In this document: positions 1 to 64,000 of the stretch, piece after piece
How the letters are laid out: every line of letters begins with the position of its first letter
Position numbering within the stretch: position 1 is the first letter of the stretch
Assembly: GCF_025420585.1 (NCBI RefSeq)
Contig: NZ_JAOEGB010000009.1
Span: 1-64,000 of the forward strand
DNA: 64,000 bases
DNA from: Planotetraspora sp. A-T 1434
GTDB taxonomy: Bacteria > Actinomycetota > Actinomycetes > Streptosporangiales > Streptosporangiaceae
Direction of reading: 5' to 3'
The notes under the pieces: generated by a model
Database searches by the model: none
What the model was told of the DNA's origin: nothing
Seen by the model: only the letters and a program-made list of their open reading frames with translations
Translations under genes and position numbers: made by a program

Positions 1-9
1 CTTTTGAGG

Positions 10-42
10 AAGCCATCCCAGCCGGGGTGGCTTTCTCTATTT
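10..42 (+). terminator. intrinsic terminator-like hairpin
   Basis: Bases 10-19 (AAGCCATCCC) pair with 24-33 (GGGGTGGCTT) with one G-U pair, a 4-base loop and a pyrimidine-rich TCTCTATTT tail. It probably ends a gene lying left of the window on the plus strand. Confidence 0.45.
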
Positions 43-299
43 CCGGGGCCATTTCGGAGAAGCGGCGCGGGAGCGGCCACGGCGGAGAGCCGAGCGGGCC
101 CGGCGGGAGATATTGGCCCGGGCCCGGCAGGATAGATCGGCGCGGGGCGGTGGGCGCGACAGAGCGGGCACGGCGCCGGGGCGCGCAGGAGCAGGTGCGG
201 CGCGGCAGGTTGGCGCGGGGGCGGGTGGGTGTGGAGGCCGGCGTAAGACCGTGCCCGAGACCACCGCGCCCGCGAAGGGCCGCGGACGCGGCCTCACCA

Positions 300-600
300 G
301 ACCGCGACTATCACGGCCGGCCGGAACACCCGCCCGACACCGTGCCTACGGACAGCACAGCACCCTGCCCGGCATCCCGCCCTCGCCCCATAGCCGCCGA
401 CAGCATCGCGCCCACCCCAGCACCACGCCCGCGCATACCCACCGACAGCACCGTGCCGAGCATCACGCCCGCGCATAGCCACCGACAGCACCACGCCGCG
501 CATCACGCCCGTGTCCATGCCGTGTCCATGCCCGTACCGCACCATGCCGGCCATCGGGCCCGCCCCATAGCTACGGACGGCGCCACCCGGCATCGTGCCG
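300..600. repeat. degenerate low-complexity tandem repeat
   Basis: Variants of CACGCCCGCGCATA, CACCGACAGCACC and CCGTGTCCATGCC recur with irregular spacing over about 300 bases, between the left edge and the 3-prime end of the fructosamine-kinase-like gene. No reading frame looks like a real protein. Confidence 0.5.
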
Positions 601-626
601 GTCGCGTACCCACGCAAATAGCGGTT

Positions 627-1505
627 TCACAGGGCGAGGACCTCGGACGCTGCGGTGAGCAGGCTTCCCCGGTACGCCTCGCCGTACAAACAGACGTGCA
701 CGGCCAGCGGATGGAGCTGGTGCAGCGGGACGCGCTCGCGCCAGCCGTCGTTCAGCGGAGCGGCTTCCCGGTATGCACCGCGGATCGTCCCAAGGTGGGG
801 CGCGCCGAAGAGAGCCAGCATCGCCAGGTCGGTCTCGCGATGGCCGCCGTGGGCGGCGGGGTCGATGAGCACGACGCGCGACACGCCCTGGGAAGGTGCG
901 GCGCTCCAGAGGAGGTTGCCGTTCCAGAGGTCGCCGTGAATTCGGCTGGGCGGCTCGGCGGGACCGGATACCTCCGGAATGTAGGCACAGGCCTCCTCGA
1001 TCAGCTCGACATCGGCCGGGGACAGTTGGCCACTGTCACGCGCGAGCCGTACGAACGGAAGGACCCGTCGGGAGACGTAGAACGACGGCCAGTCCGGAGC
1101 CGGCGCGTTGTCCATGGGTAGTTCGGCGATGAAGCCGGGCCACGGCGCTCCGAACTCGGGCGCGCCGGCCCCGTGGAGGGCGGCCAGTTCACGTCCGAAC
1201 CGTTCCGCCGCCGCGGCGGTCGCCGGCCCAGTCTCGATCCACTCGAGCACGAGAAGGTCGCGGTCCGCGTCGATGACCTCGGGTACGGCCACGGCCTTCG
1301 GCTCGGCCAGCCAGCGAAGCCCCGCCGCTTCGGCGGTGAAGCCGGCACCCCCGGCACCGCTGCCGGCGGTGGAACTCGACGCGACAGTGGCCGGCGTCCT
1401 CAACCCAGGGGCGCCGGTTTTGACGAAGGCTCTCCGGCCGTCGCTCAGACGGGCTTCGTGGAGGGTCCACGCGTGGCTCGTGCCGAGATCTCTAATGATC
1501 TTCAA
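627..1505 (-). CDS. fructosamine kinase family protein
   Basis: Predicted small-molecule kinase of the fructosamine-3-kinase / aminoglycoside-phosphotransferase fold, cytoplasmic; family members phosphorylate ketoamine adducts in protein deglycation. Visible features are the N-terminal GTSHAW / FVKTGAPG region (Lys for ATP), the catalytic loop IHGDLWNGNLLW and the metal-binding VLIDPAAHGGHRETDLAML. I chose the TTG at 1505 (292 aa, about the family length), which overlaps the upstream phosphatase gene by 14 bp; an in-frame start at 1601 would overlap it by 110 bp and add non-homologous residues. The overlap suggests translational coupling with the phosphatase. The substrate is not proven. Confidence 0.85.
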   Translation of the reverse strand: MKIIRDLGTSHAWTLHEARLSDGRRAFVKTGAPGLRTPATVASSSTAGSGAGGAGFTAEAAGLRWLAEPKAVAVPEVIDADRDLLVLEWIETGPATAAAAERFGRELAALHGAGAPEFGAPWPGFIAELPMDNAPAPDWPSFYVSRRVLPFVRLARDSGQLSPADVELIEEACAYIPEVSGPAEPPSRIHGDLWNGNLLWSAAPSQGVSRVVLIDPAAHGGHRETDLAMLALFGAPHLGTIRGAYREAAPLNDGWRERVPLHQLHPLAVHVCLYGEAYRGSLLTAASEVLAL

Positions 1506-1950
1506 GATGCTTCGCCAATCCCTCGGACGCGGCCTTGACCATTCGTAGCACTTCGGCGAAGCCCTCCGGGCCGCCGTAGTAAGGATCGGGAACCTCGGCA
1601 CCCTCGGGCGCGGCCGGGTCGAAGGAGCGGAAGAGCCGCACGTCGGCCCCGGGCGGGGCGATCCGGCGCACCGCGCGCAGGTTGTCCCTGTCCATCACGA
1701 GGATCAGGTCACGCTCGGCGAACCAGGCCGGGTCGAACTGGCGGGCACGGTGGCCGGACCCGTCGTAGCCGTGCTCGGCGAGGGCCTTGTGGGCCCGTTC
1801 GTCCATGGGGTCGCCCGCGTGCCAGCCGCCGGTCCCGGCGCTGTCCACCACGACATCGAGCCCCCTGTCCTCAAGCGTGCGCCGCAGCACGACCTCCGCC
1901 ATCGGCGAGCGGCAGATGTTCCCCATGCAGACCAGACATACGCGCTTCAT
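1492..1950 (-). CDS. low-molecular-weight protein-tyrosine phosphatase
   Basis: 152-residue cytoplasmic phosphatase of the LMW-PTP family. The P-loop CMGNICRSP (C-x5-R-S) is at residues 7-15, and the general-acid region DPYYGGPEGF is near the C-terminus. The ATG at 1950 puts the P-loop at the canonical N-terminal position and is preceded by GGGAGAG about ten bases upstream; a start at 2004 would add an atypical extension. It is first in a two-gene unit with the fructosamine-kinase-like gene and divergent from pstS. The physiological substrate is unknown. Confidence 0.9.
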   Translation of the reverse strand: MKRVCLVCMGNICRSPMAEVVLRRTLEDRGLDVVVDSAGTGGWHAGDPMDERAHKALAEHGYDGSGHRARQFDPAWFAERDLILVMDRDNLRAVRRIAPPGADVRLFRSFDPAAPEGAEVPDPYYGGPEGFAEVLRMVKAASEGLAKHLEDH

Positions 1951-2023
1951 GAACCAATGCTCTCCCATACCCGGCGTGACCTGCTCGTTATCTTGGACGA
2001 TCACTACAAGAGCGACCCGGTGC

Positions 2024-2063
2024 GTTCACCACTCGTTCACCTTTAACAGGGGATTAGGTCACC
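2024..2063 (+). promoter_or_regulatory. PHO box (PhoP operator) upstream of pstS
   Basis: GTTCACC occurs at 2024-2030 and again 11 bp later at 2035-2041; GGTCACC at 2057-2063 lies two further 11-bp steps downstream. Direct GTTCACC units with 11-bp period are the actinobacterial PhoP operator known from Streptomyces pstS and phoA. The site is 50-90 bp before the pstS start, so PhoR-PhoP control by phosphate starvation is inferred. Confidence 0.85.
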
Positions 2064-2112
2064 TTTGCTCCCTACCGTCCCTGATGTTGAGAGACAACTG
2101 GGAGGAACAACC

Positions 2113-3207
2113 GTGAAGTATGCAGGCCGGCTCGCCGTAGCCGCCATCGCCGGCGTGCTCTCGCTCGCTGCGTGCGGCACCGACGACAACGCTGGTGGGG
2201 GATCCAGCGCAGCACCGCAGGGCGACGGCAGCCTCAAGGGCACCATCAACGCCGCCGGCTCCTCGGCTCAGGCGAACGCGATCGCGGAGTGGAAGAAGTC
2301 CTTCCAGTCCTCGAACCCCGGAGTGAGCATCAACTACCAGCCCAGCGGCTCCGGCGCTGGCGTCCAGTCTTTCATCCAGGGCACCGTCGCCTTCGCCGGC
2401 TCCGACTCGGCGCTTGACGACACCAAGAACGAGCCCACGCAGGCCGACGCCCGCTGCAAGACCGGCAAGGCGATCAACCTGCCGATGGTCACCGGTCCGG
2501 TCGCCGTCGTCTACAACTTGCCCGGCGTGGACGGCCTCCAGCTTTCGCCGAAGACGATCGGCGGGATCTTCAACAGCAAGATCACCAAGTGGGACGACGC
2601 CGCCATCAAGGCGGACAACCCCAACGCCAAGCTGCCCTCGACCGCGATCCAGGCGTTCCACCGCTCGGACGAGTCGGGCACCAGCGCGAACTTCACCAAG
2701 TTCCTCAAGGCGACCGCCGACTGGCCGTACGAGCCCGCGAAGGCGTGGCCGGCCGAGGCTCAGGGCCAGGGCGCCAAGGGTTCCGACCAGATCGCCGCGT
2801 CGGTGAAGAGCACCGAGGGCGCGGTCAGCTACGTCGAGCTCTCCTTCGCGGAGAACTCGCAGCTCCAGAAGGCCAAGGTCGCCAACGGCTCCGGCGAGTT
2901 CGTCGAGCTGACCCCCGAGAGCGCGTCCAAGACGATCGAGGCCGCCGAGATCAAGGGCACGGGCAACGACCTCAAGCTTTCGATCGACTACGCCACCAAG
3001 GCCGCGGGCGCCTACCCGATCGTCCTGGTGACCTACGAGATCACCTGTGAGAAGGGTCTGTCGGCCGACGACTCCAAGCTGGTCAAGTCCTTCCTGACCT
3101 ACACCGCGAGCGACGCGGGTCAGCAGGCTCTGACCGGTCTGGGCTACGCCCCGCTGCCGGCCAGCCTCGTCTCCAAGGTCCGCACCGCTGTCGAGGCGAT
3201 CTCCTAA
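2113..3207 (+). CDS. pstS: phosphate ABC transporter substrate-binding lipoprotein PstS
   Basis: High-affinity phosphate-binding lipoprotein on the outer face of the membrane that delivers phosphate to PstCAB. The GTG start at 2113 follows GGGAGGA and gives a short signal peptide ending in the lipobox LAAC; 364 aa is usual. Phosphate-binding motifs are visible: GSSAQANA near residue 50, PSGSGAGVQSF near 80, FAGSDSAL near 100, and HRSDESGTSANFTKFL near 200. It is the first gene of pstSCAB behind a PHO box. Confidence 0.97.
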   Translation: MKYAGRLAVAAIAGVLSLAACGTDDNAGGGSSAAPQGDGSLKGTINAAGSSAQANAIAEWKKSFQSSNPGVSINYQPSGSGAGVQSFIQGTVAFAGSDSALDDTKNEPTQADARCKTGKAINLPMVTGPVAVVYNLPGVDGLQLSPKTIGGIFNSKITKWDDAAIKADNPNAKLPSTAIQAFHRSDESGTSANFTKFLKATADWPYEPAKAWPAEAQGQGAKGSDQIAASVKSTEGAVSYVELSFAENSQLQKAKVANGSGEFVELTPESASKTIEAAEIKGTGNDLKLSIDYATKAAGAYPIVLVTYEITCEKGLSADDSKLVKSFLTYTASDAGQQALTGLGYAPLPASLVSKVRTAVEAIS

Positions 3208-3212
3208 CCCTG

Positions 3213-4193
3213 ATGGCCACGTCACTTCGTACCAGCGAAGGCGGGCCGGCCGTGCGCCGGTCCGCCTTCCGGCGCAGCCGCGGCGACGGCCCGTTCCGGT
3301 TCGTCTCGACGGGCGCGGGCGTCATCTTGCTGGCGGTCATGGCGGCGATCGGGGTCTTCCTGATCATCAAGGCCATTCCCGCGCTCCAGGCGAACACGGC
3401 CCACTTCCTCACCGAGCTGACCTGGTCTCCCAACGCCACCGAGCCCGCGTTCGGAATCGGCTCGCTGGCCTTCGGAACCGTGCTGAGCTCGTTCCTGGCT
3501 CTCATCATCGCCACGCCGGTGGCCGTGGGCGTGGCGCTGTTCATCTCCCACTACGCGCCCCGCCGTCTCGCGTCGCTCCTGGGCTACGTGGTCGACCTCC
3601 TGGCGGCCGTCCCCAGCGTCGTCTACGGCCTGTGGGGAGTCACCTTCCTCGTCCCCTTCATGCTGGGACCCTCGAAGTTCCTCAACACCTACTTCGGCTG
3701 GATCCCGATCTTCGGCGGCGACCAGGTGGTCGGCAAGAGCATGCTCACCGCGTCACTCGTGCTCGCGATCATGATCCTCCCCATCATCGCCGCGATCTCG
3801 CGTGAGGTGTTCCTGCAGGCGCCGAAGATCCAGGAGGAGGCGGCGCTGGCGCTCGGCGCCACCCGCTGGGAGATGATCAGGATGGCGGTCCTGCCGTTCG
3901 GGCGTCCCGGCGTCATCAGCGCCGCGATGCTCGGCCTCGGCCGGGCCATGGGCGAGACGATCGCCGTCGCCCTCATCTTCCCGGCGACCTTCAACATCTC
4001 GTTCCGCATCCTCAGCGCGAACGGCAACAGCATCGCCGCCAACATCGCCAACGGCTTCGGCGAGGCCACAGAGGTCGGCCGCGGCGCGCTCATCGCGTCC
4101 GGGCTCGTCCTGTTCGTCATCACCCTGCTGGTGAACATGGCCGCTCGCCTCGTCATCGCCCGGCGCAAGGAGTACGCGAGGGCCGCAGCGTGA
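3213..4193 (+). CDS. pstC: phosphate ABC transporter permease PstC
   Basis: Integral-membrane half of the Pst channel (326 aa). One N-terminal membrane segment near residues 35-55 is followed by a BPD-type permease domain with about five more. The EAA loop is visible as EEAALALGATRWEMIRMAVL near 210-230. It starts 5 bp after pstS and overlaps pstA by 4 bp (GTGA), as expected for a coupled operon. Confidence 0.96.
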   Translation: MATSLRTSEGGPAVRRSAFRRSRGDGPFRFVSTGAGVILLAVMAAIGVFLIIKAIPALQANTAHFLTELTWSPNATEPAFGIGSLAFGTVLSSFLALIIATPVAVGVALFISHYAPRRLASLLGYVVDLLAAVPSVVYGLWGVTFLVPFMLGPSKFLNTYFGWIPIFGGDQVVGKSMLTASLVLAIMILPIIAAISREVFLQAPKIQEEAALALGATRWEMIRMAVLPFGRPGVISAAMLGLGRAMGETIAVALIFPATFNISFRILSANGNSIAANIANGFGEATEVGRGALIASGLVLFVITLLVNMAARLVIARRKEYARAAA

Positions 4194-5077
4194 CCGTGCA
4201 GACTGGAATCCAGCCCATCTCGGCCGGCCGGCGAGTCAAGGACCGGGCCGTACAGGTCCTCGTCTACCTGGCGTTCGCCGTCGCGGTCATCCCGCTCCTG
4301 TCGGTGCTGTGGCTCGTCGTCAAGAACGGCCTCAAGCGTTTCGACGTGGAGTTCCTCACCCATTCGATGCGCAACATCGGCGCCCGGGACGCCGGCGGAG
4401 GCGCCTACCACGCGATCGTCGGCACGCTGGAACAGGTGCTCCTGGCGTCGCTCATCGCGGTCCCCCTCGGCCTGCTCACCGCGATCTACCTCGTGGAGTA
4501 CGGCAACGGCGGCCGCCTTTCGCGCATCATCAGCTTCTTCGTGGACGTCATGACCGGCGTCCCGTCCGTCGTTTCCGGCCTGTTCGTCCTGGCCTTCTGG
4601 GTCCTCGTGCTCGGCATGTCCTTCTCGGGCTTCGCCGGAGCGCTGGCGCTGTCGATCCTGATGATGCCGGTGGTGGTCAGATCCGCAGAGGAGATGCTGC
4701 GTCTCGTCCCGAACGAGCTACGCGAGGCGTCCTACGCGCTGGGCGTGCCCAAGTGGCGGACCATCGTCAAGGTCGTCCTGCCCACCGCCTTCACCGGCAT
4801 CGTGACCGGCGTCATGCTGGCCGTCGCCCGTGTGGCGGGCGAGACCGCGCCGCTGCTGCTCACGGTCTTCATCACCGACTCCATCAACACCGACCCGTTC
4901 CACGGGCCGCAGATGGGTCTTCCGCTGTACGTCTTCGATCAGGCGGGCCGTCCGACGGACACCGCCATCGACCGCGCCTGGGCCGGGGCGCTGACCCTGA
5001 TCCTTATCGTCATGCTGCTCAACCTGGTCGCACGCCTCATCTCATGGTGGCGTTCGCCCGCGAAGAGGGGGTCCTGA
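4190..5077 (+). CDS. pstA: phosphate ABC transporter permease PstA
   Basis: Second permease subunit (295 aa, six predicted membrane segments). The EAA loop reads [20 protein letters not shown] near residues 177-197. The GTG start lies inside the pstC stop (4-bp overlap), and the stop is one base before pstB, so translation is probably coupled along the operon. Confidence 0.96.
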
Positions 5078-5078
5078 G

Positions 5079-5855
5079 ATGGCCAAGCAGATCGAGGTCT
5101 CAGACCTCGACGCCTATTACGGGTCGCACAAGGCGATCGCCGGCGTCACGATGACGATCGAGCCGCGCGCAGTCACGGCGTTCATCGGCCCGTCGGGATG
5201 CGGCAAGTCGACGTTCCTCCGGACCCTGAACCGCATGCACGAGGTGATCCCCGGCGCTCGCGTCGAAGGGAAGGTCCGGCTGGAGGACGAGGACCTCTAC
5301 GGCCCGAACGTCGACCCGGTGTCCGTGCGCCGGACCATCGGCATGGTCTTCCAGCGGCCCAACCCGTTCCCCACCATGTCGATCTTCGACAATGTGGCGG
5401 CGGGGCTCCGGCTCAACGGCCGGTTCTCCAGGTCGGAGCTGAACGGCATCGTCGAGGAGTCCCTCAAGGGCGCCAACCTGTGGAACGAGGTCAAGGACCG
5501 GCTGGGCAAGCCCGGCGCCGGCCTCTCCGGCGGACAGCAGCAGCGTCTGTGCATCGCGCGGGCGATCGCCGTACGTCCGCAGGTCCTGCTCATGGACGAG
5601 CCCTGCTCGGCTCTGGACCCGATCTCCACCCTGGCGATCGAGGATCTGATCTCCCGGCTGAAGCTGGACTACACGATCGTCATCGTGACGCACAACATGC
5701 AGCAGGCCGCCCGGGTCAGCGACAAGACGGCGTTTTTCAACCTCGCGGCGCAGGGCCAGCCCGGCATGCTCGTCGAGATGGACGAGACCTCGAAGATCTT
5801 CACCAACCCGGCCAAGAAGGCGACCGAGGACTACATCACCGGGCGCTTCGGTTAA
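5079..5855 (+). CDS. pstB: phosphate ABC transporter ATPase PstB
   Basis: Cytoplasmic ATPase that energises phosphate import (258 aa, family length). Walker [10 protein letters not shown] at about 35-43, Q-loop FQRPNPFP near 90, signature LSGGQQQR near 150, Walker [14 protein letters not shown] near 170 and the switch His in IVTHNMQQA near 205 are all intact. Final structural gene of the operon; the response regulator follows after 18 bp. Confidence 0.97.
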
Positions 5856-5873
5856 CCGCATAGGAGGATCCGG

Positions 5874-6578
5874 GTGACGGCACCCGCAGTGGAGGGGGAC
5901 ACTCGGTCGGCGCCCATGCTCCTGGTGGCCGATCCGGACGCCGGCCTGATACAGAAGCTCGCGGCCGCGCTGGAAGCCGAAGGCGTCGACGTGACCGGCG
6001 TGCCGGACGGCGCCCAGGCCCTGCTTCAGGCCGGAGCTCTCCGGCCTGACGCCGTGCTGATCTGCGCCTCCCTTCCCATCGTCGGCCCGGTCGACTTCGT
6101 CCGCGCCGTACGGCTCGCCCGAGCCGTGCCCGTGCTGCTCGGCATCGATTTCGGGAGCGATGCCGAGCAGGCTCTTCAGGCCCTGGAGGCGGGCGCGACA
6201 GCCTGCGTGGCCAGGCCGTACCGCGTGCCCGAGCTTCTTCCCCTGGTGCAGGCGGCCTTCCGGCGCCAGGGGCCGCACCGGACCGTGTTGACCATCGGCG
6301 ACGTCGAGCTGGACGTCACGGCGTATCAGGTGAAGGTCGCGGGCCGGATCGTCCACCTGCCGCTGCGGGAGTTCGAGCTGCTGCACTATCTGATGCGCAA
6401 CGCCAACCGGACCGTCACCCGCGAGCAGATCATGCGCAATGTGTGGCATTCCGCGGACACCATGTCCACGAACACGATCGCCGTCCACGTCAAGCGGCTC
6501 CGGGCCAGGCTCGGTGACGACGAGGACAAGATGATCCAGACGGTCCGCGGAGTGGGTTACCGCCTCGTCTCCGACTGA
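5874..6578 (+). CDS. atypical OmpR-family response regulator with degenerate receiver
   Basis: 234-aa DNA-binding protein. The N-terminal receiver-like domain (about 15-125) is followed by an OmpR/PhoB winged helix (about 135-232) with LREFELLHYLMRNANRTVTRE and VKRLRARLGDDEDK. In the receiver the phospho-acceptor Asp position (strand 3, VLICASLP where VLLDLMLP is typical) is Cys, the switch Thr/Ser is Gly (VLLGID) and the conserved Lys is Arg (ARPY). It is therefore unlikely to be phosphorylated normally. Good AGGAGG ribosome site; start GTG. No histidine kinase is adjacent. The position behind pstSCAB suggests a role in phosphate control, but that is inference. Confidence 0.88.
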   Translation: MTAPAVEGDTRSAPMLLVADPDAGLIQKLAAALEAEGVDVTGVPDGAQALLQAGALRPDAVLICASLPIVGPVDFVRAVRLARAVPVLLGIDFGSDAEQALQALEAGATACVARPYRVPELLPLVQAAFRRQGPHRTVLTIGDVELDVTAYQVKVAGRIVHLPLREFELLHYLMRNANRTVTREQIMRNVWHSADTMSTNTIAVHVKRLRARLGDDEDKMIQTVRGVGYRLVSD

Positions 6579-6594
6579 TCGCCGGTCTCCGGCC

Positions 6595-6631
6595 GCCCGG
6601 GCTGATGTGTCACCGGCCCGTGAGCCCGGGG
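6595..6631. terminator. hairpin between convergent genes
   Basis: GCCCGGGCT (6595-6603) pairs with AGCCCGGGG (6623-6631) across a 19-base loop. It lies between the ends of the response regulator and hisN, so it could stop transcription both ways; there is no U-tract. Confidence 0.35.
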
Positions 6632-6652
6632 CCCGTCGGAAGCTCGCGAAGG

Positions 6653-7435
6653 CTACCCGCGGGACAGGCGCTTGAGGACCTCGCCGTGGAGCAGGCCGTT
6701 CGTGCAGACCATGCTGCCCGTGTCGAGGGGAGAGGTGCCGTCGACCGCGGTGCAGGTGCCGCCGGCCTCCTCGACGATGACGGTGAGCGCGGCCATGTCC
6801 CACGGGGAGAGCTCCGGCTCGGCCGAGATGTCCACGGCGCCCTCGGCGACCATCATGTGTGACCAGAAGTCGCCGTAGCCGCGCGTCCGCCAAACCTGCC
6901 TGGTCAGGTCGAGGAAGCCGTCGAGCCGGTTGTCCTTCTCCCACTCCGCGAGGTCGGAGTAGGCGAACGACGCGTCGTCGAGGCGGCCGACGGAGGAGAC
7001 CTGGCAGCGGGTGGCCTTCGTCAGGCTGCGCCCGGTCCACGAGCCGCCCTCCTTGGCGGCCCACCAGCGGCGGCTGAGCGCGGGCGCCGAGACGACGCCG
7101 ACGACGACCTTGCCCTCCTCCATCAGCGCGATGAGGGTGGCCCACACGGGGACCCCGCGGACGTAGTTCTTGGTGCCGTCGATGGGGTCGATGACCCACG
7201 AGCGCATGCCGTATCCGGTGCGGCCGAACTCCTCACCCACGATGGCGTCGCGCGGGCGGGCCCGGCGCAGCGTGCCGCGGATGGCCTCCTCGACGGCCCG
7301 GTCGGCGTCGCTGACCGGCGTGAGGTCGGGCTTGGTGTCGACCTTCAGGTCCACGGCTTTGAAACGGCGCATCGTGATGTCATCGGCGGCGTCCGCCATC
7401 ACGTGCGCGAGACGCAGATCGTCGCTATATCCCAC
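6653..7435 (-). CDS. hisN: histidinol-phosphatase, inositol monophosphatase family
   Basis: Mg-dependent phosphatase of the IMPase fold, most like the actinobacterial HisN that dephosphorylates histidinol phosphate in histidine synthesis. Metal-site motifs are KPDLTPVSDADRAVE, GEEFG, WVIDPIDGTKNYVRG and ELSPWDMAALTVIVEEAGG. Starting at one of two adjacent GTG codons (7438 or 7435) gives about 260 aa, the family length; upstream in-frame residues are not family-like. IMPase or another sugar-phosphate phosphatase is the alternative, because there are no his genes nearby. Confidence 0.82.
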   Translation of the reverse strand: MGYSDDLRLAHVMADAADDITMRRFKAVDLKVDTKPDLTPVSDADRAVEEAIRGTLRRARPRDAIVGEEFGRTGYGMRSWVIDPIDGTKNYVRGVPVWATLIALMEEGKVVVGVVSAPALSRRWWAAKEGGSWTGRSLTKATRCQVSSVGRLDDASFAYSDLAEWEKDNRLDGFLDLTRQVWRTRGYGDFWSHMMVAEGAVDISAEPELSPWDMAALTVIVEEAGGTCTAVDGTSPLDTGSMVCTNGLLHGEVLKRLSRG

Positions 7436-7519
7436 CACAGGCCCCAAGTTATCGTGCCGGAGCCCGCTCGCATCAGGTCCCGGATCGCTCCAAAGCGTAC
7501 TTGTCGGTAACATCCGGCC

Positions 7520-7957
7520 ATGGACATCGCCGCCTTCATGCTCGACAGCGTGCCGTTCGCGCGGCTGCTCGGGATCTGGTTCGACTCGGTCGGCTCCGGT
7601 ACGGCTGTCGCCCGCATGCCCGACCGCGCCGATCTGCACAACCACGTGGGCGGCCCGCACGCCGGAGCCCTGTTCTCCCTCGCGGAGTCGGCGTCGGGGG
7701 CGGCCATGCTGTCCGCGTTCGGCGACCAGCTCTCCCGGGCCGTGCCGCTGGCCACGGTCGCCCAGATTCGCTATCTGAAGCTGGCCAAGGGCGAGGTGAC
7801 CGCTTCGGCGACCCTGCGGGCCGATCGCACCGGGGTCGTCGCCCAGTTGGACGAGGGCAGGCGGCCCGAGTTCGACGTGGCCGTCGACATCCGCGACGCC
7901 GAAGGGGTCGTCGTCTCGGAGATGACCGTCTCCTGGACCCTTCGCCCCAACCGCTGA
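7520..7957 (+). CDS. hotdog-fold thioesterase-like protein (DUF4442/PaaI type)
   Basis: 145-aa cytoplasmic protein with a hotdog-fold pattern: NHVGGPHAGALFSLAESASGAAM around 40-65, where the His-Asn-Gly region of PaaI-type thioesterases lies, and strand-rich IRYLKLAKGEVTASATL around 80-100. Probably hydrolyses an acyl-CoA thioester; the substrate cannot be read from sequence. Divergent from hisN with an 84-bp gap. Confidence 0.75.
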   Translation: MDIAAFMLDSVPFARLLGIWFDSVGSGTAVARMPDRADLHNHVGGPHAGALFSLAESASGAAMLSAFGDQLSRAVPLATVAQIRYLKLAKGEVTASATLRADRTGVVAQLDEGRRPEFDVAVDIRDAEGVVVSEMTVSWTLRPNR

Positions 7958-7978
7958 TCGGGGGAGTCGCCGGGCCGG

Positions 7979-9145
7979 TCAGTCGTCGTCCGATCCCTCG
8001 CGGCTGGCCAGCAGGCGCCTGAGCGACTCCAGCCGCGCGGGCTCGGCGTGGCCCTCCGCGACGAAACGGTTCAGGGCGCACTCCTCGCCCAGATGGGTGC
8101 AGCCTTTCGGACAGTCGACCGTGGCCTCGTTCAGGTCGGGGAAGGCCGCCAGCACGGTCTCGACGGACACATGCGCCAGTCCGAAGCTTCGCACCCCGGG
8201 CGTGTCGATGATCCAGCCGCCCTCGGGGAGCTCCAGCGCGACGGCCGACGTGGAGGTGTGCCTGCCCCTGCCGGTCACCGCGTTCACATGCGACACGGCC
8301 CGGTCCGCGTGCGGCACGAGGGCGTTGACCAGCGTCGACTTCCCGACACCGGAGTGACCGACGAGCACGCTCATCCGGTCCGTCAGCCTCTCCCGCAGTT
8401 CGTCGAGGGATCCGCCCTTTTGCACCACGAGGTACGGCACGCCGAGCGGCTCGTAGAGGGCTACCAGGTCGCCGGCCGGTGCGAGGTCGGCCTTCGTGAG
8501 GCAGAGAAGCGGGTCGATGTCCGCGTCGAACGCGGCGACCAGCATCCGGTCGATCATCCGAGGGCGCGGCGGAGGGTCGGCGAGCGCGGTGACGATGACG
8601 AGCTGGTCGGCGTTGGCGACGATCGGCCGTTCGATGTCGTCGATGTCGTCGGCGCTGCGGCGCAGCATGGAGCTGCGCTCCTCCACGCGCACGATCCGCG
8701 CCAGCGTGTCCGGCTGTCCGGTCACGTCGCCCACCAGGGCCACCCTGTCGCCGACCACGATGCCCTTGCGGCCGAGCTCCCGGGCCTTCATCGCGACGAC
8801 CAAGGTGGGCTTGCCCTTCTTCCCGCGACGCCCTCCTCGCGCCCGGCGGCCGCCGGCGGCCGCTCCGTCATGCGACCCGTGCTCGCCGATCACCTGCCCG
8901 TCGATCACTCGCTCGCCGGGCCCGGACCGACCGGCCTCGTGGTCTCCGGTTCCGTGGTCTCCGGTTCCGTGGTCACGGGGTTGGGGGATGCCGTCGCCGA
9001 CCAGGCAGGTGTAGCGGCCGCGGTCGACGGCCACGACGAACCCCTCGACGGCTTGTTCGTGGGCAGGACGGATCCGCGTCCGGGGCCGGGACCCCTTTCC
9101 CGGTCTGACCCTGACGTCGTCCTCGTCGTACTGCCGCTTTCTCAG
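7979..9145 (-). CDS. rsgA: ribosome small subunit-dependent GTPase A
   Basis: Circularly permuted GTPase that acts late in 30S subunit maturation. Order: OB-fold start, G4 LTKADL, G1 GHSGVGKSTLVNAL, G2 GRGRHTST, G3 DTPGVRSFG, then the zinc motif C-x4-C-x(H)-x5-C (CPKGCTHLGEEC). The first ordinary start is GTG 9034, but the frame stays open upstream and encodes the charged YDEDDVRVRPGKGSRPRTRI segment typical of actinobacterial RsgA N-termini, so I extend to a CTG at 9145 (388 aa) preceded by a G-rich stretch; this start is uncertain. A roughly 60-residue low-complexity insert with DHGTGDHGTG repeats interrupts the OB-fold. Confidence 0.85.
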   Translation of the reverse strand: MRKRQYDEDDVRVRPGKGSRPRTRIRPAHEQAVEGFVVAVDRGRYTCLVGDGIPQPRDHGTGDHGTGDHEAGRSGPGERVIDGQVIGEHGSHDGAAAGGRRARGGRRGKKGKPTLVVAMKARELGRKGIVVGDRVALVGDVTGQPDTLARIVRVEERSSMLRRSADDIDDIERPIVANADQLVIVTALADPPPRPRMIDRMLVAAFDADIDPLLCLTKADLAPAGDLVALYEPLGVPYLVVQKGGSLDELRERLTDRMSVLVGHSGVGKSTLVNALVPHADRAVSHVNAVTGRGRHTSTSAVALELPEGGWIIDTPGVRSFGLAHVSVETVLAAFPDLNEATVDCPKGCTHLGEECALNRFVAEGHAEPARLESLRRLLASREGSDDD

Positions 9146-9236
9146 CGCCCCCGCCCCGATCGTCTCGCGCGGGCATCGGCCTCGACCAGGGGGACGGCGT
9201 ACGCCTGAGCCCTCGTAGTCACCGCCGTGCCGTCCA

Positions 9237-10658
9237 TCACCGTGCGCCGCCCAGCATGGCGGTCCACATGCCGGCGAACTCGGGGAGGGTCTTCGCGGTG
9301 GTGGCGATGTTCTCCACCTCGACGCCGGGCACGACCAGGCCGATCACCGCGCCCGCCGTGGCCATCCGGTGGTCGTCGTAGGAGTGGAACACCCCGCCCG
9401 ACAGCGGCCTCGGGTGGATCTCCAGGCCGTCGGCCGTCTCGCGGGCGTCGCCGCCCAGCCGGTTGATCTCCGTGGCCAGCGCGGCGAGGCGGTCGGTCTC
9501 GTGCCCGCGGATGTGGGCGACGCCCCTGATCCGGGTCGGGCCGTCCGCCAGCGCGGCCAGCGCGGCGATGGTCGGGGTGAGTTCGCTGACCTCGTGCAGG
9601 TCCGCGTCGACGCCGCCCACGTGGCCGGTGCCCGTCACCTCGAGCCCGTGGGGCAGGCGTGTCACCGTGGCGCCCATCTCCGCGAGCAGGTGCCGGAGCT
9701 GGTCGCCGCCCTGCGTGGTCTCCTCCGGCCAGTCCGGGATGACCACGGTGCCGCCGGTGACGAGCGCGGCGGCCAGGAAGGGGGCGGCGTTGGACAGGTC
9801 GGGCTCGACCGTGACGTCCCTCGCTCGGATCGGGCCGGGTTCGACGCGCCACACGTCGGCCTCGGAGTCGTCCACCCGCACGCCGGCCTGGCGGAGCAGC
9901 TGAATGGTCATCGCGATGTGCGGCATCGACGGCACGGGCGGGCCGCTGTGCCGCACGGTCAGGCCCTTCTCGAAACGGGCGCCGGTGAGGAGGAGGCCCG
10001 ACACCATCTGCGAGGAGATCGAGGCGTCCAGGACGACCTCGCCGCCCGGCACCGGTCCGCGGATCGTGAACGGCAGGGCGTCGTTGTCGATCGACGCGCC
10101 GAGCGAGCGCAGCGCGCCGAGGATGGGGCCCATCGGCCGCTTGCGGGCGTGCGGGTCGCCGTCGAAGAACACCGGGCCGTCGGCGAGCGCGGCCACCGCC
10201 GGGACGAACCGCATGACCGTGCCGGCCAGGCCGACGTCGATCGACACACCGCCCGTGACGGGCCGGGGAGTGATCGCCCAGTCCACGCTCGACGTGCTCT
10301 GGTTCGACGGGGTCATCTCCGCGCCCAGGGACCGCAGCGCTGCCACCATCAGGTCGGCGTCCCTGCTGCGGAGGGCGCGCCGTACGGTGCCGGGGGCGTC
10401 GGCCAGCGCGGCCAGGAGAAGCACCCGGTTGGTCACGGACTTCGACCCGGGCAGGCGGACGGTCGCATGGACCGGCTCGGTCACGGTCGGGGCGGGCCAA
10501 TGCGCCCCGGCGCCCGAAACGGCGGCGCCGTTCATCGGGGCGCCGCGCTCGTCGCGGTGCTCGTCGCGGTGCTCGTCGCGGTGCTCGTCGCGGTGCTCGT
10601 CGCCGTGCGAGGACTCGTGCGGGTCGGCGCCGCCGGACGCGGGCTGCGGAGAGGCCAT
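9237..10658 (-). CDS. aroA: 3-phosphoshikimate 1-carboxyvinyltransferase (EPSP synthase)
   Basis: Shikimate-pathway enzyme joining shikimate-3-phosphate and PEP. Visible motifs: [34 protein letters not shown] (the LxLGNAGTAxRPL region), [28 protein letters not shown], and near the C-terminus [16 protein letters not shown]. From ATG 10658 it is 473 aa; the internal ATG 10535 would give 432 aa, closer to usual, but has no ribosome site. The extra N-terminus is a low-complexity HRDE repeat encoded by a 12-bp minisatellite. Confidence 0.93.
10549..10608. repeat. 12-bp minisatellite at the aroA 5-prime end
   Basis: Five tandem copies of TCGTCGCGGTGC on the plus strand (the last with one mismatch), each encoding His-Arg-Asp-Glu on the minus strand. 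Copy-number change would alter the AroA N-terminus by multiples of four residues without a frameshift. Confidence 0.9.
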
Positions 10659-10756
10659 GCCCAGAAGCTTATCGTCGTGCCCTCCAGAGCCGCACGGGCC
10701 GCGCACGGCCCGTGCACGCCCGCGCGCGGGCGGCAAAGGGATGGCAATCTAAGGGC

Positions 10757-11509
10757 ATGTGCGGGAGGTACGCGTCGGCGCGGAAGAAGCATGAGCTGAT
10801 GGAGGAGTTCGAGGTCGAGCTGGACGGGGTCCCGGACACCGACCTGCGCCCGGACTACAACGTCGCGCCGACCAAGGAGGTCTACGCGGTGATGAGCCGC
10901 GTCCCCAAGGTGGAGGGCGAGAGCCGTACGGACCGGCCGATCAGGCAGATCCGCGTGGTGAGGTGGGGGCTGGTGCCCAGTTGGGCGAAGGACCCCTCGA
11001 TCGGGTCGAGGCTCATCAACGCGCGGGTAGAGACGGTGGCGGAGAAGCCCGCGTACCGCAGGGCGCTGGCGTCGAGGCGGTGCCTGCTTCCGGCCGACGG
11101 CTACTTCGAGTGGATGCCGGTGGAGGGAAAGAAGAAGCAGCCCTACTTCATCCATCCCGGGGACGGCGGCGTGCTCGCGATGGCGGGGCTGTACGAGTTC
11201 TGGAAGGACCCGTCCCGGGCCGACGACGATCCGCTCAAGTGGCTGTGCACGTGCACGGTCATCACGACGACGGCCGAGGACAAGCTGGGGCACATCCACG
11301 ACCGGATGCCGATGATGGTCGAGCGGGAGCGCTGGGCGGAGTGGCTCGATCCCCGGGTGACGGACGCGAGAGGGCTTCTGGTGCCCGCCGGCCCCGACAG
11401 GCTCGTGGCCCATCCGGTGTCCACGTCGGTGAACGACGTGCGCAACAACGGCCCCGAGCTGGTCGACCCCATCGAGCCCGAAGGTGGGGACACCAGCGCG
11501 CTCTTCTAG
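10757..11509 (+). CDS. SOS response-associated peptidase (SRAP/YedK/HMCES family)
   Basis: 250-aa protein that, by family, forms a thiazolidine crosslink to abasic sites in single-stranded DNA through Cys2. The ATG at 10757 makes MCGRY the N-terminus, with the required Cys at position 2. Other conserved parts are NVAPT near 37, VRWGLVPSWAK near 75, NARVET near 96, GYFEW near 118 (catalytic Glu) and HDRMPMM near 187 (His). Divergent from aroA with a 98-bp gap. Confidence 0.93.
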   Translation: MCGRYASARKKHELMEEFEVELDGVPDTDLRPDYNVAPTKEVYAVMSRVPKVEGESRTDRPIRQIRVVRWGLVPSWAKDPSIGSRLINARVETVAEKPAYRRALASRRCLLPADGYFEWMPVEGKKKQPYFIHPGDGGVLAMAGLYEFWKDPSRADDDPLKWLCTCTVITTTAEDKLGHIHDRMPMMVERERWAEWLDPRVTDARGLLVPAGPDRLVAHPVSTSVNDVRNNGPELVDPIEPEGGDTSALF

Positions 11510-11643
11510 GAAGCCGTTGGTGTAAGCGCGGCGCCGAACGGGCATCCGGTGAGGAAGCGGTTCACCACACCGTAATAAATTCCGACCTGTGAGGAGACCG
11601 GGGCTCCTCGGCGGGTTCCCCCCACTCCCGGAGGTGCGGATTC

Positions 11644-11976
11644 GTGGACGTCGCGACCGCGCGTATGCGCCTGGAAAGCATGCTCGAAGAGCTCGATCGA
11701 TCCATCGGGGTGCTGAAGAGGGATCCGGTCGCCCCGCAGGAAAGATCCCCCGCCGACGCGGGCGCCGACCTGAACGACGCCGACCGGACACAGGCCATGC
11801 TGGACGTCGCCTCCCGGCAGCGCACCGCCGTACTGGCGGCACTCAGGCGGCTCGACGACGGCGGCTACGGGCGGTGCGTGGACTGCGGCAGGCCGGTCCC
11901 CGAGGGCAGGCTGGAGGCGCGGCCCGAGGCGGCCCGCTGCGTCCAGTGCCAGTCCAAGATCGAGCGCCGCCGCTGA
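11644..11976 (+). CDS. DksA/TraR-type C4 zinc-finger protein
   Basis: 110 aa. The coiled-coil N-terminus is followed by a four-cysteine zinc finger, CVDCGRPVPEGRLEARP then CVQC, as in DksA/TraR proteins that bind the RNA polymerase secondary channel. GTG start after GGAGGTG. Compared with E. coli DksA the coiled-coil is short, and the Asp residues of the DksA tip are not obvious, so an effect on transcription is only inferred. Confidence 0.85.
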   Translation: MDVATARMRLESMLEELDRSIGVLKRDPVAPQERSPADAGADLNDADRTQAMLDVASRQRTAVLAALRRLDDGGYGRCVDCGRPVPEGRLEARPEAARCVQCQSKIERRR

Positions 11977-12016
11977 GCGGTGTGATGCCCGCGCGTGTCC
12001 TTACGGCTCGGCGGCC

Positions 12017-12844
12017 TCACAGGGGCTTCCTGGCGCTGGCGACGAGATGGATGCCCACGGTGTCGTCGTCGTCAGACTGGGTCTCCAGTTCCGTGCGGAC
12101 GAGCCAGGCGAGCGAGCGGCTGTCGGAGCCGAGCACGTGGTCGACGGTCGAGGGGGACAGGACCGTTCTGGGGCGGATCCACTCGACCTCGAGCCCCGCG
12201 CCCGTGATCAGCTCCCGCACCTGGCCGCTCGTGAAGCACCGGGTGATGCTGCCGTCGGGCCAGGGGATGAGCATGACCTCGCCCGTCTGGCACAGGTGGG
12301 CCCAGTAGTTCTGCTCGGCGAGGATGGCCATACCGAGCACGAGCGAGTCGACGCACATCAGCACCCGGCCGCCCGGCTTCAGCACCCGGAACACGTCTTC
12401 CAGGACCGACTCGGTCATGATCTCGACCGAGAGCACCCGCTCCTCAGCGATCACCGCATCGACGGACCCGTCCGGCAGGAACCCGAGGTCGTCGGCGCGG
12501 ACCTTCTGGATGCGGTCGGAGGCGTCCCGCAGCCACGGTTCCGCCGGTTTGCGGAAGTCCAGCACCTCGATCACGCGGTGCCCGGCGCGGGCCGCCTGGG
12601 CCGGCCCCCGGCCGCGGCCCCCGGACAGGTCCAGCAGGAGGGACGGGCGATCGGGGAGCCACTGGCGCAGTTGCTCGGCGACCACAGCGTGATAAAAGGT
12701 CCAGTAGGGCCCGAGGGCGCCCGAGCCATTCAGTTCGTTGGCCGGAATAGGCAGCACGAGCGGCTCCTGGACGTCGGTTTCCGGGCTACCAGCCGGTACG
12801 TAGGTTTTTCCCCGCAGCGGGGCGTTCGTCACCTCAAACCGCAC
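12017..12844 (-). CDS. class I SAM-dependent methyltransferase
   Basis: 275 aa. The motif I equivalent is [23 protein letters not shown] near residue 70-90 (a Ser-Gly-Gly variant of the usual glycine loop), with an acidic residue at VIEVLDF, and a post-motif [14 protein letters not shown] near 150, typical of the UbiE/Methyltransf_11 group. The substrate is unknown. Divergent from sigR, sharing the short region that carries the SigR-type promoter. Confidence 0.8.
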
Positions 12845-12845
12845 C

Positions 12846-12872
12846 GGGAACAGACTCTACGCCCGCCCTGTT
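12846..12872 (+). promoter_or_regulatory. SigR-type (disulfide-stress) promoter for sigR
   Basis: GGGAAC (12846-12851), 18 bases, GTT (12870-12872) matches the Streptomyces SigR consensus GGAA(T/C)-N18-GTT. The predicted start of transcription is about 12879, just before ATG 12883, so sigR appears autoregulated. Confidence 0.75.
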
Positions 12873-12882
12873 GCAGATGAGC

Positions 12883-13611
12883 ATGAACACGTTGGTGCTG
12901 CCGGAAGCCCCCGGCGACCCCGCCTACCTCGGCCCGGTATTCTCGGCTGGGTACGGCGTTCTGAAGGGGGTGGGTCCGGTCTCCAAGACAGTCGAGGAGA
13001 CTCTGGAGCAGCGCAGTGAGCGGTTCGAGCGGGATGTCATGCCGTATCTCGACCAGCTCTACTCCGCCGCGCTCCGGATGACCCGTAACCCAGCGGATGC
13101 GGAAGACCTCCTTCAGGAGACGTTCGCCAAGGCCTTCGCCTCGTTCCACCAGTTCCAGGAGGGGACGAACCTCAAGGCCTGGCTCTACCGCATTCTCACC
13201 AACACCTTCATCAACAGCTACCGCAAGAAGCAGCGGGAGCCGAAGCAGGCCGGCACCGAGGAGATCGAGGACTGGCAGCTCGCGCGGGCGGAGTCGCACA
13301 CGTCGAGCGGTCTCAAGTCCGCCGAGATCGAGGCGCTGGAGCACCTGCCCGACAGCGATGTGAAGAACGCGCTGGCCGCGCTTCCGGAGGAATTCCGCAT
13401 CGCCGTGTATCTCGCCGACGTGGAGGGCTTCCCCTACAAGGAGATCGCCGACATCATGGGGACCCCCATCGGGACCGTGATGTCGCGCCTGCACCGCGGT
13501 CGGCGGCAACTGCGGACGCAACTCGAGGACTACGCGCGCGACCGCGGGCTCGTACGGTCGGACTCCCGCGGCGGAGGTCTCGACGAGTCGCTTGGCCAGG
13601 AGGAGCGATGA
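12883..13611 (+). CDS. sigR: ECF sigma factor SigR (thiol-oxidative stress)
   Basis: ECF/group-4 sigma factor. Region 2 includes [26 protein letters not shown], and region 4 includes [46 protein letters not shown]. It directs the disulfide-stress regulon and is held by RsrA. Start choice matters: the SigR-type promoter places transcription at about 12879, so ATG 12883 would be almost leaderless and yield a long form, while an internal GTG at 12970, just before the conserved sigma region, would give a shorter form. S. coelicolor makes two such isoforms. Overlaps rsrA by 4 bp. Confidence 0.93.
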
Positions 13612-13874
13612 GCTGCGGGAACCACCACGACACGCCGTGTAGCGAAGTCCTTGACCGCGTCTACAGCTACCTCGACGGCGAGCTGGACGACAGCGGCTGC
13701 GCGGACATAAGACAGCACCTCGACGAGTGCCACCCGTGCCTCGAGGAGTACGGCCTGGAGAAGGTCGTCAAACAGCTCGTGGCCAAGCACTGCGGATGCG
13801 ACCCGGTCCCGGAGGACCTGCGGGCCAAGGTCATGACCCGTATCGAACAGGTCCGCATCCAGCTCGCCGATTAA
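13608..13874 (+). CDS. rsrA: zinc-containing redox anti-sigma factor RsrA
   Basis: 88-aa anti-sigma factor of the ZAS family; oxidation forms disulfides, zinc is lost and SigR is released. The Cys pattern matches S. coelicolor RsrA numbering: C3, C11, C31, H37, C41, C44 (HLDECHPC), then C62 and C64. ATG overlaps the sigR stop (ATGA), giving coupled synthesis. Confidence 0.95.
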
Positions 13875-13907
13875 GATCAGCCCTTACATCTCTGGAAGGG
13901 CGGGGAC

Positions 13908-14822
13908 ATGCGGGCACTGGTCACTGGCGGAGCGGGGTTCATCGGGTCGACCCTGGTCGATCGGCTGATCTCCGACGGGCACGAGGTCGCCGTCGTGGAC
14001 GATCTCTCCTCCGGGCGGAACCGCAATCCTCAGGCTCCGCTCCATGTCATGGACGTCAGGGATCCGGCGCTCGGGTCGCTGGCCGAGCAGTGGCGGCCGG
14101 AGGTGGTCTGCCACCTGGCCGCGCAGATCAGCGTCCGCAAGAGCGTCGCCGACCCGGTCCACGACGCCAGGCTGAACGTCGAGGGCACGGTCAACGTGCT
14201 GGAGGCCGCCCGGCGGGCGGGGACGCGCAAGGTGGTCTTCGCCTCCTCCGTCGCCGTGTACGGCAGGCCGGCCGTCATCCCCGTCCCGGGGGACGCCCCC
14301 ACCGATCCCCGCTCGCCGTACGCCGCCTCCAAGCTCAGCGGGGAAACCTATTTGTCCGCGTATAGCGGGCTTTATGGGCTTGAATACACCACGCTGGTGC
14401 TCTCGAACGTCTACGGCCCGCGTCAGTCGCCCGACGGCGAGGCGGGCGTCGTCGCGATCTTCACTGACGCCCTGCTGTCCGGAAGGCCCACGGTCCTGTA
14501 CGGCGACGGCTCGCAGACCAGGGACTACATCTTCGTCGAGGACGTGGTCGACGGCTTCGCCCGCGCCTGCGGTCCGGACGGCAACGGCCGGCGCTTCAAC
14601 CTCGGGACCGGCCTGCAGACCACCGACCGCGAGCTCCACTCGCTGGTCGCCGCCGCGGCCGGCGCTCCGGACGAGCCGGCCTTCGAGCCGCCGCGCCTCG
14701 GCGACCTTCCCGCCATGGCGGTCGACCCCGCGCCCGCCCTCGAAACGCTCGGCTGGCGCCCGAGGCACGACCTGCCCCAGGGGCTCAAGGCCACCGTCGA
14801 ATGGGCCCGCGACCGGTCCTGA
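13908..14822 (+). CDS. NAD-dependent sugar-nucleotide epimerase/dehydratase (GalE-like)
   Basis: 304-aa extended SDR enzyme. Rossmann motif TGGAGFIGSTLVD at residues 6-18; catalytic Ser in FASSVAVYG near 115; active-site Y-x3-K as YAASK near 143. It resembles UDP-glucose 4-epimerases, but no sugar operon surrounds it, so the nucleotide-sugar substrate is not certain. Confidence 0.88.
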   Translation: MRALVTGGAGFIGSTLVDRLISDGHEVAVVDDLSSGRNRNPQAPLHVMDVRDPALGSLAEQWRPEVVCHLAAQISVRKSVADPVHDARLNVEGTVNVLEAARRAGTRKVVFASSVAVYGRPAVIPVPGDAPTDPRSPYAASKLSGETYLSAYSGLYGLEYTTLVLSNVYGPRQSPDGEAGVVAIFTDALLSGRPTVLYGDGSQTRDYIFVEDVVDGFARACGPDGNGRRFNLGTGLQTTDRELHSLVAAAAGAPDEPAFEPPRLGDLPAMAVDPAPALETLGWRPRHDLPQGLKATVEWARDRS

Positions 14823-14884
14823 CCGCTCACTCGGGCGGCGCCGGATATCGACGACCAAATGCCCGAATTGTTGGCACCCGGCCG

Positions 14885-15015
14885 GGACGCTCCGTGCATG
14901 ATCACGAAGAGTATTCGCGCAGTTTGGCAGGTGACTGCGGGAACTCTTGCATGATCACGATAGGTGTCGGCGCAGGCCAGCCGGGACCGCCGGGAATCCG
15001 TGCATGATCACGTCA
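14885..15015. repeat. 53-bp phased GCATGATCACG repeat, cluster 1
   Basis: Three copies of GCATGATCACG start at 14896, 14949 and 15002, exactly 53 bp apart; the best flanks read GGGAATCCGTGCATGATCACG. The roughly 30-bp segments between copies differ. It lies downstream of the epimerase gene in a gene-free stretch that ends at the small membrane ORF. Confidence 0.85.
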
Positions 15016-15155
15016 TGATCGCCCCGGGGAGATAAATCCGGATAATTCAACTCAGCGTGATGGCTTGATTACGGTTTGGCCGCGAAGCGCCGACATCCCT
15101 GACCGGACGTGCGGGGTTCTGTAGCCTGAGTGGCGAATCGATGTGGAGGCGGCAC

Positions 15156-15263
15156 ATGCTTGGGAAATCCATCGTCCGATTGCTGGCCGCGCTGGCGCTG
15201 CTCACTCCGGTCATCATCCTGGCCGGCGTGGTCACCGGAAGTCCGGGGATCTCCTGGACGTGA
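15156..15263 (+). CDS. small predicted membrane peptide
   Basis: 35 residues from ATG 15156, preceded by GGAGGCGG at good spacing and a TAGCCT -10-like box near 15122. The product is one hydrophobic helix (about residues 5-27) with a short charged N-terminus and a GSPGISWT tail, suggesting a single-span membrane peptide. I do not recognise the family. It is 75 bp upstream of the first HD-domain gene and may be co-transcribed. Confidence 0.5.
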   Translation: MLGKSIVRLLAALALLTPVIILAGVVTGSPGISWT

Positions 15264-15338
15264 GTCGTGTCGGCCAATGCCTGTGGATCTTCTCAGTGCA
15301 CGCTGGATCCATAGGCCTTCTCGCCTGAGGGGGCCGCA

Positions 15339-16691
15339 TTGCGGGAACTGCCGTGGCCTGCCAAGGTCTACTTCGTCGCGCTGATCGGGACCGCCGGCTT
15401 CCTGCTGGCGCGGAGCGTCACCATGCCGAAGTGGTACGACCAGGTCGAGTGGTCCAGGCTGATCGTGCTCGCGCTGCTGTTCCTGGTGTGCGAGTCCGTG
15501 CCGACGCTGCTCAACGTGCCACAGGCCGCCGTGTCGGTGAGCTACTCCGCCGCCCTGGCGGCCGTCGTCCTCGTCGGCCCCCTCGGGGCTGCGCTCGTGG
15601 GCCTCATGGCGGTCGTGAGCGTACGGCCCGGCCTGCCGGTCGTGAAGCGGCTCTTCAACGGCGCCCAGTTCGTGATCTGCGGCTACGCGGCGGGATGGGC
15701 GTTCACGCTGGCCGGCGGCACCGTCGGCCTCCCGGAGATCACCGACTTCCCGGGCATCATCGTCCCGTACGGCGCGGCCACGGCGGCCTTCGTCGCGATC
15801 AACTTCATGTTGACCGCGATCATCCTCCTGCTGGTCGCCGGGGTCGGCAGGAACCAGGTCTCGCTGCGCGGCATCGTCCAGTTCCTGGGGTCGATCGTCG
15901 GCTACGCCACCTTCGGCCTGCTGATCGCCGGGCTCTGGGCCACGGTCCAGTCGATCTCCACCGTGCTCGTGCTGCTGCCGCTGTTCGTCGCCCGCTGGGC
16001 GCTGGGGCACTACCACGCCGAGCAGCGGTCCTACGACGCGACGATCGCGGCCCTGTGCCAGGCCGTGGAGACCAAGGACTACTACACGCGCGGCCACTGC
16101 ACCCGCGTCTCGGCCGCCTCCTCCATGATCGCCGAGGAGATCGGGATGGGGACCGAGCGGCTCCGCGCGATCCGGTACGCCGGGATGCTCCACGACGTGG
16201 GCAAGCTGGGCGTGCCCACCAAGGTCCTGCAGAAGGACGGCGACCTCACCGAGGAGGAGTTCGCCGCGATCCAGCTGCACCCGATGCGCGGCCTGGAGAT
16301 CGTCCGGGGCATCGACTTCCTCGACGAGGCGTTCGCCGGGATCATGCACCACCACGAGCGGCACGACGGCAAGGGCTATCCGATGGGGCTGGCCGGGTCG
16401 GAGATCCCGGAGTTCGCCAGGATCATCGCGGTGGCCGACGCCTTCGACTCGATGACGTCGGACCGGGCCTACCGGAAGGCGAAGCCCGTCGACGTGGCCG
16501 TGGCCGAGCTGCGGAAGAACGCCGGCACCCAGTTCGATCCCGTCATGGTCGGCACGTTCATCAAGGCGCTCAGCCGCGACGGCTGGAACCCGCCGGAGGC
16601 CGTCCCGGCTCCGCCGGACGACGCCGTCGAGACCACCGCCAAGGATCACGACGACCCCACGACCCCCATCCAGGTGGTGTCGGAGCGGTGA
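15339..16691 (+). CDS. membrane-anchored HD-GYP-like phosphohydrolase
   Basis: 450 aa. About six hydrophobic helices (residues 10-220) are followed by an HD phosphohydrolase domain (240-420) with HCTRVS, LHDVGKLG near 284, and HHHERHDGKGYP near 336-346, the hallmark of HD-GYP cyclic-di-GMP phosphodiesterases; AVADAFDSMTSDRAYR follows. TTG start after TGAGGGGG. It overlaps the next gene by 4 bp. Degradation of c-di-GMP is the family expectation, not proven for this actinobacterial subtype. Confidence 0.85.
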   Translation: MRELPWPAKVYFVALIGTAGFLLARSVTMPKWYDQVEWSRLIVLALLFLVCESVPTLLNVPQAAVSVSYSAALAAVVLVGPLGAALVGLMAVVSVRPGLPVVKRLFNGAQFVICGYAAGWAFTLAGGTVGLPEITDFPGIIVPYGAATAAFVAINFMLTAIILLLVAGVGRNQVSLRGIVQFLGSIVGYATFGLLIAGLWATVQSISTVLVLLPLFVARWALGHYHAEQRSYDATIAALCQAVETKDYYTRGHCTRVSAASSMIAEEIGMGTERLRAIRYAGMLHDVGKLGVPTKVLQKDGDLTEEEFAAIQLHPMRGLEIVRGIDFLDEAFAGIMHHHERHDGKGYPMGLAGSEIPEFARIIAVADAFDSMTSDRAYRKAKPVDVAVAELRKNAGTQFDPVMVGTFIKALSRDGWNPPEAVPAPPDDAVETTAKDHDDPTTPIQVVSER

Positions 16692-17968
16692 GAGAGCGGC
16701 GGATGGCGACGGCGAGGGCGGCGCACGGGCTCGACTCCGGGCAGCTCCTGCTGATCTGCGCGGCCGGGATGCTGACTGTGGCGGGGATCTCCCACACGGC
16801 CGCCGTCGGGCTGGCCGACTCGCAGGTGGCGATCGGGTTCGGCGTGCTGATCGCGGCGGGCGAGCTGGCCCGGCTGACGATGCCCGGCAACCGCGAGGTC
16901 GCCCCGGTCTCCACGGCCGCCGCGCTGGGCTACGCGCTTCTGCTCGACGTCGGCGGCCGCCCGGCGGACCACTCGGCGCTGCAGGTCGTCGCGGTCATGT
17001 CGGTGGGGATGATCGCGGGTGGGCTGCCACACCTGGCGGTCGGCCGCCCCCCGCGCCTGGACGCGATGGCCAGGAGGCTGCTGGCGGGCTCGCTGCTGGC
17101 CTTCGCCTACCGCCCGCTGGCCGGCCCGCTCCGCCGAGTGGCCCTGGAGGGCGACTGGTGGCCGGCCCTGGGCGTGATGGCCGTCCTCAGCGCCGTCATG
17201 CTGACGGCCGACGTGGTGATCGCGGCGATGCTGCGGGCCGAGCAGGTCCGGACCGCCTTCCGCGTGGCCGTACGGGACGAGATCCGGATGGGCGGGCCGC
17301 TCGGCGCGGCCGTCGCCGCGTCGGGGATGCTGCTCGTGCTGGCGTCGCACAGCATGGACATGACCGCGCTGCCGGCGTTCGCGGCGCCGCTGCTGGTCAC
17401 GCAGGTCGCGTTCCGGAAGTACGCCGGGATCCGGGCGACCTACCTGCAGACCGTGCGGGCGCTGAGCCGGGTCACCGAAGTCGGCGGATACGTCGAGCCC
17501 GGCCACTCCCGGAGGGTCAGCCAGCTCGCCCTCGCCATCGGCCGGGAGCTCGGGATGTCCGAGCCCCAGTTGCTGGAGCTGGAGTACGCGGCGCTCATGC
17601 ACGACATCGGCCAGCTCTCGCTGCGCGACCCGATCCCGGGCGGGGCCACCGTGCTGACCGACCCGGCGCAGGCGAGGCGCATCGCCGAGCTCGGGGCCGA
17701 GGTGATCAGGAAGACCGGCGTCCTCCACGGTGTCGCGGAGATCGTCGAGCGGCAGTGCGACCCCGTCGGCGACTCGCCCCCCGCGGCCAGCAGGATCATC
17801 AAGGCCGCCAACGCGTACGACGATCTGGTGGGCGGCTCCACCGACAGAGACAGGGCGGCGGCCGCGCTCGAACGGCTCCGCCTCGACGGGGGCGCGGAGT
17901 ACGACCCCGCGGTCGTGGAGGCCATGGCCCGCGTCGTCGACCGGCTCGTCCTCGTAACACGCTTGTAG
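16688..17968 (+). CDS. membrane protein with degenerate HD domain
   Basis: 426 aa from GTG 16688, inside the upstream stop codon. It has the same layout as its neighbour: hydrophobic N-terminal half (six or so helices) and a C-terminal HD-like domain with GHSRRVSQLALAIG and MHDIGQLSL. The HHExHDGxGYP motif is replaced by ERQCDPVGDS, and the later metal Asp (VADAFD in the neighbour) is Asn (AANAYDD). Probably a duplicated, catalytically weak or inactive partner of the intact HD-GYP protein. Confidence 0.78.
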   Translation: MRERRMATARAAHGLDSGQLLLICAAGMLTVAGISHTAAVGLADSQVAIGFGVLIAAGELARLTMPGNREVAPVSTAAALGYALLLDVGGRPADHSALQVVAVMSVGMIAGGLPHLAVGRPPRLDAMARRLLAGSLLAFAYRPLAGPLRRVALEGDWWPALGVMAVLSAVMLTADVVIAAMLRAEQVRTAFRVAVRDEIRMGGPLGAAVAASGMLLVLASHSMDMTALPAFAAPLLVTQVAFRKYAGIRATYLQTVRALSRVTEVGGYVEPGHSRRVSQLALAIGRELGMSEPQLLELEYAALMHDIGQLSLRDPIPGGATVLTDPAQARRIAELGAEVIRKTGVLHGVAEIVERQCDPVGDSPPAASRIIKAANAYDDLVGGSTDRDRAAAALERLRLDGGAEYDPAVVEAMARVVDRLVLVTRL

Positions 17969-17983
17969 CAGACGTCTTACGGA

Positions 17984-18018
17984 GAGCCCCTCTGCGGCGC
18001 GCCGAGGGGGTTGTTTTT
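17984..18018 (+). terminator. intrinsic terminator after the HD-domain pair
   Basis: AGCCCCTC pairs with GAGGGGGT around a GC-rich loop, followed by TGTTTTTG. Position directly after the second HD gene supports termination there. Confidence 0.75.
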
Positions 18019-18102
18019 GTGGCGACCCTACAGATTCGCCCGTCGGGTTCAGTTGGAAACGGGCGGGGGGTCCGAGCGGGGGATCCCCATAAAGTTGGCT
18101 GC

Positions 18103-19452
18103 GTGTTCGACTCAGTGCTTGTCGCCAACCGCGGTGAAATCGCCCGGCGGATCATCCGCACGGTCCGGCGGATGGGGCTGCGCGCGATCGTGGTCCACTC
18201 GGAGGCGGACGCCGAACTGCCCTTCGTGGCCGAGGCGGACGAGGCCGTCCTGCTCGGCCCAGCGAGCCCGGCGCAGAGCTACCTCGACGTGAGCAAGGTC
18301 ATCGACGCCGCCCGTGCCGCGGGGGCGCAAGCCGTCCATCCCGGATACGGCTTCCTCGCCGAGAACGCGGCCTTCGCCCGCGCGGTCGTCGACGCGGGCC
18401 TCGTCTGGATCGGCCCGGACCCCGACGCCATCGAGCGGATGGGCGACAAGATCAACGCGCGGAACCTGATGGAGGAGGCCGGCGTCCCGGTCGCCGCCGG
18501 GACCCGCGAACCGGTGACGGATCTCGCGGGGGCCGTGCGGGCCGCGGAGAAGATCGGCTACCCGGTCATGGTCAAGGCCGCCGGAGGTGGCGGCGGGATC
18601 GGCATGGGGGTCGCGCATGACGAGGACTCGCTGGCCAAGGCCTTCGAGCAGGCCTCCCGCGCGGCCGCTCGTTTCGGCGGGGCGGAGGGGGCGGGCCCGG
18701 CGATCCTGCTGGAGCGTTATATCGAGCGGGCGCGGCATGTCGAGGTGCAGATCCTGGGTCTGGCCGACGGGACAGTGATCGCGCTGGGCGAGCGTGACTG
18801 CTCGGTCCAGCGGCGCCACCAGAAGGTCGTCGAGGAGAGCCCGTCGCCCGGCATCACCCCGGAGCTCCGCGCGCGCATGCTGGCGGCAGCCGTACGGGCG
18901 GGAGAGACCGTCGGATATCGCGGCGCCGGCACCGTGGAGTGCCTCGTGGACGCCGACGCGCAGGACTTCGTGTTCCTGGAGATGAACACCCGCCTGCAGG
19001 TGGAGCACCCGGTCACCGAACTCGTCACCGGCCTCGATCTGGTGGAGCACCAGATCCGCATCGCCGCGGGCGAGGTCTACGCCGTGGAGACGCGGCCGAG
19101 CGGGCACGCGATCGAATTCCGGGTGTATGCCGAGGATCCCAAGCGGTTTTTCCCCGGGCCTGGCAAGATCGACGTGTGGGAGGAGCCGTCGGGTGAGGGC
19201 GTCCGGGTCGATTCCGGCTATGTCGCGGGAAACACGGTGACCCCGTTCTACGACCCGCTGATGGCCAAGCTCTGCGTCCACGGCGCCACCCGCGAGGAGG
19301 CACTGGGCCTGGCTCGTACGGCTGTCGCCGCGTTCAGGGTCGAGGGGCCGAAGAACAACCTGCCCTTCTGCGCCGAGTTGCTGGACAACCCCGAATTCAT
19401 GACCGGGGACTACGACACGGGACTGGTCTCCAAGATGAGGCAAGCCCGATAG
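18103..19452 (+). CDS. acetyl/propionyl-CoA carboxylase biotin carboxylase subunit
   Basis: 449 aa, ATP-dependent carboxylation of biotin on a carrier protein for acyl-CoA carboxylase. Motifs: LVANRGEIARRIIRT at the N-terminus, the glycine-rich ATP loop KAAGGGGGIGMG near 160, ERDCSVQRRHQKVVEE near 230, and FLEMNTRLQVEHPVTE near 290 (biotin carboxylase signature). GTG 18103 places VFDSVLVANRGE at the N-terminus. The carrier domain is a separate gene 30 bp downstream, so this is a free-standing AccC-type subunit, not an AccA3 fusion. Confidence 0.93.
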   Translation: MFDSVLVANRGEIARRIIRTVRRMGLRAIVVHSEADAELPFVAEADEAVLLGPASPAQSYLDVSKVIDAARAAGAQAVHPGYGFLAENAAFARAVVDAGLVWIGPDPDAIERMGDKINARNLMEEAGVPVAAGTREPVTDLAGAVRAAEKIGYPVMVKAAGGGGGIGMGVAHDEDSLAKAFEQASRAAARFGGAEGAGPAILLERYIERARHVEVQILGLADGTVIALGERDCSVQRRHQKVVEESPSPGITPELRARMLAAAVRAGETVGYRGAGTVECLVDADAQDFVFLEMNTRLQVEHPVTELVTGLDLVEHQIRIAAGEVYAVETRPSGHAIEFRVYAEDPKRFFPGPGKIDVWEEPSGEGVRVDSGYVAGNTVTPFYDPLMAKLCVHGATREEALGLARTAVAAFRVEGPKNNLPFCAELLDNPEFMTGDYDTGLVSKMRQAR

Positions 19453-19482
19453 TTTGATTCGTCGATTGAGGGGAGTTCGCGG

Positions 19483-19695
19483 GTGGCTGAGGTACGCGCT
19501 GAGATGGTGGCGAACGTCTGGAAAGTCGTGGTGAGTGAGGGCGACGCCGTCGATGAGGGCGACACGCTCGTCATCCTCGAGTCGATGAAGATGGAGATCC
19601 CGGTCCTGGCCGAGGACTCCGGCGTGGTGGCCCAGCTCAAGGTCGCCGAAGGTGATGTCATCCAGGAGGGCGACCTGATCGCCGTCATCGAGTAA
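19483..19695 (+). CDS. biotinyl-lipoyl carrier domain protein
   Basis: 70-aa stand-alone biotinyl domain. The target Lys is in VILESMKMEIPV near residue 35, with flanking beta strands and a C-terminal EGDLIAVIE hairpin. GTG start with GGGGAG ribosome site. Likely the biotin carrier for the adjacent biotin carboxylase; the carboxyltransferase subunit is not in this window. Confidence 0.92.
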   Translation: MAEVRAEMVANVWKVVVSEGDAVDEGDTLVILESMKMEIPVLAEDSGVVAQLKVAEGDVIQEGDLIAVIE

Positions 19696-19710
19696 CCCCC
19701 CGCCCGCCAA

Positions 19711-19850
19711 ATCCCGGGCGTGATCATGCGCGGATTCCCGGGCAGGTCTGCCGAGCTGCGCCGAAGCCGTGCGTGATCATGCACGGATTCCCGGGCAGGT
19801 CTGCCAAGCTGCCCCGAAGCCGTACGTGACCATGTAGAGATTCCCGGCCG
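19711..19850. repeat. 53-bp phased repeat, cluster 2 (reverse orientation)
   Basis: CGTGATCATG starts at 19719 and 19772, with a decayed copy CGTGACCATG at 19825: again 53 bp apart. Here the spacers are also similar (GATTCCCGGGCAGGTCTGCC), so cluster 2 is a true tandem repeat. It sits directly after the biotin-carrier gene. Confidence 0.85.
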
Positions 19851-19958
19851 GGCGTGTCGACTCGCGCGTCAGTCATGCATGGCTACGACGGAGTGGTCAG
19901 GGCCGCCGCGCATCGGACTCGAAGATCCAGGCGGACGAGACCTAATAGGCTGGCGCGC

Positions 19959-20336
19959 ATGAGACTTGCTCCAGGGCTGCGTGCCGAGGTCCTCATCATG
20001 GTCGAGCGGGAGGACACCGCGATCCGGGTCGGCAGCGGTGACGTGCCCGTCCTGGGCACGCCGCGGCTGCTGTCCTTCGCCGAAGGGGCCACCGTGAAGG
20101 CGGTTCAGCAGTACCTGGACCCCGGTCAGACCTCGGTCGGCACGAAGGTGGAGCTTGAGCACCTCGCGCCGAGCCCGGTCGGCATGCACGTCGAGATAAG
20201 CGCCGAGCTGACCGAGGTGGACGGTAGGCGGCTGGTCTTCTCGATCAGGGCCGTCGACAAGACCGGCGTCCTGGTCGGCGTCGGCAGGATCGAGCGGGTC
20301 GTCGTGGACCGTCAGAGGTTCCTCGCGCGTCAGTGA
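19959..20336 (+). CDS. hotdog-fold acyl-CoA thioesterase-like protein
   Basis: 125 aa, resembling the FlK / thioesterase-like hotdog group: GDVPVLGTPRLLSFAEGATVKAVQQYL near 25-50 and TSVGTKVELEHLAPSPVGMHVEI near 55-80. A TAATAG box lies 11 bp before ATG 19959, so it may be leaderless. The substrate is unknown. Confidence 0.75.
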   Translation: MRLAPGLRAEVLIMVEREDTAIRVGSGDVPVLGTPRLLSFAEGATVKAVQQYLDPGQTSVGTKVELEHLAPSPVGMHVEISAELTEVDGRRLVFSIRAVDKTGVLVGVGRIERVVVDRQRFLARQ

Positions 20337-20379
20337 GCCCCCCATCCCTGATCGTGTCGGCTCGTTACAGCCATGACCC

Positions 20380-20510
20380 CACCAATGCATGATCACGCGT
20401 GGTGTATGCGCAGCTCGCGATCCTCGTGCAGGCATCCGTGCATGATCACGTGTGGAGTATGCGCAGCTCGCCACCCATGTCTGGGAATTCGTGCATGATC
20501 ACGCGCAGGG
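20380..20510. repeat. 53-bp phased repeat, cluster 3
   Basis: GCATGATCACG starts at 20387, 20440 and 20493, exact 53-bp steps. The segment GTGTATGCGCAGCTCGC after copy 1 recurs as GAGTATGCGCAGCTCGC after copy 2. Between the thioesterase-like gene and the BsaP-like gene. Confidence 0.85.
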
Positions 20511-20564
20511 GGGTTGGCGGGATCTGCCGGAAACCGTCCGGGACCCCGGCTAGGCTGGGGGACC

Positions 20565-20747
20565 GTGGACCTCTACTGCGATCACTGCGGCAGGCCCGCC
20601 GCCGAGGGTAACCACGCGGCCTGCCGGGCCGCCCGGGCGATGGAGCCGCCACGCTACTGCGCGCGGTGCCGCCGCCGGATGGTCGTCCAGGTGACTCCCC
20701 GGAGCTGGTCCGCCCGCTGCTCCGAGCACGGCAGCACGGCGGGGTAA
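20565..20747 (+). CDS. small cysteine-rich protein, BsaP-like (biotin synthase auxiliary)
   Basis: 60 aa from GTG 20565. Six Cys residues (5, 8, 20, 32, 35, 52) occur as [28 protein letters not shown] and ARCSEHG. The pattern and the PPRYC-x2-C-x3-MVVQVTP core match my memory of the actinobacterial biotin synthase auxiliary protein BsaP, which supports the auxiliary iron-sulfur cluster of BioB. bioB lies 3.6 kb downstream. The name rests on motif memory; it could be a generic zinc ribbon. Confidence 0.68.
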
Positions 20748-20890
20748 CCGCTAAGCTCTCTGGCCTGACCCCGGGGGCGGGAGCCGTGTCCGTTCAGGCT
20801 TCTGTGATCAGGTCGTGACCTTCCCGCGACCCGAGCCTGCTTGGTTGGACACCTTCGGGGCTGAAGTTACTTAGGGGGTATGGGGCACAA

Positions 20891-22555
20891 ATGGTGGCCC
20901 AAGGGACGACCCTGGCTGGGCGTTACCGGCTGGACGCCCGGCTCGGCGCCGGGGGCATGGGCGAGGTGTGGCGGGGTGAGGACACCGTCCTCGCACGCAC
21001 CGTCGCGGTCAAGGTACTGCTTCCCGGCCGTCTCGACGACCCCGGCTTCGCCGTCAGGTTCCAGGGCGAGGCCCGCGCGATGGCGACGGTCAACCACCCC
21101 GGCGTGGTCGACGTGTACGACTACGGCGTCACCGACGTCCCCGGCGACGGGCCGACCGCCTACCTCGTGATGAGGTTCGTCGACGGCGAACCCCTCGACC
21201 GGCTGCTCATGCGGCTCGGCCGGCTCGGGCCCGAGCCCGCGATGGAGTTGATCGCGCAGGCCGCGGCGGCTCTGCAGGCGGTCCACGACCGGGGGATCGT
21301 CCACCGCGACATCAAGCCCGGCAACCTCCTGGTCCGCCCGGACGGCACGCTGGTCCTCACTGACTTCGGCATCGCCCGCGCGGACGCCAACAGCCGCCTC
21401 ACCGACGCTGGCATGGTCCTCGGCACCGCGGCGTACTGCGCCCCCGAGCAGGCCGAGGGCGCTCCGGTCACCCCCGCCGTGGACATCTACGCCCTGGGCG
21501 TCGTGGCCTATGAGTGCGTGGCCGGGCGCAGGCCGTTCGACGGCGACACCCCGGTGACGATCGCGCTCAAGCACATCCGCGAGGAGCCTCCGCCGTTACC
21601 GGCCGACGTGCCGCCCGCGGTGCGTGCTGTCGTGGAGCGGGCGATGTCCAAGGACCCGGCCCGCCGCTGGCCGTCCGCCGCCGCCATGAGCCAGGCCGCC
21701 CGGCAGTCCGTCGCCCTGGGGGGAGCCTTCGACCCAGGTACGGCTCCCGCGACGGGCGGCTACGGCCGGCAGGGCATGGCGGCCGCCCTCGATCTCGGGT
21801 CCGCCTCGACCCAGGCGGAGCCCGCCTACCCCGAGCGCCCCTACGCCGACCCGGCGTTCACGGGAGAGGCGCCCACCTATCGGGTCACGAGGGACACCTG
21901 GAGCGGCGGCACCGCCGTACCGCCCGCGACCGTGGAGGCGCCGCAGCCCGGGTCGCGGTCCTCGCGTCACCAGGCGGTTCAGAAGAAGAGACGTTCGGGG
22001 CTGATCGTGGCCGGGGTCGCCGGCTCCGTCGTGGTCGTCGGTCTCGCGGCGCTTGGGGTCAATCTGGCCTCCGCCGGCTCCGGCCGGGTCGGCGAGCCGA
22101 GCACGCCGCCCTTGACCGTCGAAACCCCCAGCACCCCGGCCCATTCGCCGTCCAGGACCCCTCCGCGGTCGAGCCCGACGCCCACCCACACGAAGTCCTA
22201 CGTCTCGCACACCCCGACCCCGACGCCGACCAGAACACCGTCGCCCAGTCCTACCCCCAGTGACTCACCGTCGCCGAGTCCTTCGCCAAGCGACACCGCG
22301 AACATGCTGAGGGTTCCGCTGGTGAGGGGGCTCAGCGAGGGCGCGGCGACGGCCAAGCTGCAAAAGGCCGGTTTCAGGGCCACCGTCAAATACTCCGGCG
22401 ACGGAGATTGCCGGAGCCCGGTGACCGGCCAATCCCCTGCTTCGGGAGCGCTCGCGGCCGAGAAGTCCGTCGTCAGGATCTTCGTACTCAGGAAGCCGTG
22501 CGCGTCTCCCAGCCCCAGTGCCACGCCGAGCCCGTCGGTGAGCCCCACCCCCTGA
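20891..22555 (+). CDS. membrane Ser/Thr protein kinase with PASTA domain
   Basis: 554 aa. Kinase domain about 10-265: glycine loop LGAGGMGEVWRG, VAVKVL, catalytic HRDIKPGNLLV near 136, DFGIA near 158, CAPEQ near 180. A proline/Ser-rich juxtamembrane segment and a single membrane helix (about 372-395) follow. The extracellular part is a Thr/Pro/Ser linker and one PASTA-like repeat (VRGLSEGAATAKLQKAGF). Such kinases usually sense cell-wall fragments, but one PASTA repeat is fewer than in PknB. No adjacent phosphatase. Confidence 0.93.
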   Translation: MVAQGTTLAGRYRLDARLGAGGMGEVWRGEDTVLARTVAVKVLLPGRLDDPGFAVRFQGEARAMATVNHPGVVDVYDYGVTDVPGDGPTAYLVMRFVDGEPLDRLLMRLGRLGPEPAMELIAQAAAALQAVHDRGIVHRDIKPGNLLVRPDGTLVLTDFGIARADANSRLTDAGMVLGTAAYCAPEQAEGAPVTPAVDIYALGVVAYECVAGRRPFDGDTPVTIALKHIREEPPPLPADVPPAVRAVVERAMSKDPARRWPSAAAMSQAARQSVALGGAFDPGTAPATGGYGRQGMAAALDLGSASTQAEPAYPERPYADPAFTGEAPTYRVTRDTWSGGTAVPPATVEAPQPGSRSSRHQAVQKKRRSGLIVAGVAGSVVVVGLAALGVNLASAGSGRVGEPSTPPLTVETPSTPAHSPSRTPPRSSPTPTHTKSYVSHTPTPTPTRTPSPSPTPSDSPSPSPSPSDTANMLRVPLVRGLSEGAATAKLQKAGFRATVKYSGDGDCRSPVTGQSPASGALAAEKSVVRIFVLRKPCASPSPSATPSPSVSPTP

Positions 22556-22578
22556 GCCAGGGGGCAGGGCTCCCGCCG

Positions 22579-24225
22579 TCACACGCCGGTGGTGCTCCGG
22601 GGGTAGGCGATCTCCGGGTCGGTGGCGATGTTCACCAGGTACGGCACGCCCGAGTCGAACGCCCGGCGCAGCGCGGGGCCGATCTCGGCCGGGGAGGTCA
22701 CCAGCTCGCCGCCACCACCGAGCGCGGTCACAACCTGGTCGTAGCGGCACTGCGGCTGCAGATCGGCGGCCACGTCGTAGCCGTACAGCATCTGCATGGG
22801 GTGCTTCTCCAGGCCCCACATGCCGTTGTTGCCGCAGATCATGACGACCGGCAGCTTGTGCCGGACGAGGGTGTCCACGTCCATCAGCGAGAATCCGGCG
22901 GCTCCGTCGCCGAGCAGCAGCACGACCTGTGACGACGGCCGGGCCAGCCGCGCCGCGATGGAGTAGCCCAGGCCGGTGCCCAGGCAGCCGTACGGGCCCG
23001 GGTCGAGCCAGTTGCCCGGCCTGCGCGGCTCGACGTACTTCCCGGCGTAGGACACGAAGTCGCCGCCGTCGCCGATGACCACCGCGTCGTCGGCCAGCAG
23101 CTTGCCCAGCTCGCCGTAGATCCGCATGGGATGGATCGGGTCGGAGTCGGACTCCAGCAGCGGGGTGTCGCCGACGATCGCGGCGGCGGCCGCCTCCGCG
23201 AGGGCGGTCACCCACGGCGCGTACGCCTTCGGGTTCACGCCGACGGTGCCGCAGGCCGCGCCGAGGCCCCAGAACAGGACGGACAGGTCGCCGGCCGCGG
23301 CCCCGGCGAGGCCGGTGTGCGTCGCGAGCTGGGAGGGGGCGTCGCTGATGTGGACGACCTTCGCCAGCGGCGCGCCGTCCTTGCCCCCGAACCAGCCGTA
23401 GCCCAGGCGGAAGTCGAGCGGCGTGCCGACGACGATGACGAGGTCGGCCTGGCCGAAGGCCATGCCGCGGGCCCGGGTGACGAGCAGCTCGTGACCGGCG
23501 GGGAGGATGCCGCGGCCCTGGCCGTTGGGGATCACCGGCAGGCGGTACTCCTCGGCGAAGTCCCGCGCGGCCTCCTCGGCGCGGTCCATCCACACGTCGG
23601 AGCCGAGCACCAGCACCGGCCGCTCGGCCTCGGCGATCAGCCGGGCGATCGAGGCCAGCGCCTCGGGGTCGGGCTCCAGCGGCGACGGGGTCAGGGTCTC
23701 CGTCTCGTGCTCGCCCGAAGGCGAGAACAGGTCATCCATGTAGAAGTCGAGGAAGACCGGCCCGCGGTGCGGCGCGAGAGCCGTACGGAATGCCATCTCG
23801 ACGTCCTGGCCGATGGAGTCGGCCCCCGAGCCGGTGAAGGCGAGTTTGGTGATCGGCTCGAACAGCGGCGGGTGGTCCATTTCCTGGAGTGCCCCCGAGC
23901 CCCAGCGGGACCGGGGCGCCCGGCCGCCGAGCACGACGACGGGCGAGCCGTTGAAGTGTGCCGTCGCGACGCCCGAGACGCCGTTGGTGATGCCGGGACC
24001 GGCGGTCAGCACCGCCAGCCCCGGTTGGCGGGTCAGCCGGGCCGTCGCCTCGGCCGCGAAGACCGCGCTCTGCTCGTGTCGCACGTCGAGAATGCGCATG
24101 TTCTCATGGACCGCCCCGTCGTACAGGGGGAAGACGTGCCCGCCGGAGAGCGTGAACATCGTGTCCACGCCGTAGGCCTGGGATACGGCGACCGCTATGT
24201 CGCCTGCGTGCTTGGGGGACTCCAT
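22579..24225 (-). CDS. thiamine-diphosphate enzyme, acetolactate synthase / 2-hydroxyacyl-CoA lyase-like
   Basis: 548 aa, three-domain ThDP enzyme. The activating Glu is in DVRHEQSAVFAAEATAR near 50; the diphosphate-binding GDGAAGFSLMDVDTLVRHKLPVV region lies near 430-455. It resembles actinobacterial IlvG-type proteins, which are not the main branched-chain IlvB. No small regulatory subunit is adjacent, so true acetolactate synthesis is doubtful. Downstream of bioB on the same strand with an 87-bp gap. Confidence 0.85.
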   Translation of the reverse strand: MESPKHAGDIAVAVSQAYGVDTMFTLSGGHVFPLYDGAVHENMRILDVRHEQSAVFAAEATARLTRQPGLAVLTAGPGITNGVSGVATAHFNGSPVVVLGGRAPRSRWGSGALQEMDHPPLFEPITKLAFTGSGADSIGQDVEMAFRTALAPHRGPVFLDFYMDDLFSPSGEHETETLTPSPLEPDPEALASIARLIAEAERPVLVLGSDVWMDRAEEAARDFAEEYRLPVIPNGQGRGILPAGHELLVTRARGMAFGQADLVIVVGTPLDFRLGYGWFGGKDGAPLAKVVHISDAPSQLATHTGLAGAAAGDLSVLFWGLGAACGTVGVNPKAYAPWVTALAEAAAAAIVGDTPLLESDSDPIHPMRIYGELGKLLADDAVVIGDGGDFVSYAGKYVEPRRPGNWLDPGPYGCLGTGLGYSIAARLARPSSQVVLLLGDGAAGFSLMDVDTLVRHKLPVVMICGNNGMWGLEKHPMQMLYGYDVAADLQPQCRYDQVVTALGGGGELVTSPAEIGPALRRAFDSGVPYLVNIATDPEIAYPRSTTGV

Positions 24226-24312
24226 GCCGTGAACCTACCAGTCAGTCACTTAGCCGGACAGGGGCCTGCTGATCTGGCAGACCCTGCCCCGAAACGCCGT
24301 CTGTAACACCCC

Positions 24313-25401
24313 TTACAGGGTCTGGGACAGTGCCTTGATCGGCATTTTCAGGTCGGCCAGAAGTCCCAGGTCCTGCTCGGGCGCCCGGCCGAGCGTGGTC
24401 AGGTAGTTGCCCACGATGATCGCGTTGATGCCGCCCAGCATGCCGTCGCGGGTGCCGAGGTCGCCGAGCGTCAGCTCGCGCCCGCCCGCGTATCGCAGGA
24501 TCGTGCGCGGCAGGGCGAGACGGAACGTCGCGATCGTCTTCAGCGCCTCGGCGCCCTCCAGCAGCGGATAATCGGCGAACGGCGTGCCGGGGCGCGGGTT
24601 GAGGAAGTTGAGCGGCACCTCGTCGGGCTCCAGCTCGCCGAGCTGCGCGGCGAACTCGGCCCGCTGCTCCAGCGTCTCGCCCATGCCGACGATGCCGCCG
24701 CAGCACAGCTCCATGCCGGCCTCGCGGACCATGAGACAGGTGTCCCACCGTTCCTCCCACGTGTGGGTGGTCACCACGTGGGAGAAGTGCGACCGGGCGG
24801 TCTCCAGGTTGTGGTTGTAGCGGTGGACGCCCATCTCGGCGAGCTCGTCGACCTGCGCCTGCGTGAGCATGCCGAGCGAGCAGGCGACGTTGATGTCGAC
24901 GGCCTCGCGGATCGCCTTCACGCCGTCGCGCACCTGGTCCATGAGGCGCTGGTCGGGGCCGCGCACGGCCGCGACGATGCAGAACTCGGTCGCCCCCGTC
25001 CGCGCCGTCTCGACCGCCGCCTGGACCAGCGACGGGATGTCCAGCCACGCCGCACGGACCGGGGAGGAGAACTGGCCCGACTGGGAGCAGAAGTGGCAGT
25101 CCTCCGGGCAGCCGCCGGTCTTGAGGGAGATGATCCCCTCGACCTCCACCTCGGGGCCGCACCACTTCATCCGGACTTCGTGAGCCAGGGCGAGCAACTC
25201 GGGAAGGCGCTCGTCCGGCAGCCGGAGGCACTCCAGCGCCTGGGCCGCGTCGAGGCCCCGGCCCTCCTCCAACACCTGGACCCGGGCGATCTCGATGATG
25301 TCTGCGTTCACCTGGTCGCGCTCCGCTCCGCTGCTCGCCGGCGCCTCGGAGGCGCTCGTGTGTTCAGGCCACTGTGGGGTCGAAGGTGAAGTCTCGGTCA
25401 C
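24313..25401 (-). CDS. bioB: biotin synthase
   Basis: Radical SAM enzyme inserting sulfur into dethiobiotin. The C-x3-C-x2-C cluster is in [14 protein letters not shown] near residue 96-109; later [37 protein letters not shown] and [12 protein letters not shown] are BioB signatures. 362 aa with an extended N-terminus. GTG start overlaps the bioD stop (GTGA). Last of the biotin cluster; needs an auxiliary cluster that the nearby BsaP-like protein may support. Confidence 0.96.
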
Positions 25402-26120
25402 GGGGAAAGCTTAAGGGTCGAGCGGAATCCGGCGGGATTGAACACCCCCCCGAGCGCCGGGGCGAGTCCGGCGCGGGCCACGCGGGCGAAAGTCGCCTGG
25501 TCAAGGGCACCCGCTCCTTCGGGGAGCGCGCCGGCGAGCGGCCGGGCGGCCAGCATCTCCAGGTCGGCGACGTTGCACCGGTCGGCGAGCCCCGGCTCGG
25601 CGGGCCACGAGCCGATCACCACCCCGGCGAGGTCGAGCCCCCTGCCCGCCATCGCCTCCAGCGTCAGCGCGGTGTGGTTCAGCGTGCCCAGCCCGGCCCT
25701 GGCCACGACGACCACCGGCGCCTGAAGGGATCTCGCCAGATCCGCCAGCGTGGCCCCGTCCTCGTCGAAGCGGACGAGCAGCCCTCCGGCCCCCTCCACG
25801 ACCACCAGCCGGTGCGACTCGGCGAGCTCCCGGATGCGGGCGGCCGCCGAGGCGAGCGACAGCGTGGGGAGGCCCGAGACGCGGGCTGCGGCGGCCGGGG
25901 ACAGCGGGTCGGGGTAGCGGGCCAGCTCGAACGTCGTCGTCACGCCCGAGAGCCTGATCACGTCGTCCAGATCGCCCGGCTCCCCGGGCGCCACCCCCGT
26001 CTGCGCCGGCTTCACCACGGCGACCGTCGCGCCCCGTTCCCTGCCCAGCACGGCTATCGCGGCCGTGACGACCGTCTTCCCGACGCCGGTGTCCGTCCCC
26101 GTGACAACGAGAATGCTCAT
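25398..26120 (-). CDS. bioD: dethiobiotin synthetase
   Basis: 240 aa. P-loop [18 protein letters not shown] at residues 6-23; VKPAQTGV near 43 and [13 protein letters not shown] near 110 are the BioD diaminopelargonate/ATP site motifs. ATG 26120 chosen because it makes [16 protein letters not shown] the N-terminus. Overlaps bioB by 4 bp and follows the GntR gene by 103 bp. Confidence 0.95.
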
Positions 26121-26223
26121 CCACCGCAGCGTAGGCCGTGACGGCGGTCGCTGGGGGCAGGAGGAGCGCCTCGTGCGGCGATGTGAGGTGGCGGCGGAGG
26201 GGCCGGGCGGGCGAAAGCCGTAA

Positions 26224-26952
26224 TCAGGGACGTCTGAGTCGGGTGACGAACTTGTAGCGGTCGCCGCGGTAGAGGGACTGGGCGTACTCGACCGGGTTGC
26301 CGTCGGCGTCGAAGGCATGGCGCGTGAGCAGCAGCATGGGCAGGCCGACGTCCACCCCGAGGACCTGCGCGTCGTACGGCGTGGCCAGCACGGTCTCTAT
26401 GACCTCCTCGGCGTCGGTCAGCCGCACGTTGTAGGCGTTGTGCAGCGTCTCGTACAGCGAGGAGTGCCCTTCGAGCTCCCGCCGCAGCCGGGGGAACCGG
26501 CGGGCGGACAGGTGGGTGGTGTCGATCGACATCGGCTCGCCGTTGGCCAGGCGGAGGCGGTGGATGCGCAGGACCCGACCGCCAGGGTTGATCGCGAGCC
26601 GCCGTCCGAGGGCCTCGTCGGCGGTGATGTAGCTGATGTCGAGGATCTTCGTGTCGGGTTCGAGGCCGACGGTGCGCAGGTCACCGGTGTACGACGTGAG
26701 CTGGAGCACCTGGGCGACCTTGGGCTGGGCCACGAAGGTGCCCTTGCCCTGGATCCGCAGCAGCCTGCCCTCGACCACCAGCTCGGAGAGTGCCTGCCGC
26801 ACGGTCGTGCGGGAGGTCTCGAAACGCACGGCGAGCGTCCGCTCCGGGGGGAGAGCGCTCCCCGGAGACAGGGTCTTGGTGAGCTCCAGCAGGTTCCGCT
26901 TCACGTCGTAGTACTTGGGAACCCTGGGGGAGTCCTCGCTGCGCTCCGTCAC
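26224..26952 (-). CDS. GntR/HutC-family regulator, DasR-like
   Basis: 242 aa. N-terminal GntR winged helix ([24 protein letters not shown] and [14 protein letters not shown]) and a C-terminal UTRA effector domain (about 90-235) with [13 protein letters not shown] and [29 protein letters not shown]. The sequence closely follows Streptomyces DasR, the GlcNAc-responsive regulator, including [12 protein letters not shown] at the N-terminus. Its GTG start overlaps the bioF stop, putting it inside the biotin operon between bioF and bioD. Whether it answers to amino sugars or to biotin intermediates is open. Confidence 0.88.
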
Positions 26953-28109
26953 ATGTCCACCTTCGCCTCGGCCACAGCGGTGAGCGCGCCCCTGACCACC
27001 GCGAGATCATCGGACCCCAGATTGGCCCGAGCGGTCAACCTGAGACAAGACCGGCCATGGGGAACCGATGGTGGGCGGAAGCATCCCACGCGGACGCCGT
27101 GGTCCGCACACAGGGCGGCGGCCGCCACCGCGAGCTGTGGCGGGCCGAGGACGACCGGCACCACGGCCGCCGCCGGATCGCCCGACTCCAGGCCCAGCTC
27201 CCGGGCCATCGCGGCGAGCTCGTGGGCGCGCGACCGAGCCCGTCCGGGCAGGTCAGGAGTGCTTTCCAGGATGCCGAGCGCCGCCAGGGCCGCTCCGGCG
27301 CAGCCGGGGGCGAGCCCGGTGTCGAAGATGAAGGAGCGGCCCGTGTCGATCAGCGTCTCGATCACCTCGGAGGCGCCCAGCACCGCACCGCCCTGCGACC
27401 CCAGCGACTTGGAGAGCGTGACGGTTCTCACAACGTCAGAATCCCTCGCGAGCCCGGCGGCGTGCACCGCGCCCCTGCCCTGCTCGCCGACGACGCCCAG
27501 CGCGTGCGCCTCGTCCACCACCAGAAGGGCCCCGTGCCGTACGGCTGCCGCGTGCAGCTCCCGGAGCGGCGCGAGGTCGCCGTCCACGGAGAACACGGCG
27601 TCGGTCACCACGACCGCGTGATCCTCGGCGCGCTCGGCCAGGACCTTGGCCACCGCCTCCACGTCGCCGTGCGGCGTCACCACGACACGCGCCCGCGAGA
27701 GGCGGCAGGCGTCCACGATCGAGGCGTGGTTGCCCGAGTCGGAGACCACCAGGCCGCCACGGGCGAGCGCCGCGACGGCGGCCAGGTTGGCCAGATAGCC
27801 GGAGGAGAACACCAGCGCCCGGGCGGCACCGGTGAAGGCGGCCAGCCGGTCCTCCAGCTCCGCGTGGAGCAGCGTGGTCCCCGTGACGAGCCGCGACCCG
27901 GTCGAGCCCGTGCCCCACTCCCGGGTGGCCCGCACGGCGGCCTCGACCAGCCGCTCGTCGCGGGAAAGGCCCAGGTAGTCGTTGGAGGCCAGGTCGAGAA
28001 GGCCGTCGTGGTCGGGGGTGCGTGGGCGCAGGGCGCGCCGCAGCCCGGCGGCCTCCCGTTCGGCGGCAGCCGTGCGCAATCTGTCGATCGGCCCTGTCAT
28101 GGAGTGCAT
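26949..28109 (-). CDS. bioF: 8-amino-7-oxononanoate synthase
   Basis: PLP enzyme condensing pimeloyl thioester with alanine, first step of the late biotin pathway. About 386 aa from ATG 28109 (ATG 28100 also possible). [15 protein letters not shown] near 37, [19 protein letters not shown] near 75, [18 protein letters not shown] near 195 and [16 protein letters not shown] near 230 (PLP Lys) are clear. Upstream gene of the bioF-gntR-bioD-bioB unit; bioA is not in the window. Confidence 0.94.
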
Positions 28110-28168
28110 CTTGCCAGGTGGGGGAGGTCGATTCGCTTTCGGGAGGCATCCCGGCGCATCATTCACAC

Positions 28169-29632
28169 GTGCCGACTCTCAGCGACCTGGTGACCCGTCA
28201 CACCGCGCTCGACTCCGCTGACCTGGACTGGATCCACTCTCTGGTCTCGGACTGGCAGCTGCTCGCCGACCTGTCCTTCGCCGACCTGATCCTCTGGATC
28301 CCGCACCAGAACGGCGAGGGGTGGGTGGCGGTGGCCCAGATGCGTCCGACCACGGGCCCCACGGTGTATCACGACGACGTCGTCGGCATGGTCGTCGCCA
28401 AGGGGGAGCGGCCCCTCATCGACATCGCGTGGAACGAGCACCGGATCTGCCGCGAGGGCGATCCCGACTGGTCGAGCGGTGTGCCCGTCCGCGAGGAGAC
28501 CATCCCGGTACGGCGGGGCCTGACCGGCCGGTTCCTCGGGGTCATCCAGCGCTCGACCAACCTGTCGTCGGCCCGCACGCCGTCCCGGCTGGAGCTGACC
28601 TACCTGCAGAGCGCCTCAGACCTGGCCCAGATGGTCGCCGAGGGGCGGTTCCCCTTCCCGGAGGAGGAGCCGATCCTGGTCCGCTCGCCCCGGGTGGGCG
28701 ACGGGCTGCTCCGGCTCGACCGGGCGGGCCGGGTGACCTACGCCTCCCCGAACGCGCTGTCGGCCTACCGCCGCCTCGGCCTGCACGCCGACCTGGTGGG
28801 GGCCGACCTCGGCAAGACCACCGCCGACCTCTGCTATTCGGACGAGCCCATCAACGAGGACCTGATGCTCGTCGCCAGTGGACGGGCACCTCGGGAGACC
28901 GAAGTGGAAAAGGGCGGCACGGTGGTGCAGCTCAGGGCGATCCCGCTGATCGTCGGCGGGGGCAGGATCGGCGCTCTGGTGCTCGTGCGCGACGTGACCG
29001 AGCTGCGCCGCCGCGAGCGGGAGCTGCTGACCAAGGACGCGACGATCCGCGAGATCCACCATCGCGTGAAGAACAACCTGCAGACGGTCGCGGCCCTGCT
29101 CCGGCTGCAGGCGCGCAGGCTCAACAACCCGGAGGGGCAGGAAGCGCTCAGCGAGGCCGTCCGGCGGGTGGGCTCGATCGCGATCGTGCACGAGATCCTC
29201 GCGCAGATGCCCGAGGAGATGGTGGAGTTCGACGACATCGCGGACCGGGTCATCGCCATGACGGCGGAGGTCTCCGTCGCGCAGGTCCTGCCCAAGCGCA
29301 TCGGCAGCTTCGGGGTGCTGCCGGCCGCTGTGGCCACCCCGATCGCGATGGTCCTCACCGAGCTGTTGCAGAATGCCGTTGAGCACGGCTTCTCGCACAA
29401 GTCCGGCAACGTTCAGGTCATGGTGTCGCGTGACCTCGACCGGTTGGAGGTGGTGGTGGCGGACGACGGCAAGGGGCTGCCCACCGACTTCGACCTGGAG
29501 TCGACCGCGAGCCTGGGGTTGCAGATCGTCCGGACGCTGGTCGTCGGCGAGCTGTCAGGCCGTCTGGCCGTCGAGCGGAGGCAGGGCGGAGGCACCGAAG
29601 TCATTTTGAGCATTCCGGTGCAAACAGGATGA
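28169..29632 (+). CDS. pdtaS: cytosolic sensor histidine kinase, PdtaS-like
   Basis: 487 aa without membrane helices. N-terminal GAF-like domain (about 1-150), PAS-like domain (170-270), then HisKA_2 with IREIHHRVKNNLQTVAALLRLQARR (phospho-His near 296) and an ATPase domain with LTELLQNAVEHGF, DDGKGLP and LGLQIVRTLV. Matches mycobacterial PdtaS, which signals to the ANTAR RNA-binding regulator PdtaR. Synteny with whiB1 just downstream, as in M. tuberculosis Rv3219-Rv3220c, supports the name. GTG 28169 excludes non-homologous upstream residues. Confidence 0.92.
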   Translation: MPTLSDLVTRHTALDSADLDWIHSLVSDWQLLADLSFADLILWIPHQNGEGWVAVAQMRPTTGPTVYHDDVVGMVVAKGERPLIDIAWNEHRICREGDPDWSSGVPVREETIPVRRGLTGRFLGVIQRSTNLSSARTPSRLELTYLQSASDLAQMVAEGRFPFPEEEPILVRSPRVGDGLLRLDRAGRVTYASPNALSAYRRLGLHADLVGADLGKTTADLCYSDEPINEDLMLVASGRAPRETEVEKGGTVVQLRAIPLIVGGGRIGALVLVRDVTELRRRERELLTKDATIREIHHRVKNNLQTVAALLRLQARRLNNPEGQEALSEAVRRVGSIAIVHEILAQMPEEMVEFDDIADRVIAMTAEVSVAQVLPKRIGSFGVLPAAVATPIAMVLTELLQNAVEHGFSHKSGNVQVMVSRDLDRLEVVVADDGKGLPTDFDLESTASLGLQIVRTLVVGELSGRLAVERRQGGGTEVILSIPVQTG

Positions 29633-29779
29633 GAGTGATGTCCCTGGACAGGGAAAGCGGTAAGCAGTGTGGTTCGCGTTGCACTGGAGCTCAGCTCGGT
29701 GTTTGTGAACGACCGGCCCAACGTGGCGAACGGTCTAATGTGACGCGGGCTCTACTGGGTGAACCGGCCTGGACCGCAA

Positions 29780-29814
29780 TTCGGTGAATGCCGGCACTGA
29801 TGGCATTCACCGAA
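29780..29814. terminator. bidirectional terminator between pdtaS and whiB1
   Basis: Perfect 13-bp stem: TTCGGTGAATGCC (29780-29792) and GGCATTCACCGAA (29802-29814) with a 9-base loop. It lies between convergent genes. Confidence 0.75.
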
Positions 29815-29885
29815 CCCGTGTTGTCGTCGGGGGCTTCTGAAGGTCGGGTTTCCGGAGGTCGTCTGAAGTGCCGGGTTTCTGGAGA

Positions 29886-30140
29886 TCAGACGCCCGCTCG
29901 AGCGCGGGCGCGAGCCGTACGGCGCTTGAGGGCGCGGCGCTCGTCCTCACTGAGTCCACCCCAGACGCCGGCGTCCTGACCGGACTCCAGGGCCCACTTC
30001 AGGCAGGACTCGGTGACGGAGCACTGTCGGCAGACCTGCTTGGCCTCTTCGATCTGCATGAGCGCGGGACCGGTGTTCCCGATCGGGAAGAACAACTCGG
30101 GGTCCACGTCACGGCAGGCAGCGCGGTGGCGCCAGTCCAT
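29886..30140 (-). CDS. whiB1: WhiB1-type iron-sulfur transcription factor
   Basis: 84 aa. Four cluster-binding Cys: C9, C37, C40 and C46 (C-x2-C-x5-C), then GVWGGLSEDERRALKRR, the Wbl turn and basic DNA-binding tail. WhiB1 binds sigma-A region 4 and is NO-sensitive by family. ATG 30140 (8 bases after AAGGAG) gives MDWRHRAACRDVDPELFF, the exact WhiB1 N-terminus; an in-frame GTG at 30149 overlaps the ribosome site. Confidence 0.96.
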   Translation of the reverse strand: MDWRHRAACRDVDPELFFPIGNTGPALMQIEEAKQVCRQCSVTESCLKWALESGQDAGVWGGLSEDERRALKRRTARARARAGV

Positions 30141-30388
30141 GCGTTCCACTCCTTCGTAAAGTGGAGCCTCCGCGGCTCCTCAGCCGACAACTTTGTGAAC
30201 TCTTTCACTAGCTAATGCGTGGACTTGCCCGGTGCTATGGTTCGGGCCGGGCTTGTCCACATGATCGCCGGGGCGCTTCCGGAAGCTGTAGCCTCCGTAA
30301 AGGTCCTACGTTCCGACGTCGTACTTCAGCTTTTCAGCCATGCCAACACCACACAAGAGGTTTGGGACAAGGTTTTGCCCCCCATGGC

Positions 30389-30404
30389 TGTCGGATACGT
30401 CACA
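30389..30404. promoter_or_regulatory. possible CRP-type operator upstream of whiB1
   Basis: TGTCGGATACGTCACA resembles TGTGA-N6-TCACA with two mismatches in one half, and the actinobacterial GTG-N6-GNCAC core with one. It lies about 250 bp before whiB1; M. tuberculosis whiB1 is CRP-controlled. Weak evidence. Confidence 0.3.
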
Positions 30405-30424
30405 CTATGACTACATGTAACGAG

Positions 30425-31417
30425 CTAGACCAGGACTTGTAACGCATCCGGGATAGAACGGAATACCACCCATTCGTGTTCGCCCAGGTAATCGCCATCG
30501 AGCTGGAAGGCGACCGGCCGGGACGCGAGGAGGGTGAACTCGGCCTCGTCATGAACCTGGACCAGGTGTTTACCTGTCGGCAATCCCCGGCGCTCCGCGA
30601 CGATCTGCCTGGCGAGCCTGAGCAAGGTCGGCAGACCCATCTTCCGGAGGCCGAGAAGATCGAGACCCGTCTCGAAGCTCGCCCACGGCGTCGGGTTGAT
30701 CGGACGTGATCCGGCGTAGGTCCATGGCGACGTGTTGGACACGATCGCCATGAAGAGGCCCTCCACGTCGCGCTGGTCCGGGCGCCTCAGCCGCATGGCG
30801 GGGCGGTGGCGATCGGTCACGAAGAAGTGCCTGACCGCCGTGTTGACGTAGAGGGACGGCAGCGCCCGTAATCCAGCGCTTCGCATCCCCTCCACGGCCC
30901 GGACGACCTCGGCGTCGTATCCCAAGCCAGCGCAGAATGTGAAATATCGGGACCGGTGGTGGTCTGAGTCCGCATCTGCCCCGGGATCCGGGCCTGAAAC
31001 CTCATCGTGCCAGATCGCCTTGCCAAGCCCGATGATTTTCCTTCGCTCGTCGCGCAGCGCCTCCAGGACCGCGCCGGTCGCCTCGACCGGGTTGTTGGGC
31101 AGGCCGAGCGCGCGTGCGAAGACGTTGGCGCTGCCGCCGGGAATGACGATCAGCGCCGGTCGTTCGGCGGCGCGCTCGTCCGGCTGCCCCTCCAGCAGCC
31201 CATTGACGGTCTCGTTGATCGTGCCGTCGCCGCCGAGGACGGCCACCGCCTCGAAACCCTTCGCGTGAGCCGTGCCGGCGAGGACGGCCGCGTGCCCGCG
31301 GTAGGCCGTCTCCTCGACCGAGAGGTCCACGGCGGCGCCGAGCGCCCGGATCAGCACATCCCTCGTGCGCTGGTGCGTCGACGTCGCCTTCGGATTGACG
31401 AGGAGAAGAGCCCGCAT
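30425..31417 (-). CDS. diacylglycerol kinase family lipid kinase
   Basis: 330 aa. LLLVNPKATSTH at the N-terminus, VLGGDGTINETVNGLL near 60 (GGDGT nucleotide site) and PGGSANVFARALGLP near 92 are the DAGK catalytic domain; the C-terminal beta-sandwich ends with FQLDGDYLGE. Phosphorylates a lipid such as diacylglycerol; substrate could also be a sphingosine-like or isoprenoid lipid. Confidence 0.92.
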   Translation of the reverse strand: MRALLLVNPKATSTHQRTRDVLIRALGAAVDLSVEETAYRGHAAVLAGTAHAKGFEAVAVLGGDGTINETVNGLLEGQPDERAAERPALIVIPGGSANVFARALGLPNNPVEATGAVLEALRDERRKIIGLGKAIWHDEVSGPDPGADADSDHHRSRYFTFCAGLGYDAEVVRAVEGMRSAGLRALPSLYVNTAVRHFFVTDRHRPAMRLRRPDQRDVEGLFMAIVSNTSPWTYAGSRPINPTPWASFETGLDLLGLRKMGLPTLLRLARQIVAERRGLPTGKHLVQVHDEAEFTLLASRPVAFQLDGDYLGEHEWVVFRSIPDALQVLV

Positions 31418-31504
31418 GTCTTGAAGGTTAAACGACGCTTTACCGCGATGGCCGACGACGCCTTACGAAGAGGCCGCCGACCGGCACGGGTAGGGTTGGG
31501 CGAT

Positions 31505-31930
31505 GTGATCAGCAGTCCTGCCCGCCGTCCCGCCACCCTGGCCGTCGCGGCGGCCGTCCTGGCAGCCGAGGGCCTCCTCGGCTTGGTCCTGGGGGGTTAC
31601 GTCGCCGTCGAAACCCTGATCGGCAAGCCCTCGGACATGTCCAGCGCCCTGGCCGAGGCGGCGTTCGGCATGCTGGCCGGCGCCGGGATCGGCTGGGTCG
31701 CGTGGGGAGTGTGGCAGGCCCTCCGCTGGAGCAGGGGGCCTGGCGTGGTGACGCAGATCTTCATCCTGCCGGTCGCGATCTCGCTGATCGGGTCCCGGCA
31801 GTACGCCTTCGGTGTTCCTCTTGTCGTGGCGGCCGTGATCGTGCTCGTGTCGCTCCTCGCCCCTCAGTCCACGCATGCGCTGATGGGCGAGGACGGCTCC
31901 ACGGGAGACTCCCCGGGATCTCCGGACTAG
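31505..31930 (+). CDS. small integral membrane protein, unknown function
   Basis: 141 aa with about four hydrophobic helices and an acidic, serine-rich C-terminus. A TAGGGT -10 box at 31491-31496 lies 8 bp before GTG 31505, so the mRNA is probably nearly leaderless; an upstream in-frame ATG at 31448 would precede this promoter. I do not recognise a functional family. Converges with sigF. Confidence 0.7.
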   Translation: MISSPARRPATLAVAAAVLAAEGLLGLVLGGYVAVETLIGKPSDMSSALAEAAFGMLAGAGIGWVAWGVWQALRWSRGPGVVTQIFILPVAISLIGSRQYAFGVPLVVAAVIVLVSLLAPQSTHALMGEDGSTGDSPGSPD

Positions 31931-31941
31931 TCTTCTTCGAG

Positions 31942-32742
31942 TCAGTCCTCGGCGGTCAGGCCCTCGCGGAGCTGGGCCAGCGTCCGCGCGAGCAGCCGGG
32001 AGACGTGCATCTGCGAGATGCCCAGCTCGGTCGCGATCTGGGACTGCGTCATGTTCCCGAAGAAGCGCAGCAGCAGGATCCGCTTCTCGCGCGGAGGCAG
32101 CCGCTCCAGCAGCGGTTTGAGCGACTCCCGATACTCGACGCCTTCGAGGGACTCGTCCACGATGCCCAGCGAGTCCGACACGGCGGGCGCGTCGTCGTCG
32201 CCCGAGTCAGGGGCGTCGAGGGAGACCGTCGAGTAGGCGTTCGCCGACTCCAGGCCCTCGAGCACCTCTTCCTCGGTCATCTGCAGGTGCGCGGCGAGCT
32301 CGGCGACCGTGGGGGCGCGGCTCTCCCGCTGGGACAGCTCGCTGATCGCCTTGGTCAGCGAGAGCTTCAGCTCCTGTAGGCGGCGCGGCACGCGGACCGC
32401 CCAGCCCTTGTCCCGGAAGTGACGCTTGATCTCGCCGACGATGGTCGGCGTGGCGTATGTGGAGAACTCCACTCCACGCGCCAGATCGAACCGGTCGATC
32501 GACTTGATCAGACCGATCGTGGCGACCTGCGTGAGGTCGTCGAGCCACTCGCCGCGGTTCCGGAACCGGCGCGCGAGGTATTCCACCAGCGGCAGATGGA
32601 GCTCCACGAGCTCGTCCCGGATGCGCTGACGCCTGGGGTCGTCTGCCGGCAGCTCCGACAGCTCCCCGAAGAGCGTGCGCGCCCGCACGCGGTCCGGCAC
32701 CGCCGAGTCGCCGGAGGCCATGGCACGAGTCCTCTCCGTCAC
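31942..32742 (-). CDS. SigB/SigF/SigG-family alternative sigma factor
   Basis: 266 aa group-3 sigma factor with regions 2 (DDLTQVATIGLIKSIDRFD, FSTYATPTIVGEIKRHFRDK), 3 (QELKLSLTKAISELSQRE) and 4 (LPPREKRILLLRFFGNMTQSQIATELGISQMHVSRLL). Stress or sporulation sigma factor, controlled by the anti-sigma encoded just upstream, whose stop it overlaps (GTGA). Exact orthology (SigB, F or G) cannot be fixed here. Confidence 0.93.
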   Translation of the reverse strand: MTERTRAMASGDSAVPDRVRARTLFGELSELPADDPRRQRIRDELVELHLPLVEYLARRFRNRGEWLDDLTQVATIGLIKSIDRFDLARGVEFSTYATPTIVGEIKRHFRDKGWAVRVPRRLQELKLSLTKAISELSQRESRAPTVAELAAHLQMTEEEVLEGLESANAYSTVSLDAPDSGDDDAPAVSDSLGIVDESLEGVEYRESLKPLLERLPPREKRILLLRFFGNMTQSQIATELGISQMHVSRLLARTLAQLREGLTAED

Positions 32743-33164
32743 GCCGGCCTCGCTGTGCCTCGGCGCTTACGCAGCACGATGGCCATGTGGTCCGGGTGAT
32801 CGGAGGTGGCGTCCACGTCGTCGGCCAGGGCGGTGAGCACCATCCAGGCGAAGTCGTCGCGCTTGGGAGCGCTGACGCCGACCGTGCTGACCTCCACGCG
32901 GACCGTCATCTCCTGCCCCGTGAGCTCGAACTCCGCCAGGAGGTCGGTTCCGGGCACCGCGTGGCGCAGCAGCATGGCGCACGCCTCGTCCACCGCGATG
33001 CGGAGATCCTCGATCTGATCGAGGGTGAAGTCGAGCCGTGCCGCGAGCCCGGCCGTAGCCGTACGCAGCACGGAGAGATAGGCGCTCACGGCGGGCAGCC
33101 GGACACTCACAGCGTCACGGATCCCGGTCAGATCCACCGCAGGCGTCTCGGTTTCCTCGGTCAC
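32739..33164 (-). CDS. anti-sigma factor, RsbW-like serine kinase fold
   Basis: 141 aa, GHKL ATPase-type anti-sigma factor. LDQIEDLRIAVDEACAMLLRHA near 55-76 holds the N-box; the later G-box is weak. GTG 33164 is preceded by GAGGAGG. Partner of the downstream sigma factor; an anti-anti-sigma factor is not adjacent. Confidence 0.88.
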   Translation of the reverse strand: MTEETETPAVDLTGIRDAVSVRLPAVSAYLSVLRTATAGLAARLDFTLDQIEDLRIAVDEACAMLLRHAVPGTDLLAEFELTGQEMTVRVEVSTVGVSAPKRDDFAWMVLTALADDVDATSDHPDHMAIVLRKRRGTARPA

Positions 33165-33364
33165 GTTCCTCCTCGCCCCTTCGAGCCGGCTCAGTGCCGC
33201 TGTCTGCAACCTACCGCCACTCGTCCTCTGTTGCTCCGCTCGGACGCGCCGTTTGTGGTGATCTTGGGGGTAACTCCTGGTAAATTCCCTCCGCAGCTTC
33301 GCCTGCGTTTAACGATCTGGCCCCGCGCGGTCTCGGGAACCGGCGGGGCCATGGATCGCACGGC

Positions 33365-33766
33365 TCAGGCCGCCTTGGTCTCCCAGAAGATCTTGGCGAT
33401 CTCGTCGATCTTGGCGAGCAGCTCGTCAGCCTGGGCGGGGTCCACGGTGCCCTTGCCACCGGCCGCGCCCGCCAGCTTGGTCGCGTCCCAGAAGAGCTGG
33501 TGCAGCTGCGGGTACTGCTCAAGGTGCGGGGGCTTGAAGTAGTCGGTCCACAGCACCCACAGGTGGTGCTTGACCAGCTCCGCGCGCTGTTCCTTGATGA
33601 TCAGGGCCCGAGTCCGGAAGACCGGGTCGTCGCTGTCGGCGTACTTCTTAATGATCGCCTTGACCGACTCGGCCTCAATGCGGGCCTGGGCCGGGTCGTA
33701 GACCCCGCACGGCAGGTCGCAGTGGGCGGACGCCTCGTGCTTCGGTCGCAGCAGTCGTGCGAGCAT
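33365..33766 (-). CDS. sodN: nickel superoxide dismutase
   Basis: 133 aa. The propeptide of 14 residues is followed by HCDLPCGVYDP, the nickel hook in which the new N-terminal His, Cys2 and Cys6 bind Ni. The rest is the helical bundle. Removes superoxide in the cytoplasm after cleavage by SodX, encoded divergently 84 bp away. A TGCTG-GTAA-CAGCA palindrome lies at 33786-33799 in the shared region. Confidence 0.97.
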   Translation of the reverse strand: MLARLLRPKHEASAHCDLPCGVYDPAQARIEAESVKAIIKKYADSDDPVFRTRALIIKEQRAELVKHHLWVLWTDYFKPPHLEQYPQLHQLFWDATKLAGAAGGKGTVDPAQADELLAKIDEIAKIFWETKAA

Positions 33767-33850
33767 CGGAATCCTTCCTTAGGAATGCTGGTAACAGCAC
33801 TGTCCAAGTACCGACCTTACTCGTCCTGAAACTCGCGCGAGGAGGGGGAT

Positions 33851-34165
33851 GTGCTCACCGCCGTCAGTGTCGTCGGCGACTCGATGCTGCCCGTGCTGCG
33901 GCCCGGAGACTGGCTGCTGGTACGGCGCGGCGCCGTGATCAGGCCTGGTGATGTCGTGGTCGCCAGGAGACCGCACGGCTTGATCGTCAAGCGGGCGTTC
34001 CGGCTCACCGAGGACGGCTGGTGGCTGGAGAGCGACAACCAGCGGGCCGTCGGCCGGCAGGACAGCTGGAACTTCGGCGCGGTCCCGGCGACGGAGATCG
34101 TCGGCCGGGTCGTGCTGCGCTACTGGCCCCGCCCCTTCCGCCGGTTCCCCCGCGCCCCCGGCTGA
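33851..34165 (+). CDS. sodX: nickel-type superoxide dismutase maturation protease
   Basis: 104-aa S26/LexA-like protease: catalytic Ser in VVGDSMLPVLRPGDWLLV near residue 11, Lys in LIVKRAFRL near 47. It removes the SodN propeptide. GTG start after GAGGAGGGGG. Short and without a clear membrane anchor, as usual for SodX. Confidence 0.93.
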   Translation: MLTAVSVVGDSMLPVLRPGDWLLVRRGAVIRPGDVVVARRPHGLIVKRAFRLTEDGWWLESDNQRAVGRQDSWNFGAVPATEIVGRVVLRYWPRPFRRFPRAPG

Positions 34166-34228
34166 GCCCGGGTCCGCGGCTGAGCCCGGGTCCCCGGCTG
34201 GGCGGGATCCGCGGGCTTCCAGTCCCGG

Positions 34229-34756
34229 TCAGGCGCCGCGCTTGCGCGCGCGGTAAGCGGCCACGTTGGACCGGCTGGCGCACCGCTCGGAGCAGTAGCG
34301 CCTGGACCGGTTGGAAGAGGTGTCCAGGTAGGCGTTGTGGCACGCCGCCGCCTGGCAGATGCCCAGCCGGTTGACGCCCAGGCGGGTGACGACGCTGGCC
34401 AGGCCCATGACCGAGCCCACGGCGAGGGCGTCGGCCACTCGCCCGCCCTCGGTCAGGTGCATGTGCCAGGGCTGGCCGTCATGGCCGGAGATCTGGGGAT
34501 GGACGGGATGGCGGACGAGCAGGCCGTTGAGCCGCTCCACCACGTCGGCCTCGTCGCCGGCGGCGGCGGACTCGAAGGCGCCGGCCAGCTCCTCCCGGAG
34601 CTCCAGCAGGGCGTCGAGGTCGCGGCGCGTGACCCGGGCGGCCGCCTCGGTGCGCCCCGTCCCCCGCAGAAGCTCGCGCAGCGTGTCCAAAGTCCTGAGC
34701 TCGTCGGCTCGGTTGACCAGCAGGACGGCCAGCTCGGCATATGACGTCAAGTCCAA
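34229..34756 (-). CDS. CGNR zinc-finger / ABATE domain regulator
   Basis: 175 aa. An N-terminal ABATE-like stress-sensing domain and a C-terminal zinc finger GICQAAACHNAYLDTSSNRSRRYCSERCASRSNVAAYRARKR, listed here by its key Cys at about 134, 138, 155 and 159. Likely DNA-binding regulator; ligand unknown. It lacks the CGNR tetrapeptide exactly (CASRSNVAAYR in its place). Confidence 0.82.
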   Translation of the reverse strand: MDLTSYAELAVLLVNRADELRTLDTLRELLRGTGRTEAAARVTRRDLDALLELREELAGAFESAAAGDEADVVERLNGLLVRHPVHPQISGHDGQPWHMHLTEGGRVADALAVGSVMGLASVVTRLGVNRLGICQAAACHNAYLDTSSNRSRRYCSERCASRSNVAAYRARKRGA

Positions 34757-34842
34757 CGGGACGACCTAGGGGGTGTAAGGGACCAATCCTGGCTCCGAGT
34801 ATTACATGGACGGCATGTCCGGGGAACTCCCCCCGGGAATCG

Positions 34843-34878
34843 GCTGTGGCCCGCCTAACAGCTGTGGCCCGCCTAACA
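34843..34878. repeat. 18-bp tandem duplication in the malic enzyme leader
   Basis: GCTGTGGCCCGCCTAACA occurs twice without a gap (34843-34860, 34861-34878). The 290-bp stretch between the CGNR gene and the malic enzyme start otherwise holds CTACCGAAG repeats (near 34975 and 35011) and no gene I can support. Confidence 0.85.
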
Positions 34879-35046
34879 ATGGGCGGCCGTTCGGTCATGT
34901 GGCACAATCAGGAGACGGGTGACCCCCGTACCCCCCTCAAGAGACGACCGTCAACGACGACGGCCTCCGGCGGCTACCGAAGCCTGGGCTTTCGTTCTCT
35001 TGTCGGCGTCTACCGAAGGTTTCGTCCTTTCGACACTGGGGTCGCT

Positions 35047-36234
35047 GTGACCGTTTCATCTGTCTCCTTGGCATCTCTCGACCTGGATCCCGCTTTCGCG
35101 CTGCACCGCGGCGGCAAGCTGGAGGTCCGCTCCACCATCCCCGTCCGTAACGCGGACGACCTCTCTCTCGCCTACACGCCGGGCGTCGCCCGTGTCTGCA
35201 CGGCGATCGCCGACAGCCCCGAGCTGGTCAACGACTACACCTGGGTCTCCAACGTCGTGGCCGTGGTCTCCGACGGCACGGCCGTCCTCGGCCTCGGCGA
35301 CATCGGGCCCGCCGCCGCCATGCCGGTCATGGAGGGCAAGGCGCTTCTGTTCAAGGAGTTCGGCAACGTCGACGCGGTGCCGATCTGCCTCGACTGCACC
35401 GACGTCGACGGCCTGGTCGAGACCGTGGTCCGGCTCGCACCCTCGTTCGGCGGCATCAACCTGGAAGACATCAGCGCTCCGCGTTGCTTCGAGGTGGAGG
35501 ACCGGCTGCGGGAGCTGCTCGACATCCCCGTCTTCCATGACGACCAGCACGGCACGGCCATCGTGGCGCTGGCGGCGCTGCAGAACGCTGCCCGCCTGAC
35601 CGGGCGCTCCCTGGGCGAGCTGCGCGCGGTCGTGGCCGGCGCCGGGGCCTCCGGCGTGGCTGTCACGCGGATCCTGCTCAACGCCGGCATAGGCGACATC
35701 GCGGTCTCCGACTCGAAGGGCATCCTCTACTCCGGCCGGGAAGGGCTCAACCCGGTCAAGGAGGCGCTCGCCCGCGACACCAACAAGGCCCGCCTCACCG
35801 GCTCGACCGAGCAGGCCCTCGCCGGCGCCGACGTGTTCATCGGCCTGTCGGGCTCGACGGTCTCCGAGGGGGCCATCGCCTCGATGGCGCCGGACTCGAT
35901 CGTCTTCGCGCTCTCCAACCCGACGCCCGAGGTGGAGCCGTCCGTGGCGGCCCGCTACGCGCGGGTCGTGGCCACCGGGCGGTCCGACTTCCCCAACCAG
36001 ATCAACAACGTGCTCGCCTTCCCCGGGGTCTTCCGGGGCGCGCTCGACGTGCGGGCCACGACGATCACCGAGAACATGAAGGTCGCGGCCGCCTCGGCGC
36101 TGGCGGCGGTGGTGGGGGACGAGCTGTCCGAGAGCTACGTGATCCCCTCGCCGTTCGACGGCCGGGTGGCGCCCGCGGTCACCGCCGCCGTGGCCGCGCA
36201 GGCCCGCCAGGACGGTGTCGCCCGCAAACTCTGA
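35047..36234 (+). CDS. malic enzyme (NAD(P)-dependent, short prokaryotic type)
   Basis: 395 aa. Oxidative decarboxylation of malate to pyruvate. LAYTPGVARVC near 40, the active-site GDIGPAAAMPVMEGKALLFKEFG near 83-105, INLEDISAPRCFEVE near 140, FHDDQHGTAIV near 165 and the nucleotide-binding VVAGAGASGVAV near 197. GTG 35047 chosen because conservation starts there. Monofunctional: no phosphotransacetylase domain. Confidence 0.95.
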   Translation: MTVSSVSLASLDLDPAFALHRGGKLEVRSTIPVRNADDLSLAYTPGVARVCTAIADSPELVNDYTWVSNVVAVVSDGTAVLGLGDIGPAAAMPVMEGKALLFKEFGNVDAVPICLDCTDVDGLVETVVRLAPSFGGINLEDISAPRCFEVEDRLRELLDIPVFHDDQHGTAIVALAALQNAARLTGRSLGELRAVVAGAGASGVAVTRILLNAGIGDIAVSDSKGILYSGREGLNPVKEALARDTNKARLTGSTEQALAGADVFIGLSGSTVSEGAIASMAPDSIVFALSNPTPEVEPSVAARYARVVATGRSDFPNQINNVLAFPGVFRGALDVRATTITENMKVAAASALAAVVGDELSESYVIPSPFDGRVAPAVTAAVAAQARQDGVARKL

Positions 36235-36240
36235 CCTCCC

Positions 36241-36380
36241 GGCGTGATCATGCACAGGTTCCCCGGCAGGGTTCCCGCCTCGCCCAACTCTTGACGTGAT
36301 CATGCGCGGCTTGCCGCGCGTGCCGTACGGCCTGCGAAGTCATGGGTCGTGATCATGCATTTTTGGAGTGCATGATCACG
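36241..36380. repeat. 53-bp phased repeat, cluster 4, with terminal inverted hairpin
   Basis: CGTGATCATGC starts at 36243, 36295 and 36348 (52- and 53-bp steps). The third copy forms a perfect 12-bp inverted repeat, CGTGATCATGCA (36348-36359) with TGCATGATCACG (36369-36380), loop 9 bases. It follows the malic enzyme stop and fills most of the 300-bp gap. Confidence 0.85.
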
Positions 36381-36538
36381 ACCCTGTTGCTTTCGCGGGG
36401 GATGCGACGACGAGTTCCCGAGTTTCCCTGGGATGGTCGGCGAAGATTTGGGAATCCCTTGGGGGGGTTCACGGTACGTGCTATAAAGAGAGCTCTCCGT
36501 TACCAACCGGCTATGCCTGTCGCGTGGTGAGGAGAGCG

Positions 36539-37879
36539 ATGCGACGCGAACCCAACCGGCTACTCCAGCAGCACCTCGCCGATGCGGGCCTGTCCCGCAA
36601 GGGGCTGGCCCGCCGGCTCAACGATCTCGGCCTGACCCGCGGGCTGGCCGGGATGAGATACGACCACGGCTCGGTGCTGCGCTGGATCGGCGGCCAGCGC
36701 CCGCGTGATCCGGTGCCCAAGCTGCTGGCGGAGATCTTCTCCCTGCGGCTGGGGAAGCCGGTGTCCACCGAGGACATCGGCATGTCACGCGGAGCAGTCC
36801 CTCTCGACCTCGGACAGGAGTTCCCCCATTCGTGGCAGGAGGGTGTGGCAAGCGTGACAGCACTGTGGAGGGCCGACGTCGAGCGGCGGAAGTTCCTGCT
36901 CGACTCCACCTTCGCCCTGGGAGCGGGTTCGGCCGGGATCGCCCGCTGGCTGACGATCCCCGCCGAGGAGCGGCTCTCCGCGGACGGCCCCCGCAGGGTG
37001 GGCGTCTCCGACGTGACCGCGATCCGCGAGGTCACCCGCTCGTTCAGCGAGTTGGACAACCGATTCGGCGGCGGCAGCATCCGCGGGCCCGTCGTGAAAT
37101 ATCTGGACACGGCCGTGACGCCTCTTCTCCGGGACGGCGCGTACGGCGAGGCCACCGGTCGCGCGCTCGCGACCGCGGCCGCCGAGCTGACCAGGCTCGC
37201 CGGGTGGATGGCCTATGACCTGGAGCAGCACGGCATCGCGCAGCGCTACCTGATCCAGGCGCTCGGGCTGGCGCGCGGCGCGGGCGACCACGGGCTGGGC
37301 GGGGAGATCCTGGCGGGCATGAGCCACCAGGCGCTCTACATCGGCCGGCCCCGCCACGGCCTCGACCTGGCCAGGGCGGCGGCGATGGCGGCGGAGCGGT
37401 CGGGGGTGTTCTCGCTGCTGGCCGAGGCGCGCGTCCTGGAGGCGCACGCGTTCGCGCTGCTCGGGGACGGCGCGGCGTGCGCCGCCTCGCTCCACCGCGC
37501 CGAGGTGGCCTTCGACCGGCGCTCTCCCGGGAACGAGCCCAAGTGGATCGGCTACTTCGACGAGGCGTATCTCGCCGCCAAGTCGGCCCTCTGCCTGCGC
37601 GACCTCGGCGACGGGGCCGCGGCCGTACGGCAGGCGAGACGGTCGCTGCGGATGGACGGGCGCTACGTCCGCGGCAAGATGTTCAACCTCTCGCTCCTGG
37701 CGTCGGCCCTCCTGCAGCAGGGAGAGCTGGAGGAGGCGTGCACGGCCGCCGCCTCGGCCCTCGACGTCGCGCAGGGTCTCCAGTCCGTCCGGACCAGGTC
37801 GTACGTCGCGGACATGCGGAAGCGGCTGGAGCCGTACGCCGCGGAGCCCCGCGTCGCGGCGGTGCTCGCGAGGGCCTGA
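36539..37879 (+). CDS. XRE-like DNA-binding protein with TPR domain
   Basis: 446 aa. An N-terminal helix-turn-helix (LLQQHLADAGLSRKGLARRL and HGSVLRWIGGQRPR, about 1-65) is followed by a hydrophobic patch and a long helical TPR-like region. Similar architecture occurs in Streptomyces NsdA-type developmental regulators; orthology is uncertain. ATG 36539 is preceded by GAGGAG, and TATAAA at 36483 may be part of its promoter. Confidence 0.78.
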   Translation: MRREPNRLLQQHLADAGLSRKGLARRLNDLGLTRGLAGMRYDHGSVLRWIGGQRPRDPVPKLLAEIFSLRLGKPVSTEDIGMSRGAVPLDLGQEFPHSWQEGVASVTALWRADVERRKFLLDSTFALGAGSAGIARWLTIPAEERLSADGPRRVGVSDVTAIREVTRSFSELDNRFGGGSIRGPVVKYLDTAVTPLLRDGAYGEATGRALATAAAELTRLAGWMAYDLEQHGIAQRYLIQALGLARGAGDHGLGGEILAGMSHQALYIGRPRHGLDLARAAAMAAERSGVFSLLAEARVLEAHAFALLGDGAACAASLHRAEVAFDRRSPGNEPKWIGYFDEAYLAAKSALCLRDLGDGAAAVRQARRSLRMDGRYVRGKMFNLSLLASALLQQGELEEACTAAASALDVAQGLQSVRTRSYVADMRKRLEPYAAEPRVAAVLARA

Positions 37880-37895
37880 ACAGTCAGTGAAAGGG

Positions 37896-37929
37896 CGCAG
37901 GGCCCGGCTTGGGAAAGCCGGGCCCTGCG
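37896..37929. terminator. bidirectional terminator between XRE/TPR gene and AP1
   Basis: CGCAGGGCCCGGCT (37896-37909) pairs with AGCCGGGCCCTGCG (37916-37929), a perfect 14-bp stem between convergent genes. Most array genes end with a hairpin built on the same GGGCCCGGC core. Confidence 0.85.
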
Positions 37930-37989
37930 GGTCAAGCGCTGCCACCGCGCCGGCGGCGGGCACCACGCCGCCGGCGACTACCGGTGGGA

Positions 37990-39561
37990 TCAGTACTTGG
38001 CGACGATGCTGCCGGACCAGAGGTGCGCGGCCGCCTTGTAGACGCCGTACAGCTCACCGTCGAAGTACGGCGAGATGCTGGTGTCGATGCGGTTGTTCTT
38101 GTCGGTGTCGGAGATGCCGATCGTCACACCGTTGAGGTAACCGAGGCGGCGGTTGCTGCTGTAGTTGAGCAGCCAGGACGACCCGATGGAGCCCTCACCG
38201 GTGAAGGACGACTTCACCCCGACGAGCTCCTCGCCCTTGATGGCCGCGGCCTTGGCGGCGAAGGTCTTGCCGTACGACCACTTGAGCGTGGCGCCGGAGT
38301 AGGCGTAGTTGCCGTCCGGGTGCGAGCCGCTCGGGTAGCCGAAGACGAAGACCGGCTTGCCGATCTTCTGGTTGTAGGCCAGGCCCTGCCCGCCGACGTT
38401 GTCGCCGAGGCGGCCGACGTCGGTGAAGGTCCGGACGTAGAACCGGGTGACCTTGAAGTCCAGGTCGTAGTTCGCCGCGAAGGTGCGGTAGTAGTACTTG
38501 TACTTCTTGGCCGGAGCCGGGGTCTCCGTCGGCGTGGCGCTGGGCGACGCCGTCGGGGTCACCGTCTCGGTCGGCTCCGAGATCTCCTCGACCTTGTAGT
38601 ACTCCTTCTTCCCGTCCTCGCTGAGGAACGGGACGTCCTTCGGAGCCTTCGTGGTGTGGATCTCGAACTGCTTGCTCTCGTCCTCGCTCACGTCCGCGGC
38701 CTTGGGGTCGACGCCCTTGGCCGTGAGGTAGGCGTCCTTCGTCACCTGGACGGTCTTGGACTCGGGGGTCCCGGCCGCCACCGGGTGCTTGGTGTCGAGG
38801 ACGGCGTCGATCTCGCCCTTGCCCTGGTGGGCCTTCGCCTCGGCGAGGGTCTCGTAGTACTTGACGTCCGGCTTCACAAGGCGGTCGTCGTTGGGGTACT
38901 TGTCGTACTCCTTGGCCGTGACCTCGCCGGCCCCGCTGTTGGGCAGGACACCGTTGTAGACGGTGACGAACGCGTAGTCGCGGTCGCCGTCCTCGTAGAC
39001 GTCGTAGTCGTAGTGGGTGAAGGCCTGCTTACCCACGTAGATGCCCCACGGGGTCTTGCCCTGGTAGTAACCCGGGATGAAGACCCAGTAGTCGAGCGTC
39101 TCGTCGTTCGACTCGGTGTCGTAGACGCAGTGCCCGGCCGTGGCGACCAGGTTGTGGTACTGCGACTGCACGGAGGTGGCGGTGCACCAGTGCGGCTCGC
39201 CGTCGGAGCCGAGGAAGAACACCTTGCCCGTGGTCTTGGGCAGGTTGACGTTCTTCGACTTGGAAGCCGACTTCTTCTCGTCGCCGATCGCCGGGACCAC
39301 GCCGGGCTTGCTGTCCGCGGAGGGACCGCCGGTCGAGACGTGCTTGGCGACGACCTTGGTCTCCACGTCGTACGGCGTGGCGCCGATCAGGTTGGCCTTG
39401 TGCTCGCCGTACCAGAACGCGGCGATCTGCCAGGCGGCCGTCTGGCTGGCCAGGGGGGTGCCGGCCACGTCACCGGAGGCCTGAGCCGGGGTGACGAGGG
39501 CCGAGCTGAGCAGGCCGGTGGCGACAACGCCGCCGAGAGGGAGAAGCAGACGCTTCTTCAT
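37990..39561 (-). CDS. AP1: secreted trypsin/V8-like protein with large insert, nucleophile lost
   Basis: 523 aa, exported. Signal peptide MKKRLLLPLGG to AQA-SG (cut near 28), then a conserved prosegment (VVAKHVSTGGPSADSKPGVVP). The His loop C-x17-C with ATAGHC (His144) and the Asp in GDRDYAFVTV (Asp195) are intact. The Ser motif is GEGSIGSSW, with Ile459 where AP2 has the nucleophile; the Ser-loop disulfide Cys are both Ser. The insert after VYNG is the longest of the family, about 178 residues, highly charged and ending in a Thr/Pro-rich linker (TPTASPSATPTETPAPA). A DTDKNNRID calcium-type loop is near the C-terminus. Probably a pseudoprotease. Confidence 0.9.
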   Translation of the reverse strand: MKKRLLLPLGGVVATGLLSSALVTPAQASGDVAGTPLASQTAAWQIAAFWYGEHKANLIGATPYDVETKVVAKHVSTGGPSADSKPGVVPAIGDEKKSASKSKNVNLPKTTGKVFFLGSDGEPHWCTATSVQSQYHNLVATAGHCVYDTESNDETLDYWVFIPGYYQGKTPWGIYVGKQAFTHYDYDVYEDGDRDYAFVTVYNGVLPNSGAGEVTAKEYDKYPNDDRLVKPDVKYYETLAEAKAHQGKGEIDAVLDTKHPVAAGTPESKTVQVTKDAYLTAKGVDPKAADVSEDESKQFEIHTTKAPKDVPFLSEDGKKEYYKVEEISEPTETVTPTASPSATPTETPAPAKKYKYYYRTFAANYDLDFKVTRFYVRTFTDVGRLGDNVGGQGLAYNQKIGKPVFVFGYPSGSHPDGNYAYSGATLKWSYGKTFAAKAAAIKGEELVGVKSSFTGEGSIGSSWLLNYSSNRRLGYLNGVTIGISDTDKNNRIDTSISPYFDGELYGVYKAAAHLWSGSIVAKY

Positions 39562-39585
39562 AGGGGGATGCTCCTCGCGCTGTCG

Positions 39586-39635
39586 TGGAACGCCTCTTGC
39601 GTCCCATCCGTCAGTAAAGGTTGATCGAAACCCTA
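39586..39635 (-). promoter_or_regulatory. AP1 promoter -10 and conserved leader hairpin
   Basis: TAGGGT -10 box (39635-39630) and, 24 bases on, TGGGACGC-AAGAG-GCGTTCCA (39606-39586), an 8-bp stem with a 5-base loop. The GAGGAG ribosome site follows before ATG 39561. Confidence 0.7.
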
Positions 39636-39836
39636 CATTGAAGATCTTGTGGCCCGAAGGGGCATTCGAGCCCTTCCTCACGCTTACCGCGCCGATATCA
39701 TGCTGTTACTGATTAGATATTTATCGGCACTCAGTCAGTCGGCATCGAATCGTGATATTTCCGCAGATGGGCTGGTGAACGGGGCATTGTCCGGAAATAC
39801 CGTTAGGACGGTTCCAAGAATGTTGCCGCTCCTCGG

Positions 39837-39892
39837 TGTGACAAGCATCACAGTTTGCGGTGGGCACGGACCGCTAGCGGCTCACGTCTAAA
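39837..39892. promoter_or_regulatory. CRP-like palindrome module upstream of AP1
   Basis: TGTGACAAGCATCACA (39837-39852), then 9 bases, GGGCAC, 19 bases, TCTAAA. Palindrome 276 bp before the AP1 start. The spacing within the module is the same upstream of AP4, AP5, AP6 and AP10. Confidence 0.65.
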
Positions 39893-39916
39893 CCTGCCGC
39901 AAAGGCGCCAAATGCG

Positions 39917-39945
39917 AGAGGCCCGGCCGAAACGGCCGGGCCTCT
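39917..39945 (-). terminator. AP2 terminator
   Basis: AGAGGCCCGGCC-GAAAC-GGCCGGGCCTCT, perfect 12-bp stem just after the AP2 stop. Confidence 0.75.
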
Positions 39946-39987
39946 GCTTGGTTCACCGCTTATGAAAACGGCCTAGTACCGGCATGC

Positions 39988-41097
39988 TCAGTGCGACGGA
40001 ACCTCGGTCAGGCCGATGGTGCCGTCCGCGCGGACGAGCGAGCCGGACCAGAGGGGGTAGGCGGCCTTGTAGACGCCGTAGGTCTCGCCGTCGAAGTACG
40101 CCGAGGTGATCAGGTCGCTACGGTTGTTGTTGTCGGTGTCCCCGCCGAGGCTGGTGACGCCGTTGATGTAGCCGAGACGACGGGCGCTGCTGTACTTCAG
40201 GATCCAGGGGCCACCCGAGGACCCGCCGGTCATGGCGCACTTCAGGCCGATCTGCTCCTCGACCTTGACCGACGCCTCGCTGACCGGGCCGAAGGTCTTG
40301 CCGTAGCACCACTTCAGCTTCTCGCCGGTCCAGACGTAGTTGCCGTCGTCGTGCGGAGCTGCCGGGTAGCCGAACACGAAGACCGGCTGGCCGATCTTCT
40401 GGTTGTAGGCGAGGCCCTGACCGCCGACCTTGTTGCCCAGCGGGCCGAGGTCGACCAGCTTGTCGTTGATCTCGTCGTAGCCGATGCCGTTGTAGACCGT
40501 GACGAAGGAGTAGTCACGGTCCGCGTCCTCGTAGACGTCGAAGTCGTAGTGGGTGAAGGCCTGCTTGCCGATGTAGATGCCCCACGGCGCCTTGCCGTCG
40601 TAGTAACCGGGGATGAACACCCAGTCGTCCACGACCTGGCCGTTGCCGTCGATGTCGTAGACACAGTGCCCGGCCGTGGCGACCAGGTTGCGGTACTGCG
40701 ACTGGATCGAGGAGGCGGAGCAGGAGTAGACGCCGTCGCCGATGCTGAAGAACACCCGTCCGACGGTCTTCGGAAGGTTGACGTTCTTCGACTTGGCGGC
40801 CGTCTTCTTCTCGTCACCGATCGCCGGCACGATTCCCGGCTTGCCGTCCGCCGCCGGCGCTCCGGTGGAGACGTGCTTGGGCACGACCTTGTGCTCCAGG
40901 CCGTACGGGTCGGCGGCCTTGAGCTTCGCGCCACCACCGGTCAGCCAGAACTTGACGATCTTCGTTGCCTCCGAGGGGGAGGCGAGCTTCGCGGTGGCCG
41001 TGGTCGGTGCGGCCTGGGCCGGCACCGTCAGGGATGCGGCCGCGAGGCCGGCAGCGGCGATCGCGCCGCTGAGGGGGAGAAGCACGCGCTTCTTCAT
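39988..41097 (-). CDS. AP2: secreted trypsin-like serine protease, complete triad
   Basis: 369 aa and the most canonical array member. Signal peptide ends AQA-AP near 30. Triad: His144 (ATAGHC), Asp195 (ADRDYSFVTV), Ser294 (TGGSSGGPW). Disulfide pairs Cys126-Cys145 and Cys264-Cys287 present. The insert after VYNG is only about 14 residues, so AP2 likely shows the ancestral scaffold. Calcium-type loop DTDNNNRSD at 320-328. By family (S1B, V8/eMpr-like) an extracellular endopeptidase made as a proenzyme; specificity not predictable. ATG 41097 has GAGGAG upstream. Confidence 0.93.
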   Translation of the reverse strand: MKKRVLLPLSGAIAAAGLAAASLTVPAQAAPTTATAKLASPSEATKIVKFWLTGGGAKLKAADPYGLEHKVVPKHVSTGAPAADGKPGIVPAIGDEKKTAAKSKNVNLPKTVGRVFFSIGDGVYSCSASSIQSQYRNLVATAGHCVYDIDGNGQVVDDWVFIPGYYDGKAPWGIYIGKQAFTHYDFDVYEDADRDYSFVTVYNGIGYDEINDKLVDLGPLGNKVGGQGLAYNQKIGQPVFVFGYPAAPHDDGNYVWTGEKLKWCYGKTFGPVSEASVKVEEQIGLKCAMTGGSSGGPWILKYSSARRLGYINGVTSLGGDTDNNNRSDLITSAYFDGETYGVYKAAYPLWSGSLVRADGTIGLTEVPSH

Positions 41098-41123
41098 GAG
41101 GGGTTCGCTCCTCGCGCTGTACG

Positions 41124-41174
41124 TGGGACGCCACTTGCGCCCCATGCGTCAGTAAAGGGATGTCAAGGAACTTA
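41124..41174 (-). promoter_or_regulatory. AP2 promoter -10 and leader hairpin
   Basis: TAAGTT (41174-41169) and, 25 bases on, TGGGGCGC-AAGTG-GCGTCCCA (41144-41124). The stem keeps pairing although the upper A-U pair is G-U and the G-U pair is G-C compared with AP1. Confidence 0.7.
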
Positions 41175-41289
41175 CAGCACGGAGGCACCTGGCGATAAGT
41201 CCGACATAAGAAGAGATCGCGATAATTTGGAAGTTTCTCGTTCTGTATGGCTTTCGTAACTTGGCGACCTGCGTCAATGTCGCTGCCGC

Positions 41290-41318
41290 GCATGCCGAAG
41301 TCCCTTTTTCGGGCATGC
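41290..41318 (-). terminator. AP3 terminator
   Basis: GCATGCC and GGGCATGC pair around an A/T-containing loop just after the AP3 stop; it differs from the GGGCCCGGC hairpins of the other members. Confidence 0.5.
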
Positions 41319-41349
41319 GTAAGGGTGGGCTTTCGGCCTTGGAGAGCAC

Positions 41350-42543
41350 TTAGAGAAGCGAGCGAACCGGCCTCGTGACCTCGTATGCCCCGTTGAACGG
41401 GACGGAGCCGGACCACAGGTGACGGGCCGCGCTGTAGACACCGTAGAGTTCGCCGTCGAAATAGGCCGAGACGCTCGTGTCGGCGCGGTCATCCCCGTCG
41501 GCGTCCGAAACGCCGAGAGTGAGACCGTTCAAGTAACCCAGGCGGCGGCTGTTCCGGTATCCGGCCAGCCACGCGGCTCCCGAGGCGTCCATGACCCCCG
41601 ACCGCACGCCGACCAGTTCCTCCGCCTTGACGGAGAGGTCCTGCGCCTTGAACGGCCTGCCGTACGACCATCTGAGGGCGCGGCCGGGCTGCTGCGCGTT
41701 CCCGGGAGGGAGCGTGCCGGTGGGGTACCCGAAGAGGAAAACGGGCCTGCCGACCTGCTGGTTGTAGGCGAGGCCCTGTCCGCCGACCCGATCGCCGAGG
41801 CGGCCGGCGTCGGTGAGCCTGACGCCGACGTACGTTGTCGCCGTGCGCGACCGGACCTTGTACTTCACGCCGCCGCTGAACGCGTTGTACTGGGCTTCGT
41901 TGAGAGACCTGACCCAGCTCGGCGCGAGCCCGTTGTACACGGTGACGAAGGCGTAGTCGCGGTCGAAGTCCCGGTATGTCGCGAAGTCGTGATGGGTGAA
42001 CGCCTGCTTGCCGACGTACACGCCGAAGGGCGTCCTCCGCTGGTAGTAGCCCGGAACGAACACCCAGTCCTTCAACGTCGCGGCCGGGGACGTCGCGGCG
42101 GATCCGATGTCGTAGACGCAGTGGCCGGCCGTGGCGACGAGGTTCCGGTAGTCGGCCTGGACGGAGGTGGCCGAGCACCAGTGCGGCCTGCCGTCCGCGC
42201 CGAGGAAGAACACCTTGCCGGTGGTCCTGGGCAGGTTGACGTTCTTGGATCGGGTCGCGGCCGTGTGCTCCGGGTCCCCGCCGGGGACGAGGCCGGGCCG
42301 CCCGTCGGGGGCCGGGCCGCCCGTGAAAGCACGCCTCGCCGCCATCCCGCTCTCCGGCAGGTACGGCGTGGCGGCGGCGAGGGCCTGGCCGTCGCCGTTC
42401 AGCCAATAGGCGAGCACCGACGCGACCTGCGCCTGCGTGGCGAGGACGTCGGTCGCGGTGATGTCGTAGGCGCGGGCGGGAGCCTGAACGGCGGCTCCGA
42501 GCAGCCCCACCGCCATCACACCTGTGATGAGGATGCGCAGCAA
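41350..42543 (-). CDS. AP3: secreted trypsin-like protease, divergent Ser motif
   Basis: 397 aa from TTG 42543 (GAGGAG upstream). Signal peptide ends ARA-YD. His141 and Asp196 intact; the Ser motif is MDASGAAW with Ser321 at the nucleophile position but Asp for the usual Gly and no Gly-Pro after it. The Ser-loop Cys are Ser (RWSYG, VRSGV). Insert about 41 residues, rich in Arg/Lys. Loop DADGDDRAD present. Activity is plausible but unproven. Most divergent N-terminus among AP1-AP8. Confidence 0.9.
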   Translation of the reverse strand: MLRILITGVMAVGLLGAAVQAPARAYDITATDVLATQAQVASVLAYWLNGDGQALAAATPYLPESGMAARRAFTGGPAPDGRPGLVPGGDPEHTAATRSKNVNLPRTTGKVFFLGADGRPHWCSATSVQADYRNLVATAGHCVYDIGSAATSPAATLKDWVFVPGYYQRRTPFGVYVGKQAFTHHDFATYRDFDRDYAFVTVYNGLAPSWVRSLNEAQYNAFSGGVKYKVRSRTATTYVGVRLTDAGRLGDRVGGQGLAYNQQVGRPVFLFGYPTGTLPPGNAQQPGRALRWSYGRPFKAQDLSVKAEELVGVRSGVMDASGAAWLAGYRNSRRLGYLNGLTLGVSDADGDDRADTSVSAYFDGELYGVYSAARHLWSGSVPFNGAYEVTRPVRSLL

Positions 42544-42564
42544 GAGAACTCCTCGCGCTGTACG

Positions 42565-42614
42565 TGGAACGTCTCCTGCGCCCCATCGTCAGTAAAGGGA
42601 TGCAAGGGAACATA
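42565..42614 (-). promoter_or_regulatory. AP3 promoter -10 and leader hairpin
   Basis: TATGTT (42614-42609) and TGGGGCGC-AGGAG-ACGTTCCA (42585-42565) with one mismatched pair next to the loop. The leader is short because translation starts at TTG 42543. Confidence 0.65.
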
Positions 42615-42683
42615 CAGCGCACAGATTTCATGTCGGATACGAATCCTGCGGCGCAGCCGGTGATGGATATATCCGGAAACGGC

Positions 42684-42713
42684 ACAGGGTCCGGCGGGAA
42701 AGCCGGACCCTGT
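42684..42713 (-). terminator. AP4 terminator
   Basis: ACAGGGTCCGGC-GGGAAA-GCCGGACCCTGT, perfect 12-bp stem after the AP4 stop. Confidence 0.8.
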
Positions 42714-42767
42714 GGGTGAAGTGGTGAGTCAGGGGCGCGAGCCCCCTGTCATCTCCGTAGCCGGAGA

Positions 42768-44012
42768 CTAGGCGATCGAGCCGGACCAGAGGTTCTTGGC
42801 CGCGCTGTAGACACCGTAGAGCTCGCCGTCGAAGTACGGGGAGACGCTGGTGTCGTAGCGGTCGTTGCCGTCGGTGTCCGAAACGGCGATGGTGACACCG
42901 TTCAGGTAGCCGAGACGACGGCCGTTGTTGTACTTCAGCAGCCAGGACGAACCGAGGGCGCCCTCACCGGTGAAGGACGACTTCACGCCCTGCAGCTCCT
43001 CGGCCTTGATCGCCGCGGCGGTCGCCTTGAAGGTCTTGCCGTACGACCACTTGAGGGTCTTGCCGGAGAAGGCGTGCTGCCCGTCCGGGTGCGACCCGCT
43101 CGGGTAACCGAAGACGAAGACCGGCGAGCCGATCTTCTGGTTGTAGGCGAGGCCCTGACCGCCGACGTTGTCACCGAGGCGACCGGCGTCCGTGAACTTG
43201 GCGACGTAGTACTTGGTGATCAGCTCTTCCTTGTTGCCGTCCTTGTCGACATCGTCGACGTCCTTGACCTGCTCCTTGTGGGTCCAGCTGTCGGCCACGT
43301 AGGCGTTCGGGGCGGCGGCGCGGTACTTGTTGTACGCGTCCTCGGAGACCTGGACGAAGGTGTGCTCGACGTCGCGCCCGTCGTGCGGGGCCTTGAGGCC
43401 GTTGTAGACGGTGACGAACGCGTAGTCGCGGTCCCCGTCCTCGTACACGTCGAAGTCGTAGTGGGTGAAGGCCTGCTTGCCGACGTAGATGCCCCACGGG
43501 GTCTTGCCCTGGTAGTAACCCGGGACGAACACCCAGTTCTTCAGCGTGGCGGCGTTGCTCTCCGTGTCGTAGACACAGTGGCCGGCGGTCGCGACGAGGT
43601 TGTGGTACGCGGACTGCACCGAGGTGGCGGTGCACCAGTGCGGCGTCTTGTCGTCGGCGCCCACGAAGAACACCTTGCCGGTGGTCTTGGGCAGGTTGAT
43701 GTTCTTCGACTTGGCGGCGGTCTTCTTCTCGTCGCCGATGGCCGGGACGATGCCGGGCTTGCTGTCGGGAGCCGGGCCGCCCTTGCTGATGTGCTTGGCG
43801 ACGACCTTGGTCTCCGCGTTGTACGGCGTGGCGTTGACCAGGTTGGCGCCGTCCTGCGCGTACCAGAACCCGGCGACGCCCCAGGCGGCGATGCCGGTCG
43901 AGGCCAGCGGGTCGCTGGCGACGTCACCGGAGGCCTGAGCGGGAGTGGTGAGACCGGCGGCCAGGAGGCCGGCGGCGGCGACGATGCCACCGAAGGCGAC
44001 AGTGCGCTTCAT
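42768..44012 (-). CDS. AP4: secreted trypsin-like pseudoprotease
   Basis: 414 aa. Signal peptide MKRTVAFGG to AQA-SG near 28; prosegment VVAKHISKGGPAPDSKPGIVP. His145 and Asp196 intact, but the Ser motif is GEGALGSSW with Leu353 at the nucleophile position and Ala before it; both Ser-loop Cys are Ser. The insert of about 71 residues carries DVDKDGNKEEL, itself a possible acidic metal-binding loop. Loop DTDGNDRYD near the C-terminus. Probably binds but cannot cleave peptides. ATG 44012 after GAGGAG. Confidence 0.9.
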   Translation of the reverse strand: MKRTVAFGGIVAAAGLLAAGLTTPAQASGDVASDPLASTGIAAWGVAGFWYAQDGANLVNATPYNAETKVVAKHISKGGPAPDSKPGIVPAIGDEKKTAAKSKNINLPKTTGKVFFVGADDKTPHWCTATSVQSAYHNLVATAGHCVYDTESNAATLKNWVFVPGYYQGKTPWGIYVGKQAFTHYDFDVYEDGDRDYAFVTVYNGLKAPHDGRDVEHTFVQVSEDAYNKYRAAAPNAYVADSWTHKEQVKDVDDVDKDGNKEELITKYYVAKFTDAGRLGDNVGGQGLAYNQKIGSPVFVFGYPSGSHPDGQHAFSGKTLKWSYGKTFKATAAAIKAEELQGVKSSFTGEGALGSSWLLKYNNGRRLGYLNGVTIAVSDTDGNDRYDTSVSPYFDGELYGVYSAAKNLWSGSIA

Positions 44013-44038
44013 GGGGGGAGACTCCTCTTGGTCTGTCG

Positions 44039-44089
44039 TGGTACGCCTCATGCGTCCCATGCGTCAGTAAAGGGATAGTCAGGACCATA
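44039..44089 (-). promoter_or_regulatory. AP4 promoter -10 and leader hairpin
   Basis: TATGGT (44089-44084) and TGGGACGC-ATGAG-GCGTACCA (44059-44039), seven of eight pairs formed (one G/A mismatch). Confidence 0.7.
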
Positions 44090-44284
44090 GTGATTGATCT
44101 TGCGGCATGGAAGGCGGTTGACTGCGGTCTGTGACCACGAAGGACGCCGAGATCTTTCCGTTATGCGGGGTCGCGACTGCGCTCTCTGCCGTCGAGACCG
44201 ACATATCCGCAGATCAGAAGTCGGGGGAGACCTGAGGTTGTATGAGCATGTTGCGGCTATGGTGCTGATTGACGCCATTCAATA

Positions 44285-44340
44285 TGTGATGTAAATCACA
44301 TTAATGTCATGGCACCGATCGAGTGCGATGTACGTCTAAG
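44285..44340. promoter_or_regulatory. CRP-like palindrome module upstream of AP4
   Basis: TGTGATGTAAATCACA (44285-44300), a perfect match to TGTGA-N6-TCACA, then 9 bases, TGGCAC, 19 bases, TCTAAG. Palindrome 273 bp before the AP4 start. Confidence 0.75.
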
Positions 44341-44354
44341 GCTCCTCAACGGCA

Positions 44355-44384
44355 CGAGGCCCCGGCGCTGTCGCCGGGGCCTCG
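44355..44384. terminator. hairpin between AP5 end and AP4 promoter region
   Basis: CGAGGCCCCGGCG (44355-44367) pairs with CGCCGGGGCCTCG (44372-44384), perfect 13-bp stem. Confidence 0.65.
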
Positions 44385-44437
44385 ATCGCTGGGCGCATAC
44401 GGGCACCTCGTATGCGGCCTTATGCGGCTGGGAATGG

Positions 44438-44468
44438 CACGGGGCCCGGCGGTGAGCCGAGCCCCGTG
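44438..44468 (-). terminator. AP5 terminator
   Basis: CACGGGGC pairs with GCCCCGTG with an inner CCGGC element; directly after the AP5 stop. Confidence 0.6.
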
Positions 44469-44532
44469 GTGAAGCAGTCAGTCAGGGTTTGGACCCCTGA
44501 CTGGGTGATCGCTTTTCTCCGCAGGCCGGAGG

Positions 44533-45813
44533 TTAGGCGATCGAGCCGGACCAGAGGTTCTTGGCCGCGCTGTAGACGCCGTACAGCTCACCGTCGAAGT
44601 ACGGGGAGATGCTGGTGTCGTAACGGTCGTTGCCGTCGGTGTCGGAGACGCCGATGGTGACACCGTTCAGGTAGCCGAGACGACGGCCGTTGCTGTACTT
44701 GAGCAGCCAGGACGAACCGAGGGCGCCCTCACCGGTGAAGGAGGACTTCACGGCCTGGAGCTCCTCGGCCTTGATGGAGGCCGCGGTCGCCTTGAAGGTC
44801 TTGCCGTAGCTCCACTTGAGGGTCTTGCCGGAGTAGGCGTAGTTGCCGTCCGGGTGCGACCCGCTCGGGTAGCCGAACACGAAGACCGGCTGGCCGATCT
44901 TCTGGTTGTAGGCCAGACCCTGCCCACCGACGTTGTCACCCAGGCGACCAGCGTCGACGAACTTCCAGACGAAGTAGTGCTGGAACTCCTCGGTCTTGTT
45001 CCCGTCCTTGTCGAAGTCGTTGTAGTCCGGACCGTACACGCTGGCGATGTCACCGATGAAGGTGTCGTAGCCCTTGTACTGGTCGTAGACGTCCTTCGTG
45101 ACCTCGGTCCAGCTGCCGATGTTCTCCCAGCCGGTCCCGCCGGTGGGCGACTTCTTCGGCGTGTCGTCGCCGTGCGGCACACCGTCGTGCGGGGCCTTCA
45201 GACCGTTGTACACGGTGACGAACGCGTAGTCGCGGTCGCCGTCCTCGTACACGTCGTAGTCGTAGTGGGTGAAGGCCTGCTTACCCACGTAGATGCCCCA
45301 CGGGGTCTTGCCCTGGTAGTAACCCGGGATGAAGACCCAGTTGTCGAGCGTGGCGGCGTTGGAGTCCGTGTCGTAGACACAGTGACCAGCGGTCGCGACC
45401 AGGTTGTGGTACGCGGACTGCACCGAGGTGGCCGAGCACCAGTGCGGCTTCTTGTCAGCGCCCTCGAAGAAGACCTTGCCCGTGGTCTTGGGCAGGTTGA
45501 TGTTCTTCGACTTGGCGGCGACCTTCTTCTCGTCACCGATGGCCGGCACGATGCCGGGCTTGCTGTCGGGAGCCGGGCCGCCCTTGCTGATGTGCTTGGC
45601 GACGACCTTGGTCTCGACGTTGTACGGCGTGGCGCCGATCAGGTTGGCCGCGTCGTTCGCGTACCAGTAGGCCACGATGTTCTTCGCGGCGATACCGGTC
45701 GAGGCGAGCGGCTTGCTGGCGACGTCACCCGCGGCCTGAGCCGGGGCGGCGAGGCCCGAGGCCAGGAGGCCGGCGGTGGCGACGAGGCCACCGAAGGCGA
45801 GAGTGCGCTTCAT
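44533..45813 (-). CDS. AP5: secreted trypsin-like pseudoprotease
   Basis: 426 aa. Signal peptide ends AQA-AG near 28. His144 and Asp195 present; Ser motif GEGALGSSW with Leu365 at the nucleophile position, Ser-loop Cys both Ser. The insert of about 84 residues has an HDGVPHGDDTPKKSP start, aromatic-rich middle and an FDKDGNKTEE acidic loop like that of AP4. The last ~410 coding bases are nearly identical to AP6-AP8. ATG 45813 after AAGGAG. Confidence 0.9.
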   Translation of the reverse strand: MKRTLAFGGLVATAGLLASGLAAPAQAAGDVASKPLASTGIAAKNIVAYWYANDAANLIGATPYNVETKVVAKHISKGGPAPDSKPGIVPAIGDEKKVAAKSKNINLPKTTGKVFFEGADKKPHWCSATSVQSAYHNLVATAGHCVYDTDSNAATLDNWVFIPGYYQGKTPWGIYVGKQAFTHYDYDVYEDGDRDYAFVTVYNGLKAPHDGVPHGDDTPKKSPTGGTGWENIGSWTEVTKDVYDQYKGYDTFIGDIASVYGPDYNDFDKDGNKTEEFQHYFVWKFVDAGRLGDNVGGQGLAYNQKIGQPVFVFGYPSGSHPDGNYAYSGKTLKWSYGKTFKATAASIKAEELQAVKSSFTGEGALGSSWLLKYSNGRRLGYLNGVTIGVSDTDGNDRYDTSISPYFDGELYGVYSAAKNLWSGSIA

Positions 45814-45835
45814 GGGGGAACTCCTTGGTCTGTCG

Positions 45836-45886
45836 TGAGACGCCTCATGCGTCCCATGCGTCAGGAAAGGGATAGCCAGGAAGATA
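45836..45886 (-). promoter_or_regulatory. AP5 promoter -10 and leader hairpin
   Basis: TATCTT (45886-45881) and TGGGACGC-ATGAG-GCGTCTCA (45856-45836), all eight pairs formed including one G-U. Confidence 0.7.
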
Positions 45887-46081
45887 CAGGCGCGATCTTG
45901 CGAGGCGGAAGCCGCTTGACTGACGTTCATGACCACCGGCGACGCCGAGACCTTTCCGTTACCTCTAAGGCGGTTCGGGATCTTTGCCGCACGGGTGGAT
46001 ATCTCCGCAGATCAAGGGTCAGATTGTGACCTTGAGTAATTTGGGTTCGTTGTGGCCTGAGTTACTGTGGAGACCAAAGTG

Positions 46082-46137
46082 TGTGATGTAACTCACATTG
46101 ATGTCCTGGCACCGATCGCGTGTGCCTTACGTCTAAG
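46082..46137. promoter_or_regulatory. CRP-like palindrome module upstream of AP5
   Basis: TGTGATGTAACTCACA (46082-46097), 9 bases, TGGCAC, 19 bases, TCTAAG. Palindrome 269 bp before the AP5 start. Confidence 0.75.
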
Positions 46138-46151
46138 GGCCTCAAACGGCG

Positions 46152-46182
46152 CGAGGCCCCGGCGCTGTGCGCCGGGGCCTCG
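46152..46182. terminator. hairpin between AP6 end and AP5 promoter region
   Basis: CGAGGCCCCGGCG pairs with CGCCGGGGCCTCG, perfect 13-bp stem; near copy of the hairpin at 44355. Confidence 0.65.
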
Positions 46183-46242
46183 AATCACTGCGCAGCATAC
46201 AGAGCCTGAGCCGGCTTCGCCGCGTCTTCGCTGTGACATGGC

Positions 46243-46275
46243 GCAGGGCCCGGCTGGGAAGCAGCCGGGCCCTGC
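46243..46275 (-). terminator. AP6 terminator
   Basis: GCAGGGCCCGGCT pairs with AGCCGGGCCCTGC after the AP6 stop. Confidence 0.75.
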
Positions 46276-46347
46276 GGTGATGCGGTGATGCTGTGATGCC
46301 GTGTGAGTCACTGACTCACTGATCGCTTTGTCTCCGCAGGCGGGAGG

Positions 46348-47607
46348 TTAGGCGATCGAGCCGGACCAGAGGTTCTTGGCCGCGCCGTAGACGCCGTAGA
46401 GCTCGCCGTCGAAGTACGGGGAGATGCTGGTGTCGTAACGGTCGTTGCCGTCGGTGTCGGAGACGCCGATGGTGACACCGTTCAGGTAGCCGAGACGACG
46501 GCCGTTGCTGTACTTGAGCAGCCACGCGGAACCGAGGGCGCCCTCGCCGGTGAAGGAGGACTTCACGGCCTGGAGCTCCTCGGCCTTGATGGAGGCCGCG
46601 GTCGCCTTGAAGGTCTTGCCGTAGCTCCACTTGAGGGTCTTGCCGGAGTAGGCGTAGTTGCCGTCCGGGTGCGACCCGCTCGGGTAGCCGAACACGAAGA
46701 CCGGCTGGCCGATCTTCTGGTTGTAGGCCAGACCCTGCCCACCGACGTTGTCACCCAGGCGACCGGCGTCAGCGAACTTCCAGACGTAGTACTTGCCGCC
46801 GGAGGTGTAGTGGGGCAGAGCGTCCTCGTCGTGGTACGCCTGATAGGTGGCCGCGTCGGTCTCCTGGAACCCGGCGTACTGCTTCAGCTCGTCCCACTTG
46901 TGGTCCTTGATCAGCTGCCAGATGCCGGCGAAGCCGTCGTGGGGGAACTTGATGCCGTTGTAGACGGTGACGAACGCGTAGTCGCGGTCGCCGTCCTCGT
47001 ACACGTCGTAGTCGTAGTGCGTGAACGCCTGCTTGCCGACGTAGATGCCCCACGGGGTCTTGCCCTGGTAGTAACCCGGGATGAAGACCCAGTAGTTCAG
47101 CGTCGCCTTGTTCGACTCCGTGTCGTACACGCAGTGACCGGCGGTGGCAACCAGGTTGTGGTACGCCGACTGGACCGACGTGGCGGTGCACCAGTGCGGG
47201 TTCACGGCCTGCGGGTACCAGTGCTCGCGGGGGCCCTTGACCCACTTGAACCCGTCGGCGAAGAACACCTTGCCCGTGGTCTTGGGCAGGTTGATGTTCT
47301 TCGACTTGGCGGCGACCTTCTTCTCGTCGCCGATCGCCGGCACGACACCGGGCTTGCTGTCGGGAGCCGGGCCGCCCTTGCTGATGTGCTTGGCGACGAC
47401 CTTCGTCTCGACGTCGTACGGCGTGGCGTTGATCAGGTTGGCCGCGTTCTCGGCCAGCCAGAACGCGGCGATGTTCTTGGCCTGGATACCGGTGGCGGCC
47501 AGGGGGGCGCTGGCGACGTCACCGGAGGCCTGAGCCGGGGCGGCCAGGCCGGAGGCCAGGAGGCCGGCGGTGGCGACGAGGCCACCGAAGGCGAGAGTGC
47601 GCTTCAT
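46348..47607 (-). CDS. AP6: secreted trypsin-like pseudoprotease, extra N-side loop
   Basis: 419 aa. Signal peptide ends AQA-SG. A 14-residue extra loop (FKWVKGPREHWYPQ) precedes HWCTATS, unique to AP6. His158 and its Asp are intact; Ser motif GEGALGSAW with Leu358 at the nucleophile position; Ser-loop Cys are Ser. Insert of about 63 residues (IKFPHDGFAGIW onwards), rich in Trp, Tyr and His. C-terminal calcium-type loop DTDGNDRYD. ATG 47607 after AAGGAG. Confidence 0.9.
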   Translation of the reverse strand: MKRTLAFGGLVATAGLLASGLAAPAQASGDVASAPLAATGIQAKNIAAFWLAENAANLINATPYDVETKVVAKHISKGGPAPDSKPGVVPAIGDEKKVAAKSKNINLPKTTGKVFFADGFKWVKGPREHWYPQAVNPHWCTATSVQSAYHNLVATAGHCVYDTESNKATLNYWVFIPGYYQGKTPWGIYVGKQAFTHYDYDVYEDGDRDYAFVTVYNGIKFPHDGFAGIWQLIKDHKWDELKQYAGFQETDAATYQAYHDEDALPHYTSGGKYYVWKFADAGRLGDNVGGQGLAYNQKIGQPVFVFGYPSGSHPDGNYAYSGKTLKWSYGKTFKATAASIKAEELQAVKSSFTGEGALGSAWLLKYSNGRRLGYLNGVTIGVSDTDGNDRYDTSISPYFDGELYGVYGAAKNLWSGSIA

Positions 47608-47629
47608 GGGGGAGCTCCTTGCTCTGTCG

Positions 47630-47680
47630 TGGAACGCCTCGTACGTCCCATGCGTCAGTAAAGGGATAGTGAGCACCATA
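47630..47680 (-). promoter_or_regulatory. AP6 promoter -10 and leader hairpin
   Basis: TATGGT (47680-47675) and TGGGACGT-ACGAG-GCGTTCCA (47650-47630): the pair next to the loop is U-G where the others have C-G, so pairing is kept. Confidence 0.7.
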
Positions 47681-47879
47681 TATCGCGATCTTCATCTGGT
47701 AGCCCTGCTTTCCCAGCTCATCGGACGGCCTGATGGTCGAGATGTTCGCGTTACATGACTGACGGACCGCAAGCTTTCAAGTCAGCGATGGATTTCGCTT
47801 GTTCGCCCAGCTAGCTCCACTCGGGAACACTTCTTTTCATGACAATGAGGATGATTCTGACTAAGATCAATAAATAGAG

Positions 47880-47935
47880 TGTGATGTAAATCACACCTCT
47901 TGGATGGCACCGCTCACCGTTGGTGGGCGTCTAAA
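47880..47935. promoter_or_regulatory. CRP-like palindrome module upstream of AP6
   Basis: TGTGATGTAAATCACA (47880-47895), 9 bases, TGGCAC, 19 bases, TCTAAA. Palindrome 273 bp before the AP6 start. Confidence 0.75.
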
Positions 47936-48186
47936 TGTGCTTGACGACCCGCCCCAGCAGGCGCCGTCACCTCGGGTGTGCGCCATCACCTGCGAGATCG
48001 CCGTTCGCAGCTCCGCTGGAAGAGCCTCACATGTTTCCCCTGGAAGACATGGAGGAGAGAGCCTCTCGGCATTGCTGGTCCGGCGTGCATCCGTTTCACG
48101 CGATCCCGGCCGACCCGTGGATTCTCGGGCGTGCGGTCGAAGCCGTCGTCCGCGTGTGCCGATCCGAACCGGCGCCGGAAAGCCGA

Positions 48187-48214
48187 AAGGGCCCGGCTTA
48201 ACAGCCGGGCCCTT
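48187..48214 (-). terminator. AP7 terminator
   Basis: AAGGGCCCGGCT-TAAC-AGCCGGGCCCTT, perfect 12-bp stem; on the minus strand it is followed by CTTTC. Confidence 0.8.
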
Positions 48215-48260
48215 AAGGTGATGCGCGTTTCGAATCAGGGTTTGGACCCCTGAGCCGGAA

Positions 48261-49496
48261 CTAGTGCAGAGCGGGCGACTCGACCGGGAAGGCGATCGAG
48301 CCGGACCAGAGGTTCTTGGCCGCGCCGTAGACGCCGTAGAGCTCGCCGTCGAAGTACGGGGAGATGCTGGTGTCGTAACGGTCGTTGCCGTCGGTGTCGG
48401 AGACGCCGATGGTGACACCGTTCAGGTAGCCGAGACGACGGCCGTTGCTGTACTTGAGCAGCCACGCCGAGCCGAGGGCGCCCTCGCCGGTGAAGGAGGA
48501 CTTCACGGCCTGGAGCTCCTCGGCCTTGATGGAGGCCGCGGTCGCCTTGAAGGTCTTGCCGTAGCTCCACTTGAGGGTCTTGCCGGAGTAGGCGTAGTTG
48601 CCGTCCGGGTGCGACCCGCTCGGGTAGCCGAACACGAAGACCGGCTGGCCGATCTTCTGGTTGTAGGCCAGACCCTGCCCACCGACGTTGTCACCCAGGC
48701 GGCCGACGTCCACGAACTTCCAGACGAAGTAGTGCGTCTTGCCGTCCTTGACGACCTCGTGGCAGTAGTGCTTCTTGTCGCGGTACTCCTGGGGGAACTG
48801 CAGGTAGGTCGCCTTCGAGACCTCGTACCACTCGCCGGGAGCCGCCTCGGGGTCGGAGAGACCGTCGTGGCCGATCCCAAGACCGTTGTACACGGTGACG
48901 AACGCGTAGTCGCGGTCGCCGTCCTCGTACACGTCGAAGTCGTAGTGGGTGAAGGCCTGCTTACCCACGTAGATGCCCCACGGAGTCTTGCCCTGGTAGT
49001 AACCCGGGACGAAGACCCAGTTCTCCAGGGTGGTGGCGTTGCTCTCCGTGTCGTAGACACAGTGACCAGCGGTCGCGACCAGGTTGTGGTACGCGGACTG
49101 CACCGAGGTGGCGGTGCACCAGTGGGGGCGGCCGTCGGCGCCATCGAAGAACACCTTGCCCGTGGTCTTGGGCAGGTTGATGTTCTTGGACTTGGCGGCG
49201 ACCTTCTTCTCGTCGCCGATCGCCGGAACCACACCGGGCTTGCTGTCGGGAGCCGGGCCGCCCTTGCTGATGTGCTTGGCGACGACCTTGGTCTCGACGT
49301 CGTACGGCGTGGCGTTGATCAGGTTCGCGTACTCGTTGTTGTACCAGTAGGCAACCGTGGCCCAGGCCGCGATGCCGTTGGTCGCGAGAGCGTCGCTGGC
49401 GACGTCCTGAGGAGTGGCCTGAGCCGGGGCGGCGAGGCCCGCGGCCAGGAGGCCGGCGGTGGCGACAACGCCACCGAAGGCGAGAGTGCGCTTCAT
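48261..49496 (-). CDS. AP7: secreted trypsin-like pseudoprotease
   Basis: 411 aa. Signal peptide ends AQA-TP. His145 and Asp196 intact; Ser motif GEGALGSAW with Leu341 at the nucleophile position; Ser-loop Cys are Ser. The insert of about 59 residues contains a lone Cys (KKHYCHEVV), unusual because other inserts have none. C-terminus extended by nine residues (FPVESPALH) beyond the usual GSIA end. ATG 49496 after AAGGAG. Confidence 0.9.
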   Translation of the reverse strand: MKRTLAFGGVVATAGLLAAGLAAPAQATPQDVASDALATNGIAAWATVAYWYNNEYANLINATPYDVETKVVAKHISKGGPAPDSKPGVVPAIGDEKKVAAKSKNINLPKTTGKVFFDGADGRPHWCTATSVQSAYHNLVATAGHCVYDTESNATTLENWVFVPGYYQGKTPWGIYVGKQAFTHYDFDVYEDGDRDYAFVTVYNGLGIGHDGLSDPEAAPGEWYEVSKATYLQFPQEYRDKKHYCHEVVKDGKTHYFVWKFVDVGRLGDNVGGQGLAYNQKIGQPVFVFGYPSGSHPDGNYAYSGKTLKWSYGKTFKATAASIKAEELQAVKSSFTGEGALGSAWLLKYSNGRRLGYLNGVTIGVSDTDGNDRYDTSISPYFDGELYGVYGAAKNLWSGSIAFPVESPALH

Positions 49497-49518
49497 GGGG
49501 GAACTCCTTGGTCTGTCG

Positions 49519-49568
49519 TGGGACGCCTCATGCGCCCCATGCGTCAGTAAAGGGATAGGCAGAAGATA
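49519..49568 (-). promoter_or_regulatory. AP7 promoter -10 and leader hairpin
   Basis: TATCTT (49568-49563) and TGGGGCGC-ATGAG-GCGTCCCA (49539-49519), eight pairs. Confidence 0.7.
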
Positions 49569-49767
49569 GCGCATATAAGGCCCGTTTAAGGCGTTACAGA
49601 AGAGTTTCTTGCAGCTAGCTCGCCGACGGCTGGCTCTTATTTTCGGGTTGACAGGATGACAGCCAGTCTGTGGTTGACGATCAGTACCTGTTTCCGCAGC
49701 GTGCGCCAATTCCACAGTCCCTCTGACGAATGCTTACTGGCGGTGCGGAAAGCCTGTCACCTGTGTG

Positions 49768-49783
49768 TGTGATGCATATCACA
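49768..49783. promoter_or_regulatory. CRP-like palindrome upstream of AP7
   Basis: TGTGATGCATATCACA, 272 bp before the AP7 start. The palindrome is perfect in both half-sites, but the downstream module parts are missing. Confidence 0.65.
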
Positions 49784-49996
49784 TGGTTCCTGTAGGAAGT
49801 CTGATCACCGGCTGACCTGCTGCTGCGTGGTAGTGGCGAGCCGAAAGGGGACGTTTTACGCCGTCGTCCGACCGGGGCATTTGGTTTACATCAGAGCGCC
49901 ACGAGTTTCTTGTGACTGTCACCTGTGGAAGCCGGAGATGCTGACACGACGGTGAGCCTTAGCCACGGAAAGGCGCCTTACCCAGGAAAACAAAAA

Positions 49997-50017
49997 GGCC
50001 CGGCTGGCGGCCGGGCC
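49997..50017 (-). terminator. AP8 intrinsic terminator
   Basis: On the minus strand GGCCCGGC-loop-GCCGGGCC is followed by TTTTTGTTTT, a classical terminator. Confidence 0.85.
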
Positions 50018-50032
50018 AATTTGCGAGCGGAC

Positions 50033-51334
50033 TTACGCGGGGGGCGCCGACGGCGTCGCCGAGGGAGAGGGCGTCGCCGAGGGAGAGGGCGAGGGCGAGG
50101 GCGGGTTGGCCGGGGTTCCGGTCGGCGTGGCGATCGAGCCGGACCAGAGGTTCTTGGCCGCACCGTAGACGCCGTAGAGCTCGCCGTCGAAGTACGGGGA
50201 GATGCTGGTGTCGTAACGGTCGTTGCCGTCGGTGTCGGAGACGCCGATGGTGACACCGTTCAGGTAGCCGAGACGACGGCCGTTGCTGTACTTCAGCAGC
50301 CACGCGGAACCGAGGGCGCCCTCGCCGGTGAAGGAGGACTTCACGGCCTGGAGCTCCTCGGCCTTGATGGAGGCAGCGGTCGCCTTGAAGGTCTTGCCGT
50401 AGCTCCACTTGAGGGTCTTGCCGGAGTAGGCGTAGTTGCCGTCCGGGTGAGACCCGCTCGGGTAGCCGAAGACGAAGACCGGCTGGCCGATCTTCTGGTT
50501 GTAGGCCAGACCCTGCCCACCGACGTTGTCACCCAGGCGACCCGCGTCCTCGAAGGCCCAGATGTAGAAGTGCCGCTGCGCCTTGTCGGTGAAGAGGAGC
50601 TTGGTCTGGTCCTTGAGCCAGCCACGGTCTCCGAGGTACTTCTTGTACGAGTGGAAGGTCTTCCAGTCGGTCTCGACCCAGTGGCCGTAGACGGCGTCGC
50701 CGTCGTGGGTGCCCTTGAGGCCGTTGTAGACGGTGACGAACGCGTAGTCGCGGTCGCCGTCCTCGTACACGTCGTAGTCGTAGTGCGTGAAGGCCTGCTT
50801 GCCGACGTAGATGCCCCACGGGGTCTTGCCCTGGTAGTAACCCGGGATGAACACCCAGTAGTCCAGGGTCGCGGCGTTCGACTCGGTGTCGTACACGCAG
50901 TGTCCGGCCGTGGCGACGAGGTTGTGGTACGCCGACTGCACCGAGGTGGCGGTGCACCAGTGCGGGCGGCCGTCGGAGCCCACGAAGAACACCTTGCCCG
51001 TGGTCTTGGGCAGGTTGATGTTCTTCGACTTGGCCGCGACCTTCTTCTCGTCGCCGATCGCCGGAACCACACCGGGCTTGCTGTCGGGAGCCGGGCCGCC
51101 CTTGCTGATGTGCTTGGCGACGACCTTCGTCTCGACGTCGTACGGCGTGGCGTTGATCAGGTTCGCCGCACCCTGGGCCAGCCAGAACGCCGTGACGTTC
51201 CAGGCCGCGATGCCGCTGTCGGCAAGGGGCTTGCTGGCGACGTCCTGCGGCGTGGCCTGAGCCGGGGCGGCGAGGCCCGCGGCCAGGAGGCCGGCGGTGG
51301 CGACGATGCCACCGAAGGCGAGAGCGCGCTTCAT
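50033..51334 (-). CDS. AP8: secreted trypsin-like pseudoprotease with Pro/Ser tail
   Basis: 433 aa. Signal peptide ends AQA-TP. His145 and Asp196 intact; Ser motif GEGALGSAW with Leu341 at the nucleophile position; Ser-loop Cys are Ser. Insert about 59 residues (HDGDAVYGHWVETDW and a Lys/Tyr-rich middle). After GSIA it has a 31-residue Pro/Ser/Thr tail (TPTGTPANPPSPSPSPS...), unique in the array and typical of an extracellular linker or wall-spanning stalk. ATG 51334 after AAGGAG. Confidence 0.9.
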   Translation of the reverse strand: MKRALAFGGIVATAGLLAAGLAAPAQATPQDVASKPLADSGIAAWNVTAFWLAQGAANLINATPYDVETKVVAKHISKGGPAPDSKPGVVPAIGDEKKVAAKSKNINLPKTTGKVFFVGSDGRPHWCTATSVQSAYHNLVATAGHCVYDTESNAATLDYWVFIPGYYQGKTPWGIYVGKQAFTHYDYDVYEDGDRDYAFVTVYNGLKGTHDGDAVYGHWVETDWKTFHSYKKYLGDRGWLKDQTKLLFTDKAQRHFYIWAFEDAGRLGDNVGGQGLAYNQKIGQPVFVFGYPSGSHPDGNYAYSGKTLKWSYGKTFKATAASIKAEELQAVKSSFTGEGALGSAWLLKYSNGRRLGYLNGVTIGVSDTDGNDRYDTSISPYFDGELYGVYGAAKNLWSGSIATPTGTPANPPSPSPSPSATPSPSATPSAPPA

Positions 51335-51356
51335 GGGGGAACTCCTTGGTCTGTCG

Positions 51357-51406
51357 TGGGACGCCTCATGCGCCCCATGCGTCAGGAAAGGGATGCGCAG
51401 ACTCTA
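51357..51406 (-). promoter_or_regulatory. AP8 promoter -10 and leader hairpin
   Basis: TAGAGT (51406-51401) and TGGGGCGC-ATGAG-GCGTCCCA (51377-51357), identical stem to AP7. Confidence 0.7.
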
Positions 51407-51609
51407 CAGCCGCTGTTTCGCCGGTAAAAGCGGCATAAAGCCCCCCGCAGAGGGCGTTCAGGCTGCCGTGACCATTCCGTTATTTAGTGTCGGGGAGAAA
51501 AACCGAATGCCGGTCGGGGGTGCTCAGGCATTGAGGCAGCTTGGCGATCTCCGAGCCCTTTTCTGCCCCGGTTTGTCGACTGGTTCCACAAGACTTTGTG
51601 GTCAAAAAC

Positions 51610-51625
51610 TGTGACGAGGATCACG
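51610..51625. promoter_or_regulatory. imperfect CRP-like palindrome upstream of AP8
   Basis: TGTGACGAGGATCACG, one mismatch to TGTGA-N6-TCACA, 276 bp before the AP8 start. Confidence 0.5.
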
Positions 51626-51931
51626 GCCCTGAAGGGGAACCAGTGCGGTTCCTGTCGCCCACGGCGCCTCGATCGTGATGGCTCGGCCCATCGTGCACGA
51701 CTGTGTTCGGCCGCTGCGCAAGCCGTCTGAACAGTGTTTTCGTAGTCATCCCGCCACTCTGTCGATCACTGGGCGCCCCGACGCCTGTCGCCGGCCCCGT
51801 GGGGACGCGGCGCTTCCATGCCTCCAGGGCGCACCGGCTCATTGCGGCGTAAGGAAAGAGCCCCGGAGCTTTGAAACCCCTGTCGCCGTTCGTCTCTGAA
51901 CGGGCAGCTATCGGGCAACGTCGTTTATCGG

Positions 51932-53087
51932 ATGCCTTTGGTTTACACGAAAGTGCCGCATCTCTTTGGCATGGAATGCCAAAAGCAAGGCTCCGGCGGG
52001 CCCCACAGCCCTTCGCTGGCCGTACCGCGTGCCACTCCCGGGCGACGGCTCGGAACGCCAGGCACTGGCGGCGGGCTCGTCATCTTCGGCCTGGACGAGG
52101 AAGACGGCTTCGCTCTGACGGGCAAGCTCTTCGCTGGGTGCAGCGTAATACTCGGACGCGAATCAGATTCGCTGGGGGGCACAGCCGTGACGAACCCGGA
52201 TATCCCGTCGAGGCGGTCCGTGAGCTTCTCTCGAACGCGCTGGTCCATCGGGATCTCGGACCGCACGCTCTGACCGAGCCGATCACTCTCAAACTGGACC
52301 AGAGCCAGCTCGTCTTGAGCAATCCCGGCGGCCTCTGGGGACTGACGTCAGATCGGCTCGGCAAGACCGGCGTGACCTCCACCAGGAACGCTTGGCTGGT
52401 CCGCATCTGCCAGAACGTCCGTTTCGGCAAGGACTACCGGGTCGTAGAGGCGTTGGCGTCAGGGATCCCGAGGATCCTTTCCAGCTTGCATCAGGCCGGC
52501 ATGGTGCCGCCCCGCTTCCATGACCAGGGGATCAGGTTCACGGTGCGCGTTCCGGACCATGTCTTGCTGGCGGAAGAGGACCTGCACTGGCTCGCCGGCA
52601 TTTCGAAAGCAGCCAGGTTCACTGACCGGCAGCGGCACGCTCTGGTGGCCATGCGGCACGGTGCATCTGGACGAACAAGAGCCTGCGAGAAGCGTTTCCC
52701 ATGGACTCCCGAGAGGCGACGGCCACGTTGTCGGCTCTTGTCCGGGTTGGCGTGGCGGAAGCCATCGGCGCGGGCGGCGGACGCGCGTATCGCCTTGCTG
52801 ACGCACTTGACCGGCGAGCGGATGCCGCTGAGCACGTGCCCGAGCGGGCGAGGTCCACTTCGAAGCCGCGGATCCGGGGTGCCCGGGCAGCCAACGCCGC
52901 CGCCGTGCGTGAGGTGCTGGAGAGAGGGCCCGCGACCCTGGCGGAGCTGGCCACTGCCACGGCGCTGTCGTCCCGCCAGGTCCATTACGCGCTCCAGTTG
53001 CTCCGCGAGCAGGGAAGCGTCGTCATCGCGGGAGGGCGGGGGACCTACACGGTCTATCGCCTCACCGGCAACGCCGCGCAGGCCTGA
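51932..53087 (+). pseudogene. decayed AlbA_2 / ATPase / winged-helix regulator
   Basis: Three pieces of one family lie in different frames. 52040-52110 encodes GTPGTGGGLVIFGLDEEDGFALTG (AlbA_2-type nucleotide-binding domain). 52190-52610, frame of 51871, encodes VEAVRELLSNALVHRDLGPH and LSNPGGLWG (GHKL-like ATPase). 52701-53087 encodes a C-terminal winged helix with ATLAELATATALSSRQVHYALQLL. At least two frameshifts are needed to join them, so the gene is non-functional unless the sequence has errors. The N-terminal end is not clear. Confidence 0.72.
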
Positions 53088-53096
53088 TCACGACGG

Positions 53097-53128
53097 CGCA
53101 GGGCCCGGCTGATGGCGGCCGGGCCCTG
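53097..53128. terminator. terminator between pseudogene and AP9
   Basis: GCAGGGCCCGGC and GCCGGGCCCTGC pair around GATGGCG-type loop; between convergent genes. Confidence 0.8.
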
Positions 53129-53152
53129 CGGGGATCAAGAGGATCTAACGGT

Positions 53153-54367
53153 CTAGGCGATGGAGCCCGACCAGAGGTTGGCGGCGTGCTTGTAGATGTC
53201 GTAGAGCTCGCCGTCGAAGTACGGCGACAGGCTGGTGTCGATGCGCTGGTTGTCGTCGGTGTCCGACACCGCGATGGTGAGACCGTTCAGGTAGCCCTTG
53301 CGGGTCGGGTTGCTGTACTTGTACAGCCATGCCGAGCCTGAGGCGCCCTCACCGGTGAAGGGGCACTTCACGGCCAGCAGCTCCTGGGCCTTGATGTCGG
53401 ACGACGCGGCCGCCCAGGTCTTGCCGTAGCACCACTTCTGGGTCTTGCCGGTGAAGGCGTAGTTGCCGTCCGGGTGCGACCCGCTGGGGTAGCCGAAGAC
53501 GTAGACGTTGCCGCCCTTCTTCTGGTTGTACGCGAGGCCCTGGCCGCCGACGTTGTCGCCGAGACGGCCGCCGTCGACGAACTTCCAGATGAAGTACTCG
53601 TCGTCGGCCGTACCGGGGCCGTGCAGGTCCTTCTTGGTGAACTGGTTGACCGCGGGGGTGTAGGTGCCGTAGCTGCGGTACTTGTCGTACTGCGCCTTGG
53701 AGACCTTCTTCCAGTCGCCGGGGAGGGCGCCGCCGTCGTGCGGGGCCTTCAGAGCGTTGTAGACGGTGACGAAGGCGTAGTCACGGTCGAAGTCCTCGTA
53801 GACGTCGAAGTCGTAGTGCGTGAACGCCTGCTTGCCGACGTAGATGCCCCACGGGGTCTTGCCCTGGTAGTAACCCGGCACGAAGACCCAGTACTTGAAC
53901 GTGGCCGCGTTGGACTCGGTGTCGTAGACGCAGTGCCCGGCCGTGGCGACCAGGTTGCGGTAGTGCGACTGGAGCGAGGTCGCGGTGCACCAGTGGGGCT
54001 TCTCGTCGGCGTCGAGGAAGAACACCTTGCCGGTGGTCTTCGGCAGGTTGACGTTCTTGGAGAGGCCGCTCGGCTTGCCGCCGATGGGCTCGACCTTGCC
54101 TGGCTTGCCGTCGGCGGCCGGGCCGCCCTTGGAGACGTGCTTGGCCACGACCTGGGTCTCGACCGTGTACGGCGTGGCCGCGATCAGGTTGGCCTTGCTC
54201 TCGGCGTACCAGAAGGCGGCGACGTTCCAGGCCGCGATGCCGCTGCCGGCCAGGGGGTCGGAGGCGGTGTCGGGAGCGGCGGAAGCGGCGGAGGGGGCGA
54301 TCAGGGCGGAGCCGAGGAGGCCGGCCGCGATGGCGGGGAGGATGAGGTGCTTGGCCCGGGTGTGCAT
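53153..54367 (-). CDS. AP9: secreted trypsin-like serine protease, Ser and disulfides kept
   Basis: 404 aa. Signal peptide MHTRAKHLILPAIAAG to ASA-AP near 30. His145, Asp196 and Ser343 (GEGASGSAW, V8-like G-x-S-G-S) are all present, and both Ser-loop Cys remain (KWCYGK, VKCPF). Insert about 61 residues, Lys/Tyr/Asp-rich. Loop DTDDNQRID. It lacks the conserved array leader and palindrome, so it is regulated differently; TAAGGAG precedes ATG 54367. Confidence 0.92.
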   Translation of the reverse strand: MHTRAKHLILPAIAAGLLGSALIAPSAASAAPDTASDPLAGSGIAAWNVAAFWYAESKANLIAATPYTVETQVVAKHVSKGGPAADGKPGKVEPIGGKPSGLSKNVNLPKTTGKVFFLDADEKPHWCTATSLQSHYRNLVATAGHCVYDTESNAATFKYWVFVPGYYQGKTPWGIYVGKQAFTHYDFDVYEDFDRDYAFVTVYNALKAPHDGGALPGDWKKVSKAQYDKYRSYGTYTPAVNQFTKKDLHGPGTADDEYFIWKFVDGGRLGDNVGGQGLAYNQKKGGNVYVFGYPSGSHPDGNYAFTGKTQKWCYGKTWAAASSDIKAQELLAVKCPFTGEGASGSAWLYKYSNPTRKGYLNGLTIAVSDTDDNQRIDTSLSPYFDGELYDIYKHAANLWSGSIA

Positions 54368-54665
54368 GGGACTCCTTAGAGGAGAAGCGAGGGTGCTGCG
54401 CAAAAGGTACGAATGAGCGCTTTCACCGCGCTTGCAGCTCGCTGACCGCGCCCTCAGCCCTCCGCCGCCCCGGATGCGCTGTGGCACTTCCTGACCACCG
54501 AGGGCTTCGGCCAGGCCAGATTGTGGACACAGTGACCGACGGCACCCAGTGCTCACAACGTCATAACCCCACTCGGCGAGGCAGGGGTGAATTGCTCGTC
54601 CCCGTACTCCGCGTGAAGAGCACAGATAAGCGGGCCACCGCGTACACACGCGGTGCGGAGGAGAT

Positions 54666-54959
54666 TCAGCGGGAGGCGTCGCCCGGCGGACTGTCCTGTG
54701 CCGCGATGTCCGGACGGCGTGGCGGTGCAGCAGCCGGTGGCCCGGCATGGTCGAACGACGACCGCCCCAGGGTGATGATCTGCTCAGCGCCGCCGCCGTC
54801 CAGCGCCTGAAGCCTTTCCAGATCGGCGATCGACACCAAAGCGACCACCGGTTTGCCATGGCGGCTGAGCACGATCCGCTCGCCACCGTAGGCCACCCGC
54901 CCCATCAGCTCGGCCAACTGGGCGCGCGCCTCGGTGAAGGGCACTGCCTCGGCATCCAT
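54666..54959 (-). CDS. orphan Phd/YefM-family antitoxin
   Basis: 97 aa. Typical Phd N-terminus VPFTEARAQLAELMGRVAYGGERIVLSRHGKPVVALVSIADLERLQAL, shown here by its ends at residues 6 and 53; the C-terminal 35 residues are Pro/Ala-rich. ATG 54959 chosen as it gives the family start MDAEAVPF. No RelE, ParE or Doc toxin follows, so it is solitary. Divergent from the MFS gene. The 298-bp gap to AP9 shows no gene I recognise. Confidence 0.8.
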   Translation of the reverse strand: MDAEAVPFTEARAQLAELMGRVAYGGERIVLSRHGKPVVALVSIADLERLQALDGGGAEQIITLGRSSFDHAGPPAAAPPRRPDIAAQDSPPGDASR

Positions 54960-54995
54960 GTCTGCACAGTACTGCAGGTCCGCACACGTCAAAGT

Positions 54996-55019
54996 TGTAC
55001 ATTTTTGTAAATACGTACA
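54996..55019. promoter_or_regulatory. inverted repeat operator before MFS gene
   Basis: TGTAC (54996-55000) and GTACA (55015-55019) flank an A/T-rich ATTTTTGTAAATAC core, unusual in this G+C-rich DNA. It sits in the 70-bp region between the phd-like and MFS genes and could bind a repressor of either. Confidence 0.5.
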
Positions 55020-55030
55020 TACTCGCGATC

Positions 55031-56260
55031 ATGAGTGAGCCGCTGCGCCGCCACCGTGACTTCGTCCGGCTCTGGAGCGCCACCTTGGCCTCGACCCTGG
55101 GTGTCCAGGTCGCCTCCGTCGCCTACCCCCTGCTGGCGCTGGAACTGACCGGTTCAGCCGTCCAGGCAGGGCTGATCGGCTCCGCCGCAATGGCCGCCGG
55201 CATCGCGCTGCGTCTGCCGGCGGGCGCCCTGGTCGACCGGTGGGATCGGAGGCGCACGATGCTGAGCTGCGATCTCGTGCGAGCCGCTCTCGCCGCCGCC
55301 ACCGTCGCCGGTTCGCTGCTCGGGTTGCTCGACTGGCGGATGCTGCTGGCCGCGGCTGTGATCAGCGCCGCATGCGGGGTGTTCTTCCACCCGGCGGAGA
55401 CGGCGATGCTACGGCGCGTGGTTCCCGCCGAACACCTGCCTCAGGCCCTCGCGCACAACGAGGCACGCCAGTACGGAGCGTCGATCGCCGGTCCTCCGCT
55501 GGGTGGCCTGCTGTTCAACCTTGGGAGAACTGTCCCTCTTGCCGGAGAGCTCCTGGCCTATCTGGTGTCCTTCGCCGCGGTCCTGGCCATCCAATCCCCG
55601 ACGCCCGCCACCGCGGTCGCGGACCGGTCGCGCACTCTCCTGCGCGACATCGCCGAGGGCCTGCGCTGGACCTGGCGGCAGCGGTTCCTGCGCGTCCTGC
55701 TGGTGACGGCCGCGGGCTTCAGCCTGGTGTTCTCCGCGCTGACCCTCACCGCGATCGTCGCCGCCCGGCAGAGCGGCGCGGCACCGGCCGATGTCGGCCT
55801 CATGATGGCGATCTCCGGCGCCGGAGGACTGCTGGGCGCGCTGGCCGCTGCACGGCTGCAGCGGCGCAACCCGGCGTCGGTCGTCCTGGCGATGTTCTGG
55901 GTGGCCGCCGCGGCCATCCCCGCGATGGCCGTCCATCCCACCGCCTGGGCCATCGGGCCGCTGCTGGCCGCGGCGTTCTTCCTGGCCCCGGCGGCCAACG
56001 CGATCTTGTACACCTACCAGATGACCATCACGCCCGACCACTTGCAGGGCCGAGTGATCAGCAGCCTCGCCCTCTTCGGCAGCGCGGTGACCCCGGTCGG
56101 GCCGCTCGCCTCGGGACTGATCCTGGACCGCTGGGGTGTGACGGCCGCCCTGCTGTCGATCGCGTCCGTCATGGCGGTCGTGGCTTTGGGCGCCACGTTG
56201 AGCCCCACCATCCGGCATCTGCCCCCGCTGGCCGAGGCCGAGGCCGCGGCCGCACGTTGA
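55031..56260 (+). CDS. MFS transporter
   Basis: 409 aa, about 12 hydrophobic segments. The loop 2-3 signature GALVDRWDRRRTML near 65-78 and DHLQGRVISSLALFGSAVTPVGPLASG near 340-365 are typical of the MFS_3 (enterobactin exporter-like) group. Probably a drug or siderophore exporter; substrate unknown. ATG 55031 chosen over an upstream in-frame ATG at 54995, which would precede the operator. Confidence 0.88.
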   Translation: MSEPLRRHRDFVRLWSATLASTLGVQVASVAYPLLALELTGSAVQAGLIGSAAMAAGIALRLPAGALVDRWDRRRTMLSCDLVRAALAAATVAGSLLGLLDWRMLLAAAVISAACGVFFHPAETAMLRRVVPAEHLPQALAHNEARQYGASIAGPPLGGLLFNLGRTVPLAGELLAYLVSFAAVLAIQSPTPATAVADRSRTLLRDIAEGLRWTWRQRFLRVLLVTAAGFSLVFSALTLTAIVAARQSGAAPADVGLMMAISGAGGLLGALAAARLQRRNPASVVLAMFWVAAAAIPAMAVHPTAWAIGPLLAAAFFLAPAANAILYTYQMTITPDHLQGRVISSLALFGSAVTPVGPLASGLILDRWGVTAALLSIASVMAVVALGATLSPTIRHLPPLAEAEAAAAR

Positions 56261-56585
56261 GCGATGCCCTCCGCGCCATCCTGGATCACAGGGCAGTCCT
56301 CGATGGCGAGAAGGGTACGGTCGCCGTCGGCGCGCGCAGGCCCTTGTCAACCGCCCGTTTTCGGATGGCGGGTGACGCGGCTGCCGCACACGCGGTAGTT
56401 CGTGCCGGCCCGCACAGGCGACGCCAAGGAGGCCGCGGCGGCGACCGGCGAGGCGGTATGGCCAGGGGTACGCCGGGCAGCAAGAAGGCCCGGCCGATGA
56501 CGACCGGGCCCTCTGCTGGGGGGTGCCGAGACGACCGAACGAGCAAGCCGTGGGACGGCTATGCGATCAAGTCGTATACGGGTGA
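56261..56585. other. gap between MFS gene and AP10
   Basis: 325 bp; only the AP10 terminator hairpin (56487-56510) is recognisable. Confidence 0.5.
56487..56510 (-). terminator. AP10 terminator
   Basis: GGCCCGG and CCGGGCC pair around a 10-base loop; on the minus strand CTTCTTGC follows. Confidence 0.6.
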
Positions 56586-57764
56586 CTAGGCGATGGAGCC
56601 GGACCAGACGTTCGCGGCGGCCTTGTAGACGCCGTACAGCTCGCCGTCGAAGTACGGGGAGACGCTGGTGTCGATGCGCTTGTTGCCGTTGGTGTCGGCG
56701 ACGCCGCTGGTGACGCCGTTGAGGTAGCCGAGGCGGCGGCTGTTCTTGTAGTTGAGCAGCCAGGCGGAGCCCGAGGAGCCCTCACCGGTGAAGGAGGACT
56801 TCACGCCGACCAGTTCCTCGGCCTTGACCGCGGGGGCCTTGGCCGCGAACGTCTTGCCGTACGACCACTTGAGGGTCTTGCCGGAGAAGGCGTAGTTGCC
56901 GTCCGGGTGCGACCCGCTCGGGTAGCCGAACACGTAGACGGACTTGCCGAGCTTCTGGTTGTAGGCCAGACCCTGCCCGCCGACGTTGTCACCGAGCCGG
57001 CCGAGGTCGACGAACTTGAGGACGTAGTACTTGCCGTCCTTGGACTTGCGGATGTGGTGGTCGTACTTGTCGTAGGTCGCCTTGTCGACCTGCTTCCAGT
57101 CCCATTCCGCGGTGTCGCGCAGGTTGGTGCCCGGACCGGCCTTGATGCCGTTGTAGACGGTCACGAACGCGTAGTCGCGGTCGCCGTCCTCGTACACGTC
57201 GAAGTCGTAGTGCGTGAAGGCCTGCTTGCCGACGTAGATGCCCCAGGGCGCCTTGCCCTGGTAGTAACCCGGGATGAAGACCCAGCGGTCGAGGGTGGCG
57301 GCGTTGCTGTCGGTGTCGTAGACGCAGTGCCCGGCCGTGGCGACCAGGTTGCGGTAGTGCGCCTGGACCGAGGTGGCGGTGCACCAGTGCGGCCGGCCGT
57401 CGGCGCCCCGGAAGAAGACCTTGCCGGTCGTGCGGGGCAGGTTGACGTTCTTGGACGAGCCGCCGGACTTCTTCTCGTCACCGATCGCGGGGACGACGCC
57501 GGGCTTGCTGTCGGCCGAGGGTCCACCGGTGGAGATGTGCTTGGCGACGACCTGGGTCTCGTACGGCGTCGCGTTGACGAGGTTGGCCGCCTTCTGGTTC
57601 AGCCAGTAGGCGACCACGTTCTTGGCGGCGATTCCGCTGGTGGCCAGCGGGTCCGAGGCCGTGTCACCGGCGGCCTGAGCGGGCGCTGCCAGGGTGGCCC
57701 CGATGAGGCCGGCGGCGGCGACGCCCCCGATGGGGAGGATCAGGCGCTTGACTCGGGTGTTCAT
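56586..57764 (-). CDS. AP10: secreted trypsin-like serine protease, disulfide lost
   Basis: 392 aa. Signal peptide ends AQA-AG near 32. His146, Asp197 and Ser331 (GEGSSGSAW) complete the triad, but both Ser-loop Cys are Ser (KWSYG, VKSSF), as in the pseudoproteases; this is an intermediate state. Insert about 48 residues (AGPGTNLRDTAEWDW, KYDHHIRKSKDGK). Loop DTNGNKRID. ATG 57764 after AGGAG; carries the array leader and palindrome module. Confidence 0.92.
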   Translation of the reverse strand: MNTRVKRLILPIGGVAAAGLIGATLAAPAQAAGDTASDPLATSGIAAKNVVAYWLNQKAANLVNATPYETQVVAKHISTGGPSADSKPGVVPAIGDEKKSGGSSKNVNLPRTTGKVFFRGADGRPHWCTATSVQAHYRNLVATAGHCVYDTDSNAATLDRWVFIPGYYQGKAPWGIYVGKQAFTHYDFDVYEDGDRDYAFVTVYNGIKAGPGTNLRDTAEWDWKQVDKATYDKYDHHIRKSKDGKYYVLKFVDLGRLGDNVGGQGLAYNQKLGKSVYVFGYPSGSHPDGNYAFSGKTLKWSYGKTFAAKAPAVKAEELVGVKSSFTGEGSSGSAWLLNYKNSRRLGYLNGVTSGVADTNGNKRIDTSVSPYFDGELYGVYKAAANVWSGSIA

Positions 57765-57783
57765 GAAACTCCTGGGGATATAG

Positions 57784-57834
57784 CGGGACGCCACGTGCGC
57801 CCCATCCGTCAGTAAAGGGATAGTCAGGACACTA
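57784..57834 (-). promoter_or_regulatory. AP10 promoter -10 and leader hairpin
   Basis: TAGTGT (57834-57829) and TGGGGCGC-ACGTG-GCGTCCCG (57804-57784), eight pairs with the base pair U-G instead of U-A. Confidence 0.7.
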
Positions 57835-58009
57835 CCCTCCGGATTTACGAGCGCTTTACCCATCTGGACCCGCTTGAGCGGCGTGACTTTTCCGTGATAC
57901 TTCACAACGGGAGTCAGCTTCGAGATCATCTTGTGACGTTCGCGCAGGTGGTGTCCGGGGACTTCTCGGTCAAGTCGGCCGGGTGTCGCGACGGCGGCCG
58001 AGTGCATCA

Positions 58010-58065
58010 TGTGATGTAAATCACAGAGAGGTCATGGCACCGTTTCAGGACATATCGCGTCTAAT
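58010..58065. promoter_or_regulatory. CRP-like palindrome module upstream of AP10
   Basis: TGTGATGTAAATCACA (58010-58025), 9 bases, TGGCAC, 19 bases, TCTAAT; palindrome 246 bp before the AP10 start. Confidence 0.75.
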
Positions 58066-58107
58066 CCTCTTTGGGTGCGGCGTTCGCGGCAGCCGTACGG
58101 CATGGAA

Positions 58108-58133
58108 AAGGCCCGGCGGGAGAGCCGGGCCTT
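58108..58133 (-). terminator. AP11 terminator
   Basis: AAGGCCCGGC-GGGAGA-GCCGGGCCTT; on the minus strand followed by TTCC. Confidence 0.75.
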
Positions 58134-58173
58134 CCGGTTGGGCGGGGTGAGCGCGGGCGTGCGGGATGGGTGA

Positions 58174-59304
58174 TCAGCTTGTGGACTGACGGGTGGCCCG
58201 CTGGTAGACGCGCTGGGTGAGCGTGTTGAAGTAGGGCGAGGAGATGGCGTCCACCCGGCCCCCGCCGTTCAGGTTCCAGGTCAGGCTGGTGATCCCGTTG
58301 AGATACCCGGTCTTCTTGGCGCTGTTGTAGCCGATCACCCAGGGGCCGCCGCTGGCTCCCGAGGTGAAGGCGCAGTCCGGGAGGCGTACTCCATGCTCGA
58401 CCTGCCACGTCGGGGCCGCGGCGAAGCGCTTCTCGGTGACGCCGTAGCACATCTTTACCGTCTGCCCCGAGTAGGGCCGGCTGCCGTCGGGCTGCGCGCC
58501 GGCCGGGTAGCCGAAGGCGAAGACGCCGCGCCCGATCGGCTTGTTGGAGGAGAAGAGGAAGGCGCCCACCTTGTCCTCGAGCAGCCCGGCGTCGACCGAC
58601 CGATACTGCACCTTGCCTCCCGCGGTGTAGGGCTGCCAGGTGAAGCCGCGGTGCACGGTGACGAAGGCGTAGTCGCGGTCGAAGTCGCCCTGCCCCGCGA
58701 AGTCCTCGTGCATGTAGAGCGTGTGACCGACGTAGATCCCGGCGTCGGCCTTGCCCTCGTGGTAGGACGGGATGAAGATCCAGTCCTCGACCGGCTTGTC
58801 CTGCGGCAGGGAGAACGCGCAGTGCCCCGCCGTCGCGACCAGGTTCTTGTACGGCGAGTGCACCGCTGAGGCGGAACACCAGTACTCCTTGTCGCCGACC
58901 TTGAAGAACACTTTGCCGACCATGGGCGGCACGCTCGGATCCTTGGCGCTGCCGTGGGCGGCGCTGGCGGTGGTCGGCCTGGCGCTGAGCGCGGGCCCCA
59001 CCTCAAGGGCGGAGGTCGAGGTCTTCGCGGTGGGCGACGGCTTGGTGCTGGGCTCGTAGATGCTGGCCTGCTTGAGCCGCTCGGGGCTCCAGTAGGACGC
59101 GACCCGCTGCATGTCGGCCGCCGAAGGGGCCAGGGCGAACGAGCTGACCCCGTCCCTGAGCGAGATGTCCTTGAGGGAGATCGACGTGCCTCCCGAGACG
59201 GGCCGCATTGACGCCGGCGCCGCCGTACCGGGGTTCACGAGCATGGCGACCACGCTCGCGGCGGCGACGACGCCACCGATGCTGAGCGCGAGGTGCCTGG
59301 CCAC
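58174..59304 (-). CDS. AP11: secreted trypsin-like serine protease, divergent
   Basis: 376 aa from GTG 59304. N-terminal membrane/signal segment (about 6-24), then a low-complexity Ser/Thr prosegment. His161 (ATAGHC), Asp211 (DFDRDYAFVTV) and Ser318 (SGASGGPW), with Cys286-Cys311 kept. The variable region is short. The calcium loop is eroded (NLNGGGRVD). It lacks the array leader and is as close to general actinobacterial S1B proteases as to AP1-AP10. No Ca-type Asp-rich end. Confidence 0.92.
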   Translation of the reverse strand: MARHLALSIGGVVAAASVVAMLVNPGTAAPASMRPVSGGTSISLKDISLRDGVSSFALAPSAADMQRVASYWSPERLKQASIYEPSTKPSPTAKTSTSALEVGPALSARPTTASAAHGSAKDPSVPPMVGKVFFKVGDKEYWCSASAVHSPYKNLVATAGHCAFSLPQDKPVEDWIFIPSYHEGKADAGIYVGHTLYMHEDFAGQGDFDRDYAFVTVHRGFTWQPYTAGGKVQYRSVDAGLLEDKVGAFLFSSNKPIGRGVFAFGYPAGAQPDGSRPYSGQTVKMCYGVTEKRFAAAPTWQVEHGVRLPDCAFTSGASGGPWVIGYNSAKKTGYLNGITSLTWNLNGGGRVDAISSPYFNTLTQRVYQRATRQSTS

Positions 59305-59516
59305 TGGGAACCTTCCGGCGTGGGGATATCGATCGTAAGGGGTGATTTTTCCAGATCAACACGGTTACGGCCCAGCTTCTTGGCCAGCTCGTTATGAAAC
59401 CAGTGGAACCGAAGGGATCTAGGGGACGTCAGATTTGCCCATGGGCGCGGAGTGGACGCTTGCCCGCAGGTACCCCTCCGGCAAGGCTGACGACCAGCCG
59501 AAACCGGGGGGATCGA

Positions 59517-59978
59517 ATGAAGCCACTCCTTGCTCTACTGGCCAGTACGGCTATCGCCGCCGGCCCCGCGACCGCTTTCGCCACGACGGTGCCTCCACCG
59601 CCGCAGCCGTCGGCGGCCGCGCGAACGACCAATGCGCCGGTGACCACATCCCATCTCGCCGCGCCTCGCGTGCGGGCGATGATCCTGACTTCCGCGAGCG
59701 GAGAGAAGGCGCAGCCGCCGGAGCGCTACGCCCTTCTGAGCTGCACACCGACGGCCGGCGCCCGACTCGCGCGGACCGAGGCGTGTGACCTCCTCGAGAA
59801 GGCCAAGGGCGACCCGGCCAACCTTCAGCCGAGCCGCGACACCTACTGCCCGATGATGTTCAGTCCAGTCACGGTCACGGCGACCGGGATCTGGGACGGC
59901 AGGTTCGTCCGCTTCGAGCACACCTTCGGCAACGCCTGCGAGCTGCGCTCGACGGCGGGCTCGATCTTCGACATCTGA
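59517..59978 (+). CDS. SSI-family subtilisin-like protease inhibitor
   Basis: 153 aa, secreted. Signal peptide ATG 59517 to about AFA-TT; a Pro/Thr-rich linker; inhibitor domain about 50-153. Four Cys at 76, 90, 111 and 141; the 30-residue spacing 111-141 equals Cys71-Cys101 of Streptomyces subtilisin inhibitor. The reactive site aligns as CPM-MFSPV (P1 Met113, P1-prime Met114), compared with CPM-VYDPV in SSI. Domain ends ELRSTAGSIFDI, like the SSI EMNAHGSSVFAF end. Divergent from AP11 and convergent with AP12; a regulator of neighbouring or other extracellular proteases is inferred. Confidence 0.93.
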   Translation: MKPLLALLASTAIAAGPATAFATTVPPPPQPSAAARTTNAPVTTSHLAAPRVRAMILTSASGEKAQPPERYALLSCTPTAGARLARTEACDLLEKAKGDPANLQPSRDTYCPMMFSPVTVTATGIWDGRFVRFEHTFGNACELRSTAGSIFDI

Positions 59979-59990
59979 GCCGCTTGCGAA

Positions 59991-60024
59991 GAGGGCCCGG
60001 TGGATGGACGTCCACCGGGCCCTC
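59991..60024. terminator. bidirectional terminator between SSI gene and AP12
   Basis: GAGGGCCCGGTGGA (59991-60004) and TCCACCGGGCCCTC (60011-60024), perfect 14-bp stem, 6-base loop. Confidence 0.85.
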
Positions 60025-60112
60025 GACGCCTGACCGAATGGCCGTGCGGTCAGAGAGCGCGTGTCACCGCGTACGGATCAGTGCCCGTGCGGGTGAACGC
60101 GGCGCTCAGGCG

Positions 60113-61237
60113 TCAGGGAGTCCACCGGTTGGCGGCCACCTTGTAGACGTCGTAGGTCTCACCGTTGAAGTACGGCGACGAGATCCTGTCGTAGCGGTCG
60201 TTGCCGTCGGTGTCCCAAGCCACGCTGTTGATGCCGTTGAGGTAACCGGTCCGGCTCTTGCTCTTGTAGTTGTACAGCCAGGGACCGCCGCTGGCGCCGG
60301 CGGTCATGCCGCACTTGAACCCGATGTGCTCCTGGATGTTGTACTTGGGAGCCGCCGGCATGGCGCCGGTCTGGCCGTAGCACCACTTCATCGTGCGCCC
60401 GGTGAACGGCCGGTCGCCGTCCGGGTGCGGGCCGGCCGGGTAGCCGAACGAGAAGACCTTCACCTTCGTGCTGCGGTTCCAGGTCAGGCCCTGGCCGCCG
60501 ACGTTGTCGCCCAGGCGGCCGACGGCCGTCTTGGTGAGCTGCCAGGTGTTGCCGACCTTCTGCCACTTGATCTTGAAGCCGGAGGCGACGTTGACGAACG
60601 CGTAGTCGTAGTCGTAGTCCTCCTTCACCACGAAGTCGTCGTGCGCCTGGAACCACTGCGCCGGGTAGATGCCGTAGGGCGCCTTGCCCTCCCACGCCTG
60701 GTCGCCGTCCCAGTACGACGGGATGAAGACCCAGTGGTCGTAGAAGTCGTTGGTCACCGGGTCGTAGATGCAGTGCCCGGCGGTCGCCACGACGTTGTGG
60801 TACCGGCTCTGGACCGACGTGCCGGAGCAGTACTTCCAGCTCCTCGGGTCCAGCGGGTTCTGACCGGGCAGCGTGAAGAACACCCGGCCGACCGTGTTCG
60901 GCAGGTTGACCTGCTTGGTCTTGCCAGACGTCCCCTTCTCCTCGCCGATCGGCGGGACGACGCCGGGCTTGCCGTCGGGGGTCGCCTTGCTGACCTTGCC
61001 GAAGCCCTTGACGGAGTTGCCGAGTTCCTCGGTGTAGTCCTTGGCCGCCCGCAGCCTCTCGGGTGACCAGAAGGCGACCGCGTCGCTGGCCGACTCCGAC
61101 GCCGGCTTGGCGGTGACGTCGTTCGGCCCGGCGCTGATGGCCGCAGCGCTGGAGGCCGACTGGGTGGCGCCGACCACGCCGAACGCGAGAAGCGATCCGG
61201 CGAGGGGGATGGCGAGGCGCCGTGCTCGGGAAATCAT
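60113..61237 (-). CDS. AP12: secreted trypsin-like serine protease, complete triad
   Basis: 374 aa. Signal peptide ends near SAA-AI (about 33). His155 (ATAGHC), Asp211 (YDYDYAFVNV) and Ser317 (AGASGGPW); Cys286-Cys309 kept. Variable region short (about 20 residues). Loop DTDGNDRYD present, identical to AP4-AP8. Extra segment DPRSWKYCSGT before the first Cys. ATG 61237 after AAAGGAG. Carries a version of the leader hairpin with a different, longer loop. Confidence 0.93.
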   Translation of the reverse strand: MISRARRLAIPLAGSLLAFGVVGATQSASSAAAISAGPNDVTAKPASESASDAVAFWSPERLRAAKDYTEELGNSVKGFGKVSKATPDGKPGVVPPIGEEKGTSGKTKQVNLPNTVGRVFFTLPGQNPLDPRSWKYCSGTSVQSRYHNVVATAGHCIYDPVTNDFYDHWVFIPSYWDGDQAWEGKAPYGIYPAQWFQAHDDFVVKEDYDYDYAFVNVASGFKIKWQKVGNTWQLTKTAVGRLGDNVGGQGLTWNRSTKVKVFSFGYPAGPHPDGDRPFTGRTMKWCYGQTGAMPAAPKYNIQEHIGFKCGMTAGASGGPWLYNYKSKSRTGYLNGINSVAWDTDGNDRYDRISSPYFNGETYDVYKVAANRWTP

Positions 61238-61251
61238 GGAGCTCCTTTCCC

Positions 61252-61302
61252 CGGGACGTTTGAGGGTGCGTCCCATTCGTCAGGAAAACGCTCCGAACAT
61301 TA
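61252..61302 (-). promoter_or_regulatory. AP12 promoter -10 and leader hairpin variant
   Basis: TAATGT (61302-61297) and, 22 bases on, TGGGACG with CGTCCCG (61275-61252) around a 10-base unrelated loop. The stem is conserved while the loop is not. Confidence 0.65.
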
Positions 61303-61533
61303 ATGAGCCGATCTTTCCTCTTGCTCCGGATATAACCAGAACAATCAGGAGATTGGCCTATCCGTTATCGATGCCGAGTGGTTATGGGTGCCATCCGCGC
61401 AGCTCAGCGACCATCTGGGCGGGCGGTCGCGCGGATCGCCCTCCCGGTTTACCGGCGATTCTTGACGGGTCTTTCTTCTCATTGATATGGATCCGCATCG
61501 CGGGTTTTGTCTCGTCCCGCAGGTCGATCCTCG

Positions 61534-62034
61534 TCACAAATCGGACGGCCTGTTCGTGGAGAACCAGGTCACCCAGCGGCGCTGCCAGGGGGTCTCGACC
61601 GCGCGGTGGTTGTAGTGCTCGCGGACCCAGGCGACGGCCTCCCCCGGCGGCAGGCCCGCGAGTGTGGCGAGGCAGGCCATGACCGTGCCGGTACGGCCGA
61701 CGCCTCCGTTGCAGGCCACCTCGACCCGCCGTTCCATGCGGGCACGCTCGCGCAGGTCGACGATCGACGCGGCGGCGGCGTTCCAGTCCAGAGGCAGCAG
61801 GAAGTCGGGCCAGCGAACCCACTCGTGCGGCCACTCCAGGGTCGCATCATGGCGGCGCCGCAGCCGGGCGGAGCCCAAGTAGAGCCCGAACTGGGGAAGA
61901 GGTCCGTCCGGCGCGGGAGCCCGCAGGCCCCGCCCGCGCACCCAGATGCCATCGGGCATCTCAATCGCCCCAGTGAGCAACGCCGCCATGTGCCGATTGT
62001 CACGCACCGTCGGGGAGTTGGCGACATTCACCAC
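61534..62034 (-). CDS. protein-tyrosine/dual-specificity phosphatase family protein
   Basis: 166 aa. Cys-based phosphatase loop VACNGGVGRTGTVMACLA near residue 106-123 (C-x5-R, with Ala-Cys for the usual His-Cys), preceded by WPDFLLPLDWNAAAASI, which holds an Asp candidate. GTG 62034 (or 62031) follows AAAGG; ATG 61989 is an alternative. Substrate unknown. Confidence 0.78.
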   Translation of the reverse strand: MVNVANSPTVRDNRHMAALLTGAIEMPDGIWVRGRGLRAPAPDGPLPQFGLYLGSARLRRRHDATLEWPHEWVRWPDFLLPLDWNAAAASIVDLRERARMERRVEVACNGGVGRTGTVMACLATLAGLPPGEAVAWVREHYNHRAVETPWQRRWVTWFSTNRPSDL

Positions 62035-62103
62035 CTTTCGGACACCTTTTCGAAAATACTTGAGTTCAGTGACTGACCCATTACTTTTCGTGTTGACATA
62101 AAC

Positions 62104-62448
62104 ATGTCGGGCGAGGACGCTGGAGCCGTGCGGAGAACCACGGTGCGAATCGACGAGACCCTTCTCAACGAGGCCAAGGCGTTCGCGGCCCGAAACGGCC
62201 GAAGCCTCAACTCAGTAATGGAGGACGCGTTGAAACAGTTGCTCGGCCGGGCGGCCACCGTGAGCGAACGCCCCCGGGTGGAGCTTGTCACGGCTGGTGA
62301 TGCCCTAGATCAGGGCCTGGTCGATCTGAGCCCCGGCGCGATCAAGGAAATGTTGCTGCAGGAGGACACCGAGCACTACTTGGAGGTAATGCGGGATGAG
62401 GCTGCTCGACGTGAACATTCTCGTCAACGCCCATCGACGGGACGCTGA
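62104..62448 (+). CDS. vapB: VapB-type antitoxin
   Basis: 114 aa. Ribbon-helix-helix N-terminus RRTTVRIDETLLNEAKAFAARNGRSLNSVMEDALKQLL, here given by its end residues 10 and 47; C-terminal part (62-114) should wrap the toxin. Overlaps vapC by 53 bp, more than the usual 1-4 bp. No clear ribosome site, so the mRNA may be leaderless. Confidence 0.85.
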   Translation: MSGEDAGAVRRTTVRIDETLLNEAKAFAARNGRSLNSVMEDALKQLLGRAATVSERPRVELVTAGDALDQGLVDLSPGAIKEMLLQEDTEHYLEVMRDEAARREHSRQRPSTGR

Positions 62449-62821
62449 GCGGCACACGGAGTACCGGGCGTATCTCGAAGACCTCGTCCATGGTGACGAG
62501 CCGTATGCGGTGACGGACATGGTGGTGAACGGGTTCATCCGTATCGTGACCCTGCCCCGCCTCCCGAACCGCAGCAGGACCGAGGACGCGTTGCTCTTCG
62601 CCGACCAGATCCGCAACCAGCCGCATGCCACCATCGTGAATCCCGGGGGGCGGCACTGGGGGATCTTCACCCGCCTTTGCAAGGAGACACGGGCAGCGGG
62701 GAAGCTGATCCCGGACGCCTACCTCGCGGCCCTCGCCATCGAGCATGGATGTGAGTTCATCACCTGCGACAAGGACTTCGCGATCTTCCCCGGGCTCCGA
62801 TCGAGGCATCCCCTCAACTGA
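62396..62821 (+). CDS. vapC: VapC-type PIN-domain toxin
   Basis: 141 aa ribonuclease. PIN acidic residues: Asp5 (LLDVNILVNAHRRD), Glu/Asp in TDMVVNGFIRIVTLP, Asp107 (IPDAYLAALAIEHG) and Asp near 124 (ITCDKDFAIFP). Cleaves RNA when not bound by VapB. ATG 62396 lies within vapB. Confidence 0.88.
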   Translation: MRLLDVNILVNAHRRDAERHTEYRAYLEDLVHGDEPYAVTDMVVNGFIRIVTLPRLPNRSRTEDALLFADQIRNQPHATIVNPGGRHWGIFTRLCKETRAAGKLIPDAYLAALAIEHGCEFITCDKDFAIFPGLRSRHPLN

Positions 62822-62908
62822 CGCCTCTCCTGCTGCGCCCGTGCGGGGTTCGGGGTGGCGGCGATCCCCTGACGCGATCTTGGTGCGGTGGCGGAGTAAT
62901 GTTCTGGC

Positions 62909-63871
62909 ATGTTCGCCGTAACCGCCACGCAGACCGACCCGGACAACCCGCTCAAGGGCCTGACGCTGGGGGAACATCCCGAGCCCACGGTCCCCGACGG
63001 GTGGACGACGGTCACCGTCAAGGCCGCCGCGCTGAATCACCACGACCTCTGGACGCTCAAGGGCACGGGCATCCGCCAGGAGCAGCTGCCCATGGTCCTC
63101 GGCTGTGACGCCGCCGGCCTCGACGAGGACGGCAACGAGGTGATCGTCCACTCGGTCATCGGCACACCGGTGAACGGCGACGAGACCCTCGACCCCAAAC
63201 GTTCGCTTCTGTCGGAGGTCCACGACGGAACGTTCGCCGAGAAGGTCGCGGTTCCGAGGCGCAACCTCGTCCCCAAGCCGGCGGCGATCACCTTCGAGGA
63301 GGCCGCCTGCCTGCCCACGGCCTGGCTGACGGCCTATCGCATGCTCTTCGACAAGGCCGGGCTGGAGCCGGGCTCGACCGTGCTGGTCCAGGGCGCAGGT
63401 GGCGGTGTGGCCACGGCTCTGATCGCGCTCGGCCGTGCCGGAGGGTTCCGGATGTGGGCGACGAGCCGCTCAGAGGAGAAGCGCGCCCGAGCCCTGGAGT
63501 TGGGCGCCGACCGGGTGTTCGAGACGGGCGCGAGGTTGCCCGAGCGAGTCGACGCCGTGATGGAGACGGTCGGCGAAGCCACCTGGAACCACTCGCTGAG
63601 CGCGCTGCGCCCCGGCGGCCGGATCGTGACCTGCGGGGCCACGAGTGGCCTGGTGGCTCCCACGCAGCTCGCCCAGGTCTTCTTCCTGCAGAAGTCCATC
63701 ATCGGGTCGACGATGGGCACCCGCGAACAGCTCGCCAGACTGGCGGTCTTCCTGGAGCAGACAGGAGTGCGGCCGGTCATCGACCGCGTCCTCCCGCTGG
63801 CTCAGGCCAAGGACGGCTTCAACGCGATGCACCAGGGCGACCTCTTCGGGAAGATCGTCTTCACCGTCTGA
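62909..63871 (+). CDS. zinc-type/quinone oxidoreductase family (MDR) protein
   Basis: 320 aa medium-chain dehydrogenase/reductase. GroES-like part with AAALNHHDLWTLKGTG near 38, QVLGCDAAGLDEDG near 66; Rossmann VLVQGAGGGVATALIALGR near 158. No structural-zinc Cys cluster, so a quinone oxidoreductase or crotonyl-CoA-reductase-like type is more likely than a zinc dehydrogenase. Confidence 0.9.
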   Translation: MFAVTATQTDPDNPLKGLTLGEHPEPTVPDGWTTVTVKAAALNHHDLWTLKGTGIRQEQLPMVLGCDAAGLDEDGNEVIVHSVIGTPVNGDETLDPKRSLLSEVHDGTFAEKVAVPRRNLVPKPAAITFEEAACLPTAWLTAYRMLFDKAGLEPGSTVLVQGAGGGVATALIALGRAGGFRMWATSRSEEKRARALELGADRVFETGARLPERVDAVMETVGEATWNHSLSALRPGGRIVTCGATSGLVAPTQLAQVFFLQKSIIGSTMGTREQLARLAVFLEQTGVRPVIDRVLPLAQAKDGFNAMHQGDLFGKIVFTV

Positions 63872-63895
63872 TCCGCTGTCTGATCCGCTATACGT

Positions 63896-64000
63896 CTATA
63901 CGTCGAGAAGGGCCCGCCACTCCGGGAGGACGGCCTCGAAGGGGGCGCCCTCCAACAGGGCGGGCTCCTGCGGAGGGGCCTCCAACCGGAGGGCCCCGGT
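63896..64000 (-). CDS. 3-prime end of unidentified gene, cut by window edge
   Basis: The minus-strand frame ending with TAG at 63896-63898 gives about 34 residues ending in LPEWRALLDV, with codon use like coding sequence. Too short to identify. Confidence 0.45.
   Translation of the reverse strand, partial: TGALRLEAPPQEPALLEGAPFEAVLPEWRALLDV

Follow-up and report, generated by a model that had tools for sequence, protein, structure and literature searches.

A tandem array of secreted chymotrypsin-fold paralogs in Planotetraspora, many lacking the catalytic serine, with partly homogenized flanks, inserts often shared across genera, and a candidate leader RNA

Four described protein families invite comparison with the locus analyzed here. 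MamO of magnetotactic bacteria is, according to the available portion of the report, a trypsin-like pseudoprotease that is kept for metal binding (PMC4794232). The scabies mite SMIPP-S family consists of serine protease paralogs that are inactive; two of them, when tested, acted outside the residual active site, as the accessible text describes it (PMC4031079). The clustered protocadherins are reported, in the sections at hand, to have a 3' region that is more than 99% identical through regional gene conversion, together with EC1-EC3 domains that are diverse and orthologous (PMC1852091). The Chp/Pat-1 proteins of Clavibacter are secreted putative serine proteases, and in the excerpted text the authors deem ChpG unlikely to be a pseudoprotease (PMC11290698). 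Within the CC-licensed PMC literature, as far as its text was available and with most subscription papers falling outside that scope, we recognized no paper on the family described below or on its leader.

We analyzed a stretch of 64,000 nucleotides from Planotetraspora sp. A-T 1434, hereafter called the window. A search for open reading frames and flanks revealed 12 tandem paralogs of a secreted chymotrypsin-fold protein, c1 to c12, all on the minus strand. Flanks of the VTVYNG...GRLGDNVGG type are found in ten minus-strand ORFs between 37990 and 58010, so the ten copies of the original prediction are confirmed; two further copies, c11 (58174) and c12 (60113), lie beyond its span and bring the total to 12. 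For comparison, we searched 66 genome labels, which include two genomes present twice (G096 = M. catharanthi and G172 = H. solisilvae), scoring the best first-look candidates. These searches yielded 574 ORFs with both flanks, of which 43 partial ORFs and one with an odd boundary were dropped; the remaining 530 were collapsed to 368, exclusion of two very distant members on contig C56 of the same Planotetraspora genome left 366 members, and removal of four exact duplicates left 362 distinct members.

The AF2 model of c6 (pLDDT 83.3, pTM 0.85) has the double beta-barrel of the chymotrypsin/trypsin (S1-like) fold, which is assigned to the other copies by homology alone. The best PDB match of this model is 3wy8 (Z 28.2, rmsd 2.3, 214/219 aligned), and 3cp7 matches nearly as well (Z 28.1, rmsd 2.2, 214 aligned). 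The first matched half of 3wy8 ends at residue 99 and the second resumes at residue 103. The insertion point lies after the strand bearing the catalytic Asp and before the second barrel, which we take to be just past the Asp102 strand in the linker joining both barrels; therefore, the insert is more likely to be an exosite than part of the active-site cleft. The c6 insert itself is modeled with a pLDDT of 79-92 in 10-residue blocks and with predicted helices at 198-207, 211-217, and 225-234 and strands at 239-242 and 245-248. Among the nine of 12 copies scanned with Pfam PF00089 (all except c5, c7, and c8), only c2 passes the gathering score of 20.6, at 21.8; c11 scores 20.4, c1, c3, c4, c6, c10, and c12 score 12.6-17.7, and c9 has no match. 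The model of c1 has a pLDDT of 68.4 overall, and values lie below about 55 over most of the second barrel. Its long insert has no Pfam match, and in Foldseek the c1 model retrieves protease chains alone at E <= 0.001. Among PDB sequences, the c1 insert matched designer repeat proteins with E values reaching 4.4e-6, but no stretch passed alone and these matches are probably composition effects.

The catalytic Ser is replaced in six window copies, by Ile in c1 (37990..39561) and by Leu in c4 (42768..44012), c5 (44533..45813), c6 (46348..47607), c7 (48261..49496), and c8 (50033..51334, with a Pro/Ser-rich C-terminal tail). These copies read H-D-Ile or H-D-Leu at the triad positions and carry GSS or GSA in place of the GGP that follows the Ser. 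They combine a protease fold with degenerate catalytic residues that are kept across species, and are pseudoproteases in that sense. The His-Asp-Ser triad is present in the other six: c2 (39988..41097), a short-insert copy with GSSGGPW; c3 (41350..42543, start codon uncertain), a divergent copy with its Ser in an altered loop and its second Cys pair gone; c9 (53153..54367), which retains the second Cys pair; c10 (56586..57764), which has lost it; c11 (58174..59304, start codon uncertain); and c12 (60113..61237). Between c11 and c12, on the plus strand, lies an SSI-type protease inhibitor gene (59394..59978; PF00720, E 3.6e-21), and this inhibitor cluster was found again in 14 of the 19 genomes whose array regions were compared. 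Family-wide, the triads of the 366 members are HDS in 142, HDD in 80, HDL in 42, SNL in 29, HDI in 19, HNL in 16, and SDL in 11, with at most six members in each remaining state; one or more triad residues are missing in 222 of the 362 distinct members, and the second Cys pair is absent from all 124 Leu/Ile members. One could regard these proteins as ordinary protease paralogs, every copy active and each insert a substrate-specificity loop, since six of the 12 window copies keep all three residues and the structures nearest in fold, Anisep (3wy8) and AL20 (3cp7), carry the name of serine proteases. The Ile and Leu substitutions, the loss of His and Asp as well in other genera (the 29 SNL members), the altered residues after the Ser, and the placement of the insert after the Asp strand make this improbable.

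Ser is kept in 37/243 long-insert members versus 108/119 short-insert members (362 distinct), and a flank tree of 194 of the 366 members requires no fewer than 11 changes in Ser state. Despite this strong raw association, the independent tree contrasts decide nothing, as only four pairs are supported; therefore, insertion is not established as the cause of inactivation.

Insert boundaries in the window were set by profile, and nine of the ten insert lengths agree exactly with the original prediction: 178 aa in c1 (38416-38949, with a Pro/Thr-rich stretch), 41 in c3 (41806-41928), 71 in c4 (43185-43397), 84 in c5 (44950-45201), 63 in c6 (46765-46953), 59 in both c7 (48705-48881) and c8 (50543-50719), 61 in c9 (53570-53752), and 48 in c10 (57003-57146). 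The insert of c2 has 13 residues (40447-40485) rather than 14, and those of c11 (58588-58644) and c12 (60521-60577) have 19 each, all on the minus strand. The HDG said to open every insert is found in six of those ten (c4-c9) and not in the others. Likewise, the claim that the inserts have little sequence in common is true of pairwise comparisons but fails at the profile level, where the hhalign probability exceeds 90% in 40 of 210 insert-profile pairs, compared with 0/210 reversed controls.

The inserts were also described as hypervariable, and this did not survive comparison with other genomes. The refuting outcome that the original prediction itself named, inserts conserved between strains, is largely borne out: many types are homologous by profile, and six of the nine window copies with inserts longer than 30 aa have a counterpart at least 50% identical in another species. 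The c5 insert is 80% identical in a genome labeled Microtetraspora (G060) and 79% in a second genome (G038), the c6 insert is 83% identical in Microbispora triticiradicis, and the c10 insert is 81% identical in Microbispora oryzae and M. corallina; the inserts of c1, c4, and c8 have no counterpart at this 50% level in other species. Single linkage at 50% insert identity gave 23 groups with at least two rows; after removal of one single-species group and one produced by a twice-present genome, 21 types occur in more than one genome, and types recur across genera. Thus, rapid antigenic or phase-type variation, in which inserts would be shuffled among strains from silent cassettes or by a diversity-generating element, is very unlikely. 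It would fit the different insert in every window copy and the lack of close counterparts for c1, c4, and c8, but not the recurrence of the same types across genera, nor the homogenization of the C flank rather than the insert; in addition, no insert-only match to c6, the one query used, is among the tblastn matches listed for its own genome.

Positive selection on the inserts, which the original prediction had raised as a check, is not supported because the closest same-type pairs (types 7, 8, 11, and 19) give an insert dN/dS of 0.29-0.45 and dS looks saturated. At a GC3 of about 96%, this apparent saturation also bears on the 1090 of 2016 same-type pairs in which crude insert dN exceeds dS. 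In most types, dN of the insert exceeds that of the flanks by a factor of about 2-5, which, together with the repeated changes of Ser state, is what one would expect if the insert were a loop free of constraint and if the dead copies were decaying neutrally. We nevertheless find such decay hard to credit: dN/dS in those closest types is low, c10-type inserts are 69-81% identical across their three best other-species matches, the c6 fold is confidently predicted, and in the window reading frames are open and leaders retained. These data are better described by lineages of an inserted subdomain, predicted from the model to be folded in c6.

The flanks had been called almost identical, which is true above all of c4-c8 (DNA identity 89-94% in the N flank and 91-99% in the C flank); identity falls to 83-92% in pairs that include c1 or c10, and by protein identity c2, c3, and c9 have clearly diverged further. 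Among c5-c8, the C flanks (44539-44949, 46354-46764, 48294-48704, and 50132-50542, respectively) are 97-99% identical in DNA and the inserts 53-55%, and 250 nt upstream and downstream of the genes identity is 52-64% and 45-73%; it drops to background at the insert and past the stop codon. In trees of 45 hand-picked rows, the C flanks of c4-c8 form one group (starred, 95), and insert types 6, 15, and 5 are rejected as clades (AU p 2.4e-5, 3.1e-32, and 4.5e-5). For the N flank, clades of types 6 and 15 are not rejected (p 0.20 and 0.22) but one of type 5 is (p 6.5e-4), and N-terminal halves track insert type better than C-terminal halves do.

Could purifying selection on the scaffold, rather than gene conversion, account for the similarity of the flanks? 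Conservation of the scaffold extends through the whole family, and for the C flank no different-type paralog is closer than the best same-type ortholog in 110 of 135 copies. Synonymous-codon identity, however, is 94-98% among the C flanks of c5-c8, compared with a mean of 80.0% (maximum 94.6, 506 pairs) for same-type pairs between label genera, and this, with the incongruent trees and AU rejections, leaves that account with little probability. Values of at least 93% occur in 19/385 different-type paralog pairs for the C flank (six genomes) and in three for the N flank. A different-type paralog is closer than the best same-type ortholog in 25/135 copies for the C flank and 11/135 for the N flank (25/131 and 11/131 without the twice-present genome); six of those 25 cases are copies of the Planotetraspora genome itself, and some margins are tiny. 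The insert version of this comparison (0/135) is circular, types being insert-defined, and was not used. Homogenization is thus present within some genomes and is not universal. As judged from sequence comparison, the C flank is shown to be homogenized against insert ancestry in those genomes, as regional gene conversion or unequal exchange would do. GC3 in the C flanks of c4-c8 is lower, not higher (92.7 vs 96.0), and there is therefore no sign of GC-biased conversion. A homogenized constant part and an orthologous variable part occur together in this tandem array. The proposed plan, in which the scaffold is constant and a module varies, is better supported than originally stated because the trees reveal a homogenized C flank with insert identity kept.

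A private leader of about 59 nt precedes ten of the 12 window genes: c1 (39566-39624), c2 (41103-41162), c3 (42544-42602), c4 (44019-44077), c5 (45816-45874), c6 (47610-47668), c7 (49499-49557), c8 (51337-51395), c10 (57764-57822), and, weakly at 29.7 bits, c12 (61237-61293). An RNA-model search of the best 150 candidates in the 7.78 Mb genome gave no match for c9 or c11, and all 11 matches that it did give precede family genes; with the best 150 candidates per genome in seven genomes, 40/40 leader loci have a same-strand family ORF at the leader. The leader is predicted to form an RNA hairpin, the outer arms of which would pair with the Shine-Dalgarno sequence in five of the eight window leaders folded; the simple CCUU/AAGG closure is absent in three of the eight. 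In an alignment of 81 of 82 diverse picks (one omitted) from 173 distinct leaders, which were gathered by motif and are therefore biased towards the invariant box, eight of 17 pairs changed on both sides (shuffled mean 3.3, 0/500 as high); RNAalifold alone retains just five apical pairs. A DNA operator or promoter palindrome with no RNA regulator is a less probable reading that still deserves weight. A near-perfect inverted repeat would fit a dimeric repressor, single-sequence folding is weak (z -0.6 to -1.7), and Rfam at the gathering threshold has no match in window positions 36000-64000, but the pairing of the outer arms with the Shine-Dalgarno sequence, the frequent G-U pairs in the stem, and the two-sided changes all speak for RNA.

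Given these observations, we favor, with some reservation, a co-regulated tandem repertoire of secreted binding proteins, largely catalytically dead, in which the insert would determine the partner. The dead copies would act through binding, the inserted subdomain could plausibly carry partner specificity, and the barrels would serve as a secretable, exchangeable scaffold. The hairpin might control translation of the whole set as one program, and the Ser-bearing c2, c11, and c12 (perhaps also c9 and c10), with the neighboring SSI inhibitor, may provide the catalytic component of this extracellular system. The 362 distinct members and 21 multi-genome insert types offer a natural series for following how binding proteins may arise from the scaffold of an enzyme, with stages that retain Ser beside an insert (c9 and c10), have lost Ser, or have lost the whole triad. 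They also provide a bacterial case for dissecting regional gene conversion with a preserved module. The candidate regulatory RNA has so far been seen solely ahead of this one gene family, and the physiological trigger of the family is therefore experimentally approachable.

Among known proteins, Anisep of Arthrobacter nicotinovorans (3wy8) and AL20 (3cp7) have the same chymotrypsin fold (Z 28 each), match by profile (E 1.3e-24 and 1.7e-22, respectively), and share the landmarks GKVFF, TAGHC, and TGGxSGGPW. Both keep the GG-S-SGGPW loop. Between the matched halves, however, 3wy8 has three residues and 3cp7 at most nine, compared with about 11-19 in the short-insert members here and up to 260 in the long. 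MamO is likewise a bacterial trypsin-like pseudoprotease with a non-catalytic role, but the available part of its report describes neither a tandem repertoire with inserted modules nor regional gene conversion (PMC4794232). The SMIPP-S proteins are also a family of inactive serine protease paralogs; they belong, however, to an animal parasite, and the accessible text mentions no inserted module (PMC4031079). The Chp/Pat-1 proteins, compared by their partial description only, are actinobacterial secreted S1-like paralogs (PMC11290698). The protocadherins resemble this array, in the sections at hand, in being tandem paralogs with a homogenized constant part and an orthologous variable part (PMC1852091), but they are vertebrate adhesion proteins, unrelated in kind, and the recognition role here is one that we infer. 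We advance only tentatively, as a rather doubtful extension, a protocadherin-like repertoire in Streptosporangiaceae: some ten secreted proteases, most of them dead, whose scaffold conversion would unify in one half while sparing the recognition module, and which would all be switched on or off together by a private RNA hairpin that covers the ribosome-binding site.

Twelve minus-strand ORFs of one secreted chymotrypsin-fold family, c1-c12, span 37990-61279 (-) of the window, which is bases 1-64000 of contig C126 in a 7.78-Mb draft genome. All ten copies of the original prediction belong to this family, and the true total for the window is 12. The start regions of c1-c12 resemble signal peptides when judged by eye. 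Elsewhere in this genome we found two more copies (contigs C44 and C2), distant relatives on contig C56, and a short family-gene remnant (C50:346605-346814; two fragments, 111-aa frame). Two genes on the other strand break up the array: one ORF that matches HATPase_c_4 (RecG C-terminal-like), at 51871-53112 (+), and an MFS transporter gene, at 54995-56260 (+). Named relatives belong to Microbispora, Microtetraspora, Acrocarpospora, Herbidospora, Nonomuraea and Thermoactinospora, which makes membership of the Streptosporangiaceae very probable for this genome. The array location is common to relatives. The ORF clusters of malic enzyme and of the SSI inhibitor, both identified by Pfam, each recur in array regions of 14 of 19 genomes, and that of 62900-63868 does so in 17 of 19. 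Of 297 sampled genomes from the order, 122 have family matches at E <= 1e-40; they represent 24 of the 62 genera, and every one belongs to the same taxonomic family as the window.

Between an N flank and a C flank, each copy carries an insert of 178, 13, 41, 71, 84, 63, 59, 59, 61, 48, 19 and 19 residues in c1 through c12, respectively, by profile boundaries. The two close solved relatives by sequence profile have three residues (3wy8, where the family carries its insert) and at most nine (3cp7) between the matched halves. By the topology of the fold, the insertion site would lie in the linker that joins the two barrels, at a distance from the cleft. A model of c6, built on a 79-sequence alignment, predicts a chymotrypsin fold at residues 79-387 (pLDDT 83.3, pTM 0.85). 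In this model, the c6 insert (about residues 192-254) is predicted to form an ordered subdomain of helices and a hairpin. The c1 insert, at 38416-38949 (-), contains a Pro/Ser/Thr-rich stretch, and c8 has a Pro/Ser/Thr-rich C-terminal tail near 50033-50131 (-).

The inserts had been described as hypervariable, with little common sequence. Their sequences show them to be lineages rather than hypervariable: when 246 inserts of at least 30 residues are clustered by single linkage at 50% identity, 23 groups, or types, have at least two rows, and 21 of these recur in more than one genome. The best cross-species identity reaches 83% for c6 (Microbispora triticiradicis), 81% for c10 (M. oryzae, M. 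corallina), 80% for c5 (G060) and 74% for c9 (Microtetraspora glauca), followed by c7 (about 62%), c3 (51%), c1 (43-44%), c4 (37%) and c8 (34%). Many insert groups are also homologous by profile: 56 of 210 profile pairs score above 50% probability and 40 above 90%; the other 154 are not above 50%, and no reversed control exceeds 2.0. Among the best 45 of the 210 pairs there are three unlinked blocs, comprising inserts of 48-84 residues, long Microbispora/c1-like inserts, and long Nonomuraea inserts. In most types, dN is roughly 2-5 times as high in the insert as in the flanks; types 7 and 8 show about the same dN in both. Insert dN/dS is 0.29-0.45 in the closest types, and crude insert dN exceeds dS in 1090 of 2016 same-type pairs.

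The flanks, held to be almost identical, are only partly homogenised. In c5-c8, DNA identity is 97-99% in the C flanks, 89-94% in the N flanks and 53-55% in the inserts, with 52-64% in the 250 nt upstream and 45-73% downstream, a pattern that would not arise from recent duplication of entire genes. We compared DNA trees of 45 hand-picked rows. In the C-flank tree, c4-c8 form one group, other genomes or genera also contribute several copies that cluster regardless of insert type, and insert types 6, 15 and 5 are each rejected as a clade (AU p 2.4e-5, 3.1e-32 and 4.5e-5). The N-flank tree does not reject types 6 and 15 (AU p 0.20 and 0.22) and rejects type 5 (AU p 6.5e-4). Of 385 different-type paralog pairs, 19 have at least 93% synonymous-codon identity in the C flank, from six genomes (this one, G138, G095, G137, M. 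glauca and G038), and 3 do in the N flank; for same-type pairs that join different label genera, the mean is 80.0%. Gene conversion is thus local and recurrent, not total: the closest paralog beats the ortholog for 25 of 135 copies when C flanks are compared and for 11 of 135 when N flanks are. A second loop in the N-terminal barrel of c6, within 46954-47334 (-), is 14 residues longer; the longer loop is also present in counterparts from M. triticiradicis, M. glauca and G060 and is absent from two other same-type members inspected, a distribution that fits frequent joint inheritance of the N half with the insert.

In a survey of 366 members from 66 genome labels, 142 have the H-D-S triad. Most others replace Ser with Asp (80 HDD), Leu, Ile, Ala, Asn, Gly or Thr, and some have also lost His and Asp (29 SNL). 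Removal of four exact duplicates leaves 362 members, of which 222 are non-H-D-S. Ser persists in 37 of the 243 whose inserts have at least 30 residues, versus 108 of the 119 whose inserts are shorter. Among the window copies, the catalytic Ser is missing from c1 and c4-c8. The second cysteine pair is absent from all 124 Leu/Ile members. A flank tree built from 194 of the 366 members requires 11 or more changes of Ser state. Shared ancestry enters into the association of insert with Ser loss; just four supported independent contrasts exist on the tree, and their outcome decides nothing. Among Nonomuraea members, 64 of 116 have Asp at the Ser position (e.g., L078, L082, L084, L086, L096 and L108), usually with GGP and the cysteines retained, which would be an inactivation unlike the Leu/Ile of Microbispora relatives.

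Upstream DNA of the compared copies is near background apart from a leader, a common ~59 nt that ends near the ribosome-binding site of c1-c8 and c10. Predicted RNA hairpins lie, all on the minus strand, at 39566-39624 (c1), 41103-41162 (c2), 42544-42602 (c3), 44019-44077 (c4), 45816-45874 (c5), 47610-47668 (c6), 49499-49557 (c7), 51337-51395 (c8), 57764-57822 (c10) and 61237-61293 (c12). The box pattern CCCTTTMCTGACGNATGGGRCGYA, at up to 3 mismatches, has 10 matches in this genome, all preceding family genes (backward control, 0), and matches in 12 of 12 relatives (controls, 0). At 28 pattern sites in 20 regions, chosen mainly for distance from arrays, a family ORF lies downstream in every case (27 by script, the 28th once read in the correct frame). 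A covariance model finds 11 sites in this genome, all preceding family genes by position, and 29 in six of eight further genomes; the two without sites, G224 and G021, have only weak family matches (best E 2e-7). All 40 of these loci have a family ORF, 25 on the plus strand by script and 15 on the minus strand, where sequences were not turned and the ORF ends at the leader. In the genomes searched, the leader is private to this family. Rfam gave no leader match at the gathering threshold. Sufficient upstream DNA was available for 364 members. At up to 5 mismatches (reversed control, 0), the motif precedes 167 of the 207 long-insert members that lack Ser and 21 of the 38 that keep it; among short-insert members it precedes 25 of 109 with Ser and 5 of 10 without.

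Eight window leaders were folded singly. In five (c1, c5, c6, c7 and c8), the box CCUU is predicted to pair with the Shine-Dalgarno AAGG or GAGG, with an 8-bp stem at the hairpin apex; z-scores of the eight against shuffles are modest (-0.6 to -1.7). Across 81 leaders, 92.6% of cells are paired under a 17-pair structure, versus 91.0 in shuffles, and at 8 of its pairs both partners have changed, versus 3.3 (each 0 of 500 as high), although related sequences can surpass such shuffles; slid versions pair 27.7-60.5% of cells. RNAalifold alone retains five apical pairs. The leader, with its compensatory changes, is predicted to be an RNA hairpin that pairs with the Shine-Dalgarno in many copies.

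The secreted scaffold seems exchangeable and carries a private insert, half of the window copies would be catalytically dead, and most copies share one leader; the array is most simply read as a putative set of binding proteins. The SSI-type protease inhibitor gene within the array, at 59394-59978 (+), recurs beside the arrays of relatives; its product could hold those copies that keep Ser in check, or serve as a target bound by the dead ones. The combination of dead scaffold, private insert, regional conversion and leader was not found in the literature searched. Comparable logic is known, but piecewise, in separate systems: MamO is a pseudoprotease in bacteria (PMC4794232), the mite serine protease paralogs are an inactive family (PMC4031079), and the protocadherins undergo regional gene conversion (PMC1852091).
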